Shown piece by piece: positions 1 through 64,000 of a stretch of DNA of 64,000 nt. Position 1 is the first letter of the stretch, and each line of letters begins with the position of its first letter. Source of the DNA: Calothrix sp. PCC 7103 (GTDB lineage Bacteria; Cyanobacteriota; Cyanobacteriia; Cyanobacteriales; Nostocaceae); the NCBI RefSeq assembly GCF_000331305.1, contig NZ_KB217481.1:156765-220764 (forward strand), written 5' to 3'. Under the pieces are notes generated by a model. It ran no database searches and had not been told where the DNA came from. It worked only from the letters and a program-made list of their open reading frames with translations. The position numbers and the translations under genes are program-made.

Positions 1-1573
1 TACCTACTTCTAAAGTTCTAACTAAGTAATAGTTAGGGTCGGCGCCTAGTGCAATTAAATTCTTTTTGGCATTAATTAACCCGTGTTTTGCTTTAAAATA
101 GTTGTATTCTTTTAGTAAAAGTGCTTGGTTCTGAGCAAGTACTTCGTCTGATGCAGTGATTTGAGCAGCAACTAGTTCTTGCAAAACTTGGCGTAATCTC
201 CAGAAACTTCGCACAAGTTCTGGCTTAATATCGCTCTTTTCTAAATAGGCGCCATTCCTTTTGTAGATATTTCCTTGATATTCGCAGAAAGATTGGTCTT
301 TAACTTCAGATAATTCAGGAGGTATTAATTGCTGTTCAGCTTCGGCGCCTGCTTGCTCTGGAAGGTCGCCGTAGACAGGCTGAAATTCAAACTTTTTAAG
401 TGCTTGAGCCAAATCTCGACCATCGTTTTTGAGCGCAAACCCGTCGCCATAAAGTTCGTTAAGGCTTGGAATACCTAACATACAGTGTTTAGTGTTATTT
501 ACCAAACTTCTGTAATTAGTTGCTAGTTGTTGATTACCTGCCTTTTCGTAATACTCTGCCGTTTTTAAATTTCTGAGGTCACAACTTCTTGCATTAAATT
601 CAGAGCAGTATATTTTATTGAGATCGGCGTGCCCCGCTTCATCTTCTTTCAAGCCCCAGTCACTTTGATCAATTTGTATCTGCCTGGTGGCGCCCCATTC
701 GGCAAAGTTACCAGTCTCGCCTTCCTCTAATTTCTGGAATATCAACAAATCAGTAGTGACCTTTGTGTTGGCTATTCCTTGCTGGGCGCCTGCGGGTAAT
801 CTAATCGCCTTAATTAGTTTGACTCTGTTACCTAGCCATTTACGAAAGTTATATGAACCACGTGCGTCTAGTGTGTAAGTGGAAGTGATGAAAGCAATCA
901 ACCCACCTGGACGAACTAGATCAGCACTCTTTGCAAAGAAATAGTTATGAATTGGTAAGGATAAGTGCTGATAACGGGGGTCGTGCAACTTGTAACTGCC
1001 GAAGGGCACATTACTTATTGCTAAATCAAAATATTTATCAGGCAATACTACCTGCTCAAACCCTTTAATATTGATATGAGCGTCTTCATGAAGATATTTC
1101 GCGACGGCGCCGCTTAATTTCTCAAGCTCTACTCCTATGATTTGAGAATTTTTACGGATATCTTCTGGCATTGCCTGAAGGAATAATCCAGTTCCAAAAG
1201 CAGGTTCAAGAATTTTACCTCCCGTAAATCCTAGCCTTTGAACTATTCCCCAAATCTCTCTAATAATAACAGGATCGGTATAATGAGCATTTATAATACT
1301 TTCTGATGCTTTACTATACTCTTCTTGAGTAAGTATTTCTCGTAATTCGGCTTGAGCATCCTTCGCCCAACCAGATGGATTAATGTTAAAAACTTGATGG
1401 ACGCTACCCCAACCATTATATTTTGCAAGGATTTCTTTTTCTTCTAGAGTTGCACTCCTACTTGATTTCTCTAATTCTTTAATAAGTAAAATTGCATCTC
1501 TATTATTCAGATACCTTCGTTTGGGCGTAGCGCTTTTTAGTTCATTTTCTATAATATTGTTAATAAAAAACAT
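1..1573 (-). CDS. DarB-like DNA adenine methyltransferase (partial, C-terminus outside window)
   Basis: Reading starts at an ATG at 1573 and stays open to base 1, giving 524 residues of a longer protein. SAM-binding motif I (EPAFGTG, residues 123-129) and the catalytic motif IV variant SNVPFG (187-192) are clear. They are preceded by a YNGWGS segment (52-57) and NAHYTDP (95-101), and followed by an RPGG segment. This arrangement is known from the large methylase-helicase proteins of plasmids, integrative elements and phages (for example the phage P1 DarB group), in which a superfamily 2 helicase usually follows beyond the part visible here. The likely role is modification or protection of plasmid DNA against host restriction during transfer; that is inferred. 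It is the most downstream gene seen in the minus-strand array. Confidence 0.8.
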   Translation of the reverse strand, partial: MFFINNIIENELKSATPKRRYLNNRDAILLIKELEKSSRSATLEEKEILAKYNGWGSVHQVFNINPSGWAKDAQAELREILTQEEYSKASESIINAHYTDPVIIREIWGIVQRLGFTGGKILEPAFGTGLFLQAMPEDIRKNSQIIGVELEKLSGAVAKYLHEDAHINIKGFEQVVLPDKYFDLAISNVPFGSYKLHDPRYQHLSLPIHNYFFAKSADLVRPGGLIAFITSTYTLDARGSYNFRKWLGNRVKLIKAIRLPAGAQQGIANTKVTTDLLIFQKLEEGETGNFAEWGATRQIQIDQSDWGLKEDEAGHADLNKIYCSEFNARSCDLRNLKTAEYYEKAGNQQLATNYRSLVNNTKHCMLGIPSLNELYGDGFALKNDGRDLAQALKKFEFQPVYGDLPEQAGAEAEQQLIPPELSEVKDQSFCEYQGNIYKRNGAYLEKSDIKPELVRSFWRLRQVLQELVAAQITASDEVLAQNQALLLKEYNYFKAKHGLINAKKNLIALGADPNYYLVRTLEVG

Positions 1574-1597
1574 AAATCAATTTAAATATTTAGATAT

Positions 1598-1624
1598 AAA
1601 AAAGGCGCCTGTATTAGAGGCGCC
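1598..1624 (-). terminator. Rho-independent terminator made of two GGCGCC copies
   Basis: On the minus strand two GGCGCC copies (1619-1624 and 1604-1609) can pair around a 9-base loop and are followed by a run of six T. It lies 49 bases past the stop of the pentapeptide-repeat gene and just before the methyltransferase start. Confidence 0.55.
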
Positions 1625-1673
1625 GATAATTAGTAGTTGGTTTTAATTATTAAATGCTGATAGGCAGTAAATT

Positions 1674-2396
1674 TTATTCAAAAATAGCTAAACTTAGATC
1701 AACTCCTTCGAGATCAGCGTTTTCTAGTTTGGTGTCAATTAGTTTGGCGCCTGCTAAACAAGCTCCTTTCAAGCAAGCATTATTAAAGTTTGTGCCAGTT
1801 AGGTTGGCTCCCTTTAAGTCGGCACCTGTTAAATCGGCACCTTCAAGATATGCGTCAGTTAAATTAGCGTTGACTAAAACAGCATTAACTAAATTAGTAT
1901 TTATAAGGGAAGCGTTGGTTAGATTAGTATCTAGTAAATAAGCGTCGTTCAAATTAGCTAAGTGTAGTGACGTTTGAGATAAATCCGCCTTTTCTAAATC
2001 GGCGTTAACAAGACAAGTTTCATTCAAATTTGCACTAGTTAAATCGACTCCCGCTAGGTCAGCATCTTTAAAATTTGAACCTATTGCAATAGCATCTACT
2101 AGCGAGGCACCGACTAAATGAGCATTTTTAAAATTAACCCTATACAATTTAGCATTGCTCAAATTAGCATTTGCAAGATAAGCATTACTTAAATCAGATT
2201 CATTTATACACGCTTCAGACAAAATAACATTACCAAAACATGCATTTACAAAACAAACTTGCTCTAAATGCGCTCTATATAAATCGGCGCCTGTTAAATC
2301 AAAATCGCGTAAATTGGCTTGATATAAGTGCGCTCTTTCTCCGCCATTACCTTGAAGCCAATCAGTATGATTTTTCAAAAATATCTCTAAATTCAT
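1674..2396 (-). CDS. Pentapeptide-repeat protein
   Basis: The 240-residue protein is almost entirely tandem A(D/N)LXX-type pentapeptides from about residue 25 to the end (NLRDF, DLTGA, DLYRA, ANLSN, ADLSQ and so on). Such repeats fold into a right-handed quadrilateral beta-helix. Some members (Qnr, MfpA) mimic DNA and protect gyrase, but most cyanobacterial ones have no known role, and nothing here identifies a target. A short non-repeat N-terminus with a TDWLQGN segment precedes the helix. There is no signal peptide, so it is probably cytosolic. The gene lies 89 bases after dnaN, with a terminator between the two, so it likely has its own promoter. Confidence 0.9.
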   Translation of the reverse strand: MNLEIFLKNHTDWLQGNGGERAHLYQANLRDFDLTGADLYRAHLEQVCFVNACFGNVILSEACINESDLSNAYLANANLSNAKLYRVNFKNAHLVGASLVDAIAIGSNFKDADLAGVDLTSANLNETCLVNADLEKADLSQTSLHLANLNDAYLLDTNLTNASLINTNLVNAVLVNANLTDAYLEGADLTGADLKGANLTGTNFNNACLKGACLAGAKLIDTKLENADLEGVDLSLAIFE

Positions 2397-2438
2397 AGCA
2401 CATTTTTAAAAGTACTTATAAAAACATAAATCTATATG

Positions 2439-2459
2439 AAAAACCGTGCGTAAGCACGG
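2439..2459 (-). terminator. Rho-independent terminator of dnaN
   Basis: On the minus strand CCGTGC (2459-2454) pairs with GCACGG (2449-2444) around a 4-base loop and is followed directly by five T. It sits 27 bases downstream of the dnaN stop codon. Confidence 0.75.
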
Positions 2460-2485
2460 AATTAACAAGTTAATCGATACACAAA

Positions 2486-3685
2486 TTAACCGCCACGCAG
2501 TTGAACAGGCATTGCTAAGTAAGTCATGTTCAAGTTACCGTTCAATGGCGTAAAAATATAAGGCGCGAGATTAGAGTTGCCCTTCATAATAATTTCTGAA
2601 CTTGGTAATGCTTTTAAGCCTTCCACTAAATATTTGATATTAAAAGCAATATCTATATCTTCGCCGCTTACTTGGGCTGGCATAGTTTCTACGGCATTTC
2701 CTATATCTTGAGACGCAACGGAAAGTATAAGCTCTTGGGTTTTAGCATAAATGCTGAATTTTACAATATTGTTTTTCAAGTCGGCTAAAACTGCAACTCG
2801 CTCTAAAATAGTAAGCAATTGCTTTCTATCTAGAGATATTTCCCTTTGATACTGTTTTGGAATAAGTTGACGATACTGTGGGTACTGCCCGTCAATAACA
2901 CGGCTTGTTAACTTTTGATTCTGCCACTCGAATGCTACTTGTCCCGAATCAAACGCGAGTTGTACTGATTCGTCAGGCTTTGCAGTTTGAGTTAACATTC
3001 TCTCAAGTTCTTTGAGGGCACGTCCTGGTATCGTCAAGTCAATTTCTTTATTTGTAGTTTCGAGGTTTTGTTCTGTTGCGGCGCCTCCCCACTCTACTAC
3101 CGACAGTCTGTGCCCATCTGTGGAAGCGAATTCTAAAATTCCTAAATTAGCGTAACTTTTTATATGCACACCTGTTAAAACTTGTTTGGTTTCGTCACTG
3201 CTGGTAGCAAACAACGTTCCTCGAATTCCTTCGATCAGGCTAATTGCGAGTAAGTTTATCGGCGCCGTGTCTTCTTTGGAACCTTCTGCTTCAATTTCAG
3301 GCAACTCAGGAAATTCCTCAGCACTTCCCGCACGTAAAGTGTAGTTTCCAGAAGCTGGAATTATATTTAGTGTAGTGTTTTCATTTTCGTAGGCGCCTTC
3401 TTCTAGAGTCGTATCTAACGTAATACTTCCTTCTGGGAGTCTAGATATAATGTCACTCAGCAGTTTGGCATTTACTACGATTCTACCGCTTTCTTCAATT
3501 TCGGCTACAAAAGAGGTTTGAATACCCAAAGCAAGGTCGAAAGCTGTGAGAGTTACCAAGTTAGTATCGGCATTTGCGACAATTAGCACATTCCCTAGTA
3601 CTGGGTGAGTTGGTCGAGACGGTACTGCTCGCACTGTCAGGGAAAGGTTATTATTCAAGTCGCTTTGATTACAAATTAATTTCAT
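2486..3685 (-). CDS. dnaN: DNA polymerase III beta subunit (sliding clamp), plasmid copy
   Basis: This is a 399-residue beta clamp, close to the usual 365-390. The N-terminus MKLICNQSDLNNNLSLTVRA and the segment SRPTHPVLGNVLI are typical of domain 1, and a TDGHRLS motif in the middle and a C-terminal YLAMPVQLRGG (family pattern MPM.L) complete the three-domain clamp. As a homodimeric ring it tethers the replicative polymerase to DNA. A second clamp gene on a plasmid is unusual: it may support plasmid replication with the host polymerase, or translesion work. It begins the 3' part of the minus-strand array and ends in its own terminator. ATG start with an A/T-rich leader. The acidic linker around residues 125-140 is somewhat long. 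Confidence 0.95.
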   Translation of the reverse strand: MKLICNQSDLNNNLSLTVRAVPSRPTHPVLGNVLIVANADTNLVTLTAFDLALGIQTSFVAEIEESGRIVVNAKLLSDIISRLPEGSITLDTTLEEGAYENENTTLNIIPASGNYTLRAGSAEEFPELPEIEAEGSKEDTAPINLLAISLIEGIRGTLFATSSDETKQVLTGVHIKSYANLGILEFASTDGHRLSVVEWGGAATEQNLETTNKEIDLTIPGRALKELERMLTQTAKPDESVQLAFDSGQVAFEWQNQKLTSRVIDGQYPQYRQLIPKQYQREISLDRKQLLTILERVAVLADLKNNIVKFSIYAKTQELILSVASQDIGNAVETMPAQVSGEDIDIAFNIKYLVEGLKALPSSEIIMKGNSNLAPYIFTPLNGNLNMTYLAMPVQLRGG

Positions 3686-3713
3686 TTTTTATGTTTCTCG
3701 TTTGGTTTATGAT

Positions 3714-4130
3714 TTAATCTAAATTTATTTCTAGTTGTTTACTGTAGATGCTGTTCTTATGTTGCTTCTCAAAAGCATCTTCTGCAAGTGTTAATGTTAC
3801 AATTACGTCGTTCCACCAAGACGGGGGTTCAACTCCTGCTAGTTTTGGACTGTCTACTAAATTATTAATAGCGTCACAAGTTTTTATATAGTAGCTATAA
3901 GTGTCAAAGGCTAATGCCTTTAATTTTCGTTTTAATTGTAACTTTACACTGGTTTTTGACTCAACCCATTTGATTGACCACTGATGATGATAATAATTTT
4001 CTGCTAAAGAAATCGCTTCATCTAAATTATATATAATTTCTTGAACCTCTGACTCAATATCCAAATCCAAGTCTTCAAGGTTTTTCAACTTATCCTTAAT
4101 AACTTTTAAATTATTTAATATGAGATACAT
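3714..4130 (-). CDS. Hypothetical protein, helical
   Basis: 138 residues that I do not recognise. The first 50 residues (LKVIKDKLKNLEDLDLDIES...) are a charged, heptad-like helix, and the rest is predicted mostly helical with a WWNDV segment near residue 104. No signal peptide or membrane segment. It lies 28 bases upstream of dnaN and 36 bases downstream of another small helical gene, so it is probably co-transcribed with both. ATG start. Confidence 0.6.
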   Translation of the reverse strand: MYLILNNLKVIKDKLKNLEDLDLDIESEVQEIIYNLDEAISLAENYYHHQWSIKWVESKTSVKLQLKRKLKALAFDTYSYYIKTCDAINNLVDSPKLAGVEPPSWWNDVIVTLTLAEDAFEKQHKNSIYSKQLEINLD

Positions 4131-4166
4131 AAGCTGTGGACTTTGGCTGATTGGCGCCTACTTAAA

Positions 4167-4556
4167 TTATTCGTATATTTTGTTAAGTAAAATATTTAAA
4201 TATATGCAAGCTTCTTTCGCTGCTTCTTCTGTAGTGCTGGTCTCGAATCTATTTATTATAATATTAAAAGCCTGTTCAAAAACATTACGAGGACAACTAC
4301 TTAATTTCTTTTTATCATGTTGTTTCAAATTTAAAGCGCTTAAACAGCTACAAGATTGGTATAGCCACTCAACAGCTACAAGCAATAAACCGTCAAGTGC
4401 GGCAGCAGCTTTAATTAATTTCTTATCGTTATAATAAACTGATAAATCAACTCGTTTTAGAGTTTCTACAAATATGTATCTTGCAAAAAGTATCCTATCT
4501 TCTTCATTACTAAGCGCATTTACTATTGTTTTGTGAGCATTAAGGGTTGGGTTCAT
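4167..4556 (-). CDS. Hypothetical protein, helical
   Basis: 129 residues with no recognised domain. It contains a Cys/Leu-rich helix (LYQSCSCLSALNLKQHDKKK, about residues 65-84) and a C-terminal ILLNKIYE tail. It could be cytosolic and all-helical. A GGCGCC-built hairpin lies just upstream (4588-4619), so this gene and the two downstream of it may form one transcription unit with their own promoter. Coding status rests on an uninterrupted frame and its place in a packed same-strand array. Confidence 0.55.
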   Translation of the reverse strand: MNPTLNAHKTIVNALSNEEDRILFARYIFVETLKRVDLSVYYNDKKLIKAAAALDGLLLVAVEWLYQSCSCLSALNLKQHDKKKLSSCPRNVFEQAFNIIINRFETSTTEEAAKEACIYLNILLNKIYE

Positions 4557-4587
4557 ATATATAGTTTATTTATAATAATAATAATAA

Positions 4588-4619
4588 AGGCGCCTGAATG
4601 CTTGTTGCTTTAGGCGCCT
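4588..4619 (-). terminator. Hairpin of two AGGCGCCT copies, terminator-like
   Basis: Two self-complementary AGGCGCCT octamers (4612-4619 and 4588-4595) flank a 16-base loop in the gap between genes. On the minus strand the hairpin is followed by TTATTATTATTA, a weak U-tract, 26 bases past the stop of the gene at 4645. Confidence 0.45.
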
Positions 4620-4644
4620 GAGTTATGTTGGTTGAGTAGCGTTT

Positions 4645-4860
4645 TTAGTCTTCTATAACTTCATTCAACTCGAAGTCGCAGCCAGAATCAGGGTATATAT
4701 CAACTTTGTCTGGGTATTTGGCGACTACAGTTAAATCAAATTCACGCAGTATTTCGGCTTTAGCTTTAGCTTGTTCTTCGCTCGTAGCCTCAACATTCAC
4801 GCTGATTTCGTACTCTAATTTCGCAGTGTAGGATACGTAATAATTTTTTAATTGTGCCAT
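4645..4860 (-). CDS. Small hypothetical protein
   Basis: 71 residues with alternating beta-strand and helix character: YYVSYTAKLEYEISVNVEAT, then a Glu/Ala helix (SEEQAKAKAEILREF), then an acidic tail ending NEVIED. The beta-helix layout resembles small plasmid and phage proteins of unknown role. Its start codon overlaps the end of the preceding gene by 13 bases, so translation is probably coupled. ATG start. Confidence 0.6.
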   Translation of the reverse strand: MAQLKNYYVSYTAKLEYEISVNVEATSEEQAKAKAEILREFDLTVVAKYPDKVDIYPDSGCDFELNEVIED

Positions 4861-5105
4861 ACTGTTTTTGTTTCATTCTCTAGGTAAGGTATAAAATGCA
4901 TGTTCAGAAATTCTGCAAATAAATGTGGATTATTCTTCAACCATTCGGCTTCTTTCGAGTAACCCAGCATTACCATTTCGTTAGTCATTTCAAACAAATC
5001 TTCGGTTCGAGCCACTCCGGTATTCCATGCTTGGTAAAACGCCTGTAGTACGTTATTATTAACATTCATTAAATTTGAGCAATAAGTTGTATAGGGAGCA
5101 TCCAC
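4848..5105 (-). CDS. Small hypothetical protein
   Basis: 85 residues, not recognised, apparently helical (NNNVLQAFYQAWNTG...). The frame opens with GTG at 5105; an in-frame ATG at 5069 (MNVNNNVLQ) is an equally good start and would give 73 residues. No clear Shine-Dalgarno sequence settles it. The 3' end overlaps the next gene by 13 bases. Confidence 0.5.
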   Translation of the reverse strand: MDAPYTTYCSNLMNVNNNVLQAFYQAWNTGVARTEDLFEMTNEMVMLGYSKEAEWLKNNPHLFAEFLNMHFIPYLENETKTVWHN

Positions 5106-5184
5106 TTTTGGCAGATAGACTTTTTTAGACCAACTATATAGACAGGCGCCAGTTTAATCGGATTACTATAACCAGTTTAAAAGA

Positions 5185-5550
5185 TTAATTTTGCGAAAGT
5201 TGTTGTTCTATGTACTCTTCCCACAACTTTATCAGTAAGTTTAATTCAAAGAACGATTTAAGACCAAGTTCTGTAGAATTAACTCCTTTAGACCTGATTA
5301 ACTGGAGCGAGTTCAACAATTCATGATATTTATACGATTCTTGCACTTCTTCTGCATGTAATTGGTCGGTATCCCGCCAGTAAATTACTTTGACAGGAGA
5401 TATACCTTTATCCAGACAAAAACTAAGTACTTTTCCGACAAATCTAACATTTCTGCTGTATACTTTTACATCGGCGAATTCTTTTTTCATCCAATCTTCA
5501 GCGACGCGCGCGTCTTCCCATCTAGTGCAAATTTTTTGTAAACTTTTCAT
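5185..5550 (-). CDS. Hypothetical protein
   Basis: 121 residues, ATG start. The N-terminal half reads like a short alpha/beta segment (WEDARVAEDWMKKEF, then VKVYSRNVRFVGKVLSFCLD), followed by a strand with a WRDTDQ motif and a C-terminal helical pair. I do not recognise the family. It is 27 bases downstream of the 78-residue gene at 5578 and on the same strand, so probably part of the same message. Confidence 0.55.
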   Translation of the reverse strand: MKSLQKICTRWEDARVAEDWMKKEFADVKVYSRNVRFVGKVLSFCLDKGISPVKVIYWRDTDQLHAEEVQESYKYHELLNSLQLIRSKGVNSTELGLKSFFELNLLIKLWEEYIEQQLSQN

Positions 5551-5577
5551 GGTCTTTCTATTTCAGAATATTTTAAA

Positions 5578-5814
5578 TTATTCATGTTGATATTCTTGGT
5601 ATGCTAAGAGTTTATAAAACTCCCAATCTTCAATGTTGATTACAGCAGTGGCGCCGTTTTCAACTTGATTCTCTTGTTGCGGGGTTAAGTGTTCTGCAAA
5701 GAATTCGTCAACGTCGATGTCATTGTCAAGCACAATATTGGTGCTGTTTTGTGTTTTTGGTTGAGGCTCTATGCAAAGTAAGCCTGAACCATCGCGATAA
5801 ATGTTAAGCTGCAT
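5578..5814 (-). CDS. Small acidic hypothetical protein
   Basis: 78 residues with a beta-hairpin-like start (LNIYRDGSGLLCIEPQPK), an acidic middle (DNDIDVDEFFAEHL) and a WEFYKLLAYQEYQ helix at the end. The start overlaps the end of the RuvC-like gene by 11 bases, which suggests translational coupling. No function recognised. Confidence 0.55.
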   Translation of the reverse strand: MQLNIYRDGSGLLCIEPQPKTQNSTNIVLDNDIDVDEFFAEHLTPQQENQVENGATAVINIEDWEFYKLLAYQEYQHE

Positions 5815-6298
5815 TTTTAATTTGTATTTGTAAGTTTGATTCGTTCCAGTAAGATGCTATTGCCAAAGCGCTCCACTCGTCCTTTTTGATTCCGTAGGTG
5901 GCGCCTGGTAATTTCTTAGTTCCTGGCGCCCCGTACTTATCTATCAATGCCTGCCTTATAGATGAATCGTTCGCACGCATACTATTGCAGTGCCAGAGTT
6001 TAACCTCCTTCCGGTAAATAAGCTGAGTTTCTAGTCCTAAAGCTTTGGCTCGTTCTAAGTAACGACCTATCCATACGCAGGTATCGAAAACTTCGGCGCC
6101 TACAGGCATTCCGTAACATGCCACCATTTCAATTAACACTTCGTTGATTTGGAAAGAGGCGCCGTTACTCAAGCTGGCAATAAAGTCTTTCGAGAGTAAG
6201 AAATCGTTTGGAAGAATGCCGTGGTTAAATATTTTACTTTCTTCCATAACAACATAAGCTGACTGGATATTTCCAGGGTCGATTGCTAGTACTGCCAT
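5804..6298 (-). CDS. RuvC-like Holliday-junction endonuclease
   Basis: 164 residues from the ATG at 6298. The RNase H-like RuvC fold is visible: LAIDPG with the first catalytic Asp (residue 7), VLIEMV with Glu 57, and KKDEWSALAIA with the last Asp (about 140). RuvC-family nucleases use these acidic residues to bind two metal ions and cut four-way junctions. Plasmid and phage versions resolve recombination or replication intermediates. It is much closer to the short phage/plasmid type than to chromosomal RuvC. The ATG is chosen because GGGAG lies just upstream and the codon overlaps the stop of the preceding gene (TAATG); a TTG 12 bases upstream is unlikely. Confidence 0.75.
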   Translation of the reverse strand: MAVLAIDPGNIQSAYVVMEESKIFNHGILPNDFLLSKDFIASLSNGASFQINEVLIEMVACYGMPVGAEVFDTCVWIGRYLERAKALGLETQLIYRKEVKLWHCNSMRANDSSIRQALIDKYGAPGTKKLPGATYGIKKDEWSALAIASYWNESNLQIQIKNAA

Positions 6299-6555
6299 TA
6301 CTCCCACCAAAGAGGATCAAAGCTATTTTCCTCAAAACACGCTACTAAATTACGCATCGAGATAAGATAGATATTCGGGTCAAGCCCTAAACTCGCAAGT
6401 TCTTCTGGAGTCAAGTAGTTGTCTGTAATATCTTCTTTAGTTAAGGCGCCTTCTTCTAAAAGGTCATGAAGATAATAAATTCCCTTAGCTTTAGGGCAAG
6501 GCATAATGTAGTTTGGGATATTTGCAATCCTCAAATCATCTTTTCTAAATTTCAT
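6298..6555 (-). CDS. Small hypothetical protein
   Basis: 85 residues. An FRKDDLRIANIPNY start, a segment rich in Glu/Leu (LEEGALTKEDITDNYLTPEE, about residues 33-52) and a C-terminal FDPLWWE. No known domain recognised. It ends in TAA overlapping the ATG of the RuvC-like nuclease and starts 5 bases after the gene at 6561, so the three are likely translated in series. Confidence 0.55.
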   Translation of the reverse strand: MKFRKDDLRIANIPNYIMPCPKAKGIYYLHDLLEEGALTKEDITDNYLTPEELASLGLDPNIYLISMRNLVACFEENSFDPLWWE

Positions 6556-6560
6556 AATTT

Positions 6561-6917
6561 TTAATTTTTACAAATACTATAAGCTTTAGCTATAAATTTT
6601 TCAATTTCAAGATTACCGTGATAATTGGGAGGGGTTGTGTATAAGTGTACGCAAAACTGCTTGAGATAAATTTGGTATATTTCGCTCATTAATTTCGTCA
6701 TATTTGCGCGTAAAAAAACTTGGATACACTTATCTTCCATTGTATTCACTTGCGCGAAATTCATCTTCAAGCATTTTTTATCGGCATCATAATAATGCCA
6801 AATATACACTTTGTACATTTTATCAGTAAAATCAGGCACCCAAAACTCATCATCTTCTCCATCATACTTGGTAGAGGTTTGATTGGAAGTTTCCATATAG
6901 TCTTTAATACGACACAT
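6561..6917 (-). CDS. Hypothetical protein
   Basis: 118 residues, ATG start at 6917 with a possible second ATG seven codons in. Acidic and aromatic N-terminal half (GEDDEFWVPDF, then YKVYIWHYYDADKK), helical C-terminal half with several Cys. Function not recognised. Eleven bases separate it from the gene at 6929. Confidence 0.5.
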   Translation of the reverse strand: MCRIKDYMETSNQTSTKYDGEDDEFWVPDFTDKMYKVYIWHYYDADKKCLKMNFAQVNTMEDKCIQVFLRANMTKLMSEIYQIYLKQFCVHLYTTPPNYHGNLEIEKFIAKAYSICKN

Positions 6918-6928
6918 GTTGTTCTTAA

Positions 6929-7216
6929 TTATAAATTGATAAAGTAATTGTCGATTAACTCGTTTAATCGGTAAAGTTGATCTGCTAGATGAGAATTGCC
7001 TGAAAGAGATTCAAGAATATGATTGTACGCTTCGTTCTTTGTAAGGCACCCTGCACTTAGCAAGTTTTTGATTTCTAAGAGAGCCTGATTAATTTGCTCG
7101 TTACCTTCATTTTCTAGTTCGGCGCCGTATTCAAAGTTATCCACTTTATTATTACTCCTAAAATTTAACTGACGATTTATAAAAGCACCGTTGAATACCG
7201 CTCGTAAGAGCGGCAT
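6929..7216 (-). CDS. Small hypothetical protein
   Basis: 95 residues with a basic N-terminus and a Glu/Asn-rich helical C-terminal half (NQALLEIKNLLSAGCLTKNE). The repeated Leu spacing suggests a helical bundle or a dimerising helix. ATG start; 9 bases after the membrane-protein gene at 7226. No family recognised. Confidence 0.5.
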   Translation of the reverse strand: MPLLRAVFNGAFINRQLNFRSNNKVDNFEYGAELENEGNEQINQALLEIKNLLSAGCLTKNEAYNHILESLSGNSHLADQLYRLNELIDNYFINL

Positions 7217-7225
7217 TTAAACTAT

Positions 7226-7564
7226 CTAATGCATATTTTTATTTTCAGCCTTAAGCATTAATAAAAAGTATTGAAGCGAAAAGCTTCCGAAGCTAAAGGC
7301 TAATGCAAAAATAGAAAGCCCGTAATATCCTTTCTGCAACTGCGCGTACAGTTCAACTTGACAACTGTTGTTTACTGCTTCGCCTTGAAGTTTTAAACCA
7401 TGCGAGGCTAATCCTATGCTCCCAAATATAATGGCGCCTATTGTAGAAAATTTAAATATATTGTAAAGCGCTTTTTCTAGTATTTTTTGCTTAGTTTGCT
7501 TTACAAACATTTCTTTGGCATTATCTAATGAATTGCCTTGTCTTTGATTTTTTCTAATTTTCAT
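7226..7564 (-). CDS. Small two-helix membrane protein
   Basis: 112 residues. A very basic N-terminal 30 residues (KIRKNQRQ..., KQTKQK) is followed by two hydrophobic spans, about residues 36-58 (FSTIGAIIFGSIGLA) and 80-103 (GLSIFALAFSFGSF), joined by a short loop with one Cys. The positive-inside rule puts the N-terminus in the cytoplasm. It could be an inner-membrane partner of transfer or exclusion functions, but nothing identifies it. ATG start. Confidence 0.6.
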   Translation of the reverse strand: MKIRKNQRQGNSLDNAKEMFVKQTKQKILEKALYNIFKFSTIGAIIFGSIGLASHGLKLQGEAVNNSCQVELYAQLQKGYYGLSIFALAFSFGSFSLQYFLLMLKAENKNMH

Positions 7565-7610
7565 AGTAATATTTGATGTGTTCTAAAAATACCTAGATTG
7601 CTAAAAGCTT

Positions 7611-7919
7611 TTATTTGCTGGTTGTTCTAGATATTACATACAAACCAACTGTGTTATCTTCTCTGCTAGGGTTGAGGTTTATATAAGCATTTATAATCCA
7701 TTGTAACCACGCTATCTCTAATTCATGACTAGAGTTTGATTTTATAGCGGTTTCAATTTCTTTTATAAATTCTTCAGTCAGCCATATACCGTCACCGCGT
7801 ATTAAGGAAACAAAATCTGTAAATTTATTTACAAATTTATTAATGTCTTGAAATGTACTTCTAGAAATTACTTGTAAGTAATATTCTTTAGTTTTGGTAT
7901 TACGGACTTTTAATCTCAT
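7611..7919 (-). CDS. Hypothetical protein
   Basis: 102 residues from the ATG at 7919 (MRLKVRNTKTKEYYLQ). I prefer this start because a GAGAAAC stretch lies just upstream and because the longer version (to 7976) would overlap the Cys-rich gene at 7939-8103. Basic beta-strand start, helical middle with KFVNKFTDFVS, and an IAWLQWIINAYINL helix. Not recognised. Confidence 0.5.
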   Translation of the reverse strand: MRLKVRNTKTKEYYLQVISRSTFQDINKFVNKFTDFVSLIRGDGIWLTEEFIKEIETAIKSNSSHELEIAWLQWIINAYINLNPSREDNTVGLYVISRTTSK

Positions 7920-7938
7920 TTTGTTTCTCGCATTAATT

Positions 7939-8103
7939 TTAGTTTTGAGTGTAATTAGTGCAGGCGATATCATCAACTTTTACCAGTTCCCCACCTGCTT
8001 GAGCGCAGATGCCTCCAATACCGCCATTGTTTATTTTTTGAAAGTATTTGCAGGCGCCGCATGTTTTAGTTGAAGTGACAGTGCATTGTTTTATATAAAT
8101 CAT
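7939..8103 (-). CDS. Cys-rich mini-protein (possible zinc knuckle)
   Basis: 54 residues from ATG 8103. Five Cys occur: C7, a CGAC pair (15 and 18), C33 in GGICAQ and C48 in DIACTNY. CxxC followed by two widely spaced Cys would suit a structural zinc site. It lies 57 bases downstream of the gene at 8160 on the same strand, filling an otherwise empty gap in a packed array, which is the main support for it being real. Confidence 0.45.
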   Translation of the reverse strand: MIYIKQCTVTSTKTCGACKYFQKINNGGIGGICAQAGGELVKVDDIACTNYTQN

Positions 8104-8159
8104 GTTCTTATAATTAAGCCTAAACTTATATTTAGGCTTGGTTGAAATATCAACAAAAA

Positions 8160-9128
8160 TTAGTTTGTAGCAGCTAGGTGTTGTTTTTGTAGATGTTCAA
8201 GATGTTCAATAAATTCTTCCATTTGCTCACGGCTCAAAAAATCTCTACTTCTAACTCCATACTTTTGAAATATTTTTTGTCTTCCCTCTTGAGCCGACAA
8301 CTTAAGTTCATTCATTAACTGAGTAGATTTTTCTTTCAAGCTTATTAACGATTCATTGTCGTTGTAATCAAACTCACTTGTTTGAATACTTTCTTCAATA
8401 TTAGGCGCCGCCTCGTAAGTCTCAAAATCCTCGTCAACTTCTGAAACATCTGATTTTTGTTCGGTTTCAACTAAATCTTGAGTTTCGTAGGCGCCGATAC
8501 TACTGCTTCCAATTTCTTCCGCAATTCTCTTTTGTAATGCTTGCGCTGTTTCTCGACAATTAATGTTTACCCAATCGTACTTAATATACTTCGAGTTTTC
8601 ATAAATTTTGCAAAACACAACTTTCTCGGCTTTTTCGCTAAGTTCCGGTCTAAAAATTAGCTCTGATTTAAAACTAGATACCTGCCATAATGCTTGCAAG
8701 GCGCCTTTCGCAAAAGTAGTATCTATTCCACTTCTAAGGGTGTAAGCTTTTTGACCAGACTTTATCAGTAAATCTAATTTTATATTTGTCTTACCTTTGT
8801 AAGGCACTTCGCTTATTTTTACTCCTTCCAATACTCCTTTTAGTACTGGTTTAGAAATTGGTATTTGTTTTTCGTTATCAAAATCGTAAAAGTACCAGAG
8901 ACTTTTGTTCTCTCCACCAACGTAAACAATGGTGCGAGTATTTGGAAGAGTGCAAAACCCTTCTGTTGAAAACCGTTTATTATCTTCTTGCTCAACCAAC
9001 TTACTCAAAAAATCGTCAGCAATACTAATTGCCTTTGATGCAATATCAGTTTCGGCGCCTGCATTACTGTCTAAAAGTCTAAGTAAAATTTCTCTAGCTA
9101 ATTCTTCTCTTTGCATAAATAAAACCAT
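8160..9128 (-). CDS. Hypothetical protein, possible DNA-metabolism role
   Basis: 322 residues. The first half (about 60-175) is beta-rich (TRTIVYVGGENKSLWYFYDF, IKLDLLIKSGQKAYTLRSG) and could be an OB-like or similar nucleic-acid fold. Residues 195-260 are an acidic linker (EVDEDFETYEAAPNIEES). The last 60 are helical (LMNELKLSAQEGRQKIFQ, then EQMEEFIEHLEHL). That order, folded domain, acidic linker and helical tail, resembles single-strand-binding or annealing factors, but I see no diagnostic motif. ATG at 9128 or 9116. Three bases separate it from the next gene upstream. Confidence 0.55.
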   Translation of the reverse strand: MVLFMQREELAREILLRLLDSNAGAETDIASKAISIADDFLSKLVEQEDNKRFSTEGFCTLPNTRTIVYVGGENKSLWYFYDFDNEKQIPISKPVLKGVLEGVKISEVPYKGKTNIKLDLLIKSGQKAYTLRSGIDTTFAKGALQALWQVSSFKSELIFRPELSEKAEKVVFCKIYENSKYIKYDWVNINCRETAQALQKRIAEEIGSSSIGAYETQDLVETEQKSDVSEVDEDFETYEAAPNIEESIQTSEFDYNDNESLISLKEKSTQLMNELKLSAQEGRQKIFQKYGVRSRDFLSREQMEEFIEHLEHLQKQHLAATN

Positions 9129-9368
9129 TTAAAGGAATTTGAGCGCACAAGCTACGCAATCACTGAAAAAATCTGTATTGTAAAGCAAGTAAGGATTTGA
9201 CTCTTCCCCGCTTTGTTCGTACAAATACCAAACTATATCGTCGCCTAGTTCAATGCAGTCAATGTAACCAACTATTTGAAATTGGTTTTGGGTATCTAAC
9301 TTTTTTACCCACCATTTGCAGTGCGAATTTTGCTCAGTAGGACAAAAAGCATAAGGTGTTGATGTCAT
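9129..9368 (-). CDS. Small hypothetical protein, paralogue of the one at 10137
   Basis: 79 residues. The core HCKWWVKKL, VGYID and WYLYEQ closely matches YCKWIIKKL, VGYIT and WYLYRT in the protein at 10137-10370, and both end in a short acidic helix (DFFSDCVACALKFL here). The two are therefore paralogues. The pattern of two Trp/Lys strands followed by a WYLY strand suggests a small beta-sheet domain. Its ATG overlaps the TGA stop of the preceding mini-gene (ATGA). Function unknown. Confidence 0.65.
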   Translation of the reverse strand: MTSTPYAFCPTEQNSHCKWWVKKLDTQNQFQIVGYIDCIELGDDIVWYLYEQSGEESNPYLLYNTDFFSDCVACALKFL

Positions 9369-9520
9369 GGCAACTTGCTAATTAAATTTATTGTTTCGAT
9401 TGCAACGGCGCCTGTCGCTGCTGTTGAAGCTACGTATTTTAAAACAAACTCTGTAATCATTGCAGTTAGTGTGTTGTTGGCGCCGCTATTATTTTTATCT
9501 TGATTTGGTTTTACAATCAT
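9365..9520 (-). CDS. Mini-protein in a coupled chain
   Basis: 51 residues from ATG 9520, with a polar Asn-rich start and a mildly hydrophobic helix (TAMITEFVLKYVASTAATGA, residues 19-38). Its stop overlaps the start of the gene at 9368 as ATGA, and its own start overlaps the stop of the gene at 9517 in the same way. This double ATGA overlap is the main evidence that it is translated. It could be a small membrane-associated peptide. Confidence 0.5.
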   Translation of the reverse strand: MIVKPNQDKNNSGANNTLTAMITEFVLKYVASTAATGAVAIETINLISKLP

Positions 9521-9693
9521 TTCTTCAGTTTAAAATAATAAAGTGTACCTTCTACTGAAAGGTCATAACTTTCTACTTCCAACGTAGAAAGCAATAGTTC
9601 TAAGTCTTCTGTAAACACCATTCCATCGTATTCAGGAAGGTAGCTGTAGTAGACAAAAGGATATGTTAAATGTAATGTATTTCTTTCTATCAT
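9517..9693 (-). CDS. Mini-protein in a coupled chain
   Basis: 58 residues from ATG 9693, Tyr/Leu-rich with an acidic centre (MVFTEDLELLLSTLEVES) between two likely beta strands (TYPFVYYSYL and LSVEGTLYYFKLKK). The TGA stop overlaps the next ATG. No family recognised. Confidence 0.5.
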   Translation of the reverse strand: MIERNTLHLTYPFVYYSYLPEYDGMVFTEDLELLLSTLEVESYDLSVEGTLYYFKLKK

Positions 9694-9734
9694 GTAATTA
9701 CTGCGTTGGCTTCGTCATTAGGTTGTTATATGTT

Positions 9735-10118
9735 TTAAGCTGATTGAGCTTCTTCGTAATTGGTAATTTTCTGATAAAGTTCTTGGAAATCAGAATCTAC
9801 CTCTCTTGCTTCAAGCATATAAGTTTGAAGATTTAAAAGTGTTTCTTTTACTTCATCATCATCATCTTCCAAATAACCTTGACCTTCAAGCCATTCATTG
9901 TATTTACTTACAGCTTCGTCTTTATAGTACTGTAGATTTCTTACTTCAGTGTAAATCCACTTATATTCATACTCGTCATTATTTAATTGTACTGCTTTGT
10001 AAATACCGTGCGTTTCTAACTGGCTTTTAGTTAACCATTCTCCGTTCCACTTAAAATAGCCGCCGTCATACTCTAAGTAGTAGTGTTCGGCTGTTTCTTT
10101 ATTAAGAAAGTAAATCAT
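9735..10118 (-). CDS. Acidic hypothetical protein
   Basis: 127 residues, rich in Tyr, Trp and acidic residues. Beta-rich first half (YYLEYDGGYFKWNGEWL) and an acidic helical second half including EDDDDEVKETLLNLQTYMLE. Highly acidic small proteins on plasmids include DNA mimics that block restriction or nucleoid proteins. That is only a possibility here. ATG start; 18 bases downstream of the gene at 10137. Confidence 0.55.
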   Translation of the reverse strand: MIYFLNKETAEHYYLEYDGGYFKWNGEWLTKSQLETHGIYKAVQLNNDEYEYKWIYTEVRNLQYYKDEAVSKYNEWLEGQGYLEDDDDEVKETLLNLQTYMLEAREVDSDFQELYQKITNYEEAQSA

Positions 10119-10136
10119 ATTTTTAAAGTTAAAATT

Positions 10137-10370
10137 TTACAATAAAGTTACTGCAATTTCTAAACACTCTTCAAGTAGCTCAGACTGCATAATCGAATCT
10201 TCATATCCAGTACGGTAAAGATACCAAGCAATTCCTGTATCAGCGAAATTTTTATAAGTTATATACCCTACTTCATACCAGATGCCTTCTTTGGATAGTT
10301 TTTTAATAATCCATTTACAGTAAACAGCGCCTGCTTTTGTAGGGAAGAATCCTATTCCCGCATTTCTCAA
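10137..10370 (-). CDS. Small hypothetical protein, paralogue of the one at 9129
   Basis: 77 residues sharing YCKWIIKKL, VGYIT and WYLY with the protein at 9129-9368. It probably starts at TTG 10370: GGAG lies 10 bases upstream, inside the end of the ribbon-helix-helix gene, and no in-frame ATG is better placed. It begins 2 bases after the parR-like gene, so it is the third gene of the partition operon by position. Whether it takes part in partition is not known. Confidence 0.6.
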   Translation of the reverse strand: MRNAGIGFFPTKAGAVYCKWIIKKLSKEGIWYEVGYITYKNFADTGIAWYLYRTGYEDSIMQSELLEECLEIAVTLL

Positions 10371-10372
10371 GT

Positions 10373-10756
10373 TTAAATATCTCCTAATAAATCTAGGGTA
10401 TCAACAGTTATTTGCGGTTCAAGGTAGTCAACAGCCGACTGGTTACTCACTACCAAGGCTAAACCTGGACTTTCGTTTAAAATACTTTCGGCAGTAGAGG
10501 CGCCTGTTTGTGTATTTTGTATAGCAATAAAGTTGTTTCCTATCGCATCTACTAAACAACTAATAAAGCTAGAATAAAGTGATAAGTCTGTTCTTATTCT
10601 GCCTTTATTTCTATTTTCTTTTAATTTTTGTTCGTGTTTGTTTAGCCTTTGCTCAAAAGCTGGAAACCGACCACTTCTAATTAGTGCGTTTAGCCGATCT
10701 ATAAGATCGGGGGGAAGGTAAATACGCACCGATTTACCTTCTCTTTTTATCACCAT
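10373..10756 (-). CDS. parR: Ribbon-helix-helix protein, ParR-like partition adaptor
   Basis: 127 residues. The N-terminus (GKSVRIYLPPDLIDRLNAL, residues 6-24) is a typical ribbon-helix-helix beta strand and first helix, followed by a basic region (KHEQKLKENRNKGRIR) and a less charged C-terminal half ending in the hydrophobic-acidic DTLDLLGDI. In ParMRC systems ParR is an RHH dimer that binds the centromere parC and also contacts the growing end of ParM filaments through its C-terminus. It lies 3 bases after the ParM-like gene, the usual order. The gene symbol is by position and fold; no sequence identity to a named ParR was tested. Confidence 0.7.
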   Translation of the reverse strand: MVIKREGKSVRIYLPPDLIDRLNALIRSGRFPAFEQRLNKHEQKLKENRNKGRIRTDLSLYSSFISCLVDAIGNNFIAIQNTQTGASTAESILNESPGLALVVSNQSAVDYLEPQITVDTLDLLGDI

Positions 10757-10759
10757 CTA

Positions 10760-11815
10760 TTAAGCCACCTTTTGTTGCAACATTTTCATAACTAATTTTT
10801 GGGCTATCAAATATAACCCGTCTACGTTTGCCCATAAAGGTTCATTAGCAATAATCCAACCTTCTTGACGCAAAAGTTCAGCAACTTCTGGTATCAAGCA
10901 ACCACCGCCAGTTGCTAACAATAAATCAGCGTGTCTAAGGTGTTCGTCCATCGCGACTTTAAAGATTTGTGTGGAGCGTGTAAACCAATGATTTATTTGA
11001 CTATGCAAATAAGGAGTTATATCCACAGAATTGAATCTGCTATTTACTATCCTGTCAGTCAAGATAGCTTTTTGCATATCGAGGTAGTTAATCGCTTGGT
11101 CTTTATTCAATGCGCGTTTAATATCGTTTTCGATACACAGGTTTGAGATAAATTGTCGAACACCACCACCGGGAATTGAATAAGGCGCCGTATTTGCTTT
11201 AACTTGTAACCCATCCATCGGGATTAAGATTGTTGTGCCGCTCCCAATATCAAGCACCGTTGTTTTTCCTGAGACTGGCGTTCCCATCGATATATAGTGA
11301 GAGGCAACAGCGCCTGCACCCTCGACAAATATTCGTATAACTTCGACTGTAAAGTGCTTGGTTACTCCCTGAAATTCTACAAGATGGTTGCCTTGTACCG
11401 CACGAGACATCTCGCTAGCCCAAGATAGTTCATGCACTGAACCAACGTAGTAAACCAAATCACCATCAACTAAATTATCCCAAATAGCTGAAATAAATAA
11501 AGGAAGGAGTTTATCAACTTTACCCATATCGCTTGTGGGAGTGAAGGCATCAAGGTCTGTCCCTTGATTTGACCAATAACGGTCTGCCCAAACTGTATTA
11601 CCACCTTTAAGGTGGAAGTAGTTGTCCTCATAATCTTCAATTCTGTTTTTATGAGTTATAAGCGCAGGTCTTAAGTCGCTTCTGTTTCCTACCAAATCCT
11701 CTCTTAGCCCCGATTTAATTTTGACGTTCTGATGCCCGACATCGGAAGCTACAATCAGTATTCCTGCATCCCTACTTGTTGTCTTTATCTTTCTATTACT
11801 TTTAGTACTTACCAT
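10760..11815 (-). CDS. parM: ParM/Alp-type actin-like segregation ATPase
   Basis: 351 residues with the actin/Hsp70 ATPase signatures: phosphate-1 loop IVASDVGHQNVKIKSG (about 21-36), phosphate-2 loop TTVLDIGSGTTILI (about 182-195) and the adenosine motif LLLATGGGCLIPEVAELL (about 297-314). Members polymerise with ATP and push plasmid copies apart. The length and the short N-terminus fit the StbA/ParM branch. It is the first gene of the partition pair; the 83 bases upstream hold no long direct repeats, so a parC centromere is not evident here and may lie elsewhere in the window. ATG start. Confidence 0.85.
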   Translation of the reverse strand: MVSTKSNRKIKTTSRDAGILIVASDVGHQNVKIKSGLREDLVGNRSDLRPALITHKNRIEDYEDNYFHLKGGNTVWADRYWSNQGTDLDAFTPTSDMGKVDKLLPLFISAIWDNLVDGDLVYYVGSVHELSWASEMSRAVQGNHLVEFQGVTKHFTVEVIRIFVEGAGAVASHYISMGTPVSGKTTVLDIGSGTTILIPMDGLQVKANTAPYSIPGGGVRQFISNLCIENDIKRALNKDQAINYLDMQKAILTDRIVNSRFNSVDITPYLHSQINHWFTRSTQIFKVAMDEHLRHADLLLATGGGCLIPEVAELLRQEGWIIANEPLWANVDGLYLIAQKLVMKMLQQKVA

Positions 11816-11898
11816 TTCTCTATTCTTTAATCAAAATTTTTATATAAACCGTATAAAGGCGCCATTATTTATCGTTAATGTTCCCAAATACTGTTTAT

Positions 11899-12261
11899 TC
11901 ATGAGTTAGCTTGGCGCCATTCAAATATGAAATTAAAAATATCTTCTTCACTTTCATATTTACCTACCCATTCACAATAGGCAACCGCAGGCTTTTTCTT
12001 TTTTCTGCTTTTATACCGTGACGGGAATTGAATAGGATCGTCGATTAGGCGCCAAAACTGCGATTCGTATGGAAAAATTTCACCTTTTTTGGGAGGTAAT
12101 GAAAACCCTATTAAGAAATTACCGTGGCATTGTTTAACTTCAACTTGAGGCGTAACCTCGCGAACTTCATCAGGTAATCTCAATATACACAGTATATGTA
12201 ATCTTTGTTGTTTAATATTAGTGTATACCGGAACTTCTACTAAATTTGTAAATGCGCCCAT
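11899..12261 (-). CDS. Hypothetical protein
   Basis: 120 residues, beta-rich start (VEVPVYTNIKQQRLHILCIL), a GNFLIGFSLPPKKGE hairpin, a basic patch SRYKSRKKKKPAVAYCEW (about residues 82-99) and an acidic-aromatic end (EEDIFNFIFEWRQ). The basic patch could bind nucleic acid. Not recognised. ATG start; 61 bases downstream of the ATPase gene. Confidence 0.55.
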   Translation of the reverse strand: MGAFTNLVEVPVYTNIKQQRLHILCILRLPDEVREVTPQVEVKQCHGNFLIGFSLPPKKGEIFPYESQFWRLIDDPIQFPSRYKSRKKKKPAVAYCEWVGKYESEEDIFNFIFEWRQANS

Positions 12262-12322
12262 ATATTTTTTCGCTACTTAATATAGGTTGTGTCAGGTATT
12301 AGATAGCCTGACACAAATTTAT

Positions 12323-14569
12323 TTAATAAAGGTTTGCACGATAGTTATTATCGTCAATAATCGATATAGCTTTTTGCATATCGAGTATTTTGGCAACTGC
12401 CCTGCTTTCGTGCCGATTTAAGTGGCGCCCAGCATTACCAGGTTCGATAAACCGATTAATTTTCCTAAGCTTATCCACATCAAAATCTACCCACTCATTC
12501 TCGACAATATGTTGCTTGGCGACTTGCGCCATAGCCATTAAAAACATAAAATCGTTTTCGCGTGAGGGAGCATCTTGCAACTCAGTTTCTTCAACCTCCT
12601 CAACGTCATAATATTGAAGTGTAGTTGTTGCAACAGGCGCCGACTCCACAGCAGTTTGTGTTTTTTGCTTTTGTACTTGAGTAACTGTTACTGGATTAGT
12701 GCTAGCTGATTTTGTGCTTGGCGCCGTAACTTTGTTAGTTGTAATAGTAGAAGCAGATGAAGTAATTACAACTTTATCTTGCAGATTTTCTTCATAACCG
12801 AGATTTTGAGATAATTCGGCGTGCAGTTCTGGGAAGATTTTTAGTAAAGTGCGTACAGGGTCAGGTTGACCAGTAACAGGATTTTTTTCTGTTTTAATCC
12901 AGTCAGGTAAAGTGCCAATCTCTCCTCCAGGTACAGCAACTCCAAACTCTTCAGGGTCTGTAATGAAGTATCGGCCAGTTGCTACGTCAATCGTCTCTAA
13001 AGGAGATATTTTAATTGAAGTAGATTCACACCCAATGAAAGAAGCGCTTTGTTTGAAAGTCGGCGCCATCCCCCCAGTTCTACCAGTTCCTACCCAACTT
13101 GTTAAATTATTCCCGTGTAATACAATAAATATCCTCGCTCCTTTCTTAGCAGCTCGTGTTAACAAGAATTTTACCATCCATGTTAAAGTATTTTCTTGCT
13201 GATACTCTGCTAAAGCAACTGCTTCATCAAGAACAAAAATTGTGTCAGTCAAGCTGCCGTTTGGCGCCCGTTCCATCTCACGTAAGTAAGTTTCAAGCCC
13301 AGATGCAACTAATGCATCTGGTTCAGATGCAAATCGGTACGTTGCAGCACAAACTAACCTGTCACACTTGAAGGGATAAATATCATCACCAGCACTAAAA
13401 TAATGGACTTTCAATCCGGGTTTTAAAGCCGCAGACAAAATAGAAAGTATACCCATTAAAGTACCTTTCCCTCCTCGCTGGTTTCCGCATATTACGGTAA
13501 CTTGCTTTCTGATCGCTTTTCCTATATCAAACCCTGATTTGTCAAGCAAATCGATAACCGCCATTGCCCTTTCTTGCAAAGGCAGTGATTTAAGCTTTTC
13601 TAAATCAGGTTGGTTTGATTTAGGCGCTGTTGTTTCAGGTTTTGGCTGAGTATGTAATTGGCTTGTAGCATCACTGCTTTTACTGTCAGGCGCCTTGGAA
13701 TCTAAAACAATTTCTGGGTTTATTGCTTGCGTATTAACAGATTCTTTACTTTCTGTTAGCACTTCAATTTTAGGATTGGGAAGTTGTTTAGTTGTCGGCG
13801 CCGCTAAACTCAACTTTGCTTCTTCAACAACTTTAGGCTCTGACATCGCTTTGATTGCTGCTAAATGTTCGTGATTGATAAGCGGCGAAATTTCAACTTT
13901 GTTCATATGAGTATGAACTTGCTCAACTGTTGGGAAACTTCCTTTAAGCTGAATAAAGCAGTCGCACAACCACCCGTAAGCATGAAACCTTTTCATCGGT
14001 TCCACTTGATCTAAATAATCTGTCAGTGTATGTAAATGCTGTCGTAGCATTGTATACTCTTCACGCTCACAAGGAGGTAAGTACAATTTGAGTTGTTCAA
14101 ACTCGTCGTACTCCTTAAAGTATTTCTCACGTTCATGAACGTGCCCCATTGAACCCGCAAAATCTAGCACATTTCCTCGAATAAAAGGTATTGGACTAAA
14201 TGTGTGAGTATGCTGTGAGTCGCGTATTTGTGCCCAAGCATAACCAAAAGCACTTAGTAATCCTCCGATAGGCGCCATTGGGGACGTGGCGTGGAATAAA
14301 AATCCTGCCACCATCCCGACTAAACCAGCAGATTTTGAAATAATTGTACCAACTCTTTCTTGGTCAGCAAATACTAATAGCTGGTCTTTACGAACTTTTA
14401 ACCAATCCGCAATGTGTCCTGCCTCTAAATATTCAATAGGGGGGTATTGCTCTCTTAGGTAAGCAGTTTCTGGAGTCTCTAAACGCGGAGGTAATTTGTT
14501 TTCTGGGACTTTTTTAACAAGCACTTGAGTATCTTCTTGTGCTTGTTCAGGAACATATGAAAATTCCAT
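12323..14569 (-). CDS. Membrane-linked P-loop ATPase, possible DNA translocase
   Basis: 748 residues. A hydrophobic stretch at about 80-115 (SAGLVGMVAGFLFHATSPM) probably anchors it. Residues 245-325 are a low-complexity Pro/Ser/Lys linker. The ATPase follows, with Walker A GNQRGGKGT (362-370) and a Walker B-like TIFVLDEA (443-450), in the FtsK/HerA/VirB4 style. A second linker and a helical tail of about 80 residues end the protein. Anchor plus cytosolic motor recalls coupling proteins, but a separate VirD4-like protein is encoded at 41282. A role in partition, replication or DNA entry is equally possible. It is immediately upstream of no other tra gene but directly downstream of a four-helix membrane protein on the same message. 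Confidence 0.65.
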   Translation of the reverse strand: MEFSYVPEQAQEDTQVLVKKVPENKLPPRLETPETAYLREQYPPIEYLEAGHIADWLKVRKDQLLVFADQERVGTIISKSAGLVGMVAGFLFHATSPMAPIGGLLSAFGYAWAQIRDSQHTHTFSPIPFIRGNVLDFAGSMGHVHEREKYFKEYDEFEQLKLYLPPCEREEYTMLRQHLHTLTDYLDQVEPMKRFHAYGWLCDCFIQLKGSFPTVEQVHTHMNKVEISPLINHEHLAAIKAMSEPKVVEEAKLSLAAPTTKQLPNPKIEVLTESKESVNTQAINPEIVLDSKAPDSKSSDATSQLHTQPKPETTAPKSNQPDLEKLKSLPLQERAMAVIDLLDKSGFDIGKAIRKQVTVICGNQRGGKGTLMGILSILSAALKPGLKVHYFSAGDDIYPFKCDRLVCAATYRFASEPDALVASGLETYLREMERAPNGSLTDTIFVLDEAVALAEYQQENTLTWMVKFLLTRAAKKGARIFIVLHGNNLTSWVGTGRTGGMAPTFKQSASFIGCESTSIKISPLETIDVATGRYFITDPEEFGVAVPGGEIGTLPDWIKTEKNPVTGQPDPVRTLLKIFPELHAELSQNLGYEENLQDKVVITSSASTITTNKVTAPSTKSASTNPVTVTQVQKQKTQTAVESAPVATTTLQYYDVEEVEETELQDAPSRENDFMFLMAMAQVAKQHIVENEWVDFDVDKLRKINRFIEPGNAGRHLNRHESRAVAKILDMQKAISIIDDNNYRANLY

Positions 14570-14600
14570 TTTTAGACACTAATTAAATATAAAGTATAGA

Positions 14601-14663
14601 GCATCGCTCAGAATTGCACTGAGCCAAGCTTTAGCTTTCGCAAGGCTTTTAACCTTTCGATGC
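14601..14663 (-). ncRNA. Branched hairpin between two genes (candidate RNA structure)
   Basis: Outer arms GCATCG (14601-14606) and CGATGC (14658-14663) enclose a hairpin CTCAG/CTGAG (14607-14623) and a weaker second stem AGCC/GGCT (14622-14647). It lies between the membrane protein and the ATPase and would be transcribed with them. It could be an RNA-processing or attenuation element. No U-tract follows, so it is not a standard terminator. Confidence 0.35.
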
Positions 14664-14664
14664 T

Positions 14665-15360
14665 TTATTCTTGAACACCATCTTTCGACATTAGCAGATA
14701 CACTAGAAGTCCTAATTCAGCAGCAAATATTGTGTACACACACCACAAAAAGCATAAAAGTACTTCTTCCGGTTTTTCATATCTTAGTGGTGGATACGCA
14801 TATAATGCTTGAATTAAATCGTTCACCCACAAAGTAATAGCTAGTAATCCCACAGTTTTTGGGGATATTCCCGCAACTGGGGTGGGTTTCCAAACCATCG
14901 AACGTATTGAAGCTGCTTGCACAATTTGAATCGCGCAAGAAATTATCATTGCCACAAAAAATCTGAAATCAAACAATACTCCGATTGATATCGAAGGCAT
15001 TCTAATAAATGGGAATGTTCTGCTGAATCCAAAATTATACAAGTGTGGCAGCCATCCCCAACCTACCCAATTGTCTTCCCAAAATGGGAACAACGACGGT
15101 TGCTTAAATATTGTCTGCCAATAAGTATTCGCAGAAATAAATAAGCCGAATATAAAAATAGTTGAACCAATGATGATGGCGCCGCTTGAGCCGCGAACGG
15201 TGAATTCTTTCATCACCTTCGCCACAAACTCTGCGAAAAATGCAGGTATTTTTAGAAACCATTTAGCAGCAGTTTCTGCAATGCTTTTCTTTTCGCCTCC
15301 ACCTCTGGCGCCACCTTCGCGCATTCCTCCTTGCGGATGTCCATGTGGTCCTTGTGTCAT
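14665..15360 (-). CDS. Four-helix membrane protein with Gly/Arg-rich N-terminus
   Basis: 231 residues. The first 25 are Gly/His/Arg-rich (GPHGHPQGGMREGGARGGGE). About four transmembrane spans follow: residues 60-82 (IIIGSTIFIFGLFISA), 133-152, 168-188 and 203-225. A short amphipathic segment at 35-50 precedes the first span. No catalytic motif is seen. It is 95 bases upstream of the P-loop ATPase gene and probably co-transcribed, so it may be that ATPase's membrane platform. It is not an obvious VirB6 or VirB3. ATG start. Confidence 0.6.
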   Translation of the reverse strand: MTQGPHGHPQGGMREGGARGGGEKKSIAETAAKWFLKIPAFFAEFVAKVMKEFTVRGSSGAIIIGSTIFIFGLFISANTYWQTIFKQPSLFPFWEDNWVGWGWLPHLYNFGFSRTFPFIRMPSISIGVLFDFRFFVAMIISCAIQIVQAASIRSMVWKPTPVAGISPKTVGLLAITLWVNDLIQALYAYPPLRYEKPEEVLLCFLWCVYTIFAAELGLLVYLLMSKDGVQE

Positions 15361-15403
15361 ATATAGTTAAAAGTTAGTTTTGAAATATACTTAGTTGATA
15401 ATA

Positions 15404-15463
15404 GCTGTACAAACAGCAGACTCCACCCGGATGCCAAAAACCGGGTTAGGCATTCGTAGGAGT
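15404..15463 (-). ncRNA. Hairpin plus H-type pseudoknot-like element
   Basis: Outer arms ACTCC (15420-15424) and GGAGT (15459-15463) enclose four interleaved segments: CCCGG (15426-15430), ATGCC (15431-15435), CCGGG (15441-15445) and GGCAT (15449-15453). CCCGG pairs with CCGGG and ATGCC with GGCAT, which is the topology of an H-type pseudoknot and works on either strand. A separate hairpin, GCTGT/ACAGC (15404-15417), follows on the minus strand. The element directly follows the stop codon of the gene at 15463, between it and the four-helix membrane gene. Stop-proximal position and no U-tract suggest regulation rather than simple termination. Confidence 0.5.
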
Positions 15464-15888
15464 TAGTTATCAGTCACTGTCGGTGCATTGTCGCATATGC
15501 CTTTGTAGTGATGCTTCCAATAAAATCTACGCGACTTTATTTTCCCAATGCACATTCTTTTAAAATCGTATACATAGACTTCTTCGTCTTCTAAATAAGA
15601 TAAAAGTGTGCGATTACTAATTCCAGGTTTTTCTTTAGAGTCATCTTCATAATCCCTAATAGTTAATGTTTTACCTTCTCTTAGTAACCCTGTCTTTTGC
15701 AATAAATTAGCAGTTTCTTTACGTTCCTTGATTCGGGCACGGTTAATATCCTCCGAATCACTTGTTCTTCGCTTTGTCTCAAATTTTTGATAATCTGCCG
15801 GGACTTGCAGTAACATTGGACTAGCCATTAATATCAAACCGCCGAAACTGCATATAGTTGGCGCTATATACTTATTAGATCGACTCAC
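15463..15888 (-). CDS. Hypothetical protein with N-terminal membrane anchor
   Basis: 141 residues. One hydrophobic span at about 8-29 (IAPTICSFGGLILMASPML) serves as signal anchor, followed by a charged stretch (RRTSDSEDINRARIKERKE) and a basic, Cys/His/Tyr-containing C-terminal domain (KSRRFYWKHHYKGICDN). GTG start at 15888, supported by AGGTGG upstream; it begins 1 base after the stop of the preceding gene. No family recognised. Confidence 0.6.
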   Translation of the reverse strand: MSRSNKYIAPTICSFGGLILMASPMLLQVPADYQKFETKRRTSDSEDINRARIKERKETANLLQKTGLLREGKTLTIRDYEDDSKEKPGISNRTLLSYLEDEEVYVYDFKRMCIGKIKSRRFYWKHHYKGICDNAPTVTDN

Positions 15889-15889
15889 T

Positions 15890-16102
15890 TTATTCCACCT
15901 CTGTATGAAATGTAAAACGATGCGTAGCGTCGATACGTATTTGCATTGCGGCGCCGTCTTTCCAGGAATGAATAAATCTTAAATACCCATAGCTTGTACC
16001 TTCATAATTCCACCAACTCATTTCAGAGTCGTCTTCAGTTTTAATCCAGTAGCTTTCTCCTTCACTTAAATCTTTAGTGGTTTCTAATTGTTTCATTTTC
16101 AT
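15890..16102 (-). CDS. Small hypothetical protein
   Basis: 70 residues from the ATG at 16102, chosen because AGGAG lies about 10 bases upstream; a TTG nine bases earlier is too close to that site. Trp/Tyr-rich beta-type sequence (EMSWWNYEGTSYGYLRFIHS). It begins after a 2-base gap from the zinc-ribbon gene and may be a small beta-barrel protein. Not recognised. Confidence 0.55.
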   Translation of the reverse strand: MKMKQLETTKDLSEGESYWIKTEDDSEMSWWNYEGTSYGYLRFIHSWKDGAAMQIRIDATHRFTFHTEVE

Positions 16103-16104
16103 GT

Positions 16105-16656
16105 TTACCAATCTCCTGATATGTGTGAAACACGATTGTTCATGTTGTCTCTTATATATCCTTCTTTATCTACATAAGAAGTTTCGGGTATTGAGCCTCT
16201 GCTAATTAAATTTTGCGTTGCCTCTTCATCAGTGTTATTTGACGAAGAGTAGGGATTGTTAGTTTGGTAAGTATTGGATGCTTCTATGCATTCTTCTTGA
16301 TAACCAGCATATTCAAACTTGCTATACCAACTCGACGCAGTATTTTTATTTACGCCTGCTATTTCACAAGCTTTCCTTTGAGATATCCCATTTTTATAAC
16401 ATTCATATAATTTCTGTCTTTTGTCTTTGGATAAATGGGATTTATGAGCTAATGTTCCTGCTGTTCCCGAAACATGAGTTTGGCAGGCATTGCAAAGAAA
16501 CCTTCCTTCACATGCCGTTAATCTTGAACTTCCGCAGTGAGGACATGCATCTAACTGTCCTTTGTCAGCATCCCATGTTAAAGAACGTTGTTTTTGCTGG
16601 TTAACTTGTTGTTCTCGATATAAATCTCTTCTTAAATGTGCGGGTGTTCTAAACAT
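16105..16656 (-). CDS. Zinc-ribbon and helix-turn-helix protein (transposase-derived DNA-binding protein?)
   Basis: 183 residues. A zinc ribbon CPHCGSSRL...CNAC (Cys 38, 41, about 55 and 58) is followed by a helix-turn-helix, ISQRKACEIAGVNKNTASSW (about 94-113). This pair is the same as the InsA-like/IS1595-like N-terminal part of several transposases, but no DDE catalytic domain follows, only a Ser/Asn/Thr-rich tail. It could be a domesticated regulator or a transposase remnant. Arg/Lys-rich N-terminus. It heads the small cluster 15463-16656. ATG start. Confidence 0.65.
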   Translation of the reverse strand: MFRTPAHLRRDLYREQQVNQQKQRSLTWDADKGQLDACPHCGSSRLTACEGRFLCNACQTHVSGTAGTLAHKSHLSKDKRQKLYECYKNGISQRKACEIAGVNKNTASSWYSKFEYAGYQEECIEASNTYQTNNPYSSSNNTDEEATQNLISRGSIPETSYVDKEGYIRDNMNNRVSHISGDW

Positions 16657-16683
16657 AAAACTAATAATGAATACAAGAAATAC

Positions 16684-16699
16684 GGCGCCCGAAGGCGCC
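16684..16699 (-). terminator. GGCGCC hairpin with UUCG tetraloop
   Basis: Two GGCGCC copies (16694-16699 and 16684-16689) are separated by exactly four bases, which on the minus strand read TTCG. That gives a C(UUCG)G tetraloop, the most stable RNA hairpin loop. It lies 41 bases past the stop of the gene at 16741. The following bases are only moderately T-rich, so termination is likely but not sure. Confidence 0.5.
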
Positions 16700-16740
16700 T
16701 AACTCAACGCAATTACTAAATATTCAAATTTTTACTAAAA

Positions 16741-17088
16741 TTACCAAAAATTCTTAATTTCATTATTACAATAATGAACCCAAAACTTCCAATCTCCGTT
16801 AGGAATTGGAAATCTTGAGTGTTTCGGTGCCTCTCGTACTAAATTTTCCCAGTATTGCTTGCACCCATCTAAATATAAATCAGCATCACCTTGTCTGCTA
16901 TGATAACCAAGTTCATCAGCCGGGATATGGAAACGGACGCGCGTGAAATTTTCGGAAATTTCTTCAAATACCGCATGTTCTGCATCTATCAAATAATAGT
17001 CTGATTCAGCAGGATTAATATCGATAAAAACTATACTATTAGATGCAGCAACGCACGGTTTAATAAACAATCCATCGGCTACTACCAA
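16741..17088 (-). CDS. Hypothetical protein, tandem paralogue of the next gene upstream
   Basis: 115 residues. It shares GDADLYLDG, a following Tyr/Trp-containing helix (YWENL) and a PNGDWKFW motif with GDADLFVEG, EEWQTF and PEGDWKNW in the 102-residue protein at 17082-17390, so the pair is a tandem duplication. TTG start at 17088 is supported by GAGG nine bases upstream and by the 7-base overlap with the preceding gene. Function unknown. Confidence 0.6.
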   Translation of the reverse strand: MVVADGLFIKPCVAASNSIVFIDINPAESDYYLIDAEHAVFEEISENFTRVRFHIPADELGYHSRQGDADLYLDGCKQYWENLVREAPKHSRFPIPNGDWKFWVHYCNNEIKNFW

Positions 17089-17390
17089 AATTCAACCTCC
17101 TCTGCAATATTACCATCGGCGTCAGCTTGGCACCAATTCTTCCAATCTCCTTCTGGATGCGGTTTATAAGCAGATATCATAGCCATACTAAGAAAGGTTT
17201 GCCATTCTTCAGCAGTTCCTTCTACAAATAAATCAGCATCACCTCGATCCATCTCTCCTTGCCAATCTTGCTTCGTGATTGGAAAACTAAAAACGGCGCC
17301 TCTTCCACCTGGTCTATCTTTAACTGTTAATCTATCAAGGTTAAGATAGTACCAGTCATTTTCTTGTAAATTAACTAATACTGGTTTCAT
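17082..17390 (-). CDS. Hypothetical protein, tandem paralogue of the gene at 16741
   Basis: 102 residues, ATG start. Beta-rich first half (NDWYYLNLDRLTVKDR, AVFSFPITKQDW), then the GDADLFVEG/GDWKNW core shared with its neighbour. The shared motif, an acidic turn followed by aromatic residues, could form a ligand or protein-binding surface. Overlaps its paralogue by 7 bases and follows the gene at 17399 after 8 bases. Confidence 0.6.
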   Translation of the reverse strand: MKPVLVNLQENDWYYLNLDRLTVKDRPGGRGAVFSFPITKQDWQGEMDRGDADLFVEGTAEEWQTFLSMAMISAYKPHPEGDWKNWCQADADGNIAEEVEFW

Positions 17391-17398
17391 TTTTATTT

Positions 17399-17722
17399 TT
17401 AACTATAATTAAAGTTGTCTGCAAGCGCTTGAACAAACCTAACTGTCTGTTCTAGGTTTAATGAACCAACTGTATTACCTAGTTCTTTAAACCAATCTTC
17501 TGCATCTATCCCAAATCCAACCTCAAAAGCTGTATAAACTTCTGAAGGGATTTCATCTTCGCTCAACTCCACAGTCACTAATACTGAGCTATAAGCTGCA
17601 ACCGCAGCCATCAAACTTACTCGCTCAACTTTATCCAGCTTTTCGGCATGGGCGCCGTACTTATTGCAAAACTCTCTTATCGTAGGAGTTGAAACGTAAA
17701 AATCAATATGGTAATTATTCAT
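17399..17722 (-). CDS. Hypothetical protein, helical
   Basis: 107 residues. TPTIREFCNKYGAHAEKLDK, then a Val/Ala-rich helix (RVSLMAAVAAYSSVLVTVEL) and an acidic region with FEVGFGIDAEDWFKEL. Mostly helical, soluble, not recognised. ATG start; probably in one message with 17747-18079 upstream (24-base gap). Confidence 0.55.
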   Translation of the reverse strand: MNNYHIDFYVSTPTIREFCNKYGAHAEKLDKVERVSLMAAVAAYSSVLVTVELSEDEIPSEVYTAFEVGFGIDAEDWFKELGNTVGSLNLEQTVRFVQALADNFNYS

Positions 17723-17746
17723 TTTGGAGAATTATAAGTATGATGA

Positions 17747-18079
17747 TTATTCATTTTTTTTTTCAAATCCCTTGCTTAACGCAACCAAGTTATCAAGGCA
17801 CCTTTCTAGATTATTTTGACAGTTTATCCAGATAATATTCTGAGTGCCGCTGGATAATACTGCGTTAGTAGTTTTGCCATCACCGTAAACATTGATGACA
17901 ACATTAGGCGCCTTAATTACAACGCCAGACTGAAATTTGTTAACGATGTAATTACCTTGTCCGCTAGCATATAAGCTAGCAGCCCATTCAGAAATGATAT
18001 CGTCAAGATGAAGAATATAACTACTTTTGTCATTTTTACAACCCGTAAGCGTAAGGTTGGTACTTGTGCGACTCACCAT
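17747..18079 (-). CDS. Hypothetical protein
   Basis: 110 residues with a beta-strand-rich middle (YIVNKFQSGVVIKAPNVVIN, then VYGDGKTTNAVLSSGTQNII) that reads like a short repetitive beta structure, and a helical charged tail ending KGFEKKNE. No signal peptide. Not recognised. ATG start. The 105 bases upstream contain an AT-rich stretch but no clear promoter. Confidence 0.5.
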   Translation of the reverse strand: MVSRTSTNLTLTGCKNDKSSYILHLDDIISEWAASLYASGQGNYIVNKFQSGVVIKAPNVVINVYGDGKTTNAVLSSGTQNIIWINCQNNLERCLDNLVALSKGFEKKNE

Positions 18080-18185
18080 ATTAGTTTTCCTGTAACTAGG
18101 TAATTTATCAAAACTACCTCTAGATACATCGACACTATAAATGTGAGAGATATGAAGCTTAGTTTCAAGTTTTTTAGCATATGGT

Positions 18186-18461
18186 TTAGTTTAACTGCTC
18201 AAGTTTAAATCGGATTTCGATTCGTAAAGCTTCGATTGCGTTTATTAAATTTTGCTCTGCAATTTTCATACCACTAGCTACCTCCCTAGATTGCTGGGCG
18301 CCAATTCTACATTCAAGCGCTTTATCATAATTACCATACGCTTCAAACTGCGTAGCATAATTTTCTAATTCTTCAGCCTGTGCAAGCAGCAAAGCAGGTT
18401 TTTCGACATTTTCTGCTAAAAGCTGATAGGCTTCATTCAAACTTTCTAAAGTATTTGTCAT
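18186..18461 (-). CDS. Hypothetical coiled-coil protein
   Basis: 91 residues from the ATG at 18461 (MTNTLESLNEAYQLL). Nearly all helix with heptad-like Leu/Ala spacing through to IRFKLEQLN, so probably a coiled coil or helical bundle. A longer reading from a GTG at 18524 would run through a perfect 10-bp hairpin between the genes, so the ATG is preferred. Not recognised. Confidence 0.55.
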   Translation of the reverse strand: MTNTLESLNEAYQLLAENVEKPALLLAQAEELENYATQFEAYGNYDKALECRIGAQQSREVASGMKIAEQNLINAIEALRIEIRFKLEQLN

Positions 18462-18490
18462 TCGGTTTGGTTTATGTACTTGATTGACAT

Positions 18491-18522
18491 GCGTCTGATT
18501 ATTACAGTTAAAAATCAGACGC
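18491..18522 (-). terminator. Perfect 10-bp hairpin between genes
   Basis: GCGTCTGATT (18491-18500) and AATCAGACGC (18513-18522) pair perfectly around 12 bases. It sits 8 bases past the stop of the gene at 18531 and 30 bases before the start of the next. On the minus strand ATGTCAATC follows, not a T-run, so it may be an attenuating or protecting stem-loop. Confidence 0.5.
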
Positions 18523-18530
18523 ACGTTTCT

Positions 18531-18848
18531 TTATGCTGCAATCCCAATCAACCCACCATTTTCAATGTGGTACTCGATGAGAGTGTTAATCGCCATCTCT
18601 GGAGTCGCCACTTGAATCATGTTTTTCTTATCAAGCGAGTACCCCCATTGATGACGTAGATACACCACCATTCCACTAAAGCCGTTGTAGTCGAGGGTTA
18701 CAGCAAGGTCTGTTCCCCCACCAACCACAACTTCCACACATTCGGCGCCTACTTCAACAGCAGCAGCACGAATTTGTCCAAATATAAGGCGTTCAAAATC
18801 ATTGGAAAGTTCACTCTCCAAAATATCAAACCCTGTTGCGTATTCCAT
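18531..18848 (-). CDS. Hypothetical protein, first gene of the minus-strand array
   Basis: 105 residues from the ATG at 18848 (MEYATGFDILESE); a TTG at 18890 would add 14 residues. Alpha/beta pattern: helix (SNDFERLIFGQIRAAAVEVG), strand (AECVEVVVGGG), strand (DLAVTLDYNGFSGMVVYLRH), helix (EMAINTLIEYHIENG). It looks like a compact single domain but I cannot name it. It is the most upstream minus-strand gene, so its promoter should lie in the repeat-rich gap to 19409. Confidence 0.55.
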   Translation of the reverse strand: MEYATGFDILESELSNDFERLIFGQIRAAAVEVGAECVEVVVGGGTDLAVTLDYNGFSGMVVYLRHQWGYSLDKKNMIQVATPEMAINTLIEYHIENGGLIGIAA

Positions 18849-18890
18849 AGTTAGTAAATATTTAAGGTTTAAGTCGCTTGTGTTAGACAA

Positions 18891-19409
18891 CGCACACTTT
18901 ATATAGGCGCCTATTCTAAGAACGGTAAGTCCGTTTCGTCACCCGCGACATAAACGATGTAATTCCAGGTTTTGGGAAACTACATCTTTGACCACATCTA
19001 TATATATTGCTATTTATATATAGATGCTCATAGGACAAGACCAAACAAGTTTGACAAACTTTCATCGCCTCCCAACCACGGTAGATATAAAGAATCTTTT
19101 TTCGCTGCCTACCTCTCGTGCAGTGCTTTGACTATACACACTCACACTACCCCTCAACAGGTACTCATCAATTCGGTTTTCAAGGTTCAGATTGCTTAAG
19201 ACTAGGCTCAAAGCTAGTCCCTGCTTAGGTTGTAGCCTTAGCCCGTAATCGGGCTTTGCTCTACTCCTTTAATGTACTGTATATATCCAGTACATGTCTA
19301 TATTCCTACTATAAGTATTTTAGGTGCTTACTGGGTTGTCCTATACGATATATTTATGCATTATTAAAACGTGGTAAAGTTGAGGTGTCATGTTTTATAA
19401 TCGCGCTCT
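18891..19409. promoter_or_regulatory. Divergent control region rich in inverted repeats
   Basis: This gap separates the minus-strand array from the plus-strand replication module. It holds several perfect inverted repeats: GATGTA/TACATC (18956-18961, 18981-18986); CATCTATATATA/TATATATAGATG (18995-19006, 19015-19026); AGCCCG/CGGGCT (19240-19255); and ATGTACTG/CAGTACAT (19272-19279, 19288-19295). The last has the form of an operator. I see no convincing gene here. Any of these could bind the small protein encoded next. Confidence 0.45.
19396..19401 (+). promoter_or_regulatory. Consensus -10 box just before a start codon
   Basis: TATAAT lies only 8 bases before the ATG of the 82-residue gene, and no Shine-Dalgarno sequence is present. 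If used, transcription would begin at or next to the ATG, giving a leaderless message. No good -35 box is seen at 17 bases. Confidence 0.3.
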
Positions 19410-19658
19410 ATGCCTCGTAAGGGATACCAAGCAATAACATTAACTTTGAAAGACGAGGTGGTAGAAGCTCTCGACTCTTTTGGCGATACGCGGAGCAATG
19501 CAGTATCCCAGCTAGTACTTCGGCATAAAGCTGCCCTTCAATATAAAGGAGACGATACCCCCGAAGCTTTGGCAGCTTACATAAAACAAAGAATTCCTGA
19601 ATTTAGCAAAGAGCAAGTAATCGATTTAATCGTTGCCTGCCTAGAATATTTGAAATAA
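19410..19658 (+). CDS. Small DNA-binding protein (ribbon-helix-helix-like), replication-linked
   Basis: 82 residues. The start (PRKGYQAITLTLKDEVVEAL) has the basic arm, short beta strand and helix of ribbon-helix-helix proteins, followed by SNAVSQLVLRHKAAL as the second helix and a helical C-terminal part (EFSKEQVIDLIVACLEYL). It lies directly upstream of four long inverted repeats and the first CyRepA1 gene, so it is a candidate copy-number regulator or repeat-binding protein. The fold is inferred from pattern only. ATG start without a visible ribosome binding site. Confidence 0.6.
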   Translation: MPRKGYQAITLTLKDEVVEALDSFGDTRSNAVSQLVLRHKAALQYKGDDTPEALAAYIKQRIPEFSKEQVIDLIVACLEYLK

Positions 19659-19713
19659 ATCAGTATTCCGATTAAAATGCGGCGCAAGCCGCGTATACAC
19701 AAGGTTTTGGGCA

Positions 19714-19761
19714 TTTATTCGGTGTAAGATTTACAAATAATGAAAAGTTACACCGAATAAA
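19714..19761. repeat. Inverted repeat TTTATTCGGTGTAA, copy 1
   Basis: Perfect 14-bp arms (19714-19727 and 19748-19761) around a 20-base AT-rich spacer. First of six copies in the window; the cluster of four here is iteron-like and precedes a replication gene. Confidence 0.9.
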
Positions 19762-19842
19762 TCGGCGCCTAAGCGAGTTGCTACGCATGACAAATATTTA
19801 CCTAAAAATCTGAAATTAGTTTATATCCGAAGATTTTGAGGA

Positions 19843-19889
19843 TTTATTCGGTGTAAAAATCAAGAAAATAAAAAACTTACACCGAATAA
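19843..19889. repeat. Inverted repeat TTTATTCGGTGTAA, copy 2
   Basis: Arms at 19843-19856 and 19877-19889 with an A-rich spacer of 20 bases. Starts 129 bases after copy 1. Confidence 0.9.
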
Positions 19890-19955
19890 CTAAATGAAGC
19901 AGATGCCTCGGCTCTTAGAATCGCGCAATTGACTTGTCTATAACGGTTTCAACTA

Positions 19956-20004
19956 TTTATTCGGTGTATAAAATTAAAAAATAAGAAAATTTACACCGAA
20001 TAAA
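19956..20004. repeat. Inverted repeat TTTATTCGGTGTAA, copy 3
   Basis: Arms at 19956-19968 and 19991-20004, spacer A-rich. Starts 113 bases after copy 2. Confidence 0.9.
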
Positions 20005-20100
20005 AGCAGGCGCCTAGCTACTTCAGATTTAAGCAGTTATTACGCCTCTTGATTGCAGCCATCAAATGGGTAAAAGCATTGTGTTATGAGAGATTGAACT

Positions 20101-20146
20101 TTTATTCGGTGTAAAAAATTTAAGAGTGAAAATCATACACCGAATA
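20101..20146. repeat. Inverted repeat TTTATTCGGTGTAA, copy 4
   Basis: Left arm perfect (20101-20114), right arm slightly shorter (20136-20146, TACACCGAATA). Starts 145 bases after copy 3 and ends about 450 bases before the CyRepA1 start. Confidence 0.9.
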
Positions 20147-20598
20147 GTCAGCAGGCGCCTACCAGTCTAAATAACAAGGGTATAACTGTATATTTAATAA
20201 ATTTTACTTATCAAATATGCAGGTTTGTCTTACTGGTAAATTACGTAAGGCTTTTTTCCGTTATAAATTTTGAAATATTTTGTTCCCTAGGCGCCGTTTT
20301 GTACTACAATTATTCTGTATCAAGCAAAAATCAAGCTTGAACAAAGTAATAAAGTTTTACGAAAAAAAGATTTAACGAATTGGCTGCGTAACAACTCTAC
20401 GAGTTGCCAAAAGTGATAAAATGATCGATTAGTTCAAGGTTAATCAAGCGTTCGCCCATATATATCCAAAGCATACGCATGGTTAAGTAAAGAATGTTTG
20501 ATTGTTGAACACAAGCACATAAAAAAATAACCCGGTTGCTTGTACCAACCGGATAGCGTTAGGGGATACCCCTTAACAAATATTCTTTTGTAATTATT
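20147..20598 (+). promoter_or_regulatory. Leader of the first replication gene
   Basis: No gene is seen here. AT-rich sequence is followed by three hairpins near the gene: CAACTC/GAGTTG (20392-20406), CCGGTTG/CAACCGG (20532-20552) and a tight GGGG/CCCC stem (20562-20572). The last lies 27 bases before the ATG and could mask the ribosome entry region. Hairpin-rich leaders often carry copy-number control, usually with an antisense RNA; none is demonstrable here. Confidence 0.45.
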
Positions 20599-23500
20599 AT
20601 GAATTATAACTCAGTTTTGTCCAGCTCCGCAGCTATTTCCGAAAAAACTTTTGCTTCCTTAAGCGAAGGCGCCCTAACGATAGATTACTTAGTAGAACAA
20701 TTGCACTTAGAGCGAGCGCACGTTGAGGAATGGCTAGAAAGTTCAGTAGATTTAGGGATTGTGGCGTTGAACGTGAAGTCGCTATCAGGGGATGGCGCCT
20801 ACGAGTATCTGATTCCTGATCCACGTGCGGCAACAAAGAAAGTACATCCGGACGCGCAGTGGAAGGCTTTGCGTAATCGATATGGAACTTGGGAAAATGG
20901 GGGTTGGTGGGTGAATGGGATAGACCCCCTAGAGGGTTATAGCCCGATGGGTTGGGGAAGTTTTAAACCTAAGATTCCAAGATTAAAAACTTCGGCGAGT
21001 GGGTTCGGCGCCGTCGCAAAAGTGAAGTTAAAGCCGATTAAGTATGAACACGCAGTTGGAGAAAAGACACGCGCGATATTTTTAGAAGTTCCTCTATATA
21101 TATGGAAGAAAATAGCTGATAAGTATAATGTGCCGCTGCCCAATTTCGTAGAGGCGCCTGATACGTCCAGTTACTCTGATATCTATATATATACAAATTT
21201 AGTGGACGGACGCATACCCGAAATAAGTTTTTGGCAGTGGGTTCATGAAAACAACTTACCCGTAACTATTGTAGAGGGGGCAAAAAAGGCAGGCGCCTTA
21301 CTTACAGCCGGGTTTATCGCAATTGCAATACCTGGAATATTTTCAGGATACCGTTCAGTAAAGGATGCCAGCGATAAGGTGATAGATCGGTTTATAATCC
21401 CCGACTTGAAGCACTTTTCTACTCCAGGCAGAGAATTCAATATTTGTTTTGATTATGAAACCCGTCCAGTACAACTGCGTGACCTGAAAACAGCAATTAC
21501 AAATTTTGGTTTTCTTTTGGTTCAAGAGCAGTGCGTGGTTAGAGTAACCGACTTGCCTGGTAAGGAGAAAGGGGTTGATGATTTTATTGCAATGCGCGGC
21601 GCCTGGGCTTATAAAATAATTCACGCCAAACTATCGTTCGACCAGTGGCGATGTTTGGAGTTTGCTAAGTTGACTGCGGTTTCTGTAACAATCAACCAGA
21701 GATATTTGGGTGAGATGAAGTTACCAGCAGGCGCCAAGCTTGTGGGAATCAAGAGTCCAAAGGGTACAGGGAAGACTGAATGGTTAATAAAAATAGTGGC
21801 TGAAAGAATGGCTCAAGGTTTGCCGACTATATTGTTGACGCATCGTGTCCAGCTTGGGGAAGCAATTTGTAATCGATTAGGACTAACTTATGTCGCTCGA
21901 TTAAAGGATGATGATTCTGAAACTTATAACGGGTATGGTTTTGGGTTTGGGCTTTGTGTTGATTCCTTGCATCCAAATAGCCAAGCACGGTTCAATGCTG
22001 AAAGCTGGAAAGATGCCTTGATAATAGTGGACGAATGTGAGCAAGTTTTCTGGCACACGTTAACCGCGTCCACTGAAGTTAAAAAGCATCGCCCTGAAGT
22101 AATCAGCCAGATGTCAAAATTATTTTCTCAAGCACTCGTCCACGAAAACGGAGGAATAATTTTACTTGATGCCGACCTCAGCGACTTATCCTTCGAGTTT
22201 GTGAAAGGACTTGCTGGCGCCTCTGATATTGAACCTTGGATTGTTGAAAATACTTGGAAACCTGAAGTAGGGCGAACAGTCATCAATTATACGAACCGCT
22301 ACCAACTCCTTGCTGCTCTTGAAAAGGAAATTGAGGCAGGTAACAACGTAATGATTGTTACTCAATCTCAAAAACGCCAATCTAAGTTCAGCACAATTAA
22401 TTTAGAAACAAGACTGCGTAAAAAATTTGGAGATGGAAAAAGCATACTTAGGTGCGACTCGGAAACAATAGCCGACCCGTCCCACCCAGCTTTTGGCTGT
22501 ATTGGGTCATTGAACGAAATCCTTACTAAATACAACATCGTTATTTGTTCCCCAAGTCTTGAAACTGGAGTCTCAATCGATATAGAAGGTCATTTTTCGA
22601 GTGTTTGGGCGTTTATGGCTGGGGTAAGTTCCGTCAACAGTGCCTGCCAATCGGTAATTAGGCTGCGTGAACTTGTTCCACTCCACATGTTCGCTGCCAA
22701 AAGGGGATTAAATTTCTCAGGCAACCGCTCTATAAACAACCGCGCGCTCGTGATGGGGCAAAACAAAACCTACAGAGCCAACCTCAGTTTGATTGATAGC
22801 ACTGACGGCGAAGAATTTAAGCTTAACCAAACTGCAATCGACGTTTGGGGCAAGATGGCAGCGCGCGTTAACGCTGGAATGCAAAACTACCGCGATTCAA
22901 TTCTTCTAGCTCTTCAAAATGAAGGACACACTATCACTGAACCGGAAGCCGAGTTTGAAGAAAGTGTTGTCAAGGAAATTGAAAAAGAGCTAAATGAAAT
23001 AAAAAAGGGTAATTACACCAAATACTGTGAGGCGATTTGCGAAAAAGATATTTCAACACTATCGTCCACTGAATTTGAAAAGCTCCAGTCAAAAAAATCT
23101 AAAACCGAAGATGAACGCAATCTAGAGAAAAAATACGAACTGCATCAACTTTATTCAGTTGATGTGACTCCTGAACTAGTTGCTGCCGACGATGATGGGT
23201 TATACCCTGCACTCAGATTGCAATACTATCTCACAATCGGGCGCCCTTACCTTAAAGAACGCGATAAAAAAGTTGTTGAAGGTCTAGTAAAAAATGGAAA
23301 CGGTAAAATATTTACTCCCGACCTTAACAAGAGCGTTTATATAGCCAGCGTTTCTGCCCTCGAAATCCTTGGAGTTGCTCCACTACTTAATCAAACTGAA
23401 CGAGCGTTCCGAGGCTTAGATTCCGACTTACAAACTTTATGCGAAAAAGCTATCCAGTTCTCAAACGAAATCAAAGACTTACTAAATATCACAATTTCTA

Positions 23501-23700
23501 AACGCGCGACACCAATTCAAGTCTTGCGGCAGATTATCGGCAAGCTCGGATTCAAACTCAAGCTTGGTGGACGCGATGGTTCCGGTACTCGACAACGCTA
23601 CTACTACATCAAATCAATTTACAACGGCGCCAAAATTCTAGCTAATTGGTTGGAAAAGGATTCGTCTCAATCTGGCTATACGTCCACTGAATCTGTATAA
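20599..23700 (+). CDS. Plasmid replication protein, CyRepA1 family (first copy)
   Basis: 1033 residues. After an N-terminal DNA-binding-like region (1-100), a DUF3854/Toprim-like domain follows with VTIVEGAKKA (222-231), ICFDYET (282-288) and KGVDDF (324-329). A helicase domain comes next with Walker A KSPKGTGKT (385-393), a DECE-type Walker B (IIVDECEQVFW, about 475-485) and SLETGVSID. This is the layout of cyanobacterial plasmid replicases, which likely act as primase-helicase initiators. A 1025-residue paralogue with the same motifs lies at 51073. The stop codon falls inside a stem-loop (23681-23725). ATG start; the frame from about 23626 on is partly duplicated downstream. Confidence 0.85.
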   Translation: MNYNSVLSSSAAISEKTFASLSEGALTIDYLVEQLHLERAHVEEWLESSVDLGIVALNVKSLSGDGAYEYLIPDPRAATKKVHPDAQWKALRNRYGTWENGGWWVNGIDPLEGYSPMGWGSFKPKIPRLKTSASGFGAVAKVKLKPIKYEHAVGEKTRAIFLEVPLYIWKKIADKYNVPLPNFVEAPDTSSYSDIYIYTNLVDGRIPEISFWQWVHENNLPVTIVEGAKKAGALLTAGFIAIAIPGIFSGYRSVKDASDKVIDRFIIPDLKHFSTPGREFNICFDYETRPVQLRDLKTAITNFGFLLVQEQCVVRVTDLPGKEKGVDDFIAMRGAWAYKIIHAKLSFDQWRCLEFAKLTAVSVTINQRYLGEMKLPAGAKLVGIKSPKGTGKTEWLIKIVAERMAQGLPTILLTHRVQLGEAICNRLGLTYVARLKDDDSETYNGYGFGFGLCVDSLHPNSQARFNAESWKDALIIVDECEQVFWHTLTASTEVKKHRPEVISQMSKLFSQALVHENGGIILLDADLSDLSFEFVKGLAGASDIEPWIVENTWKPEVGRTVINYTNRYQLLAALEKEIEAGNNVMIVTQSQKRQSKFSTINLETRLRKKFGDGKSILRCDSETIADPSHPAFGCIGSLNEILTKYNIVICSPSLETGVSIDIEGHFSSVWAFMAGVSSVNSACQSVIRLRELVPLHMFAAKRGLNFSGNRSINNRALVMGQNKTYRANLSLIDSTDGEEFKLNQTAIDVWGKMAARVNAGMQNYRDSILLALQNEGHTITEPEAEFEESVVKEIEKELNEIKKGNYTKYCEAICEKDISTLSSTEFEKLQSKKSKTEDERNLEKKYELHQLYSVDVTPELVAADDDGLYPALRLQYYLTIGRPYLKERDKKVVEGLVKNGNGKIFTPDLNKSVYIASVSALEILGVAPLLNQTERAFRGLDSDLQTLCEKAIQFSNEIKDLLNITISKRATPIQVLRQIIGKLGFKLKLGGRDGSGTRQRYYYIKSIYNGAKILANWLEKDSSQSGYTSTESV

Positions 23701-23725
23701 ATACAAAAACCATTATTAGTGGACG
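23681..23725. repeat. Rep-linked stem-loop, copy 1
   Basis: CGTCCACT (23681-23688) and AGTGGACG (23718-23725) flank a 29-base loop containing TATAAATACAAAAACC. The stop codon of the first CyRepA1 gene (23698-23700) lies in the loop. Confidence 0.8.
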
Positions 23726-23791
23726 GACTGTATATCCACCACTTCCAAATAACGATGGACACGCTCATCACCTTTTAGATGGGCATGAACG

Positions 23792-23810
23792 AAGCCGCCT
23801 CGGCTTTATT
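23792..23810 (+). terminator. Possible terminator after the first replication gene
   Basis: AAGCCG (23792-23797) and CGGCTT (23801-23806) pair around three bases and are followed by TATT. Short T-tract, so strength is doubtful. Confidence 0.4.
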
Positions 23811-23896
23811 CGAGGTCAACTTTATCGTGCGATAAAAACAAGGCGCCCAAATTCTAGCGAATTGGTTGGAAAAGGATTCGTCTCAATCTGGTTATA

Positions 23897-23952
23897 CGTC
23901 CACTGATTTCGTATAAATACAAAAACCATTATTAGAAAGGTTGCACTGGACG
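23897..23952. repeat. Rep-linked stem-loop, copy 2
   Basis: CGTCCACT (23897-23904) with TGGACG (23947-23952) and an inner TTTC/GAAA pair; the loop again holds TATAAATACAAAAACC. It lies inside the duplicated segment. Confidence 0.7.
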
Positions 23953-24080
23953 GACTATATATTCAGCACTTCCAAATAACAATGGACACGCTCATCACCT
24001 AAAAGGTGGGCATGAAGGAAGGCGCCGCGAGTTCCAGCCAAATAGTTAGGGCATGGTGTGAACCAATATGGACGTCCACC

Positions 24081-24131
24081 GCAGGCTTTCTGATTCTATA
24101 TAAATATAAAAAACAATCTTAGAAAGCCTGC
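24081..24131. repeat. Rep-linked stem-loop, copy 3 (different arms)
   Basis: Perfect 11-bp arms GCAGGCTTTCT (24081-24091) and AGAAAGCCTGC (24121-24131), unlike those of copies 1 and 2, but the loop still holds TATATAAATATAAAAAAC. Both arms changed together, which preserves pairing. Confidence 0.75.
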
Positions 24132-24265
24132 ACTCTCTCGCGCCAATCGATCAATACCAAATAATGTAACCACGCACCTTACCAAGGCAAACTTCTATTT
24201 AAGTTTTAGGCTAAAACTCGCAGCAAAACCCAACATGCTTTGGGCGCCCATTAACTATCACGTCA

Positions 24266-24323
24266 CGTCCATCCCCCAACTTTCGTTCATAAGTATATTT
24301 ACAAAAACCATCCTTACTGGACG
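24266..24323. repeat. Rep-linked stem-loop, copy 4
   Basis: CGTCCA (24266-24271) and TGGACG (24318-24323) flank a loop with GTATATTTACAAAAACC. The region 24020-24430 between and after these elements holds no gene I would defend. Confidence 0.6.
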
Positions 24324-25238
24324 GATTACTAACATTCAAATCCTGCTCCAGCAACGAATGCCAACACAGGTCTTAAATCAAAAGCATCGGCGTCTACCTC
24401 GAATGACGTCGATCTCGGCGCCTCATTACGATGCACTTAATTATTTCTGTACACATCGTATCATTAACATTCTTGTTTAAATTTACAATTGAAAATTACG
24501 ATACACACAGTATTGCTACTAAAATAATTATGATACGCTATGTATCAATAAACTTTCATGAAGTGATACGTCTTGTTTCGATAAAAAAATCAAATTAAGC
24601 ATTTATGCTTAAAAGCCTAAGTTAGACTAATTTAGCCTAATGCAGACTACATTAGTCTACATTAGGCTAATTTTGGATTTCTTCATAAAAGTAGGAACTA
24701 GAAGCAATATTGTACGGTAAACCGAACAATCGGAGTTTATTTGTTAATATTTAAAACTAACAAATTTTAATGATTAGATTGGTTTGAATGTCAAGTCTGT
24801 ACAGCAGATACTTGACAAGTTAATGTTAAATAGAATAATTCAAGCTGCGGTGTAGGCACCTTGAAGTAACAGGGAGCATCTAGTTTTGGCGAATCGAGTT
24901 TTTTAATGGATGCTTCCATTCCTTGAATGCTTCCAAGTCACACGGCACTATTAGAAAACTTATCTAAAAGTGATATTTATGGTTGATGGAATTATTCATT
25001 TACAAGCTATGGCGTAGCAGCCTTCCTAATATAGATAAATGGCTTTTGGAGGTAACGCCCTTGAATAAAGTGTGTTTGGAAACTGTGCATCGTGTTATGC
25101 AATGTTTATAAAAGGCTCATAGAGACATGAGTATTTATAGATACGCTTCTATTTTAGTCAGGAAGCATTTTATGATTTATCCTATAAGCCTTTGATTAAG
25201 ATTAAACATAAACTTGGCGCCTTCTTCAAGCCTAAAAA

Positions 25239-25575
25239 GCGCACATAAAAAAGCGCACATCTACTTGTCAAACGTGCCTAAAAGGGGGTGCGCTTTTTGA
25301 GCGCACATGAAAAGCGCACCTGGATGTGCGCCTACCTAAAATTAGGCGCACCCTTGCTGTATAAGGAAGCGCAGCCTCTTCCACAAAAAGCGCACCCCTA
25401 AGCGCAGCGCTTTTTAAAAAAGCGCACATTTCAAGGTGCGCCCTAGGTGCGCTTTCTAAAAAGCGCACTTTTATATAAAATTAGGCGCACCCTTGACAAA
25501 GCTCGCTGGGGAAGCTTCCCCCAGCAGACTTTGGTGCTGTATAAGGAAGCGCAGCCCTTTCCATCAAAAGCGCAC
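25239..25575. repeat. Cluster of AAAGCGCAC-type repeats, both orientations
   Basis: I count 14 GCGCAC/GTGCGC hexamers in 337 bases (10 in one direction, 4 in the other), most preceded by an A-run. A longer unit, TAAAATTAGGCGCACCCTTG plus CTGTATAAGGAAGCGCAGCC, occurs twice (25337-25376 and 25476-25556), the second copy split by a 41-base insert. Confidence 0.85.
25496..25536. mobile_element. 41-bp palindromic insertion
   Basis: The second copy of the longer repeat unit differs from the first by a 41-base insert. It has outer CAAAG/CTTTG arms (25497-25501, 25529-25533) and an inner near-perfect palindrome around GAAGCTTC (25505-25525). This looks like a very small mobile palindrome rather than a deletion in the other copy. 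Confidence 0.5.
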
Positions 25576-26320
25576 TTTCAATCGCGGTGCTTTTTGTATT
25601 ATTAAGCAATTAAACACGCTTTAATAAAATCGTGCGTATCTCGAATATTGCGTATCTCGAATATAAAGTACCTATATTTAAAATAGTTGGTTTTGTATGC
25701 ATAGTTTCCAGTAAACAAGCTCACCGATGCACAACAGGCGCCTTTACCAAAGCTTGAATCTTAATCAATGTATTGCACTATTCTTTCTATAATTAAGTAA
25801 TGCACAAACAATAATCAACATTACCTATAGTTTCTGATAAACTCTAGCAATTAGGCTAAATCTATAAAAAATTATTTAGACAATCTAGAAGTATTTATTT
25901 AATGCAATTTAATCTTTTATTAGGTTCGGTTATTACTACAGTATTTCTAACACACCCATTCTGGCGCTCAAATTATCTAATTCCAAGTTAGCCTAAATTA
26001 GCCCAACTTAGGCTACATTAGCCCAACTTAGACTAATTTAGGCTTTTAAGCATTAATACTCAATTCGATTTTAATATCGACACTAAACGTATCATTTATT
26101 GCGATATATAACGGAACTTCTTGTATCGAATTAAAATATTAACGATACTAAGTGTTTCTCAATTAGAATAGTATTGATACGGTAAGTAGCATTATATATA
26201 GAATAACAATATGGTATGTACTCAAATGTTGAATTTGAAATGCGTAAAGCAGGCGCCAAACGAGTAAAACATTACGCACGCTTAGTATTAAGAAGAAGGA
26301 AGGAGAGTTCAAGATTCTCC

Positions 26321-26428
26321 GTTTCAGATATTTGTTTGTGCGTAGTTGGGTGATTCTGATTTAGGCGCCTCTAGGTTTCAGACATTTGTTTGTGCGTAGT
26401 TGGATGATTCTGATTTAGGCGCCTCCAG
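26321..26428. repeat. 54-bp tandem duplication
   Basis: 26321-26374 and 26375-26428 are nearly identical (GTTTCAGA(T/C)ATTTG...GGCGCCTC). The second copy contains the last codons and the stop of the minus-strand gene at 26378; the first lies just past the stop. A mutation of the stop would add 18 in-frame residues repeating the C-terminus. Confidence 0.85.
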
Positions 26429-26779
26429 ATTAATTCCCAGAGTTTTGGCTGCGGTTCGGATTTTATCTAATTGCTTTTCAACTTTGGCGATGGTTCGCTC
26501 TAGTCTTTTGAGTTCTTTACCGCGTGTGATTGCTTTGGAGTAGTAGTCTAGTTTGTTGGCAGGAATGTAAAAAGTCTTTTTGTTGTTGATGCTCAGGGTG
26601 GTGTTAGCTGTACTACGCAGTCTGTAATAATCGCCTTCTTTTTTGGCTTTCTTCGACGCGGTTCCACCAGGTAAACACTTTTCCAAGTAAGCATCTTGGA
26701 TTGCAAGACCTTCCTCTAAAAGTTCTCGGCGCCGTGAACGTAAAAATTCGAGCGAACTTGAAAATTCTAAGTAGTTCAT
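26378..26779 (-). CDS. Basic coiled-coil hypothetical protein
   Basis: 133 residues. A helical start (LEFLRSRRRELLEEG), a basic central part with GDYYRLRSTANTTLSINNKK and a YIPANKL segment, and a C-terminal coiled coil (KELKRLERTIAKVEKQLDKI, about 90-110). It resembles small plasmid-borne DNA-associated proteins of unknown function. It is the only minus-strand gene in this module and starts 30 bases from an isolated TTTATTCGGTGTAA-type inverted repeat (26809-26857), which may control it. ATG start. Confidence 0.6.
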   Translation of the reverse strand: MNYLEFSSSLEFLRSRRRELLEEGLAIQDAYLEKCLPGGTASKKAKKEGDYYRLRSTANTTLSINNKKTFYIPANKLDYYSKAITRGKELKRLERTIAKVEKQLDKIRTAAKTLGINLEAPKSESSNYAQTNV

Positions 26780-26808
26780 ATCCCAACCCTAGAAGCAATT
26801 AATTTTTC

Positions 26809-26875
26809 ATTCGGTGTAAAAATTGCATAGAAAAATGAAAAACTTACACCGAATAAACGTAAAATTCTTACACCG
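26809..26875. repeat. Inverted repeat ATTCGGTGTAA, copy 5, with extra half-site
   Basis: ATTCGGTGTAA (26809-26819) and TTACACCGAATAAA (26844-26857), followed by a further TTACACCG half-site (26868-26875). It lies between the coiled-coil gene and the small DNA-binding gene at 27108, upstream of both. Confidence 0.85.
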
Positions 26876-27107
26876 TAAAGCTTTGAATCATCCAACACCC
26901 CTTCAAATACAAGTTATTTGAAATTGCGTTATACCAACTGTACCATGATTAGGTATTTAAATAGCACCAGTTAAACCACTTATGCCAAAATAACCAAAAT
27001 AACCAGTACAACCGGGGGACGTAGGTACTAGTCAGGGGTGCCTACCGTATATTAAGATGTAGAGTATATATATAGTGTTGCTAAAATAAGGGGTTAAAAG
27101 AATTTGT

Positions 27108-27308
27108 ATGGGACGAAACGTAGATAACCCGGTGTTTGTAAGAGCGCGGATTGACGAAGAGACGCGCGATAAATTTAAAATAGCGTGCATGTTCCACAAA
27201 AGTAGCATGGATGCCGTGCTTACAGAGTTGATAGAAGAGTGGGTAGCTAAGAAATATCCTTTTGTAAAACCTTCACCTAGTGTAGAGGAAGCGGTTTGTG
27301 AAAACTAA
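27108..27308 (+). CDS. Small ribbon-helix-helix-like DNA-binding protein
   Basis: 66 residues. NPVFVRARIDEETRDKFKIA gives the strand and first helix, and SSMDAVLTELIEEWVAKKY the second helix of a CopG/Arc/ParG-like fold. No toxin gene is adjacent, so a stand-alone repressor or copy-control protein is more likely than an antitoxin. Upstream lies an inverted repeat GTAGGTAC/GTGCCTAC (27021-27045), a possible operator, and a TATATATAG run. AAGGGG precedes the ATG by about 14 bases. Confidence 0.6.
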   Translation: MGRNVDNPVFVRARIDEETRDKFKIACMFHKSSMDAVLTELIEEWVAKKYPFVKPSPSVEEAVCEN

Positions 27309-27313
27309 TAGAG

Positions 27314-27401
27314 CCGCAGCCTGAGTGCGTGACAACCGTTGGTTGCCTACAACGTGTCTACAAAGTGTCTACGTAATTATCTATTAAATGGCTGCGGTTT
27401 T
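27314..27401 (+). terminator. Long-range stem with nested hairpin after the small DNA-binding gene
   Basis: CCGCAGCC (27314-27321) pairs with GGCTGCGG (27390-27397), followed by TTTTAAC. Inside are a CAACC/GGTTG hairpin (27333-27345) and a direct repeat GTGTCTAC (two copies about 27353-27373). It may be a terminator with a structured insert or a small RNA. Confidence 0.4.
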
Positions 27402-27431
27402 AACTATATATATAGTGAGAATAGCTGTTTT

Positions 27432-28517
27432 CTATAAAAAATGTTCTGATAAGTATGATTCTCTGTAGCCTTGTTCCTGTAATAAGCTGAAGTCGCCAGG
27501 GTTCCAACCATTAATTTTTTGTATATTATCGGTGGGTTTAACAGTGCATTTTAGTAGAGTTTCTGAGTTTCCGGTAATGCGCGCAATAAGTTGAGTGATA
27601 TATTTACAGCAGGCGCCGGGTTGAGAGGCGATTTGTTCTTCGCAGAAAATGAGGGCGATAAATTCGTAGCCGATAATCAAGGATTCAAAAAAATCGTTTT
27701 TGAGTTGGTTGTCGTTTTCTGGTTCGAGGTTTTCTATTTGAAATTTTAGATTTTCTGCATACTCTTGCCTGTCTCTGAAGAAATTGTCGTCATGCCCGTC
27801 AATCGTATAGGGGATATCGATAATAATGGCGATGTTTAAATAAGTATAAATATTTACATGTATAAAGCTTGTAGATTCAATAATGCGTAAATTTTCTGGT
27901 AGGTAGTCTTTGATGGCTTGAAAATTTGCAGGCGCCAAAGCAAGGGTAGGTGTTTCCAAGCATTCTTCTAGACTTGAGATAAATTTGCGGATATGTGGAT
28001 TTTGGTCTAAAAAAGTTAGATACTGCCGTTGAGTTTCGGGTTGTTCGGCATATTTTTGAAAGATGGCGCCTAAAAAATCGGCTTTGGGAAGTTCAACTAG
28101 ACGCTGTTTTTTAAGAGCGCGTGCTATTTTTTGAGATGAATTAGTGCGATGCTGGCTCTTGTTAATATTTGGTATATGGGCAGCAAGTGTTGCAATACCC
28201 TTTCCTTGTAGAATTATTATAATTCCAAGACAGATAAGTAGCGCGATTATTATATTGCCATAATATAAAGCTACAAAGACAATAAGTTCTAGTATTATGA
28301 AAATAGTAATCTGATATTTTTCCTTAAATTGTCTTAATTTTTTTGCAGTGTCTAGATGCAAAGAATAAGAGGAAGCATGTGATGCTTTGAGTTTTTTTGA
28401 GTTTTTGGGTAGCCCAGGCATTGTAATATGACGGGACTGTAATTCTACCGATTCGAGTAAGGCTTCGATTTTTTGGGGCAGGCAAAAATAAGGATAAACC
28501 TTTGGATTCGGCGCCAT
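27432..28517 (-). CDS. Membrane protein of unknown function
   Basis: 361 residues from the ATG at 28517. A TTG at 28580 would add 21 residues and overlap the LuxR-type gene. Two adjacent hydrophobic spans at about residues 69-105 (ITIFIILELIVFVALYYGNI and IIALLICLGIIIILQGKG) form a hairpin in the membrane, leaving a cytosolic N-terminus and a C-terminal domain of about 250 residues with EFLGAIFQKYAEQPE-like helices, a YLNIAIIIDIPYTIDG strand pair and a Cys-containing helical part. No catalytic motif found. Transcribed with, and just downstream of, the LuxR-type regulator, so it may be a sensor or a target of it. Confidence 0.6.
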   Translation of the reverse strand: MAPNPKVYPYFCLPQKIEALLESVELQSRHITMPGLPKNSKKLKASHASSYSLHLDTAKKLRQFKEKYQITIFIILELIVFVALYYGNIIIALLICLGIIIILQGKGIATLAAHIPNINKSQHRTNSSQKIARALKKQRLVELPKADFLGAIFQKYAEQPETQRQYLTFLDQNPHIRKFISSLEECLETPTLALAPANFQAIKDYLPENLRIIESTSFIHVNIYTYLNIAIIIDIPYTIDGHDDNFFRDRQEYAENLKFQIENLEPENDNQLKNDFFESLIIGYEFIALIFCEEQIASQPGACCKYITQLIARITGNSETLLKCTVKPTDNIQKINGWNPGDFSLLQEQGYRESYLSEHFL

Positions 28518-28546
28518 AAAATTAACCACTACATCATATTTGAGTC

Positions 28547-29407
28547 TCAAATTTGAACTAAGTTTTTTTTGATAGCCCAAACGGCAAGCGATGTACGGTT
28601 AGGTAAGCGGGTCTTATTCAATAATCTGACTAAATGCGTTTTTACAGTACTTGTACTCAAGTTAAGTTTTTTTGCGATTTGGTCATTTTCAAAACCGCTA
28701 GCAATAAGCTGAATTATAGTCTTCTCGCGCTCAGTGATCTTATTATCTAAGGCAGCTATATCAATACAATTAATAGTTTGGGTATAAGTTTGCATTTGAG
28801 TGATTAATTTATCCGAAAATATCGGGTCAATCCAGGCGCCATGATTATAAATAGTACGTAGTGCTTCGACAAGAGTTTTAAAATTAAAGTTTTCCGTTGC
28901 ATAGAAAGAGTGTATTTGTTTTTCGGTTATTAAGTTTGAAAGCTTTACTTTATCTATATTTAATGATGTTAATAAAAACAATTTAGCTGTGCTTAATATA
29001 TTAGAGCTTTTAATATATTGTGTAATGTTATCTATATTGTTTTTAGTCTTTTCCAAATTTTCTTCGTAAATCAGAAGAATATCTACACTTTGATATGGGT
29101 TTCCATCACGTCCTACAACGGAATGAGTGACTGAGTTAGCTTCTATTTGGTGCGTGCATTGAAGCAGCTTATTATCATCTTTTTTAATTTTGGTATCTAA
29201 TAAATCATTCTTTGAATTGCAGTGTAAAAATGAGTTAGATGTTTCCACTCGGCATAAAAAATTCTCAAATCCTTCACAGTATGTGGATTCAAAACTAACC
29301 TCAAAATAATATTTTGATTGCTTATTGTACTCTTTAATACCATTTTTCATTGTATTCAACAGAAGGTTTGAAGATACAATTAAACCTAAATTTATGATAA
29401 TGCTCAT
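28547..29407 (-). CDS. LuxR/NarL-type transcriptional regulator
   Basis: 286 residues. The C-terminal 65 residues are a clear LuxR helix-turn-helix: TEREKTIIQLIASGFENDQI, AKKLNLSTSTVKTHL and RLLNKTRLPNRTSLAVWA. The first 210 residues form an alpha/beta domain with SVDILLIYEEN at about the place where a response-regulator Asp would be, but the usual Asp-Asp...Lys pattern is not clear, so it is probably a pseudo-receiver not controlled by phosphorylation. It is divergent from the type IV secretion operon, 499 bases away, and is the best candidate for its regulator. ATG start. Confidence 0.8.
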   Translation of the reverse strand: MSIIINLGLIVSSNLLLNTMKNGIKEYNKQSKYYFEVSFESTYCEGFENFLCRVETSNSFLHCNSKNDLLDTKIKKDDNKLLQCTHQIEANSVTHSVVGRDGNPYQSVDILLIYEENLEKTKNNIDNITQYIKSSNILSTAKLFLLTSLNIDKVKLSNLITEKQIHSFYATENFNFKTLVEALRTIYNHGAWIDPIFSDKLITQMQTYTQTINCIDIAALDNKITEREKTIIQLIASGFENDQIAKKLNLSTSTVKTHLVRLLNKTRLPNRTSLAVWAIKKNLVQI

Positions 29408-29906
29408 AAAAGTAATAAAAGTGATAAAAGTATTGATTTTAGTTAGTGTGCTAAGTATAAATCTTTATCAGGCTTCGTCGCGGACTTAAGAGTTACACTA
29501 TTCCGCATATATTCATAAACTAATAGAATTATGTTAATAGCATGAATAAAATATAGCCATAGATATAAATACTATTTAATAAGTATTTTATTTTTTGTAT
29601 TTAATAATTAATATACTAATATGAATATAAAATGTAAAAAATAAAAAAAGTTATGGTGCTTTCTGATTTTGTATAGAGTACCTGATACAAATATTTATAA
29701 AAAGAAAGTAAATTTTATAAGCGTAAAGCAATGTAAATTAATTATAAAATTGTTTAACATAAATATTTTTGCTGAACAATCCAAGTTGCTGTAATAATAA
29801 TTACATAAATATAGAAAATAAGGTCTTACTATCTCTAGACCATTAGATGTAAAAAAAGAAGAATGTGTAAGACTTCTATTTTCTACAAGGGTCAAAGCTG
29901 ACTTTT
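29408..29906. promoter_or_regulatory. AT-rich divergent promoter region for regulator and transfer operon
   Basis: Very AT-rich (runs such as ATTTTTTGTATTTAATAATT), with no GGCGCC copy and no credible gene. It separates the LuxR-type gene from the first type IV secretion gene and must hold promoters in both directions. Such AT-rich transfer promoters are usual targets of nucleoid proteins. Confidence 0.5.
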
Positions 29907-30470
29907 ATGAATATATACAGAGTTGAAAGAAAATATCGGCATGATGTAGTTTTGCAGTGGTTGTTTTATGCATCAGCTTCTTTAATTTTGGTTGACCTTT
30001 CTCTTTTTTCAGATATTAATTTTGCTGTTCTATGCCTGATAGGTATAACTTCCATTGCTGTTGCTTTCAAGCCATCACGTAAATTATTATTTAATTCGGT
30101 GAGTGGCGCCAAAAAAGCTTATATGGGTGTTTCTGCTGCTGCATTTAGTTTGATATTTACTACTTATTGGGTGGTAGCTTCAAGCAGTCCCGCTGCTGCA
30201 CAGTTTTTGAATAATACTCAAACATGGATGGAAGGCGCTTTTGGCGGTGGTGCTGGAGGAGCAGGTGGTGGGGTAGACCCTGCGTTATTTGGTTTGATTT
30301 TCAATGCGCTAAGAGCTGTATTTGTTGTTTATTTAGCAATATCTATTGTTAAAGTTGTGGCAGCAGCCAGACAAGATGAAGATTGGCAGTCTTTGGCGCG
30401 CACACCTTTAATTATTCTTGTATCAGTCACTTTAGGTGATGTACTTGCAGGTTTAATTACTGGCCCTTAA
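29907..30470 (+). CDS. VirB2-like pilin precursor
   Basis: 187 residues. Two hydrophobic spans (about 16-33 and 38-54) and a third (72-97) precede an Ala-rich SPAAAQ site (95-99) where signal peptidase could cut. The remainder, about 89 residues, has a Gly-rich loop (GGGAGGAGGGVD) and two membrane helices (126-153 and 167-184) joined by a charged AARQDEDW turn, just like processed VirB2/TrbC pilins. The unusually long leader is odd. First gene of the operon, followed by a hairpin that could leave it more abundant than the rest. ATG start with weak Shine-Dalgarno sequence. Confidence 0.65.
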   Translation: MNIYRVERKYRHDVVLQWLFYASASLILVDLSLFSDINFAVLCLIGITSIAVAFKPSRKLLFNSVSGAKKAYMGVSAAAFSLIFTTYWVVASSSPAAAQFLNNTQTWMEGAFGGGAGGAGGGVDPALFGLIFNALRAVFVVYLAISIVKVVAAARQDEDWQSLARTPLIILVSVTLGDVLAGLITGP

Positions 30471-30493
30471 GCAAGTTTAGTAACTATTACTTT

Positions 30494-30521
30494 CCACTCT
30501 TAAAAGTGACCTTAAGAGTGG
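30494..30521 (+). terminator. Intra-operon hairpin after the pilin gene
   Basis: CCACTCTTAA (30494-30503) and TTAAGAGTGG (30512-30521) pair perfectly around 8 bases and are followed by TTTATC. The T-tract is short, so some polymerases would read on. This is a plausible attenuator or mRNA-stabilising 3' end for the pilin message. Confidence 0.6.
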
Positions 30522-30568
30522 TTTATCAAACAAGAAATAGAATATTAATAAAAATATAGAGTAGCAAA

Positions 30569-30901
30569 TTGAGTAAAAAATTTAGAAGAGTAAATGCAAA
30601 TTTAGGAGATACACCGCGTATCGGACCTTTTCCTGCAAATCAAGTCTTCCCTTGGTGCATTATTGTATTTACATCGTATTACGTATGCAATATTTTCACT
30701 CAACTTGGCTGGATTTGGACTTTTGGGTTAGCAGGATGGGGAGTAGCAACTTGGTGGACTTTAACTGGGGACAAGCCTTGGATTTTCTTAAGTAAATTCG
30801 TCCGCCTTCCAGTTTGGACTAGAGGTTACGGACAATATCGCTCTTTATTAAACGCCAAGGAAACTTATTATGAGCAAAAAGGAAAAAAAGGTAAAAAATA
30901 A
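30569..30901 (+). CDS. VirB3-like small membrane protein
   Basis: 110 residues. A polar basic N-terminus, then one or two hydrophobic spans (about 27-45 and 50-67, WIWTFGLAGWGVATWWTL), and a charged basic tail. Size, topology and position between a VirB2-like and a VirB4-like gene match VirB3, which links the inner-membrane platform to VirB4. TTG start; the 3' end overlaps the VirB4-like gene by 32 bases. Confidence 0.65.
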   Translation: MSKKFRRVNANLGDTPRIGPFPANQVFPWCIIVFTSYYVCNIFTQLGWIWTFGLAGWGVATWWTLTGDKPWIFLSKFVRLPVWTRGYGQYRSLLNAKETYYEQKGKKGKK

Positions 30902-33620
30902 AATAGGCGCCCGTAAAGTCAATAACGGCGCCACTAAAACTAAACTAACCCCGTTTGAAGATGATTTAGATTTGGCATCTTTTTTACAAGTAGATTTAAA
31001 TGGGCGTAGCGTCGGCGCCTATGTTTTGCGTAAAGGTGAGAACAGTTTTAAAATAATTTATGGTTGGGAATGTCAAGGAATTCACTCTTCATTAAGGGAC
31101 GAGCAAATCGACCCGGTTTTTGATGCAATTGAAAGCGGCTTAAAAGATTTTCCGCCAAAAGAGGAACTTACAGTTAATTTGGGTTCCTTTACAAGTGATG
31201 AGCAGCGACAAGAGCAGTTAGGTAAACTTGCTGATAGTGCTTTTTGTGACGAGTTAAGATATCTAATATTTTCAGAACGTGCGCGCGTACAAGAACTTAC
31301 TAATCTAGGGTTAAGAAAGCCTAAATATTTAAGGCTTTATGCAACTTATACTCATGATGCAAGTTCTGTGGATGCAGCGGATAAAGTAGAAGAAATGCTT
31401 AATTCGTATGAAATTGCTTGGAAGAAATTTACAGGTGAATATAAAGATATTCAAGTAACTCTAATTGAAAGCTTGTTCCGCTCGTCTTTTATTGCCGGGT
31501 TTGAAACCTGGGAACAATTAATTACAAATAAACTAGGTTTAAATGTAAAGGCGTTAAGTGCAAAAGATTTATGGGTGCAACTTTGGGGTAGATTTAACGG
31601 AACTAAACCGAGACCAATACCTCAATGCTTGAAACTGACTGACGATGGATTGGACGAAGAAATAAATACAGACTACATGCCCTCAACTTATTTGATGGAA
31701 GACGAAACTTCTGTCCCCCATGCCGACCGTAAATGGGTTGCGCTAAATGGAAGTTACATTGGCGCCTTAACTTTTGTGGATAAACCAGGAGGATGGGTAG
31801 ATAAAAGCGCGCAGATGCGTTATTTGTGGGAAGTAGTCGGGCGTGATAAAGTGACTGACACTGAAATATTCTGCCAAATTTCAAGAGCTAACGAAACTCT
31901 TGTCAAGACAAATATGCAACGGATGACCAAACAGGCGAATACAGCTTCTGCCGTATCAGCAAAAAGTAATTCAATCGATGTTAAGGCGGCTCTAAATATT
32001 GAAAAAGGGGTGGATGCACAACGCTCATTATATGAAGGCGCCGTTCCATTTTACTGTGGTTGCAATTTCCTTATATATAGAGACACTGTAAAAGAACTGG
32101 ACGATGCCTGTCGATATTTTCAGTCGTTGTTTTTCCGTCCAGCATGGGTTGTTCGTGAAACTGAATACCCTTGGCGTATATGGATTCAATCACTTCTTTT
32201 AAAATGGGAAAGATTGCTTACACAGCCATTTAATCGGCGCCAGGTTTATTTAAATTCTGAAGTAATTGGCTTGCTTCCACTAGTTCGTACAAGAGGAGGG
32301 GACTCGACAGGATTTGAACTAATCGCTGATGAAGGAGGTACACCTGTACATGTAGACTTGTACACGAAACATCGAAATATTGGGCTTTTTGGTACAACTC
32401 GAAGTGGTAAATCAGTCATAGCTTCCGGAATTTTAACGCAGGGTTTAGCCTATGGGATTCCTGTGGTTGCCCTAGACTTTCCTAAACCTGACGGCACAGG
32501 CACATTTGATGAATATACTCGATTCTTTGGAGAGCGCGGAAGTTATTTTGATGTTGGTTCCGAGTCGTCAAATTTATTTGAATTACCTAATTTAAGTGGA
32601 CTTGGGGAGCAGGAACAAAAAGATAGATTTGAGGATTATAAAGATTTTTTATGCGAAGCTTTGATGGGCATGATTCTAGGCGCCAAAGTAGGAGGAGGCG
32701 ACCGTGACCGTAAATTAACTGATACTGTTCGTTCCGTTTTAGTTCTAGCTCTAAAAGAATTTTTTGCAGACGATTTTATTCGTCAACGTTATGCTGCTGC
32801 ATTTATTGGAGGCTTGGGCAGTCCAGAGTGGAATAATACTCCAACGCTTATCGACTTCATTACTTTCTGTTCTTTAGAAAGACTGCAAGTTCCAAATCAA
32901 TCAGTAGAAATTAAGGAGGCACTTGAAACAGTAAAATTAAGATTACGATTTTGGATATCAAGCCGTGTTGGTAAATCGATTTCGGCGCCTTCCACTTTTA
33001 GAATTGACTCAGAACTTCTTGTATTCGCTTTAAGAAATTTATCAAATGACGATGATGCTGCAATATTAGCTTTGAGTGCTTATTCGGCAGCATTAAGACG
33101 CGCACTATCTAGCCCTAGGTCAATATTCTTTATTGATGAAGCGTCAATTTTATTCGAGTATGATTCAATTGCAAATCTAATTGCTAGATTATGTGCAAAT
33201 GGCGCCAAATCAGGGGTAGACGTAATTATTTCGGCGCAAGACCCTGACACTATAGCAAAGTCGTCTGCTGCTGCTAAAATTCTTCAAAATTTATCTACTA
33301 AATTAGTTGGACGGATACAACCTACTGCTATAGATAGCTTTGTAAATATACTCAAATATCCGCGTGAAATCATTACCAAAAACTCGACGGAGAGCTTTTT
33401 TCCGAAAAAAGAAAGTATTTACTCGCAGTGGTTACTCGACGATGGCGGCGTATACACTTATTGTCGATTTTATCCTGGCTATGGTCTTCTAGCCGCCGTA
33501 GCCAACAACCCCGATGAACATGCCGAAAGAACAGCGATACTAAGTAAATATCCTAAATCTGAAAAATTATTAGGGATGCACGAATTTGCTCAAACCCTTG
33601 TTAACAAACTACGAGGTTAA
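30870..33620 (+). CDS. VirB4/TraC-like type IV secretion ATPase
   Basis: 916 residues. Walker A FGTTRSGKS (507-515) and Walker B SIFFIDEAS (751-759), with a long N-terminal domain and the conserved LD.PKP strand after the P-loop, are typical of VirB4. The protein would power pilus assembly and substrate transfer as a hexamer at the inner membrane. A SSRVGKS segment around 697-703 and the SAQDPD motif after Walker B also fit. The ATG overlaps the preceding gene. No transmembrane helix is evident. Confidence 0.9.
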   Translation: MSKKEKKVKNKIGARKVNNGATKTKLTPFEDDLDLASFLQVDLNGRSVGAYVLRKGENSFKIIYGWECQGIHSSLRDEQIDPVFDAIESGLKDFPPKEELTVNLGSFTSDEQRQEQLGKLADSAFCDELRYLIFSERARVQELTNLGLRKPKYLRLYATYTHDASSVDAADKVEEMLNSYEIAWKKFTGEYKDIQVTLIESLFRSSFIAGFETWEQLITNKLGLNVKALSAKDLWVQLWGRFNGTKPRPIPQCLKLTDDGLDEEINTDYMPSTYLMEDETSVPHADRKWVALNGSYIGALTFVDKPGGWVDKSAQMRYLWEVVGRDKVTDTEIFCQISRANETLVKTNMQRMTKQANTASAVSAKSNSIDVKAALNIEKGVDAQRSLYEGAVPFYCGCNFLIYRDTVKELDDACRYFQSLFFRPAWVVRETEYPWRIWIQSLLLKWERLLTQPFNRRQVYLNSEVIGLLPLVRTRGGDSTGFELIADEGGTPVHVDLYTKHRNIGLFGTTRSGKSVIASGILTQGLAYGIPVVALDFPKPDGTGTFDEYTRFFGERGSYFDVGSESSNLFELPNLSGLGEQEQKDRFEDYKDFLCEALMGMILGAKVGGGDRDRKLTDTVRSVLVLALKEFFADDFIRQRYAAAFIGGLGSPEWNNTPTLIDFITFCSLERLQVPNQSVEIKEALETVKLRLRFWISSRVGKSISAPSTFRIDSELLVFALRNLSNDDDAAILALSAYSAALRRALSSPRSIFFIDEASILFEYDSIANLIARLCANGAKSGVDVIISAQDPDTIAKSSAAAKILQNLSTKLVGRIQPTAIDSFVNILKYPREIITKNSTESFFPKKESIYSQWLLDDGGVYTYCRFYPGYGLLAAVANNPDEHAERTAILSKYPKSEKLLGMHEFAQTLVNKLRG

Positions 33621-33622
33621 TT

Positions 33623-34399
33623 ATGAAACTGCAAATAAAAAAGAAAACGGTTTTAAAAAGTATAGGAATAGGGGCAGCAATTATATTATTGGCGCCTGGT
33701 GATGCGAAAGCGCTCGATTTATTTGGTTCAGTCTTCAATCAAATGTACGGTCAATTACAAAATGCGGTTAATTCGCAATTACAAGCGGCTCAAAATTATT
33801 TACAAACTTACGCTCAACATCAGATAAGTACTTGGGGGCAACAAGCTAATCAAGAAATAACGAGTGCAATTCAAGATTCAATCGGCGCCTTGGGGCTTCC
33901 CGATATTTTTAAAGTTTTGGAGGTAGCTAAAAAATCAGATAACCCAAATTCAATATTTAATCCTAGCGAAAGTGCCGTACTTCAATCTGTCAGGGGAATA
34001 ACAGGAGCTAGTGCTTATGAAATTATTTCTCAGCAGGGGCAAGAAAAAGTAAAAAAAGAATCAGATATAATAGCGGGTATTGTCCAAGATAGCAGTACCG
34101 TTTCTCAGTCAGTTCAGTCTATAAACGACCAAGCGCAAAATGACGATTCTACACAAGATGTCGTAAAACGTCTTGCAGCACAAAATGCTGAATTATCTAA
34201 ACAACAAGCACAACTAGCAAGCGTTTCTGGGTCTGTAAATCAAAATTTGCAAACTCTAAACAAACAGCAGGCAGTTACAAATATAAATTTAGACCAGCTA
34301 AATCAAACTACTGCTGGTCAAACGCAACGTAAAAATTATGAATCACTTTCAATTGGAAGAGAAAACTATGTGCGTGCTTCTCGCGCAAGATTATTTTAA
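33623..34399 (+). CDS. VirB5/TrbJ-like secreted protein
   Basis: 258 residues with a clear signal peptide (KKKTVLKSIGIGAAIILLAP, cleavage near GDAKA-LD, about residue 30). The mature part is helical and Gln/Asn-rich, with a coiled coil from about 165 to 235 (AQNAELSKQQAQLASVSGSV). VirB5-type proteins are pilus-tip or periplasmic adhesins of this shape. GAGG upstream of the ATG; starts 2 bases after virB4-like stop. Confidence 0.65.
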   Translation: MKLQIKKKTVLKSIGIGAAIILLAPGDAKALDLFGSVFNQMYGQLQNAVNSQLQAAQNYLQTYAQHQISTWGQQANQEITSAIQDSIGALGLPDIFKVLEVAKKSDNPNSIFNPSESAVLQSVRGITGASAYEIISQQGQEKVKKESDIIAGIVQDSSTVSQSVQSINDQAQNDDSTQDVVKRLAAQNAELSKQQAQLASVSGSVNQNLQTLNKQQAVTNINLDQLNQTTAGQTQRKNYESLSIGRENYVRASRARLF

Positions 34400-34413
34400 A
34401 GGAGACAGGCGCC

Positions 34414-35457
34414 TTGGCACTTTCCACTTTTCTGTTACAAATTCAGCCCCCTGCTGTTGACCCTGCTAGTATTTTAAATGACGGGAAAGCTGCCGCAGAT
34501 GCAACTGCCGCTGCAATGGATGGGCTTTGGAAAGATGTTTTGGGAGGAGGTCTTTATAAAGCAATTTCTGACACCGCAGCTTTTTTTGCAGTAGTAACTT
34601 TGCTTGCTTGGCTTGTCAATTGGTATAAAGCCATGCTGGAAGGTGATGAATATCGCGCATTTGGAGAGCTTATATGGGTCTTACTTGTAATTTTTCTATT
34701 GTCAGGGCAGGCAGCTCCATTAAGGACAGTCACTCTCGGAATGAGAAATGTAATAAACATCACTAATAACAATTTGCTTAATACCACAGCGAATAATATA
34801 AGTTTGCAGCAAAACTTCCAATCCATAATGGCTAGAGGCGCCGCTCAGGATAATGCCCAAGCGATTATATCGCAATGTAGCTCGATTACAGACCCCCAAG
34901 GGCAAGACGCTTGTATGAAAGACGCAATATCTAAAGCGAAGCAAATGGGAGACGCTTCTACTTCTGGAGGAAGCTGGTGGGATAATTTCTTGAACAGTTT
35001 AAACCCAATAACTGGTATACAAAACGATTTGATGTTAATGATGCGTGGGTGGCTAATGGCTCTTGGCGCCGGGTTCCAGTATTGTATTGAAGTCGCACTT
35101 TTGTTAACAGCTTTACTCGGTCCAATAGCAGTTGGTTTATCTCTTTTACCAGTTGGAGGTAAAGCTATTTTTGCATGGGCTATGGGATTTTATTCTGTCG
35201 GATTTACTAAGCTTGCTTACAATATAATTTGCGGACTTGTGGCTACTATCATTTTAAATTCGGGCAATAACGACCCTTTGTTATTTGCATTTATTACTGC
35301 AATATTGGCGCCAATTTTAGCTATGGCTATTGCGGCTGGAGGTGGGATGTCAATTTTTAATAGCTTGGTAAGTATTGGGACAATGGCTACAAAAGGCGCC
35401 GGAGCCGTTGTAAGTGGAGGTGCTTCTGTGATTGTTGATATGGCTACTAAGGAATAA
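34414..35457 (+). CDS. VirB6/TrbL-like polytopic membrane protein
   Basis: 347 residues with hydrophobic segments at about 55-70, 88-107, 212-262 (several spans) and 272-330, the last Gly/Ala-rich (AFITAILAPILAMAIAAGGG). This is the profile of VirB6/TrbL, the inner-membrane channel component. A Cys/Gln-rich periplasmic loop lies at 125-175. TTG start, supported by AAAGGAG ahead of it. Nearly abuts the next gene. Confidence 0.75.
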   Translation: MALSTFLLQIQPPAVDPASILNDGKAAADATAAAMDGLWKDVLGGGLYKAISDTAAFFAVVTLLAWLVNWYKAMLEGDEYRAFGELIWVLLVIFLLSGQAAPLRTVTLGMRNVINITNNNLLNTTANNISLQQNFQSIMARGAAQDNAQAIISQCSSITDPQGQDACMKDAISKAKQMGDASTSGGSWWDNFLNSLNPITGIQNDLMLMMRGWLMALGAGFQYCIEVALLLTALLGPIAVGLSLLPVGGKAIFAWAMGFYSVGFTKLAYNIICGLVATIILNSGNNDPLLFAFITAILAPILAMAIAAGGGMSIFNSLVSIGTMATKGAGAVVSGGASVIVDMATKE

Positions 35458-35458
35458 A

Positions 35459-36253
35459 ATGAAAAACTCCACAGGCAAGCAATTAAATTTTTTACAGCAG
35501 CAAACGTCAAAATTATCCTCAAGCGATACTTTTGGGTTTTTCGTCTTAGGAAGTATTGGTCTTAATTTTTTTGTAATGATACTTATTTTCGGAATTAGTG
35601 GGAAAGTGGCTAAAATAGCCGATACCCCGTCACCAACTTTGGTGCAGTTAGCAGACGGGACTTCGATAACAGCAACAATTTTAGGAAGTAAAGAACGCTC
35701 CCCTCAAGTAATTCAAAATTTCACACAGTCTACACTAGTAAAAATGTTTAGCTGGAGCGGCACAAAACCTATTTTATCGTTAGACCAAGTAGGTAAGCCA
35801 ATTCCAGATTCAGGAGTAGAAGTTGAAATTGATAAAGGAGTAAAACGAGTAGCAACTGCTGCTTATCAAGCTTCTTTCGCCTTAAGCGAAGATTTCAGAA
35901 AAAGCTTTATGAGCAAGGTTGCAGAACTAACGCCCCCTGATGTATTTGGAAGTCGAGGTGCCTTAGCGCAAACAAGTGTAATTTTAATCCCTTTACAAGT
36001 CGGGGCGCCGCGTAAAATTCAAGATGGCGAGTGGTCAGTTCCAATTGTCGCAAACTTGATGTTTATTGGAGGTCGATACTCAAAAAGCGGCGATGTTATT
36101 CCTTTCAATAAAGAGGTATTTGTTCGAGCAGTTGAAATACCCAAGTTTTCTAATGCAAGCAGCCCGGATGAAGTGAGCCAAATAATTTATCTCGCGCGTC
36201 AAAGCGGACTTGAAATTTATGCTATCCGCGATTTACAACGACAATCTTTATAA
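35459..36253 (+). CDS. VirB8/TraE-like inner-membrane protein
   Basis: 264 residues from ATG 35459, the codon following the preceding stop; an upstream in-frame start inside the VirB6-like gene is less likely. One membrane span at about 28-47 (FVLGSIGLNFFVMILIFGI) with cytosolic N-terminus, then a periplasmic domain with beta strands in the VirB8 order. VirB8 nucleates the secretion complex. Identification is by topology, length and position between VirB6- and VirB10-like genes. Confidence 0.65.
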   Translation: MKNSTGKQLNFLQQQTSKLSSSDTFGFFVLGSIGLNFFVMILIFGISGKVAKIADTPSPTLVQLADGTSITATILGSKERSPQVIQNFTQSTLVKMFSWSGTKPILSLDQVGKPIPDSGVEVEIDKGVKRVATAAYQASFALSEDFRKSFMSKVAELTPPDVFGSRGALAQTSVILIPLQVGAPRKIQDGEWSVPIVANLMFIGGRYSKSGDVIPFNKEVFVRAVEIPKFSNASSPDEVSQIIYLARQSGLEIYAIRDLQRQSL

Positions 36254-36261
36254 GGAATTTA

Positions 36262-38037
36262 ATGATGAGTGAAAATCAAGGAGAAAAAATAACAGCTTGG
36301 ACTGAAGATAAATTGGCTAGCTTAGTAGGAATGAATTTACCTACTAAAGAAACTAAAATTCAGTCCCAAGACGAAAATGCTCTAGTACCTTTGGGTGAAC
36401 CCGAATTAAATAGCGAAGATTTTACTAAATCGCTATTTGAAGAGGCGCCGACAGAAAAAGCGACAAAAGGCGGGATGTCGTCAAATCCTTATGCAAAGTT
36501 TACGGCAGTTGCGTTGCCTTTAGGAGCAATATTTTTGGTAGGTGGAATTTTGTATCAATTAGTTACAGGTGGATTTGGCAGTGATAAAAAACCAGAAATT
36601 GCAGCTACACCTACTCCCACACCCACACCGACAGTAACTACAGACGCAGAAACTGGGAACTTAAAAACTGAAGTGGCTTTAGGAACCCAAGCACAGCAGA
36701 TTAATGCGTTGACCGAAGCCAGGGAAAAAGAAAAGCAAAACCCGCTTGACAAAACTTCTAAAGCTGGCATTCAAACTCAACCACTGGCGGCACCTACACC
36801 CGCATCTTCTTTAAACAGAACCTCGACCTCTACAGTTGAAAACAATAAAATTGAACCCAGAATTTCACCATCTGTAAGGCGTGAAGTTGAAAAACCAGCA
36901 TACCTCACAGCAAGACCTAGACAACTTCCACCTCCTCCAGAACCAGTTGTTGAGCGGTCGTATCGACCACGCTACATAGCTCAAGCTGCTGCATCGCCTA
37001 TAAGTCAGCAACCTAGACCTACTTATATGGTGTCTAGAAAAGTTCCATCAAGTAACGTCTCTAGAAAACCCAAGATTCAGCAGAATCCATTGCCAAAAGT
37101 TTATCCTGTAATTCCTCCCAGGCGCCAAAATAATAATACTCGCCCAGGAAACGAAGACCTTGCATCTTTGCTACCCAGAAGCAATGCTTCAACAGCTTTT
37201 CAAGGCACGCCCTCGTACTCAGAAGTTAGCGTGCGAAGAACCATTTCCTATGGCGCCATAACCTACGAACAACCTAAATCAAATAATACGAGCCAAAATT
37301 ATAATAGTGCTAATCACTCATCAAAAAATTTAGCATACGTTAACGCTACTTCAGACGACCAAGAAAAAAATAATTTACTACAAGAAACTCCTGTTATGAA
37401 TTTCCAAGTAGGTAGTTCAGCAGCAGGAAAACTCTCTACTCCCGTCTTTTATTTAGAGCAAAAAAACGGCAATAACGGCGCCACTAACGAATTAGATAGT
37501 CTCACATACTCTTTAAAGTTAACTGAATCATTAAAAGGCGCCAACGAAGAAATTGTCATACCTTCTGGCAGCTTGATTATTCTAAAAGCTTCTGCCATCG
37601 ATAAATCAGGACTCGCTAATCTTAAGGTTTTAGCTTTTATATATAACAATCGTGAATATAATCTTCCTGTGGATTATTTGTCGGTTAGAGGCAACAAAAA
37701 TAAACCTCTCTTAGCAAATAAAATAAACACTGGTGACAATTATACAGGCGCCGAAATTAAAGAAGCTATTATTGCTTCACTTGCAAAAGTCGGTGATGTG
37801 TTAACTCGCCCAGATTCAACCAGCACAATTAGTAATGGTTCAGTGACATCTACGGAAACTAGCGGCGGCAAGGATATTTTAGGCGCCGTTTTAAGTGGTG
37901 GGTTAAACACTATTTTAAAGAGAGAAACCGACAAAACCAATCGAGTCATTGAAGCTAATATAAGCCGACCTCAACTTTGGTATCTTTCTCAGGATACTAA
38001 AGTTAGTTTGTATGTAAACAAAACTTTTCGTTTATAA
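36262..38037 (+). CDS. VirB10/TrbI-like scaffold protein
   Basis: 591 residues. A cytosolic N-terminus, one transmembrane span (about 80-102), a Pro/Thr-rich PTPTPTPT stretch (about 117-125), a long disordered Pro/Ser/Arg region to about 370, and a C-terminal beta domain: VIPSGSLIILKASAIDKSGL, then LKVLAFIYNNREYNLPV. This is the VirB10/TrbI plan, spanning both membranes and linking the inner and outer complexes. AAGGA precedes the double ATG. Confidence 0.85.
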   Translation: MMSENQGEKITAWTEDKLASLVGMNLPTKETKIQSQDENALVPLGEPELNSEDFTKSLFEEAPTEKATKGGMSSNPYAKFTAVALPLGAIFLVGGILYQLVTGGFGSDKKPEIAATPTPTPTPTVTTDAETGNLKTEVALGTQAQQINALTEAREKEKQNPLDKTSKAGIQTQPLAAPTPASSLNRTSTSTVENNKIEPRISPSVRREVEKPAYLTARPRQLPPPPEPVVERSYRPRYIAQAAASPISQQPRPTYMVSRKVPSSNVSRKPKIQQNPLPKVYPVIPPRRQNNNTRPGNEDLASLLPRSNASTAFQGTPSYSEVSVRRTISYGAITYEQPKSNNTSQNYNSANHSSKNLAYVNATSDDQEKNNLLQETPVMNFQVGSSAAGKLSTPVFYLEQKNGNNGATNELDSLTYSLKLTESLKGANEEIVIPSGSLIILKASAIDKSGLANLKVLAFIYNNREYNLPVDYLSVRGNKNKPLLANKINTGDNYTGAEIKEAIIASLAKVGDVLTRPDSTSTISNGSVTSTETSGGKDILGAVLSGGLNTILKRETDKTNRVIEANISRPQLWYLSQDTKVSLYVNKTFRL

Positions 38038-38071
38038 ATTTGGCAATTATGCAAAAAACTAGGAAATATTT

Positions 38072-38881
38072 ATGAAAAGATTTGCTTTATTAATTATTCC
38101 AATTTTATTTAATATATATTGCTTAAAAGCTCAAGCAGATACAGGGATAGAATTTAATTACGTACAGCAGCCAAATAGCACGACAAGTAACTTTCCCCCT
38201 GTAAATAGTGCAAATCAATATACCTCAAATGTTCTAAGAAGGGTGCCATTAAGCAGCTTGCTCGGTAATTCTCCAATTCCTTTCGAGGCAAGTATACCTC
38301 CAAGTGGCGCCAATATAAGTTTAATTGGAAGCGAATGGATAATTAAAAAGTTATGGTTAGCTTCACCTGGGTTTAGTTTGGATTTTGATGGGTGTTTATC
38401 AGGAGGCGCCCCTCAATCAGGTAATCAAGCAGAAAAAGCTGGCTGCTCTGTTAGTGCAGCGCAAGTGATTCACATTACCCCAGACGAAAGAGCAGTAAAT
38501 AAAAATTCAATGCTAACTCTAATCATTTCTTCTGGAGAAGGGAATAGCGAAAAGCGCAAGTTACTGCTTGTACGTTTACTTAAAGGACAAAGCGAAAATT
38601 ATGTTGCTTATAACTATGAAATATATGACAACTACAACTCGGCTAATAATTTAAGCAGAAAGCTGAGTCCTATCGAGTTTATAAAAGAGTGGCGCCTTTA
38701 CAACAGTGGGTTAGAGCGCGCGCTAAGTAACAAACTTCTTGAAAAAAACGGGGTATTACATAGCAAAATTCAAGATTTCCTCGCTTATTTTAAACAGGGT
38801 GCAGATGTGGCTAACGCAGCAAGTCAAGCAGGCATGGATTTACAGATAATAAATAAAATACGTCAGTTAGGTTTAAATTAA
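38072..38881 (+). CDS. Secreted protein of the transfer operon
   Basis: 269 residues with a signal peptide (MKRFALLIIPILFNIYCLKA, cleavage near AQA). The mature part has Ser/Asn-rich beta sequence, two Cys (DGC, AGC) that could form a disulfide, and a helical C-terminus. Its position next to the VirB10-like gene suggests the VirB9/outer-complex role, but no VirB9 motif is seen. AGGAAA precedes the ATG. Confidence 0.55.
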   Translation: MKRFALLIIPILFNIYCLKAQADTGIEFNYVQQPNSTTSNFPPVNSANQYTSNVLRRVPLSSLLGNSPIPFEASIPPSGANISLIGSEWIIKKLWLASPGFSLDFDGCLSGGAPQSGNQAEKAGCSVSAAQVIHITPDERAVNKNSMLTLIISSGEGNSEKRKLLLVRLLKGQSENYVAYNYEIYDNYNSANNLSRKLSPIEFIKEWRLYNSGLERALSNKLLEKNGVLHSKIQDFLAYFKQGADVANAASQAGMDLQIINKIRQLGLN

Positions 38882-38912
38882 AATTCGACACCAAAACTAA
38901 GGAGTTACAAAG

Positions 38913-40745
38913 ATGCGTGCATTAAAATTTATTTCTTGCTTACCCGCCTTGATTTTTCCTTTCGTTTCTGCGACTGGTGTTTACGCTCAAAGCAACACTT
39001 CTGTACCAAAAGTACCTAATGTGAGAGTTTTACTGCCTGATATTAGTAAGATGAATTTCGGCTCTTTACCGAACTTCGCGTCAGGAGGTTCGGTGAATTT
39101 TGATTCTCTAGCGCAGCAAGTTTTAGGAATACCTGGCTTAAGTTGGAACGCAGGCGATGCCCCAAAAGATGTTTTAAAATTGGGATTTTTTCAAGATTCG
39201 TTTAATTTGCAACAACTGAGTCTAAATGACATTGTAGGAACCTTTCAACAAGCTGGCTCTAATTATTTGATGAGTCAGTACAAAGTACTTCAAAAGCAAA
39301 CTATAGCTAGTATTGTTCAGGCTCTGCCTAATTTATCAGATATATCGGCAGCTAATATTCCACCAATTGCTGAATTATTGACTCAAGCTGGTGTATCTGA
39401 TTTGTCATTACCGCTATCAGAAATAATGCAGTCCTATAATGTTGGCGATTTAAGTTTTAGCAATTTAAATTTAAGTCAATATAAAGTAGGCGATATCCCA
39501 GGATTAGATAGTGTGCAGATAGGCGCCCTCAAAGATTGGGAAACTTCTTCAATTAGCGATATTCCTGGATTAGCCCAGCTAAGTTTTACTCAGTTCCCCA
39601 ACCCAATGACTTTAAGGGGAACTGGAATAGGCCAAATTGATGTAGCATTTTCTTACAAAGAAAGCAGAAGAAGTCGTACTATATCAGGGAGCGATAAAGA
39701 AGGATTTAACGTGCCGTGCGATAAAAACTGTGCCGGGTTTGAAGTAACTGGTAACACTCCTATTAACGGCTCATTTTGGATTTCAGGTAAAAAGCCGGCT
39801 CCTTGGGTTAGTGGCGGACGCGGAATTTTAGGCGCCGTTGGTGGTGGTAAAGAACCGCATGGGCGCCACCCATTCGGCAAAGCTTTTAAAGTTGTGATTA
39901 GTGACCAAAACGAGAAAAAAGGGACTGTTGATTTTAGCGCTTATATGAGGTTTTGCAAGCGCTCGCTATTCGTTGATTTAGGTTGTACACCTTATATAAT
40001 CGGCCCAATCCCATTGTTCCCAGGTATTAAGGAAAAGACCTGGATTCCTCTTGGCGCTTCTCTTCCTACCACCCAACCTACTACCAACAATCAATATTCC
40101 TTAAACTATGTCTCTTTAGAGCAACCTTCTCCAACGCCGACTGAGGCGCCTAAATTTGACTTTAATAGTAAACATTTTACTGATAACCAAAGCTTATCTT
40201 ATTTAAAAGAAAATAAGCTTGATTGTAAAACTAGAAGGGGGATGTCGCTCAGTTTACTTACTGATGCGATAGCTAGTGCAGAAGGCGATTATGCTAACAC
40301 TGGAATTTATACTTGTGATACTGCTACTAACTGCGGCAGAAATTTAGGCATTGGGAAATTTAGCTCAAACAATGAAATTGTAAGAAAAGCTATTTCAACA
40401 AAATCGGGAGGCGCCGATTTTTTAAAAAAGCTTGATAAGGGCGAGAATATTACAGGAGACGAGCTAGTATATTTTCTATCTCCTTACGACCAAAAAAAAA
40501 TTCTTTCTGAAAGCTTGTCACCTGTTGTTGAAGTGGCTTTTAACCAGCTTAGGGATAGGCAATTATCTTTAACTTCCTCTAATCTAGCTCAAAGAGTAGG
40601 AGAAATATATTTTGCAGGGAGTGCAGTAGATATAAGTTCCAACATTTTAAATTTAAAAGGCATTTCTCCATCAGACTTCGGTAGCAATGTCGCAAAATAT
40701 TATGAAAGCAATGAGTACACTGTAGATAGCTGTAATCATGAATAA
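38913..40745 (+). CDS. Large secreted protein with transglycosylase-like C-terminal domain
   Basis: 610 residues. Signal peptide to about residue 25 (ATGVYAQ). A long beta- and repeat-like middle with recurring SDI/GDI motifs (IPGLAQLSFT, VGDIPGLDS) fills residues 40-230, and the remainder includes paired Cys. Around 445-575 the sequence LLTDAIASAEGDY and GRNLGIGKF resembles lysozyme-like transglycosylases, with the Glu of SAEG as a possible catalytic acid. VirB1-type enzymes open peptidoglycan for the secretion channel. The domain call is by eye. AAGGAG upstream. Confidence 0.6.
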   Translation: MRALKFISCLPALIFPFVSATGVYAQSNTSVPKVPNVRVLLPDISKMNFGSLPNFASGGSVNFDSLAQQVLGIPGLSWNAGDAPKDVLKLGFFQDSFNLQQLSLNDIVGTFQQAGSNYLMSQYKVLQKQTIASIVQALPNLSDISAANIPPIAELLTQAGVSDLSLPLSEIMQSYNVGDLSFSNLNLSQYKVGDIPGLDSVQIGALKDWETSSISDIPGLAQLSFTQFPNPMTLRGTGIGQIDVAFSYKESRRSRTISGSDKEGFNVPCDKNCAGFEVTGNTPINGSFWISGKKPAPWVSGGRGILGAVGGGKEPHGRHPFGKAFKVVISDQNEKKGTVDFSAYMRFCKRSLFVDLGCTPYIIGPIPLFPGIKEKTWIPLGASLPTTQPTTNNQYSLNYVSLEQPSPTPTEAPKFDFNSKHFTDNQSLSYLKENKLDCKTRRGMSLSLLTDAIASAEGDYANTGIYTCDTATNCGRNLGIGKFSSNNEIVRKAISTKSGGADFLKKLDKGENITGDELVYFLSPYDQKKILSESLSPVVEVAFNQLRDRQLSLTSSNLAQRVGEIYFAGSAVDISSNILNLKGISPSDFGSNVAKYYESNEYTVDSCNHE

Positions 40746-41349
40746 ACAGTTATTCCCAAAAATTATTTCAAATAAAAACCCTAAAATACTCATTCTCATT
40801 GCTTGCTCAATAATAGGAGTATTAGGCGCCGGAGTGTTCATTTTATTCAGTTTATTCGGTGGTAACGATAAACTAACAATATCTGATTGGAAAGACGCTA
40901 AATCAGCACCAATAGAAAAAGCGGTAAAGGAATCAATTGCTAAATCAGGGTTTAACTTAGAATCAGCTAAAGTACTTGCAATTTCATTAAAAAAAGAAAC
41001 CACTTATTTAGTAAACCCTAATTCTACAAATTTCTGTGGCACTGGCGGGTGTTTGGTAAAAGCTTATAACGCTAAAGGTGGTTTAGTGTTTTCTTACTTG
41101 TTAGACCTTAATTTACCCAAAGGATTCAATTCTTTAATTGTGCCTGGTACTATCACATCAAAAAATTGTTTTGCTATTTTACAAGCAGTTTCAGATATGT
41201 CAGTTTCTAAAAATGAATTTTGTAAAGAAGGTGAAGAATTTCATTTACTCAATATATCAGTAGAAAGCTTGGAAAAAAACAATGAACCAAAACCTACGCC
41301 AACACCAGATAATAGCCCAAGCAAGTCCCCAAAATCTAAAAAAATCTAG
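40738..41349 (+). CDS. Membrane-anchored Cys-containing protein of the transfer operon
   Basis: 203 residues. One hydrophobic span (about 14-36, ILILIACSIIGVLGAGVFIL) anchors it, followed by an external domain with four Cys (FCGTGGC, NCF, EFC) and a low-complexity PTPTPDNSPSKSP tail. The 5' end overlaps the preceding gene by 8 bases. Not recognised; the anchored Cys domain suggests a periplasmic structural role. Confidence 0.5.
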   Translation: MNKQLFPKIISNKNPKILILIACSIIGVLGAGVFILFSLFGGNDKLTISDWKDAKSAPIEKAVKESIAKSGFNLESAKVLAISLKKETTYLVNPNSTNFCGTGGCLVKAYNAKGGLVFSYLLDLNLPKGFNSLIVPGTITSKNCFAILQAVSDMSVSKNEFCKEGEEFHLLNISVESLEKNNEPKPTPTPDNSPSKSPKSKKI

Positions 41350-43192
41350 CAGTAAACAGGTCACTTCACAGCAGACAGCTCCTGTGGCAAGTGACAAAAT
41401 AGGCGAAGCCATCACCTTCATGAAGTCAACGCAAGGTATGGTACTTGGCGCCTGTTTAGTTGGATTTGTTTTGTTACAAATGCTTGGAGGAGCATCTAAA
41501 GGCAAAATAGCAACCAGTTACTGGGGTGGTGGTAAAGAAAAAAGTAAGGCAGCTAAAAAAGCGAGAAAACAGATAGCAAGCCCTACTCGCAACAACGTTT
41601 CTTTATATATAGGTATGCCAGCCTTTCAACGAGAAAAACTTGAAAAAGAGTGGTATTCCAAAGGTTTGATTAAAACCAAGCCTAAAACTAAAGGCGTTAT
41701 TGGTAAAGCATCTGATGCCATTACTGGAGGAGGTACAAAAACTTTCTTTTTTGCTGACTCGCAAAGAGGCACTTCGGTAAGTGGAGGCGCCGGAGCAGGA
41801 AAAACCTTTACCGTAATTGACCCGCTTATTCGTTCAGCACTTGACCAAGGTTTTCCAGTTGTACTGTACGATTTTAAATTTCCAGCACAAACCAAACGAA
41901 CTGCCGCTTATGCAATAAAGCGTGGCTACAACGTAAAAGTTTTTTCGCCAGGATTTCCTGAAAGCGAAACTTGCAATATTTTTGACTTAATTCGTGATGA
42001 GGAGGATGCCGTTGCCGCTGGACAACTTGCTGAAGTTATCAACCGGAACACTAACCTTGGAGGTGCCGATACAGGAGATAAATTTTTCCAAGATGCTGCC
42101 GCAGCATTGATTCAAGGCATTTTCTTAGTGACTAAATCATTGGAAAAAAAATTAGGTACTAAAGAATACTGCGATTTGATGATGGCTTCTGAAATAATGA
42201 ATCTCGGTAAGTTTCCGCAACGAATGGGCGCCGCACGTAACCGGGGCGACTTAAATGTGTGGGCAGCAGAGCCACTCAAGCAAATAATTAGCTTGGCAGA
42301 TTCTGAAAAAACTGTAGCGTCAGTAATTGGTACAGCCCAGCGAGTGTTCCAATTATTTTTGAAGCGCGATTTTATCGGCGCCTTCTGCGGCAAAACCACA
42401 ATCCCTCTAGATTTAGATGGTAAGCAGTTATTGGTGTTTGGGTTAGACCGGAATAACCGAGATATTGTCGGCCCGCTGCTCGCTGCGATACTGCATATGG
42501 TAGTTACAAGAAATATTTCTCGAACCGTTCCAAGAAAAGACCCGCTAGTTGTTGCACTTGATGAGTTGCCTACACTGTACTTACCTCAAATAGCCAACTG
42601 GTTTGCAGAAGGTCGAGAAGATGGGTTTTGCGGTATTATCGGATACCAAACTTTTCCACAGCTTGAAAAAGCGTATGGAAGAGAAGGCGCTCAAACTATT
42701 TTTGCAAACACAGCTACAAAGGTGATTTTTAACCCGCAAGACCACACTTCAGCCGAAGTTTATTCAAAATATTTAGGGGAGCAAGAAATAAAGTTCAAGT
42801 CTAAATCACGCAGTAATGGTAAAGGCGGGGGCAGTACCAGTATTAGTGAGCAACAACAAAAACGCGCATTGCTTGAACCATCAGAATTTCTCAAACTTCC
42901 CACAGGACGCGCGGTAATTATTAACCCGGCTTACACTCGTCAAAAAGAAGCTTATGTTCCATTAGTAGAGTCGGTTAAAGTTCCCAAAGCTGACATTGAT
43001 GAAATGAGTTGGTCTGAAAAGCAATGGGCGAAAGTTTTTGAAATGCTTGGCACCAACAACAAGAAAAATATTGTATCTGACGAAGCTCGTAGCGCTCAAC
43101 TTGAATACCGACATCAACTTGCTGAAAAACTCTTCCCTGAAGATGACCAAAGAAAAGTGCCTACTGCTGAAGAACTAGCTAATTTATTTTAA
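41282..43192 (+). CDS. VirD4/TraG-like type IV coupling protein
   Basis: 636 residues. An N-terminal hydrophobic span (about 53-69, MVLGACLVGFVLLQML) precedes Walker A SGGAGAGKTF (167-176) and Walker B PLVVALDELP (421-430), with the conserved YDFKF strand after the P-loop and a GYQTFPQL motif. Coupling proteins bring the relaxase-DNA complex to the channel. The start overlaps the preceding gene by 68 bases, with a possible later ATG near residue 47. A basic patch at 85-100 could bind DNA. Confidence 0.85.
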   Translation: MNQNLRQHQIIAQASPQNLKKSSSKQVTSQQTAPVASDKIGEAITFMKSTQGMVLGACLVGFVLLQMLGGASKGKIATSYWGGGKEKSKAAKKARKQIASPTRNNVSLYIGMPAFQREKLEKEWYSKGLIKTKPKTKGVIGKASDAITGGGTKTFFFADSQRGTSVSGGAGAGKTFTVIDPLIRSALDQGFPVVLYDFKFPAQTKRTAAYAIKRGYNVKVFSPGFPESETCNIFDLIRDEEDAVAAGQLAEVINRNTNLGGADTGDKFFQDAAAALIQGIFLVTKSLEKKLGTKEYCDLMMASEIMNLGKFPQRMGAARNRGDLNVWAAEPLKQIISLADSEKTVASVIGTAQRVFQLFLKRDFIGAFCGKTTIPLDLDGKQLLVFGLDRNNRDIVGPLLAAILHMVVTRNISRTVPRKDPLVVALDELPTLYLPQIANWFAEGREDGFCGIIGYQTFPQLEKAYGREGAQTIFANTATKVIFNPQDHTSAEVYSKYLGEQEIKFKSKSRSNGKGGGSTSISEQQQKRALLEPSEFLKLPTGRAVIINPAYTRQKEAYVPLVESVKVPKADIDEMSWSEKQWAKVFEMLGTNNKKNIVSDEARSAQLEYRHQLAEKLFPEDDQRKVPTAEELANLF

Positions 43193-43201
43193 TTGAAATT
43201 T

Positions 43202-43495
43202 ATGGCGAAACTTAAAGAACGTACTATTCAAATATTACAAGCTAATCCTCAAATTAAAAAAATTGTAGGAAGCGCGCGTCGTGAGCCGAAGTTTGATACT
43301 GAGTATATTCCAGAAGTAATAGAAGCTTTTGACCAAAGTGGACTTATTTGTGGTATCGCCTGGGGTGAATTTTATTATGTACCGCGTGAAGACGGGCACG
43401 AGTTTGATTTTGTCGCTTGGTTCTTTGATGGTGTTCTAGGAGTATTTTATTCAAATAGAGAACTTTTAGTAAATAGACTACCAAAACAGGTATAA
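43202..43495 (+). CDS. Small hypothetical protein of the transfer operon
   Basis: 97 residues from the ATG at 43202 (MAKLKERTIQILQANPQI). A basic helical start, then alpha/beta with GLICGIAWGEFYYVPRED and FDFVAWFFDGVLGVFY. It may be a small soluble accessory of the coupling protein; not recognised. It starts 9 bases after the VirD4-like gene. Confidence 0.5.
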   Translation: MAKLKERTIQILQANPQIKKIVGSARREPKFDTEYIPEVIEAFDQSGLICGIAWGEFYYVPREDGHEFDFVAWFFDGVLGVFYSNRELLVNRLPKQV

Positions 43496-43533
43496 CATCT
43501 CAATTTTTATAATTATAAAAGGTGAAATAGTTT

Positions 43534-45444
43534 ATGTCTCAAGATTTTTCTCAATATACAGGAGTAAGTGAGCATGATGCTAGGCATGTTCAGGAAGAAT
43601 ATTTGCAAACCGTTGAGGCACTCGCACAAATTATAGCTGAAGTCATTCAAGCCTTAATGAAAATAGCTAAGGATAATGAGCCAAACCCTGATAGACCAAC
43701 TGAAGGTGAGTTTACTCTAATAGATAATGGTGAAGTTGTTGCTGGATGGGTAAATCAAGTTTATGTAGATAAAACTTCTGAACAATTTTGGAAAGAACTT
43801 GCACAAGTATTAGCTACTCCCGCAGGCGAAAAAGCGGAAGGGTGCGCTTGGAAGCAAATTACTTTAGACGGCAAAGTTATCTTACAGTCAGATAGTGAAG
43901 GTAATGTACTAATAAATGAAGTTATAGAAAATCCTGAAATACGACAAAAACTTGGGTTAAATATCCCAGGAATTACGGCTCTTCTGGCATTATACGAAGA
44001 ACAGCGCAAACAAATACAACAGAAAATTGAACAAGAAAATAATCAAATTAAGGAAGAAGAGTTAAAACATGTTAATAATGAAAATGACATTATAAATACA
44101 GACTACTCTGTTATAACTGATTATTCAGCAGAAGCAGAAGACTTGTTTATGTACGAAAACGATGAGTTTGACATACCTTCAGAAGAACAAGAAGCTTTTT
44201 TTAATAATTCTCATTTCTCTATCACTCCGGAGGATGTGAAAATACAAGCAGATACAGCTACTACAATCAAAAATACTACTCAAGTAGAGGCGCCAACAAG
44301 TATTCCTCAAACTAATCCACAAGTTACGGAAGTAGTTGAAAGAACAAATATACAAGCTTTCCGCGATGCTCTTAGTACCGGAGACTACAGCGGAATGCGC
44401 GCGGCAGTTCAAGATTTACCTCAAGAAGAAAAGCTAAAAGTTTTTAATCAACTTTCAGACCAAGAAAAATTTAATGCTATTGATTTGGCTTTAGGTAATA
44501 ATGAACGAGCATCGTCTCAACCTGCACAACAATCAGCGCAACAGGCGCCACAACCACAATCCTCGCAACGTCCTCAAGAGCCACAAGTTGCTTCTCCAGT
44601 AGCTAATGAAACACTTTATGTCGAACCAAAAAATGAAAATATTTTTCGTAAACTGGTTAGAATTTGGCAAGAAGTAACGCAATCTGTAGCTGATTTATTT
44701 AAAGGTAAGGAAGAACCTAATTTTGAACATAAAAGTGAATCGCCTAATTTAGATGAATCAAAACTAGAAGAACCAAAATCTAAAGAGGCTAATCCTTACG
44801 CTATCTCTGAAACAGCTAAAGCTATCAAAAGAGATAAAGAGTTTGCTAAAAATATTTATAATGAGTTTCATGCTACGGCAGGAGAATCAGGTAGTTTGAT
44901 GACTCAAAAATACACTATTAACAATCAAGGTAATAATTATCAGGTACGTGATAATTTTACTGGAGAACAACTTTTTAGCTTTAAAAATACTCTTACAGGC
45001 TTGAAAGTTGAAAATTCAAACTTAACAGATACCGCACGTCAAGATTTTAAAAATTTAGGAGAATCTAGAAAAGTCGGACAAAGGTCTGAAGCATTTACTC
45101 CAGTCGGCGCCAAGGATAGTGAAATTATTAATCGAGGTATGCAAATCGCAAATTTTCTAACTCAAGCTGCTAAAAACGCAAATTCAAATCTTCAAGTTGA
45201 TGGTAATAACTTTGATTATAAATGGGCGGCTAAACCAAACGGTGAAGTAAGTGTATGGAAAAAAGGCGCCGATGGTAATGAATTATTATTATCACGCAGT
45301 AGTAAAGGAGATATGCAATTCAATATGAGTGAAAAAGATATGCGCCACTTTGAAAGCATGGCGCCTGCACTTCAGTCCGTAGGTAGGGCGCCTGCTCAAC
45401 AAACGAGCGCTCCAGCATCAACAAGAGGGCAAAATGGCAGATAG
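43534..45444 (+). CDS. Large disordered protein, possible transferred or relaxosome protein
   Basis: 636 residues, no known family seen. A folded N-terminal part to about 160 (DFSQYTGVSEHDARHVQEEY), acidic region to about 240, Gln/Pro-rich disordered stretch at 328-355, then a C-terminal folded domain at about 430-610 (GEQLFSFKNTLTGLKVENSN). This two-domain, linker-rich build is like secreted or chaperoned type IV substrates. AAGGTG precedes the ATG. Overlaps the AAA+ gene by 11 bases. Confidence 0.5.
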   Translation: MSQDFSQYTGVSEHDARHVQEEYLQTVEALAQIIAEVIQALMKIAKDNEPNPDRPTEGEFTLIDNGEVVAGWVNQVYVDKTSEQFWKELAQVLATPAGEKAEGCAWKQITLDGKVILQSDSEGNVLINEVIENPEIRQKLGLNIPGITALLALYEEQRKQIQQKIEQENNQIKEEELKHVNNENDIINTDYSVITDYSAEAEDLFMYENDEFDIPSEEQEAFFNNSHFSITPEDVKIQADTATTIKNTTQVEAPTSIPQTNPQVTEVVERTNIQAFRDALSTGDYSGMRAAVQDLPQEEKLKVFNQLSDQEKFNAIDLALGNNERASSQPAQQSAQQAPQPQSSQRPQEPQVASPVANETLYVEPKNENIFRKLVRIWQEVTQSVADLFKGKEEPNFEHKSESPNLDESKLEEPKSKEANPYAISETAKAIKRDKEFAKNIYNEFHATAGESGSLMTQKYTINNQGNNYQVRDNFTGEQLFSFKNTLTGLKVENSNLTDTARQDFKNLGESRKVGQRSEAFTPVGAKDSEIINRGMQIANFLTQAAKNANSNLQVDGNNFDYKWAAKPNGEVSVWKKGADGNELLLSRSSKGDMQFNMSEKDMRHFESMAPALQSVGRAPAQQTSAPASTRGQNGR

Positions 45445-47089
45445 TTCTACTTTAAAAAATATAGATTTGACTTTTAGGTCAGTATCAAAAATCATTTCTA
45501 TTTCTGTTCAACCTCTTGAACGAATGAACCTAATAACAAGCGTTGCCCATTATTACAGTTTAAATTATATTTCTTCATTTTTATGGAATCCTGGTTACGA
45601 AAGGTTTTGCCGCGTTGTTACCTGTCAAGCTCAAAAAGGAGGAGAAATTGATTTTGATATAATACCAGATAATAACATATTTGATATTAGAAGCTTTAAT
45701 ATTTTAGACTCTTTAGATTTTATTGCTAACTACAAACATCCTGCTTTATTTTTTATAGAGTATACAGGCGCCTTACTTAAAAACGGCATCAGTCAATCTA
45801 CTAGCAGTGTTCAAATAGAATCGCTTTTAGTGAACCTATGTACTACGCTAAAATACTCGAAAATTGATAAGAAAGTTATTTTAGTTAATTTAGACAACTT
45901 GGTGCTTCCTTTGTATATGAGGGAGTTAATTCCACAGATAGATATACCGCTCCCTAACTATAAAAGCATAAACAGCTTAATAAATAACCTGGTAAAGGAT
46001 TTAAATTTTAATGACGAACAAATAGGTAGAGTATCAGCAATTTCATCAGGGCTATCTACGGAAGAAATAAAAGCTGGCGTTAGATACTCTATACTCACTT
46101 TGGAGGAGAGCAAAGATAAAAGTAAGCACGTTGAAAAAACTTTACTTGAACAGAAAGTGCAACGGCTAAAAAATATTGGACTTACATTAATTGAATCTCC
46201 AATTGTTCCTGATATTGGTGGTTTAGATAACCTCAAAAATATTATAGATAAGGTTAAAATTGATTTTAGTGAGAATGCACGCCTATATAAAGTCCCTCTA
46301 CCTAAAGGATTGCTGCTTGTTGGTCCACCTGGCACAGGAAAAACTCTATCAGCCAGCGTAGTCGCCAAAAAACTAGAATTCCCATTAGTCATAGCTGACA
46401 CAGGTTCAATTGTAGAAGGTGGACCACAATTTCTTAAAGAGTTAATCCAGCGTCTTGAAGCTATGGGGGCAGCCGTCGCCTATTTTGATGAGCTTGATAA
46501 ACTTTTCACAATAAGTAGCGGTGGCGAAGATACTAATAGCGCGCGTACTAGAGCTGTTCTGGGCACTTTGTTAACTTGGCTGCAAGAAAAACGCAGCAAA
46601 ATATACGTTATTGGCACACTTAACCGACTTAAAGCATTACCACCAGAGCTAACTCGTAAAGGACGTTTTGACGAACTTTTGTATGTTGATTTTCCAAATG
46701 CTCAGGAGCGTCGCGATGTGCTATTTCTCCATCTCGCGCGTTTTGATCATCGCTTTAAAGCTGGCATCGATGCTTACTCTCTATTAGAGTGGCGCCAAAT
46801 CATCAACAACACGAATAAATGTACATCTTCTGAACTTGCAGCAATTGTTGAAGCTGCGGCAAGCCACCTTTCACGCCCACTCCTAATTGAGGGGAAATGG
46901 GCGCCAATCGAAATCAGCTACACCAACTTGCTGGATGAACGCGCGCAGATTACCCCTCTTTTCTTTAGAGATACTGACCGAATAATAGCGCTTGAGAATG
47001 AGGCGCGACTTTATTGTAAGCCTGCTAGTTCTCCTGATAACTCTATTTATAAGCCTGAAGATGTTTCTTTGTGGGGTGAAAAACGATGA
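45434..47089 (+). CDS. AAA+ ATPase, Ycf46/FtsH-like
   Basis: 551 residues. Walker A GPPGTGKT (297-304), Walker B AVAYFDELDK (342-351), sensor-like VIGTLNRL and an arginine-finger segment ELTRKGRFDE, followed by a lid domain. This matches cyanobacterial and plastid Ycf46, a poorly understood AAA+ protein. The first 250 residues are a degenerate N-terminal domain as in Ycf46. In a transfer operon it might remodel the secretion complex. No VirB11 gene is recognised, but nothing shows that this protein replaces it. Overlaps its neighbours at both ends. Confidence 0.85.
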   Translation: MADSSTLKNIDLTFRSVSKIISISVQPLERMNLITSVAHYYSLNYISSFLWNPGYERFCRVVTCQAQKGGEIDFDIIPDNNIFDIRSFNILDSLDFIANYKHPALFFIEYTGALLKNGISQSTSSVQIESLLVNLCTTLKYSKIDKKVILVNLDNLVLPLYMRELIPQIDIPLPNYKSINSLINNLVKDLNFNDEQIGRVSAISSGLSTEEIKAGVRYSILTLEESKDKSKHVEKTLLEQKVQRLKNIGLTLIESPIVPDIGGLDNLKNIIDKVKIDFSENARLYKVPLPKGLLLVGPPGTGKTLSASVVAKKLEFPLVIADTGSIVEGGPQFLKELIQRLEAMGAAVAYFDELDKLFTISSGGEDTNSARTRAVLGTLLTWLQEKRSKIYVIGTLNRLKALPPELTRKGRFDELLYVDFPNAQERRDVLFLHLARFDHRFKAGIDAYSLLEWRQIINNTNKCTSSELAAIVEAAASHLSRPLLIEGKWAPIEISYTNLLDERAQITPLFFRDTDRIIALENEARLYCKPASSPDNSIYKPEDVSLWGEKR

Positions 47090-47481
47090 AAAAACAACCA
47101 GAAAAGCTATTTAAATTAAAATATGAACCCATATACAGAGACCCAGCACATAAACAAATAATTGAACAATTCGAGCATTTAGCGTTGTTCAAAGGTTTGA
47201 CTCAAAAAGAAGCTCTCATGGAAGCAGTAAAACTATGGGTTTCTCATAATAATACTGACTCTGAAACTGTTGCAGTAGAGTCAATCAGCGTTGAAAGCCT
47301 TGAATCTATTGATAACGCACTTCTCGCTATTCAAGCCAAAGTAAACTTAATTGAGGCACAGCAAACTGCTTTAGCATATGAGCTTAAGCAAGCTTCCACT
47401 AATAATCAAGACAGTCTTAAACGCTGTAAACAAAAACTAACCCAATTATTTAACCTAAAGGTATTTTATCATGGTAACTAA
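47086..47481 (+). CDS. Hypothetical protein of the transfer operon
   Basis: 131 residues, ATG overlapping the AAA+ stop (ATGA). First part basic with EQFEHLALFKGLTQKEALME, a helix that resembles short dimerisation/DNA-binding arms, then an acidic stretch and a coiled coil from about 70 to 115. It overlaps the DUF192 gene by 11 bases. Possibly a relaxosome or regulatory accessory; not identified. Confidence 0.5.
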   Translation: MKKQPEKLFKLKYEPIYRDPAHKQIIEQFEHLALFKGLTQKEALMEAVKLWVSHNNTDSETVAVESISVESLESIDNALLAIQAKVNLIEAQQTALAYELKQASTNNQDSLKRCKQKLTQLFNLKVFYHGN

Positions 47482-47989
47482 AAATATTTGTTGTACCAAG
47501 TCCCAGTTTTTTAAGTCTTGGAATATCTTTGGGTGCGTTCTCGGCGCCGTAATTATCACTATACTTCTGACTGCTGCCATTATGTCAGCGCAAAGTCGTA
47601 AACCTCAAAATCTTCCAGTTAAAGGTATTTTAAAAGTAGGTGCTGAAGAAATTCAGTTAGAGTATGCTGAAACTTTGGAACAAAAGAAGCTCGGTTTATC
47701 ATATCGTAAAACGCTTCCTACAAATAGAGGGATGCTTTTTATAAATGAGGCGCCTACTTTAGTTTCGCTATGGACTTATGGAATGAATCAATCTATCGAC
47801 ATATTATTTTTAGATTCTTCTAATAAGATTGTAAAGGTAGTAAATGATGCGGCGCCTTGTCGAATAAAAAAGCTTTGTACTATTTACTCTGAAACAGCAT
47901 CCAAAGTTTTAGAAATTCCCGCCAATTTAAATTTTAGTGCTTTTAGTGTTGGAGAAAAACTAAGTATTTATAATATCCAATCACATTAA
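47471..47989 (+). CDS. DUF192 family protein, membrane-anchored
   Basis: 172 residues. One transmembrane span at about 17-38 (VLGAVIITILLTAAIMSA) and an exported domain that matches DUF192: a GMLFI motif (about 88-92), LWTYGMNQSIDILFLD and a Cys-containing segment, then VLEIPAN. DUF192 proteins are small beta-barrel-like exported proteins of unknown function. Its presence in a transfer operon is unexpected. Confidence 0.75.
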   Translation: MVTKNICCTKSQFFKSWNIFGCVLGAVIITILLTAAIMSAQSRKPQNLPVKGILKVGAEEIQLEYAETLEQKKLGLSYRKTLPTNRGMLFINEAPTLVSLWTYGMNQSIDILFLDSSNKIVKVVNDAAPCRIKKLCTIYSETASKVLEIPANLNFSAFSVGEKLSIYNIQSH

Positions 47990-48106
47990 AGTATATTAGT
48001 GCAAAATAATAGGAGATAAGCTAAAATCTGATATTTATACACAAAAGTTTTTGCAAAAAACAATAATGATGAAGGTCGTTAGTAAAATTATAAGCCGCAA
48101 TACAAA

Positions 48107-48589
48107 ATGAAGAAAACTAAAATAAAGCTGGCTTTATTAATCTCTGCCTCGCTCAATATTTATACTCAAGCCGCGTTCGCCACCCCCGCACCGACTCAAG
48201 ATAATACACCTGTTGAAGTTAGTTTTCAAATTTGTGGGCGCCCTGGAACTATTTCGGATATGCCACCTGGACAAAGTTGTTCAACCATTAAAAAACAACT
48301 GTGGGGTAGCCCAACTAAAATTTATCTAAAAAAGTCAGGGATACGTAGCCTCACAGTCCTAGCCAATACTTGGGGGTGTATTAATACTCATAACGCACCT
48401 AGGAAAGTAGGCGCCTATGACATGAACTTCTTGATTTATTCGACAGATTTAACATCACTCCAAGTCAAAGTTTCAGAAATTAGAAAATTATCTCAAGCAG
48501 AAATAAACTACGCTAAGACGCGGCGCCAAGTTAACGCTGCTAATATAATAACTAACAACACTTGTACTATGTTTACTATCAAACAATAA
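48107..48589 (+). CDS. Small secreted Cys protein
   Basis: 160 residues with a signal peptide (ALLISASLNIYTQAAFA, cleavage near residue 25). The mature part has four Cys (ICGRPG, GQSCST, WGCIN, NTCTM), enough for two disulfides, and is mainly beta. Last gene before a strong terminator, so it completes the transfer operon. Not recognised. Confidence 0.6.
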   Translation: MKKTKIKLALLISASLNIYTQAAFATPAPTQDNTPVEVSFQICGRPGTISDMPPGQSCSTIKKQLWGSPTKIYLKKSGIRSLTVLANTWGCINTHNAPRKVGAYDMNFLIYSTDLTSLQVKVSEIRKLSQAEINYAKTRRQVNAANIITNNTCTMFTIKQ

Positions 48590-48613
48590 CCTAAAGTTAA
48601 CTGTAAATTAATC

Positions 48614-48653
48614 CTGGTTTATATTTACAAAATAAATATAAACCAGTTTTTTA
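48614..48653 (+). terminator. Strong Rho-independent terminator of the transfer operon
   Basis: Perfect 13-bp stem CTGGTTTATATTT (48614-48626) with AAATATAAACCAG (48634-48646), 7-base loop, followed by TTTTTTATG. It lies 25 bases past the last gene of the operon that begins at 29907. Confidence 0.9.
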
Positions 48654-48832
48654 TGTATACTTATTAGAAGTGGCATAGCTTAGTGTTTGGTAGTTTTGTC
48701 ATCGGGGTTAAATTTTAATTTAAACAGCACAATGTAATCATTGCTGATAAAAGCGGCTTGTCTCCTGCTCTACAACACCAGTAAACCAAGTCCCTTTAAT
48801 TATTCCCAGTTAAAAATAATTACTGTATAGTT

Positions 48833-49468
48833 ATGTTGAGTTCATCAAAAAATCTTGTTTTGTCTTCCAATTTATATGGAAGTCCTAATTCGCCTGCAAA
48901 TCTAGAAGTAAAGATAGCGAAAAGTCTGGGACGACGCAAATTTAAACGTCGCGATGTCTTGCCAGTATGTAAAGATGTGCTGTGGAAAATTGAAAAAGGC
49001 GCCGTTCGCACAACAACTTGGGGTGAAGATGGGGCTTGTATTACTTTGGGATATTGGGGAGAGGGAGATATAATAGGATATCCTCTTAGCAAAGTAAACC
49101 CTTATCAAATAGAGTGCCTGAGCGAGGTTGAGTTAAATCTCATACCCCCGCATATTTGGGTTGAAGAAATACCCGCGTTGATAAACCGTATTCAAGAATC
49201 CGAAAAACTTACTACAATAGTTCATCAAAAGCCTCTTTCATGGCGCCTAGAGCAGTTTTTAAATCTATTAAGCGAAAAATTTGGGGAAGACTGCGGTGAT
49301 GGTGTTTACATCAAAATTTCTGTAACACATCAAGAAATGGCTGAAGTCCTTAACACAACAAGAGTAACAATCACACGTGCGCTTCAAGACTTTGAAGACG
49401 CAGGCATTGTTAGTAGAAAGAGGCGCCAAATAATCTTAAAACAAAAAGCAAGGTTAAAACAAAATTAA
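48833..49468 (+). CDS. Crp/Fnr-type transcriptional regulator
   Basis: 211 residues. The N-terminal cyclic-nucleotide-like beta-barrel is present but lacks the usual ligand-binding RTAT-type motif (here VRTTTWGEDG then LGYWGEGDIIGYPL). The C-terminal helix-turn-helix is well preserved: SVTHQEMAEVLNTTRVTITR then ALQDFEDAGIVSRKRR (about 162-198). It resembles the cyanobacterial NtcA/Crp-like group acting with a small ligand or none. It may control the second replication module that follows. ATG start without a strong ribosome site. Confidence 0.85.
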   Translation: MLSSSKNLVLSSNLYGSPNSPANLEVKIAKSLGRRKFKRRDVLPVCKDVLWKIEKGAVRTTTWGEDGACITLGYWGEGDIIGYPLSKVNPYQIECLSEVELNLIPPHIWVEEIPALINRIQESEKLTTIVHQKPLSWRLEQFLNLLSEKFGEDCGDGVYIKISVTHQEMAEVLNTTRVTITRALQDFEDAGIVSRKRRQIILKQKARLKQN

Positions 49469-49729
49469 CCTTATACAAACATTATTAATCGTAGGTTTTT
49501 ATCTATTATATCTATAGAATTAATAACCAAAAATCTAAGAGAGGTTATCTATGAAATAAGTATACCTAATTACAAAAATTACTTCTGAGGTATAAATTTT
49601 TTTATAAGAATAGAGTTGGTTTGTTTATTGAAAGTAGTTTTTGTTTGTAAATTGGTGTTTGATTTTTTATTTGCCGCAGTGTAAACTGAAAAAGTGTGTT
49701 TTGTAAGTGATAATTATTATAAAAATGCG
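49469..49729. other. AT-rich gap
   Basis: No gene, strong hairpin or repeat that I can support. Poly-A/T tracts only. It would carry the promoter of the gene at 49730. Confidence 0.4.
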
Positions 49730-50536
49730 ATGAAATTTGAAGAGAGAACGTTTTATGGAAGTCCGTATTCTGATAGTGGGCGCCATCCAAATTTCTACTG
49801 GAGATACCCTTTAGTTTATAAAAACGGGCTATCACCACTAATTACATATATCTCTGAAAACACACATTGCATAAGTTTAAGCGCTGTTTGTTTACGGACA
49901 AAAAAAATTTTAAATAGATTGAGAGCTTATATCGAGCTTCGAGGTATAGCCGTAAAAAGTATAAAAATACGCCATAACAGGGAAATTGAGGCGATAGAGG
50001 TGAAGAATGCCATAGATTTTTTAGAACAGCTTCATTTTCTTGAAGTTTCTGAAGGCGGTATACTTCCCAATAATATAAATGCCTTTACCATTCAATCAAT
50101 AGTAGAGGCGTTGAAAAAAGGTAACAATTCTTACTTGTCTTCTAAAATATTTTACGGCGCTGACAGTCTTCTTTTACGTATACTCTCAGTACCGTTAAAA
50201 TTTATATTCCTTCCAGATTTGGGTGAGGGGGAGTACGTTTTGTCTTCTGAATCTCTACGGCGCCTGATTGGAGAGGACGAGTTTATAAAGTTTTCTAGCT
50301 GCAACTTCCCTCTTAAATGTCGTATCAGAGGATTTAGTAATCAATTTTTTTTGATAGATGCATATCAATCGTCTTTAGTTTTTAGATATTTAGAGGAGGT
50401 TTGTAGAAAATACAGTAATTCTGTTGTAGGATTACTTTCTTGCTATGCAGTTCAAGGAATGAAGAAGGCATTAGCTATCCAGCAAAATAACTTTTATAGT
50501 GATAAAGAAGAAGCACAGCTTCTAGGTAATATTTAA
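49730..50536 (+). CDS. Hypothetical protein, probable distant paralogue of the one at 54677
   Basis: 268 residues from the ATG at 49730 (MKFEERTFYGSPY); a GTG at 49694 is a weaker alternative. A RAYIELRGIAVKSIKIRHN segment followed by an IDFLEQ helix parallels the KEFIKDNGIPIKIVRARF ... IDFWRQ part of the protein at 54677-55399, and both have a later FRYLEEVC/LDYLESSC helix. The pair flanks the second replication gene. The motif order suggests a common DNA-related origin. No named domain. Confidence 0.5.
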   Translation: MKFEERTFYGSPYSDSGRHPNFYWRYPLVYKNGLSPLITYISENTHCISLSAVCLRTKKILNRLRAYIELRGIAVKSIKIRHNREIEAIEVKNAIDFLEQLHFLEVSEGGILPNNINAFTIQSIVEALKKGNNSYLSSKIFYGADSLLLRILSVPLKFIFLPDLGEGEYVLSSESLRRLIGEDEFIKFSSCNFPLKCRIRGFSNQFFLIDAYQSSLVFRYLEEVCRKYSNSVVGLLSCYAVQGMKKALAIQQNNFYSDKEEAQLLGNI

Positions 50537-51072
50537 AAGTTGTTGCGTTTATGTGTTTCCGATTAACTTAAAACTTGCTATACATGAGATATTTTTACTC
50601 ACATGCAAAGTGGTAAGTATTACTTTAATTGGTATTGCCGCTTATATATTGCAAGTCATTTAGCGTAGATTAAATTATATATAAATTAATTTTATATTTA
50701 TTTGTGAATTTAATATAAAATGTGATTTGTAAGACTTAATCTACAAATAGTTTGATTTAAGTACAAAAAAAGTGAAGAAGATAAAGTTATGAAAATAAAG
50801 AAATAGTTCAGCTGTCCGTCCACTGTGTTTTCAAACTTGCTAAAAGCGAAATTTGACTATATACATAGTGTTTAATGCTTACGTAAACCGTTGCGAGGTA
50901 TACGTAGACAATGAAACAAGCAATGTATGCACTTACAGTGTCCAGGGCAACTGAACACTAAATAAAAACAACACTTTTAATTTACCTGAATTTTGCTTGT
51001 TTGTCTCGTACTTATCCTGCAATGTAGTGAGCTAACAAAGTTGGTAAACCTCTAAATATATCAGGAAAAATC
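50537..51072. promoter_or_regulatory. Leader of the second replication gene
   Basis: No gene is evident. It contains a GTCCGTCCACT motif (50814-50824), which matches one arm of the first replicon's stem-loops, and two TACGTA-type motifs (about 50880 and 50900). Otherwise it is AT-rich. The match suggests that the two replicons share a binding site. Confidence 0.4.
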
Positions 51073-54000
51073 ATGGAAAACGAAAAAATTGAAAACCCCC
51101 AGATAAGCGTTCAGGGGGTTGGCGCCGCAGGTGCCGCAGAAAGATTTAATTCACCTGCTATTGTAATACGTTTAGATTTAAAGAGCAATATTTATAAAGA
51201 AAAATGTTTGGACTTAAGTAAATTAGACCCAGATCATTTAGAAGAGTGGCGCCGTTCAGCTGTAGCAGATTCAATTATTGCTTTGAATGTTATTTCTGCA
51301 TGTGGAGTAGAAACTTATGAGTATTTATTTTATTCCCAATTAATAAATCGTAGAAATGATGGGCGCCTACGTGATGATAACTTAAAGAGATATCAACATA
51401 TAGAGAAGGGGGGTTGGTGGTGTAGTGGCATTGACCCGTTAGATGAATATAGCTTGATGATTTGGGGATGCTTTAAGCCGAATAAACCAAGACCTGATCC
51501 TAAAAAATTTTATAAGGTGATTAAATATGAGCATCCAGTACAAGAATCAACGCGCGCGTTCTTTCTAAAAGTGTCGGATGATATTTGGGAGAAAGTTGCA
51601 GCTAGATATGGCATTGCGGTAACAGAGGAAGACAAGCAGCATACAGGTGGATTTTGGCATTGGATTTATTTTAAAAGTGTGCCTGTCGTGATTGTAGAAG
51701 GCGCCAAAAAAGCAGCGTCCTTATTGAGTGCTGGGTATGCTGCTATTGGTATACCCGGTGTCAATAATGGGTATCGAACACCGAAGACTGAGAGTGGTGA
51801 ATCAGTTCCTTCATTACGACACTTAATACCAGACCTAGCATACTTTGCTACACCTGGACGAACAGCCTATATATGCTTCGATTACGAGACCAAGCCAGAA
51901 ACAGTAAAAAACGTTAGTGAGGCAATTAGAAAAACAGGCGCCTTACTAGGACGCGAAGGTTGCTTCCCTTATGTAGTTTCACTACCCGGTCCCGATAAAG
52001 GTATTGATGATTTTATTTATTCTTTAGGAGAAGGCGCCGTCGATTCATTATTTAAGCAAGCTCTTTCATTGGAAAAGTGGAAGTTGCAAGAATACGAAAA
52101 ACTATCGTATACACCTTCTATAACGATAAATCGATATAGAATTGGTGATTTAGTTTTTCCTGCAAGTGCAAAATTGATTGGCATCAAATCAGCCAAGGGA
52201 ACTGGAAAAACACAATCTTTCATAAAAGAGGTTGAGAGGGCACACGCCAATTGTCAAAGAGTTCTTATTATTACGCACCGGGTTCAACTTGGTGTTGCTT
52301 TGTGTAGGCGTTTAGGGGTGAATTATGTAACTGAAATTCGCACTGCTGATGACGGGCAAATGCTAGGGTATGGAGTGTGCATCGATTCTTTACGCGCAGA
52401 CAGCCAAGCAAGATTTAATCCCAATGATTGGAGTGGCGCCTTGGTAATCGTTGACGAAGCAGAGCAAGTATTTTGGCATTTACTACACGCTAAAACAGAG
52501 GTAGCAAAGCATCGCGTACAAATTCTCTGTAATATAAAAGCTTTATTCAAAGTTGTTTTAGCTTCCAAAGAAGGTAGAGTTATCCTTGCAGATGCAGACC
52601 TGAGCGATATTTCTATCGATTTAGTTCGGAACATGAGCGGACTTAACATTGAACCTTATATCGTATTAAATAATTATGTGCCAAATTCTGGAACAGCTTA
52701 TGTGTATGACGATAATGATCCAGATAATTTATTTGAAAATTTATGTCGTGCCATCAAAGCTGGTGAGCGTGTTTTAATTCACTGCACTGGTCAAAAAACC
52801 AAATCAAAGAGAGGCACTGTAGGATTAGAGAAATATTTGAAAAAGAAGTTTCCTGATAAAAAGATATTGCGGATAGACTCAAAAACTGTTGTTGATAACA
52901 CGGCGCCTGCTTATGGGTGTATCTCGAATTTAAATAAAATTCTCAAAGATTACGATATTGTAATCTCGTCTCCTAGCATAGAAACAGGCGTGAGTATTGA
53001 TATTGAGGGTCATTTTAATTCAGTTTGGGGTATTTTTGAAGCAATACTTTCTACTGATTCTGTTCGTCAAATGCTCGCACGGTTAAGAGAAACAGTGCCT
53101 CGCCATATCTGGATATCACCGAACATAATGAAAGGAAGTTTAATAGGAGGTGGCGCCACAAATATAAAGGAAATGTTGCACAATGTTAACACTACCTCAA
53201 AAGCTAATTTTAGATTATTACAAATGGCAGGTTTGGATGTTGATGAGATAGAAGAAAACACAAACAGGTTTCAAAATGAAAGCCTTGTAACATGGGCAAA
53301 GCGAGCTTGCATAATAAACACAGGATATTACAATTACCGAGAAACAATATGCGAAGGCTTAAAAAAAGATGGGTACATAGTAATGGAAGCGGAAGTTAAG
53401 CAAGATTCCGAAAAACTTTTTTCACCAGAGGAGTTAAAAGAAGTGAGAAACGAACTGTACGCTGAAGAATGCGCTAACATAGCTGCTCAAGAAATTCCTA
53501 GCTTAAAAGAACTAGAAGAGTTGCAGGCTAAACTATCAAAAACAGAAGAAGAATGGAATAAACAGTCTAAGGGTGAACTTCATTATAGATATGGTGTGCC
53601 GATTACACCTGACATCATAAAAAAAGATGATGATGGATGGTATTCCCAATTACGCCTCCACTATTACCTAACTGTTGGCGCCGAATTTGTATCTACAAGG
53701 GATAAAAAAATAGCAACTTCCAATGCAGAAGCTGGCAAGGGCACATTGTTTAAACCTGATTTTAATAAGTCACAACTATCTGCTGCTGTCAAATTATTAG
53801 AAGCTTTAGGGATTAAAGAACTAATTAATTCAGGCGCCACAACTTACACCAGGAGCAGTGAGAAAATGTTATCACTTGAACTTTTAGCAAAACAGCATAA
53901 ACAACTTATTAAAAATTACCTGGGGGTGACTATTAATCAAAAAGATACCCCAATCGCCATAGCCCAAGCCCTACTGGATAAACTAGGTATGAAGCTAACC

Positions 54001-54150
54001 TATGTCAGCAAAAAGGGGGGCAGAGGTAAACAACAAAGAGTTTACGCTTTTTTACCCTTACAAGACGGTAGAGAAGAAGTCTTTAACGTCTGGTTGTCGC
54101 GAGACTCAGAATCAAAACAGGAAGCAGAACCCAAAACGAAGAATACGTAG
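51073..54150 (+). CDS. Plasmid replication protein, CyRepA1 family (second copy)
   Basis: 1025 residues. It shares the layout of the protein at 20599: Toprim-like VIVEGAKKA (207-215), ICFDYET (267-273), KGIDDF (309-314), Walker A KSAKGTGKT (372-380) and a Walker B-type VIVDEAEQVFW. Many short blocks are identical, for example GGWW and HRVQLG, but the two are clearly divergent, so this is an old duplication or a merged second replicon. CAGGAAA precedes the ATG. The stop codon (54148-54150) falls in the arm of a stem-loop, as in the first copy. Confidence 0.85.
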   Translation: MENEKIENPQISVQGVGAAGAAERFNSPAIVIRLDLKSNIYKEKCLDLSKLDPDHLEEWRRSAVADSIIALNVISACGVETYEYLFYSQLINRRNDGRLRDDNLKRYQHIEKGGWWCSGIDPLDEYSLMIWGCFKPNKPRPDPKKFYKVIKYEHPVQESTRAFFLKVSDDIWEKVAARYGIAVTEEDKQHTGGFWHWIYFKSVPVVIVEGAKKAASLLSAGYAAIGIPGVNNGYRTPKTESGESVPSLRHLIPDLAYFATPGRTAYICFDYETKPETVKNVSEAIRKTGALLGREGCFPYVVSLPGPDKGIDDFIYSLGEGAVDSLFKQALSLEKWKLQEYEKLSYTPSITINRYRIGDLVFPASAKLIGIKSAKGTGKTQSFIKEVERAHANCQRVLIITHRVQLGVALCRRLGVNYVTEIRTADDGQMLGYGVCIDSLRADSQARFNPNDWSGALVIVDEAEQVFWHLLHAKTEVAKHRVQILCNIKALFKVVLASKEGRVILADADLSDISIDLVRNMSGLNIEPYIVLNNYVPNSGTAYVYDDNDPDNLFENLCRAIKAGERVLIHCTGQKTKSKRGTVGLEKYLKKKFPDKKILRIDSKTVVDNTAPAYGCISNLNKILKDYDIVISSPSIETGVSIDIEGHFNSVWGIFEAILSTDSVRQMLARLRETVPRHIWISPNIMKGSLIGGGATNIKEMLHNVNTTSKANFRLLQMAGLDVDEIEENTNRFQNESLVTWAKRACIINTGYYNYRETICEGLKKDGYIVMEAEVKQDSEKLFSPEELKEVRNELYAEECANIAAQEIPSLKELEELQAKLSKTEEEWNKQSKGELHYRYGVPITPDIIKKDDDGWYSQLRLHYYLTVGAEFVSTRDKKIATSNAEAGKGTLFKPDFNKSQLSAAVKLLEALGIKELINSGATTYTRSSEKMLSLELLAKQHKQLIKNYLGVTINQKDTPIAIAQALLDKLGMKLTYVSKKGGRGKQQRVYAFLPLQDGREEVFNVWLSRDSESKQEAEPKTKNT

Positions 54151-54204
54151 GCGCCCTCTGTAATATATATACAAATAATAAAACAACACATGCCTACGTC
54201 GTAT
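54145..54204. repeat. Rep-linked stem-loop, copy 5 (different arms)
   Basis: ACGTAGGC (54145-54152) and GCCTACGT (54192-54199), extended by AT/GTAT outside, flank a loop with TATATATACAAATAATA. The arms differ from those after the first replication gene, but position and loop type are the same. Confidence 0.7.
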
Positions 54205-54676
54205 AACATATTACCTGCCCAGTTTTAAGACTAGAGAAAGGCGGATTAATGGGTTAATGGTTAGTTCTATTAATCATATTCACAATTGAATACTAGCTTA
54301 TCGAGACCTTCTGCCGAAACTTTTACGATAGAGGTAGTATCTCAACTTGCAAAATCGTTAGTTTTTATACAAACTTTGAGCGACTTGAAAAACTGGTTCT
54401 CTTTTTATTTTCATTACTTGTAATTTATGAAAACTAATTCAAATTATTATCTTTACTTATTTTTTATAATAGTTAGTATTTTAAATTACTTAAACAATTA
54501 CCAATCTTCTGGTAAAGTATAATAAATATTTTTAATTTTAATTTTTTTTTTAATAATTGGTGGATAGCAAAAATCTGTATAAAATTTTTATATTTTTTTG
54601 GTGGCAAGCATATTATATTAGTAGTAGTAGTAGTTCATTATAAGTTGGAAAGTGAGATTGTATAAAAACTCTACTT
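54205..54676. other. AT-rich gap with a short microsatellite
   Basis: No gene or hairpin I would defend. It contains a TAGTAGTAGTAG stretch near 54621. A promoter for the gene at 54677 must lie here. Confidence 0.4.
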
Positions 54677-55399
54677 ATGAAGATAATTAGCGGCAGTATA
54701 TTAAAAATAGACGAAGTGCGTCACACACGCAGTGTTGACAATTTTAAAATAAATATTTACTCCGTGGATGGTGAATTGGTAATTCCCTTGCATGTAGCCT
54801 TTTTGAGAAATAAACAGGTAGAAAAGAATATATTTAAAGAATTTATCAAAGATAACGGGATACCGATAAAAATTGTTAGAGCTAGATTTAGGCAAAACAC
54901 CTCTGTTATCTCAGCACAGTCTTGCATTGATTTCTGGCGCCAGAATAGAGCGATATTAAACGAGTTAGTAAAGCTGGAAGTTAATGATTTAATAAATGAA
55001 GTTGAATCTGTGATAAGCTCATGTGGAGTTTATATTCAGCCAGCTATAGGCTTTACAATTGATTCGGGGATTAAGCTAGAACTTTTTTACATTGCGAAAT
55101 TAGGGGAATACAGAGTCAGTGATAAGTCTACTCAAAAGCTACTAGGATGCTGTTTTCAAGAATTTAATGGTAAATATGAAGATTCAAAAAAAGCTTGTGT
55201 AGCGACTAAAACTATTTATGGACGCTCGTTGACAGAGGCTACTCAGACCTTTCCGTTAAATACTGTCTTAGATTATTTGGAGTCTTCCTGCTCGCAGTCG
55301 GATAAAGAAAAGCCGTTTATTAGTATATTTGTTAAATACGGCATAACAAGTTTTAACGAGTACTTGGACAGCATAATTTTATCATTTCCTTGGTTGTAA
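54677..55399 (+). CDS. Hypothetical protein, probable distant paralogue of the one at 49730
   Basis: 240 residues, ATG start. The middle KDNGIPIKIVRARF and IDFWRQ segments and a later LDYLESSC helix parallel those of the 49730-50536 protein. No recognised domain, and no signal peptide. It ends one base before the converging relaxase gene (stops at 55399 and 55400), so the two transcripts meet tail to tail with no visible terminator between them. Confidence 0.5.
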   Translation: MKIISGSILKIDEVRHTRSVDNFKINIYSVDGELVIPLHVAFLRNKQVEKNIFKEFIKDNGIPIKIVRARFRQNTSVISAQSCIDFWRQNRAILNELVKLEVNDLINEVESVISSCGVYIQPAIGFTIDSGIKLELFYIAKLGEYRVSDKSTQKLLGCCFQEFNGKYEDSKKACVATKTIYGRSLTEATQTFPLNTVLDYLESSCSQSDKEKPFISIFVKYGITSFNEYLDSIILSFPWL

Positions 55400-57214
55400 T
55401 TACCTTTGTTGATTTTTACTTTTCTTTTTGCTATTTGTATTTTTGATTTCGTCTGCTTGAGCGTACAATTGCTGCAAGTCATCATTCCAATCATTATTTG
55501 AAGGAGTTAATCTAATTATATTAGGTATAACTTTTTTCAAATCTTTGTACAACCTGTCTCCAGATGAAGAATGCTCAAAAGCGCAAACAACGTTGTCGAA
55601 TCTATCCAGATATTTAAACGGCGCCGACCGAAGGCTATCGACAGCTATATACATAGTGTTTTCGGTAACTGGTTGTTGTTGAACTGCAAGTGAGATAGCG
55701 TCGATAGGAGATTTGCAAAGTACAGCTTTTGTCGGTTCTGTTTCAGTATCACCTTGTCGAAAATAAAAGTAGCTTTTATTACGTGCGCTATTTTTGGCAT
55801 AACCTTTAAAGCCATTTTGCTGACCTCGCGTTCCTCTAAGGTAGGCGCCACTAATTTCTTCAGGGTTTTCGAGAGAGCGCATTATAAAAACTGCATTATG
55901 CTTAGAATCGCTATATAGTAATCCCGCTTGGTGCATACCTTCTACCCAGTTTTTAGGGAGATGTCGGGATTCAATAAGATATTTTTTAACTTCTCCCCAA
56001 TTACTTTCTTGTGGGAAGGGTGGAGAGAAAGGTTCCGGTTTGGATTCGTTTCCAGCAGCGACAAATTCCAGAGCATTGTTTCTAGCTTGTGCCGATACTG
56101 CACGAATCACACCTTGCTCACCAAAATTATCATGTAACCAAGCAACTGCTTGCCTAAAATTACATTGCTCTACGTGCATAACAAAATCTATGGCGCCGTA
56201 TCCTCCCCGATCAAATTCTGGAGCAAAGTCAAAAAATTTATTATCTCGTATTTGAATAATATGACCGTAACCTTTCCACCTATTTTTACCGTAATAATCT
56301 TCCATTAACCCTAGATGCCAAGCAATTTCTTCAAGTGCAATGTCGCGCAATAACTCAGCTTCTTGCCTAAACTTAAAGTTTTCTTCTTCTAAAGCATGTA
56401 CCCTTTCGTCTAACTGGCGCCTGATCCGCTCATGATTTAATAATGTTAGATTAAGAGTTTCGTTCTGATTTTTTATTGTATCTTTCTCTCGCTGCTGGGC
56501 ATTTACAATATCTACTTCAGGAGTCAAGTATCTGTGTACTCTTTCTCGGTATTCGGCGCCTGACTCCCCTTCAACAGCATGTGGTAAGCTATCTAAATCA
56601 ATATATTTTGTTTGCGAATTTACTCGTTCATAGTATGTTTGCACATTGACATATTCTGCAACACTTCCTTTTATACCTCGCTCAATTCCAAGGTGGGCTA
56701 GTGATGCTGCAAAGTCATCTTGTAGCCGGGATAATTTCTGGGCGCCTCCGAAAAATGAACGACAGTTTAGTTTGTTTCTATCATCGATAGGTATAAAGTA
56801 AGCGTGTATATGAGGAGTTTGTTCGTCTAGGTGTAATTCGGCACGTACTAAATTATTGCCATACTTTTCTTTTAGCCAATATTGGCAGGCATTAGCAAAT
56901 TCATTTACTCTGTCTGGTTCGTAATATCCTCCATTCGCAGGGTTGGTCGGGCGAAAATACTGGGGGCTTGCTGATAGTAAAATTTCAACCAGTAGTACAG
57001 CATTTTTACGGACTGTTGCAAGTCTAATTTTATTTTCAAATATATCCTGTAATGATCTTTGCTCGTATCCTAGAGTATCTATAATTCTGATATTTTCAAC
57101 AGCAGAATTAGCATTTAGGGTCGTGCGTGTGCGCGCTGTGTGAGCTTGCGACGACCCAACCTCACCCCAGGACTTCAGCTTTTGAATTCTACAGATAGCC
57201 TTTGGTTTTTCCAT
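55400..57214 (-). CDS. MobV-type relaxase fused to a primase-like region
   Basis: 604 residues. The N-terminus carries relaxase motifs: an AHTARTR segment (24-30) and the metal-binding HLDEQTPHIH (128-137), which mark MobV/Pre-type relaxases that nick oriT and pilot the strand. The catalytic residue of this family is not certain. A coiled region (about 235-290) leads to a DnaG-zinc-domain-like segment (GAIDFVMHVEQCNFRQAVAW, about 340-360) without the zinc Cys cluster, and then a DUF3991/Toprim_2-like domain (410-590, ISGAYLRGT, YIAVDSL). Such fusions can prime the entering strand. ATG start; oriT probably lies just upstream. Confidence 0.8.
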   Translation of the reverse strand: MEKPKAICRIQKLKSWGEVGSSQAHTARTRTTLNANSAVENIRIIDTLGYEQRSLQDIFENKIRLATVRKNAVLLVEILLSASPQYFRPTNPANGGYYEPDRVNEFANACQYWLKEKYGNNLVRAELHLDEQTPHIHAYFIPIDDRNKLNCRSFFGGAQKLSRLQDDFAASLAHLGIERGIKGSVAEYVNVQTYYERVNSQTKYIDLDSLPHAVEGESGAEYRERVHRYLTPEVDIVNAQQREKDTIKNQNETLNLTLLNHERIRRQLDERVHALEEENFKFRQEAELLRDIALEEIAWHLGLMEDYYGKNRWKGYGHIIQIRDNKFFDFAPEFDRGGYGAIDFVMHVEQCNFRQAVAWLHDNFGEQGVIRAVSAQARNNALEFVAAGNESKPEPFSPPFPQESNWGEVKKYLIESRHLPKNWVEGMHQAGLLYSDSKHNAVFIMRSLENPEEISGAYLRGTRGQQNGFKGYAKNSARNKSYFYFRQGDTETEPTKAVLCKSPIDAISLAVQQQPVTENTMYIAVDSLRSAPFKYLDRFDNVVCAFEHSSSGDRLYKDLKKVIPNIIRLTPSNNDWNDDLQQLYAQADEIKNTNSKKKSKNQQR

Positions 57215-57322
57215 ATTTCAACGCTATCATTTTCACTTAACCCATATCTTATGCGCTTATTATTTTTGAATATTTCTAAACAAAACGTTAATTAATTGTT
57301 GATTTATTTTACGCTCATAGCA

Positions 57323-57367
57323 TATTCGGTGTAAAATTTAGAAATTACACTAGTTTTACACCAAATA
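57323..57367. repeat. Inverted repeat TATTCGGTGTAA, copy 6
   Basis: TATTCGGTGTAA (57323-57334) and TTACACCAAATA (57356-57367), one mismatch, 21-base spacer. It lies between topA and the relaxase, upstream of the relaxase start, where an oriT could sit. The stretch 57215-57322 before it is otherwise plain. Confidence 0.75.
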
Positions 57368-57379
57368 GTTTAGGCGCCT

Positions 57380-59425
57380 CTACACTTTGAATTCCCCAAA
57401 CTTGGGACTCCACCAACCGTTTTGGGTTTTGAAGTAAACAGCCTCTTTATGGTCTGGATTCCTACGCGCCTCTGCATCCGAGCAACGAAGCATAGTTTTT
57501 TCTTGCCCATCTTTAATATATGTATAGGTTTCAAGTGGGGTTTTACAGACAGGGCATGGAAACTTTGTTACTTTGTTTTCAGCTTTCTTGGCGCCTCCTT
57601 TCTGAGAGGTTTTTGTTTTACTAGAAGATTTTGTAGATGGCTTGGAACTAGTTATCGAGGAATCAGTTTTATAAGTAGTAACTGGTCTAGCTCCTACGAT
57701 ATCTCTTGCTTGAGCAAGTGCTGGCGCAAAATATATGCTGTTCCATCTAGTAATAAATTCTTGCCAATCTTCGGCGCCTGATGCAATTTTATCTAAGCTT
57801 GATTCCATGTTGGCAGTAAAGTCAGATTTAATCATGTCTGGTAAGGCTTTCATTAAAAAGTCATCGACATCAAGCCCCATGCTTGTTGGTTGCAAAGTAT
57901 CCTTTGTGAGTTGAACATAACCACGCGCTTTAATAGTCGCAATTGTTGGTGAATAAGTACTAGGGCGCCCAATGCCTTTACGTTCCATCTGCTGCACAAG
58001 CTTGGCTTCGCTAAATCTAGCTTGCGGCTGAGTTTGTTTTTTCTCGTGGTTAGCACTTTGTAAAGTTAGACTTTGATCTTCTTTAAGAGCCGGAAGAGTA
58101 CTATCTTTCCCCAAGTTATCCCAGTATTTTGCATATCCTGCAAATTCAAAAACTTGTCCGCGCGCTTGCCAGGTAATATTTCTTGAAACAGTTGTGATAA
58201 TAGTTTTTTGAATAACTGCGCTCTGGCATTGAGAGGCAACTGCTCTCTGCCAAATTATTTCGTAAATACGCGCTTGATTACTATCAACTTCTGCTGCTAC
58301 GTTAGAGGGTGTTTTTGTAACATCTGTTGGTCGAATAGCTTCATGTGCTTCTTGGGCTTTAGGTGAATTCTTATGTTTAGCAGTATTTTCAGGTACGTTT
58401 TCGGGGTCATTCTCTTGTAACCATGAACGGGCAGCGTCACAAAAATCGGCACTCAAAGTCACAGAGTCAGTTCGCATGTAAGTAATTAAGCCAGCTTCGT
58501 ATAATTTTTGGGCTAGCTGCATTGTGGTATCAGGAGATATTTTGTACTTGGCGCCTGCAACCTGTTGAAGACTAGACGTTGATAATGCTGGTGGTGGTTG
58601 CTTTTTAGTACTTCTACCAACGATGGATAGTACTTTATGGGGTGAAGTTGATGCAATACTTACTAATCTTTCAGCGTCTTCTTGTGATAAAACTCGACTC
58701 GATTCTTTACTATTTTCCTTGGAGTTTTCTGAGTCATCAGCTGCCTCGTCTTCTACTGCTACTTCTTCTGCCTCTTTTTCAGCTAACCCTCCTTTATAAA
58801 AAGCTTGGAAATTCTCAGCATACTTTACAAATACACTCCAGTAGTTAGTCGGTTTGAAGTTTATGATTTCTCGTTCACGCTCACACACAAGATGCAGTGC
58901 AGCACTTTGTACTCGTCCCATACTCTTGGCGCCGTTGTTCAATGTCCAAATTAGCGGACTTCCTTTATATCCAACTAGCTTGTCAAGACAATCTCTACAC
59001 AATCCAGCATTTACAAGATTAACGTCTAAAGTCCGTGGTTTGGCTATTGCTGCTTTGATTGCTGCTTCTGTAATCTCTGAATAAACTACTCTCTGGGGGT
59101 TCTTTAAGTTGAGTACTTCTTTAAGGTGCCAAGCTATAGTTTCTCCCTCTCTATCAGGGTCAGTGGCCAGGTAAACTTCTGAAGCACTTTTTGCTGCTGT
59201 CTTCAATTGTTCTATAGTATCTTTGGCACGCGAGTCTTTTGGTTGGTAGGAACAATTTACTTTATTCCCTTCAAAACTAAATCCTAACGAATCTTCTCCC
59301 TGGTTAGATAGTTCTCTAATATGCCCGCAGCTTGCTTTTACTATCCATCCGGCGCCTAAAATCTTAGATATCTTTTTTATCTTTCCTGGTGACTCTACTA
59401 TTAACAATTTCTTAGATTTATCCAT
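57380..59425 (-). CDS. topA: DNA topoisomerase I (type IA), plasmid copy
   Basis: 681 residues. N-terminal Toprim KKLLIVESPGKIKKI (5-19) and TDPDREGE (88-95), the catalytic Tyr in ITYMRTDS (Tyr 316), and a C-terminal zinc-finger-like part with CPVC and a later Cys (about 620-655). An acidic insert (EKEAEEVAVEDEAADDSE, about 217-234) is unusual. Type IA enzymes relax negative supercoils and some plasmid versions (TraE/TopB-like) aid transfer or decatenation. Shorter than a typical cyanobacterial chromosomal TopA, which fits a plasmid-specific form. ATG start. Confidence 0.9.
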   Translation of the reverse strand: MDKSKKLLIVESPGKIKKISKILGAGWIVKASCGHIRELSNQGEDSLGFSFEGNKVNCSYQPKDSRAKDTIEQLKTAAKSASEVYLATDPDREGETIAWHLKEVLNLKNPQRVVYSEITEAAIKAAIAKPRTLDVNLVNAGLCRDCLDKLVGYKGSPLIWTLNNGAKSMGRVQSAALHLVCEREREIINFKPTNYWSVFVKYAENFQAFYKGGLAEKEAEEVAVEDEAADDSENSKENSKESSRVLSQEDAERLVSIASTSPHKVLSIVGRSTKKQPPPALSTSSLQQVAGAKYKISPDTTMQLAQKLYEAGLITYMRTDSVTLSADFCDAARSWLQENDPENVPENTAKHKNSPKAQEAHEAIRPTDVTKTPSNVAAEVDSNQARIYEIIWQRAVASQCQSAVIQKTIITTVSRNITWQARGQVFEFAGYAKYWDNLGKDSTLPALKEDQSLTLQSANHEKKQTQPQARFSEAKLVQQMERKGIGRPSTYSPTIATIKARGYVQLTKDTLQPTSMGLDVDDFLMKALPDMIKSDFTANMESSLDKIASGAEDWQEFITRWNSIYFAPALAQARDIVGARPVTTYKTDSSITSSKPSTKSSSKTKTSQKGGAKKAENKVTKFPCPVCKTPLETYTYIKDGQEKTMLRCSDAEARRNPDHKEAVYFKTQNGWWSPKFGEFKV

Positions 59426-59550
59426 AGGAATTTAAGGAATATATTGTATCTACATACTCATATTTATGACATTTTTTAGGCTCTAAACTAGTCAGAGTCT
59501 ATACAACACTAAAATGTCTAGCCTTTATATTTAGTAGCAAATACTTGGAA

Positions 59551-59585
59551 ATCAAAAATACCCCTTTGTTCCAGCGGACGGGGTA
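59551..59585 (-). terminator. Terminator after the gene at 59668
   Basis: On the minus strand TACCCC (59585-59580) pairs with GGGGTA (59564-59559) around 15 bases and is followed by TTTTTGATTT. It lies 83 bases downstream of the stop of the 59668 gene and upstream of topA, so the two genes probably have separate messages. Confidence 0.6.
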
Positions 59586-59667
59586 GTTTAGAAGGCATTT
59601 ACTTTATGTTGAAAAAAAACATATCAAACACTGACGGAAGCAATGCCCATTTCATTTTTAAAGTTAA

Positions 59668-60534
59668 TTATGTGGCTTTTAATTTAAGCTCCTTTTTAGG
59701 CGCCGATGCTGCAATTTTTCCAGTTTTATTTTTATTTGACGCTAGTGCTTCGGCTTTCATTTGCTTACCAGCTTTTAAAAATTTAGGCATCTCTTCTGAT
59801 GGCATCTGACACAACGACACAAAGCCAAACGCATTTTTCTGAGGAAGGAACCTTGCTACGATTGAAACGAAGTATGGGCGCCTCTGCTGTTCTTTTGGTA
59901 ATTTTGGGTTGAATCTAAACGGCGGTACAGGTGAATCTTTCCAAAATAATGGGATGTGACTTGCTTTCATGTACTTTACTTTTTTAGTCGCATCGATTTT
60001 TTTGATGAACTTTACTCTTTCTTCAGTAAAATTTTTAAAGACGGAAATGCAAGGAACCTGACATACTGGTATAAACTGCCATATACCACTCAACCTAAAT
60101 TCAAAATCTTTCATGCTAAAGGCGCCGTCGTTCTTGCCAGAATCAAAGGCTACAAGCTGAAACGCGATTTGATGTTGCTTTTCGCGTTCAGGAAAATGAA
60201 TAGCTTTTGGATAAACTAATATCCGCTGCTGTTCGCCAGTTGCCTTTACATGGTCTTGAAAAAATGAGAAAGCTTTGAATCCTTTACGGCTAGGTATATA
60301 AAATAATGGATACTTGTTTCCACTAATCGTTATAAAAGCAGTTTTATCTTCTATAAATTCCACTTTTCCTGTCACCACTCCTACAGCCTGAAACAGCAAC
60401 TCGCTTTTTGTACTTGAATTTTCTGAAGCTTTTTCTTGTTCTTTGTTTTCCGTATTTGGAGAAACGGTTACGTCCCGTCGTGGTTTTAAAATTTTAGCGA
60501 TATTACTGGGCAGTTCCTGATTCTTAGACAACAT
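59668..60534 (-). CDS. Hypothetical protein, beta-rich
   Basis: 288 residues from the ATG at 60534 (MLSKNQELPSNI); a GTG at 60627 would give 319. A disordered first part is followed by a beta-rich domain (about 55-200; VVTGKVEFIEDKTAFITISG and YPLFYIPSR), and the end is basic (KQMKAEALASNKNKTGKIAA), probably nucleic-acid binding. I do not recognise the family. It may be OB-like. It is in front of topA on the same strand. Confidence 0.5.
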   Translation of the reverse strand: MLSKNQELPSNIAKILKPRRDVTVSPNTENKEQEKASENSSTKSELLFQAVGVVTGKVEFIEDKTAFITISGNKYPLFYIPSRKGFKAFSFFQDHVKATGEQQRILVYPKAIHFPEREKQHQIAFQLVAFDSGKNDGAFSMKDFEFRLSGIWQFIPVCQVPCISVFKNFTEERVKFIKKIDATKKVKYMKASHIPLFWKDSPVPPFRFNPKLPKEQQRRPYFVSIVARFLPQKNAFGFVSLCQMPSEEMPKFLKAGKQMKAEALASNKNKTGKIAASAPKKELKLKAT

Positions 60535-60627
60535 AAGGTTTTTCTTTATTGTAGCTTTATCTCTAACAAGATTACTTTGTGCGTATTTGTGACTGCCGTA
60601 AGGTAAAGTAGTGGCGCATGTAGACAC

Positions 60628-60847
60628 ATGGCACCTTCAGCTTCGCGCACTCATTATCTAATATTATCAAAACTCAAAGCATAAGGCGCCTTCAAAAACG
60701 AACAATATTTTCACCCTACGGGTTCAACAGTTTGCCGATCTGTTTCCGTCCCCACAACTGTTTCACGGGCTAATATGGCAAGATGCCACGTCCACTAATT
60801 TTGTATATATACGAATACCACACGCAGTGGACGGTAAGAACGTGGTC
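60628..60847. other. Gap holding a Rep-type stem-loop
   Basis: No gene evident. The only clear structure is the stem-loop at 60789-60833. The short reading frame at 60783-60965 crosses it and the insertion-sequence end, so it is not accepted as a gene. Confidence 0.4.
60789..60833. repeat. Rep-linked stem-loop, copy 6, next to the intron end
   Basis: CGTCCACT (60789-60796) and AGTGGACG (60826-60833), with loop TTTTGTATATATACGAATACC. The arms are identical to those of copy 1 at 23681, 37 kb away. On the minus strand it directly follows the end of the group II intron. Confidence 0.75.
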
Positions 60848-60867
60848 GGGTAGGTTAGGGGTATCGC

Positions 60868-60878
60868 TACCCCCTTCC
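60868..60878. repeat. Target-site duplication, left copy
   Basis: TACCCCCTTCC at 60868-60878 is repeated exactly at 62231-62241, flanking the insertion sequence. An 11-bp duplication suits the IS4 family. Confidence 0.85.
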
Positions 60879-62230
60879 CTTTCAAGGGTAGGTATTTTAC
60901 TTTGTGGCGCCTATGGCGGTAAAATACCTATCACTGAGATGTCCGCAGGAATATGCAGGGTATAGGCAATCTGTCAGGGTGCAGGAGTTAATAATGCAGA
61001 TAGGAAAAAACGAGGAATTAAGGGAATGGACAAGAAAAGTCATTGAAAAAATGCCCAATTTGACAAAGCCTCAAGCGGTTGTTTTGGCAATGTGGAGTTT
61101 TGGAATAGTAATGACCCAATCAAGTGGACTAACAACAGTTGCTGCATTTTTAGCAAAACTATTGGGTAAAAAGGAAAATACCTTACGTCAACAACTGCGG
61201 GAATGGTATTGGGATGCAGAAGATAAAACTAAAACTGGACGAGCATCGTTAGATGTTACATCCTGTTTTATTCCTTTACTGGTTTGGATTTTAAGTCTTT
61301 GGCCTGAAGGGGAAAAACGTCTAGCTTTGGCAGCAGATGCATCAACTTTAAGTGATAGGTTTACTGTGTTAGCAATTAGTATCGTATACAGAGGTTGTGG
61401 AATTCCGATTGCATGGAAAATAGTAGAAGCAACCAAACCTGGTAGTTGGAAACCATATTGGCAACAGTTGTTCAGCCATATAAGTGGCGCCATTCCAGAA
61501 GATTGGTTTGTTATTGTTACCGCAGACAGAGGACTCTACGCTGATTGGATGTATGAACAAATTCAATCGGCTGGCTGGCATCCGTTTTTGAGAATAAATC
61601 AGATTGGACTATTTAAGAAACAAGGAGAACATTTATGGCAGTCTTTGAATACACTGGTTCCAAAACTTGGTCAATCATGTTCGTGCAAGGTTACTTGTTT
61701 TAAAACCAATTCAATCGAGTGTACGTTGCTAGCTCGTTACGATGAGGGATATACAGACCCTTGGTTGATTGTCACTGACCTTCATCCAGAAACTGCTGAT
61801 GCTTGCTGGTATAGTATGCGCTCTTGGATTGAGTGTCTATTTAAGGACAGTAAGAGAGGTGGTTTTTGTTGGCATCAAACTAAAATTATTAACCCATCAC
61901 GTGCTGAAAGACAATGGTTAGCAATAGCGATTGCGACTTTATGGCAAATTTGTGTTGGTGGTGCCTGTGATGCTAACTTGCCAGTCAGCGGCTTCGATGA
62001 ATTACCAGAAAACCATGTTGCAAGACGCAATTCCAAAGGCAATCTACCCCATCGTTGCTTAAGTTGCTTTCGGCGAGGATATATAACAATAAAAGCTGCC
62101 ATACTTAATCGTCTTCCATTACCTCTAGGTGGTTTTTTCCCGCTCACCTTGGCCTTCCTTACTTCCAAGGCTCGATGTTTTCCAAAATACCCTCTCTACT
62201 GCCTGAATTGTAAATACCTACCCTTGAAAG
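60879..62230 (+). mobile_element. IS4-family insertion sequence
   Basis: A 1352-bp element with terminal inverted repeats CTTTCAAGGGTAGG (left) and CCTACCCTTGAAAG (right, exact complement) and 11-bp target duplication outside. One gene on the plus strand. It sits in domain VI of a group II intron. A subterminal inverted repeat, GGTATTTTAC (60891-60900) and GTAAAATACC (60919-60928), lies between the left end and the transposase start and can form a hairpin in incoming transcripts. Confidence 0.9.
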
Positions 62231-62295
62231 TACCCCCTTCCCCCCTCAGAACCGGACGTGCGCCTCGCAACGCATCCGGCTCAAGCAAGTCATAA
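60994..62295 (+). CDS. IS4-family DDE transposase
   Basis: 433 residues from ATG 60994, preceded by GGAG eight bases upstream; a GTG at 60904 is unlikely because it lies in the leader hairpin. The DDE residues are in LAADAS, TADRGL and WIECLF, and the IS4 signature Y-(2)-R-(3)-E-(6)-K is present in YSMRSWIECLFKDSK. The frame has no stop inside the element: it runs 22 codons past the right end (62230), into the intron's domain V, before stopping. So the native C-terminus depends on the insertion site, or this copy has lost its stop. Confidence 0.9.
   Translation: MQIGKNEELREWTRKVIEKMPNLTKPQAVVLAMWSFGIVMTQSSGLTTVAAFLAKLLGKKENTLRQQLREWYWDAEDKTKTGRASLDVTSCFIPLLVWILSLWPEGEKRLALAADASTLSDRFTVLAISIVYRGCGIPIAWKIVEATKPGSWKPYWQQLFSHISGAIPEDWFVIVTADRGLYADWMYEQIQSAGWHPFLRINQIGLFKKQGEHLWQSLNTLVPKLGQSCSCKVTCFKTNSIECTLLARYDEGYTDPWLIVTDLHPETADACWYSMRSWIECLFKDSKRGGFCWHQTKIINPSRAERQWLAIAIATLWQICVGGACDANLPVSGFDELPENHVARRNSKGNLPHRCLSCFRRGYITIKAAILNRLPLPLGGFFPLTLAFLTSKARCFPKYPLYCLNCKYLPLKVPPSPLRTGRAPRNASGSSKS
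62231..62241. repeat. Target-site duplication, right copy
   Basis: TACCCCCTTCC, identical to 60868-60878. Confidence 0.85.
62249..62282 (-). ncRNA. Group II intron domain V
   Basis: 34 nt, the exact family length. On the minus strand the arms are GAGCCGGATGCG and CACGTCCGGTTC; the AGC triad is positions 2-4, and the AC bulge precedes the 3' arm. It follows the reverse-transcriptase stop by 7 bases. Confidence 0.85.
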
Positions 62296-63963
62296 ACTAC
62301 TCACTGTTCCAGAGTGAATTTGCTGATGGCAGTACAAATGAACAAGTTGTAGGTTGCCGTAATTATCCCCACCACCTTGGCTTTTTGGCTTTTTATGATG
62401 AAGATGTAATTCTTCACCATTAAACAAGGATTCCCCACATATGGGACAAACATATTTTTGCCTATGGGCTATCTTTTGTTTGCTTTTAATGAGTTCGGAT
62501 TTGGCTTTAGCCTCCTCGCGTTGTTTCCAGTAATCCCTGAGTTTGGGGTCATCAGGTGATGATTTTCCCTTAACTAAGACATGTCTCTCAATTTTGAACC
62601 AAGCGAATTTTAACATATAGGCTCCGGTATTTTTACTACCAAAAACCCACTTATCGTTAGGTCTATCAAGATTCAGTCTTCCCCAATATTTAGCCTTACG
62701 CCATTTATCGGACTTATTACGATGGGTATGTTTTATGAACCTTTTTTGCTTTTCATACGACCAATGGTCGAGGGAATTAAAAATTTCCGAGGATACACCA
62801 ACTCGAAAATAGTTTGCTTCTCCCCTAATAATAGGGTTGAGCTTCTTAATAACTGCGTCAATTGGCTTACCTTTACAGTTGCGCCATTCTGTACGCAGTT
62901 TATTGCGAATGTTTGACACGGATTTCTTACTTGGTTTAATTAGCAGTTTTAGCTCAGTTTTACTGGTTAAATTTTTATAGTGTCTGATGTTAAATCCGAG
63001 AAAGTCAAATCCTTCGCTTAGATGCACTATTTTTGTTTTTTCATCAGACAGGTTAAGTCCCCTTGGCTTCATCCAATCGCTCAGGATTTTCACTGCATTT
63101 TCTGCATCTTCTTTAGACTCACAAAACACCACAAAATCATCTGCAAATCTCACCAATGCCCTTGACGCTCTGAGTTCTCCCTCCTTATTATATTTAATAC
63201 CAAGGGCTGATTCCATACCGTGCAATGCTATATTAGCTAACAAAGGACTGACAACAGACCCTTGAGGAGTACCAGCATTTGTAGGATGCCATGAACCCCC
63301 CTCCATGTATCCTGCTTTGAGCCATTGTTTAATTAATTCACGAGCGGGAAAGCCCGTTAAAAGCTCTAACAGAAAATCATGAGAAATGTTGTCAAAGCAC
63401 CCCCGGATATCAGCATCTACAACCCATTTCTTCCGTTTATTTGGTCGAGCTAAGTTATATATACTAGCAATTGCATCATGGGGGCTGCGCCCAGGTCGGA
63501 AGCCATAACTAGACCGCTCAAAAGTAGCTTCCCATTCGGGTTCTAAGGCATTTTTAACCATTGCCTGTATGGCACGGTCATGTATTACTTGAATTCCTAG
63601 TGGACGTTTCTTACCATTAGCTTTTGGAATGTAAACTCTTCGTGCAGGTAATGATTGCCAAGGAGTATAGTTAGCGATTTTATCAACTAATTTCCCCCTA
63701 GCAGCAGCAGTTTTTACTACCACTTTATCTATACCTGGTGTATATTTCCCTCGATTATGCTGCGTCACTTTTCTAACGCTAACTAGGCGATTTGAGTAGC
63801 TACGTAACATTAATTTCTGGAGCGAGCGAACCTTTTTAAGGTTGCCCTCAGCTTTGGCTCATTTGATTCGCTGTCTCAAATTCTTAACAATCCGATTAGC
63901 TTTGCGCCAATTGACACAATTCCAGTCAGTTTGTCCTTTGGTTCCGTTTACAGTTGCCTGCAT
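62290..63963 (-). pseudogene. ltrA: Group II intron reverse transcriptase/maturase, interrupted by an early stop
   Basis: A full frame from ATG 63963 would give about 557 residues, but codon 35 is TGA (63861-63859), after VNWRKANRIVKNLRQRIK. A later ATG (63810) opens 506 residues. The rest is complete: reverse transcriptase domain with the catalytic FADD, maturase/X region, and an HNH endonuclease with CPICGESL and HLHHKKPK. The usual start (NWRKANR-like) is typical of cyanobacterial intron proteins. The truncated protein lacks part of RT motif 0 and is probably poorly active. Suppression or a sequencing error are alternatives. Confidence 0.8.
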
Positions 63964-64000
63964 CTAACTTGCACCTCGGTTTAAAATTATTACATCGGTC

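Follow-up and report, generated by a model that had tools for sequence, protein, structure and literature searches.

The 3' ends of two plasmid replication genes in Calothrix sp. PCC 7103 raise the question of what an inverted repeat that overlaps both stop codons is for, and whether it acts as a folded structure or as a sequence recognized in double-stranded DNA. The window that we analysed, 64,000 nucleotides in length, corresponds to bases 156765-220764 of contig C10, a plasmid of 321,658 bp (~322 kb) in a genome of 11.58 Mb and 12 contigs, the others including C7 (8.79 Mb), C12 (1.56 Mb) and C9 (392 kb). It encodes two CyRepA1-family replication proteins on the plus strand: copy 1 (positions 20599-23700, 1033 aa) matches NCBIfam NF042913 with 448 bits and PF12965 (DUF3854), and copy 2 (51073-54150, 1025 aa) matches NF042913 with 453 bits. 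A rolling-circle double-strand origin is defined by the nick site that an HUH-type Rep cuts; DUF3854 and CyRepA1 are the only models matched by the replication genes of the window. The nearest rep relative in the plasmid collection is encoded by plasmid2 of Calothrix sp. NIES-4105 (AP018292), with 58.9% identity. The original prediction saw here a stem-loop family with changing arms and a constant loop at replication gene ends, and read compensatory change in the arms as pointing to selection for structure.

Both CyRepA1 stop codons indeed lie inside inverted repeats. The element at the copy 1 stop (23681-23725, plus strand) is a 45-nt pair, CGTCCACT-N29-AGTGGACG, which we call family A, and it shares identical arms, as had been stated, with the 45-nt pair CGTCCACT..AGTGGACG at 60789-60833 (plus strand). 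The latter has a minus-strand ORF on one side and a DDE transposase ORF on the other, in front of a segment (60904-63810) in which the transposase ORF lies beside a group II intron RNA (62201-62284, minus strand) with a reverse transcriptase ORF. The copy 2 stop is covered by an inverted repeat with other arms, ACGTAGGC..GCCTACGT, of 55 nt (54145-54199, plus strand). Downstream of copy 1, a tandem duplication (23626-24029, plus strand) consists of two units of ~180 nt (seen as repeat families D1, 94%, and D2, 87%), each with the rep 3' end, a family A element and a downstream stretch; the elements at 23681 and 23897 are thus tandem duplicates (94 nt at 94%), and duplication accounts for part of the local copies. 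The second of them (23897-23952, plus strand) combines a short left with a long right arm, and is followed by a long-arm form, GCAGGCTTTCT..AGAAAGCCTGC, at 24081-24131 and a degenerate copy at 24266-24323 (both plus strand). When folded with DNA parameters and compared to shuffles, the repeats at 23681 (z -3.21), 24081 (z -5.02), 54145 (z -3.03) and 60789 (z -2.36) stand out, whereas those at 23897 (z -1.66) and 24266 (z -0.51), whose outer arms span 6 bp, are weak and fold barely better than the shuffles, so the list of repeats originally drawn up holds for four of its six members. Further downstream of this array, at 25234-25495, there is a cluster of AAAAAGCGCAC repeats in both orientations.

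The original prediction overlooked a further family A pair within the CyRepA1 reading frame itself (21164-21208, plus strand), as well as two other dispersed inverted-repeat families on the plasmid. The in-frame copy falls in a stretch of ~20 aa that is partly common to four same-genus homologues and absent in the other 28 aligned. AP018292 holds a degenerate DNA counterpart in which the middle and the right arm are kept, which indicates that the in-gene copy is old. Another inverted repeat in the helicase motif (22026-22074) was dropped because it was read as coded by conserved residues.

Over the plasmid, family A takes the form CGTCCACT, an AT-rich middle, often TATATATA, and AGTGGACG, mostly within 45-47 nt. 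The pattern CGTCCACT-N10..40-AGTGGACG occurs exactly at six places in the 11.58-Mb genome, all on C10, and the reversed control pattern at none. With up to three arm mismatches, 12 places on C10 pass an AT/TATA filter, compared to 0, 0, 0, 0 and 1 in five dinucleotide shuffles; four extra copies with slightly less AT-rich middles (24266, 60789, C10:239146 and C10:249160) were accepted, giving ~16 in total, a count that excludes three similar rows (C10:282520, 299171 and 299772) and seven rows without TATA. An alignment of 14 copies revealed constant arms and a variable middle, the reverse of the pattern originally described. Mixed short- and long-arm forms are seen at 23897 and, by eye, at C10:298914, and two degenerate relatives reside on C12. 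Nearly all family A copies are intergenic and away from rep gene ends, the exception within a gene being the one inside CyRepA1.

Family A is not the only repeat of this build. Inverted repeats of 8 bp with a span of 36-70 number 142 on C10, against 24-52 in ten shuffles. Family B comprises 22 exact copies, all on C10; in the window, four of its inverted repeats, TTATTCGGTGTAA..TTACACCGAATAA, lie 0.4-0.9 kb upstream of CyRepA1 (19715-20146), another at 26809-26854 and a degenerate one at 57325-57365. At C10:298.9-300.2 kb (L024/L025), units of ~320 bp bear alternating family A and B inverted repeats, four times over. Family C has 11 copies, nine of them on C10, which form part of a longer stretch that is conserved; at C10 282.4, 304.7 and 305.0 kb, C5:2430 and C12:1528757 the conserved sequence behind the repeat includes a promoter-like TATAAT and GCGGACGGGTACAGTCA. 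Of the A, B and C sites combined, 44/48 are outside ORFs of at least 100 aa. Two family B copies are found in the Calothrix PCC 7716 plasmid Cal7716_p1, one of them at the matching place. By the patterns tried, AP018292 is without families A, B and C; it has a family of its own, 16 inverted repeats GTTAGGGTGCG..CGCACCCTAAC (including those at 154.7, 217.7-218.3 and 262.1-262.5 kb), many in arrays with a step of ~115-120 bp. A whole-plasmid blastn search with the repeat region gave no match in the plasmid collection. As to other words, GGCGCC is 26-61x over-represented in C10, AP018292, Cal7716_p1 and parts of C7 and C12, and HIP1 (GCGATCGC) is rare on the same replicons and parts.

Cumulative GC skew along C10 reaches its minimum in the bin whose end is at 176 kb, a short way upstream of CyRepA1 (177,363), and the four clustered family B repeats sit at this minimum. 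For this reason we do not call the family A pair the origin of this plasmid, and an origin of replication at the 3' gene end, one of the functions originally proposed, is not favoured here.

The occurrence of the pair at other rep gene ends was surveyed in 70 CyRepA-family genes. A first set of 33 loci comprised the best 30 CyRepA1 loci from 208 genomes of the same family, two paralogues of the PCC 7103 genome itself and the second window gene; later loci were 20 more, partly chosen for likeness to positives, eight named plasmid reps, pCC5.2 and eight further plasmid reps. A strict pair, defined as TCCA-N-TGGA with complementary outer bases at the stop and an allowed spacing of 29-38, is present at the stop codon of 13/70 genes, compared to 43/6984 control positions, and the observed spacing is 32-35. 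A looser rule (any arm of at least 7, span 40-56 containing the stop) yielded 15/70 versus 275/6847 controls. In the 33 loci taken before any pattern-led choice, YGTCCA..TGGACR occurs in five (L099, L103, L123, L127 and L130; control 41/6347), and the strict rule finds 4/33. Three distant homologues (L123, L127 and L130) carry GTGTCCA-N34/35-TGGACAC starting at -14. Ten of the 13 strict positives form one related group, six members of which are on contigs larger than 6 Mb, and the remaining three belong to the window gene, L139 and Synechocystis pCC5.2; the 13 pairs therefore represent approximately four independent lineages.

The strict pair is absent from 57/70 genes, including the four nearest homologues (57.9-59.5% identity), which have no inverted repeat with arms of at least 7 near the stop, the CyRepA1 gene of pSYSA, and L138, a locus chosen for its likeness to positives. 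Microcystis p1 and pAQ1 possess the left word and are missing the right one. As neither pSYSA nor the nearest homologues carry it, the pair is not a universal origin. The broader rule of an inverted repeat after every CyRepA1 gene was dropped: any arm of at least 7 within -60..+90 of the stop was found in 8/33 loci and 190/1220 control windows, which is not clearly enriched. The predicted location at rep gene ends thus stands insofar as other CyRepA stops also bear a YGTCCA..TGGACR pair with comparable spacing, but not for nearly all copies on the plasmid itself, and absence after other CyRepA1 genes, named beforehand as the observation that would speak against the proposal, applies to most of the genes surveyed but not to the 13 with the pair.

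A search for GTGTCCA-N28..38-TGGACAC retrieved 54 places in 36/208 same-family genomes, a raw number that carries no meaning, as it is not above that of the reversed control (~67, hand count). Among the 33/54 places that were read, a CyRepA1 3' end is located within 300 bp in 18/24 with AT-rich middles, compared to 1/9 with less AT-rich ones. Of the six AT-rich places without a nearby rep gene, one (L170) is in an unrelated ORF and three are a single orthologous place. In 127 genomes outside the family the pattern has two places only, both with GC-rich middles. The genome of PCC 7103 itself has four such places, the rep ends at C7:46144, C7:8782374 and C12:202070, plus C12:201168, 902 bp further. 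Elsewhere, at L021:6793-7033, we noted a HEARO RNA (125 bits).

How are the arms constrained? In the ten grouped loci, a group that was defined post hoc, 0/14 arm columns are variable, versus 25/31 in the left flank, 23/35 in the middle and 51/67 in the right flank, and the two subgroups differ by 0.54, 0.54 and 0.49 in left flank, middle and right flank, respectively. The left arm in the window gene, L139, pCC5.2, Microcystis p1 and pAQ1 reads V/T-S-T/N in one frame and may be explainable by protein conservation. In the ten-locus group the arm words fall into a different frame than they do in the window gene, an argument against conservation of the protein as the sole cause. In 14 hand-picked rep-end sequences (pCC5.2 excluded), 83.3% of cells pair, a value reached by 1/500 shuffles, whereas changes on both sides are seen in two pairs, a number matched by 125/500 shuffles; a single exchange on both arms distinguishes pCC5.2 (GTATCCA/TGGATAC) from the GTGTCCA group (GTGTCCA/TGGACAC). 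We conclude that the pairing of the rep-end arms is real and that neither selection for structure as such nor the compensatory argument is supported. The constant words point instead to recognition of double-stranded DNA.

Among the closest known counterparts is pCC5.2 (CyRepA2), which has a Rep of the same family; its pair, GTATCCA-N33-TGGATAC, agrees in core and spacing and occupies positions -36..+11 relative to the rep stop. pCC5.2 is reported to replicate by the rolling-circle mode, and a replicon of 3,242 bp, composed of ORFb plus flanks of 257 bp (5') and 69 bp (3'), works in Synechocystis (PMC6066503). The pair falls within this replicon. The Rep of pSYSA from Synechocystis 6803 (CyRepA1) is also of this family, but the plasmid is without the pair, and its published control region is upstream of the rep gene (PMC9978351). 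In the available parts of these two replicon publications (PMC6066503, PMC9978351) the pair goes unmentioned. Nor did we recognize a description of it in the literature searched on CyRepA1, small dispersed repeats and iteron plasmid replication.

Iterons and initiator-titrating sites of theta plasmids are present in many copies of a short word per replicon, some beside rep; family A consists not of direct repeats but of inverted pairs at fixed spacing, mostly dispersed and many far from rep. Small dispersed cyanobacterial repeats (Elhai 2008) and Nezha MITEs resemble family A in being short and scattered. REP/REPIN sequences with GTAG or CGTC tags, a class associated with a RAYT transposase, are likewise short dispersed palindromes, and family A ends in CGTC. 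In the published CGTC families the tag stays unpaired beside an 8-9 bp stem that closes a loop of 4-5 nt (PMC3733652), whereas in family A the CGTC pairs within the arm and the middle measures ~29 nt.

We put the probability at roughly 40% that the pair is a DNA site with sequence specificity, possibly a binding site of CyRepA, that is tied to some rep genes and has been multiplied on this plasmid. A competing explanation, somewhat unlikely in our judgement, is a dispersed palindromic repeat (a miniature mobile element mobilized in trans) whose landing at and in the rep gene was due to chance. MITEs have terminal inverted repeats with a target-site duplication, and inverted arms are present in family A. 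The scatter of 12-16 mostly intergenic copies over the plasmid, the existence of families B and C, the extra codons that one copy forms in CyRepA1 and the isolated GTGTCCA copies that have no rep in their vicinity (L175, L179 and L184-L186) would all agree with mobility, but most of the AT-rich copies read in chromosomes attach to rep genes, the in-gene copy is old, and we identified no transposase with the arms on either side. One-ended transposition from truncated rep copies was dropped, as the best pair looks like gene conversion and a search by the 3' site biases what turns up. This best pair, in which one rep copy is full and the other truncated, with 56 kb separating them in one genome (G169:C3:355914 and 411850; L190 and L127), has 591/593 bases in common through the site and resembles a recent gene conversion. 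The same pair of copies, together with compensatory counts no higher than in shuffles, would also be expected if the site were merely inherited without function along with the rep 3' end, its quasipalindrome perfected by template switching that yields matched arm changes; L139 and L149, which have the same left side and different paired words (GTGTCCA/TGGACAC versus ACACCCCCAA/TTGGGGGTGT), fit such switching. The invariance of both arms in ten loci whose surroundings diverge by half, and the tight spacing of 32-35 across lineages, make this account improbable.

It appears still less probable that the pair is a site-specific recombination or attachment site that joins or exchanges replicon modules at the rep gene end. 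In favour of exchange are the two rep-end sites 902 bp apart on C12 (C12:201168-202117, L153) with a HAD-like ORF between them, a similar ORF beyond the site in another genome (G060, L172), and integrase genes annotated on the sibling plasmid AP018292 and on another plasmid. In a tyrosine recombinase core site, however, the two arms are 6-8 bp apart, far from the 32-35 bp seen here, and homology between copies stops at varied distances past the site rather than at it. The least probable alternative, which we regard as very unlikely, is an RNA element at the 3' end of the transcribed rep gene, such as a terminator, stability hairpin or processing site. While the position over the stop codon and the better-than-shuffled folding of several copies as single strands would suit an RNA, two copies fold no better than shuffles, many are away from gene ends, the T-run that comes after the stable GC-rich stem of an intrinsic terminator is missing behind the copies read in the window, and no Rfam match was obtained at the sites at gathering thresholds.

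As a sequence-specific site, the element would consist of two inverted half-sites with the core YGTCCA/TGGACR, 32-35 bp apart across AT-rich double-stranded DNA, joined to some CyRepA-family rep genes at their 3' end, with the stop codon usually inside. We infer that it could act in cis in replication by the CyRepA system, with CyRepA or a partner as the putative binding protein, and that on this plasmid, where it would have been multiplied to a dozen or more places, the extra copies might titrate or couple the initiator, by analogy with iterons elsewhere. More tentatively, and with some doubt, these sequence comparisons could mean that the genes of CyRepA-family primase-helicase initiators bring along, at their 3' end, the site that these initiators recognize, with two YGTCCA half-sites ~33 bp apart around the stop, from Synechocystis pCC5.2 to Nostocales plasmids and chromosomal reps, the outer bases perhaps being tuned per replicon so that several CyRepA replicons can share one cell. 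Because a short defined site lies inside a working minimal vector, that of pCC5.2, the question is directly testable in Synechocystis. CyRepA-family plasmids are among the commonest large plasmids of cyanobacteria, and the rep-end pair may be an undescribed replication control site, with the start and control of their replication and the coexistence of several of them per cell at stake.
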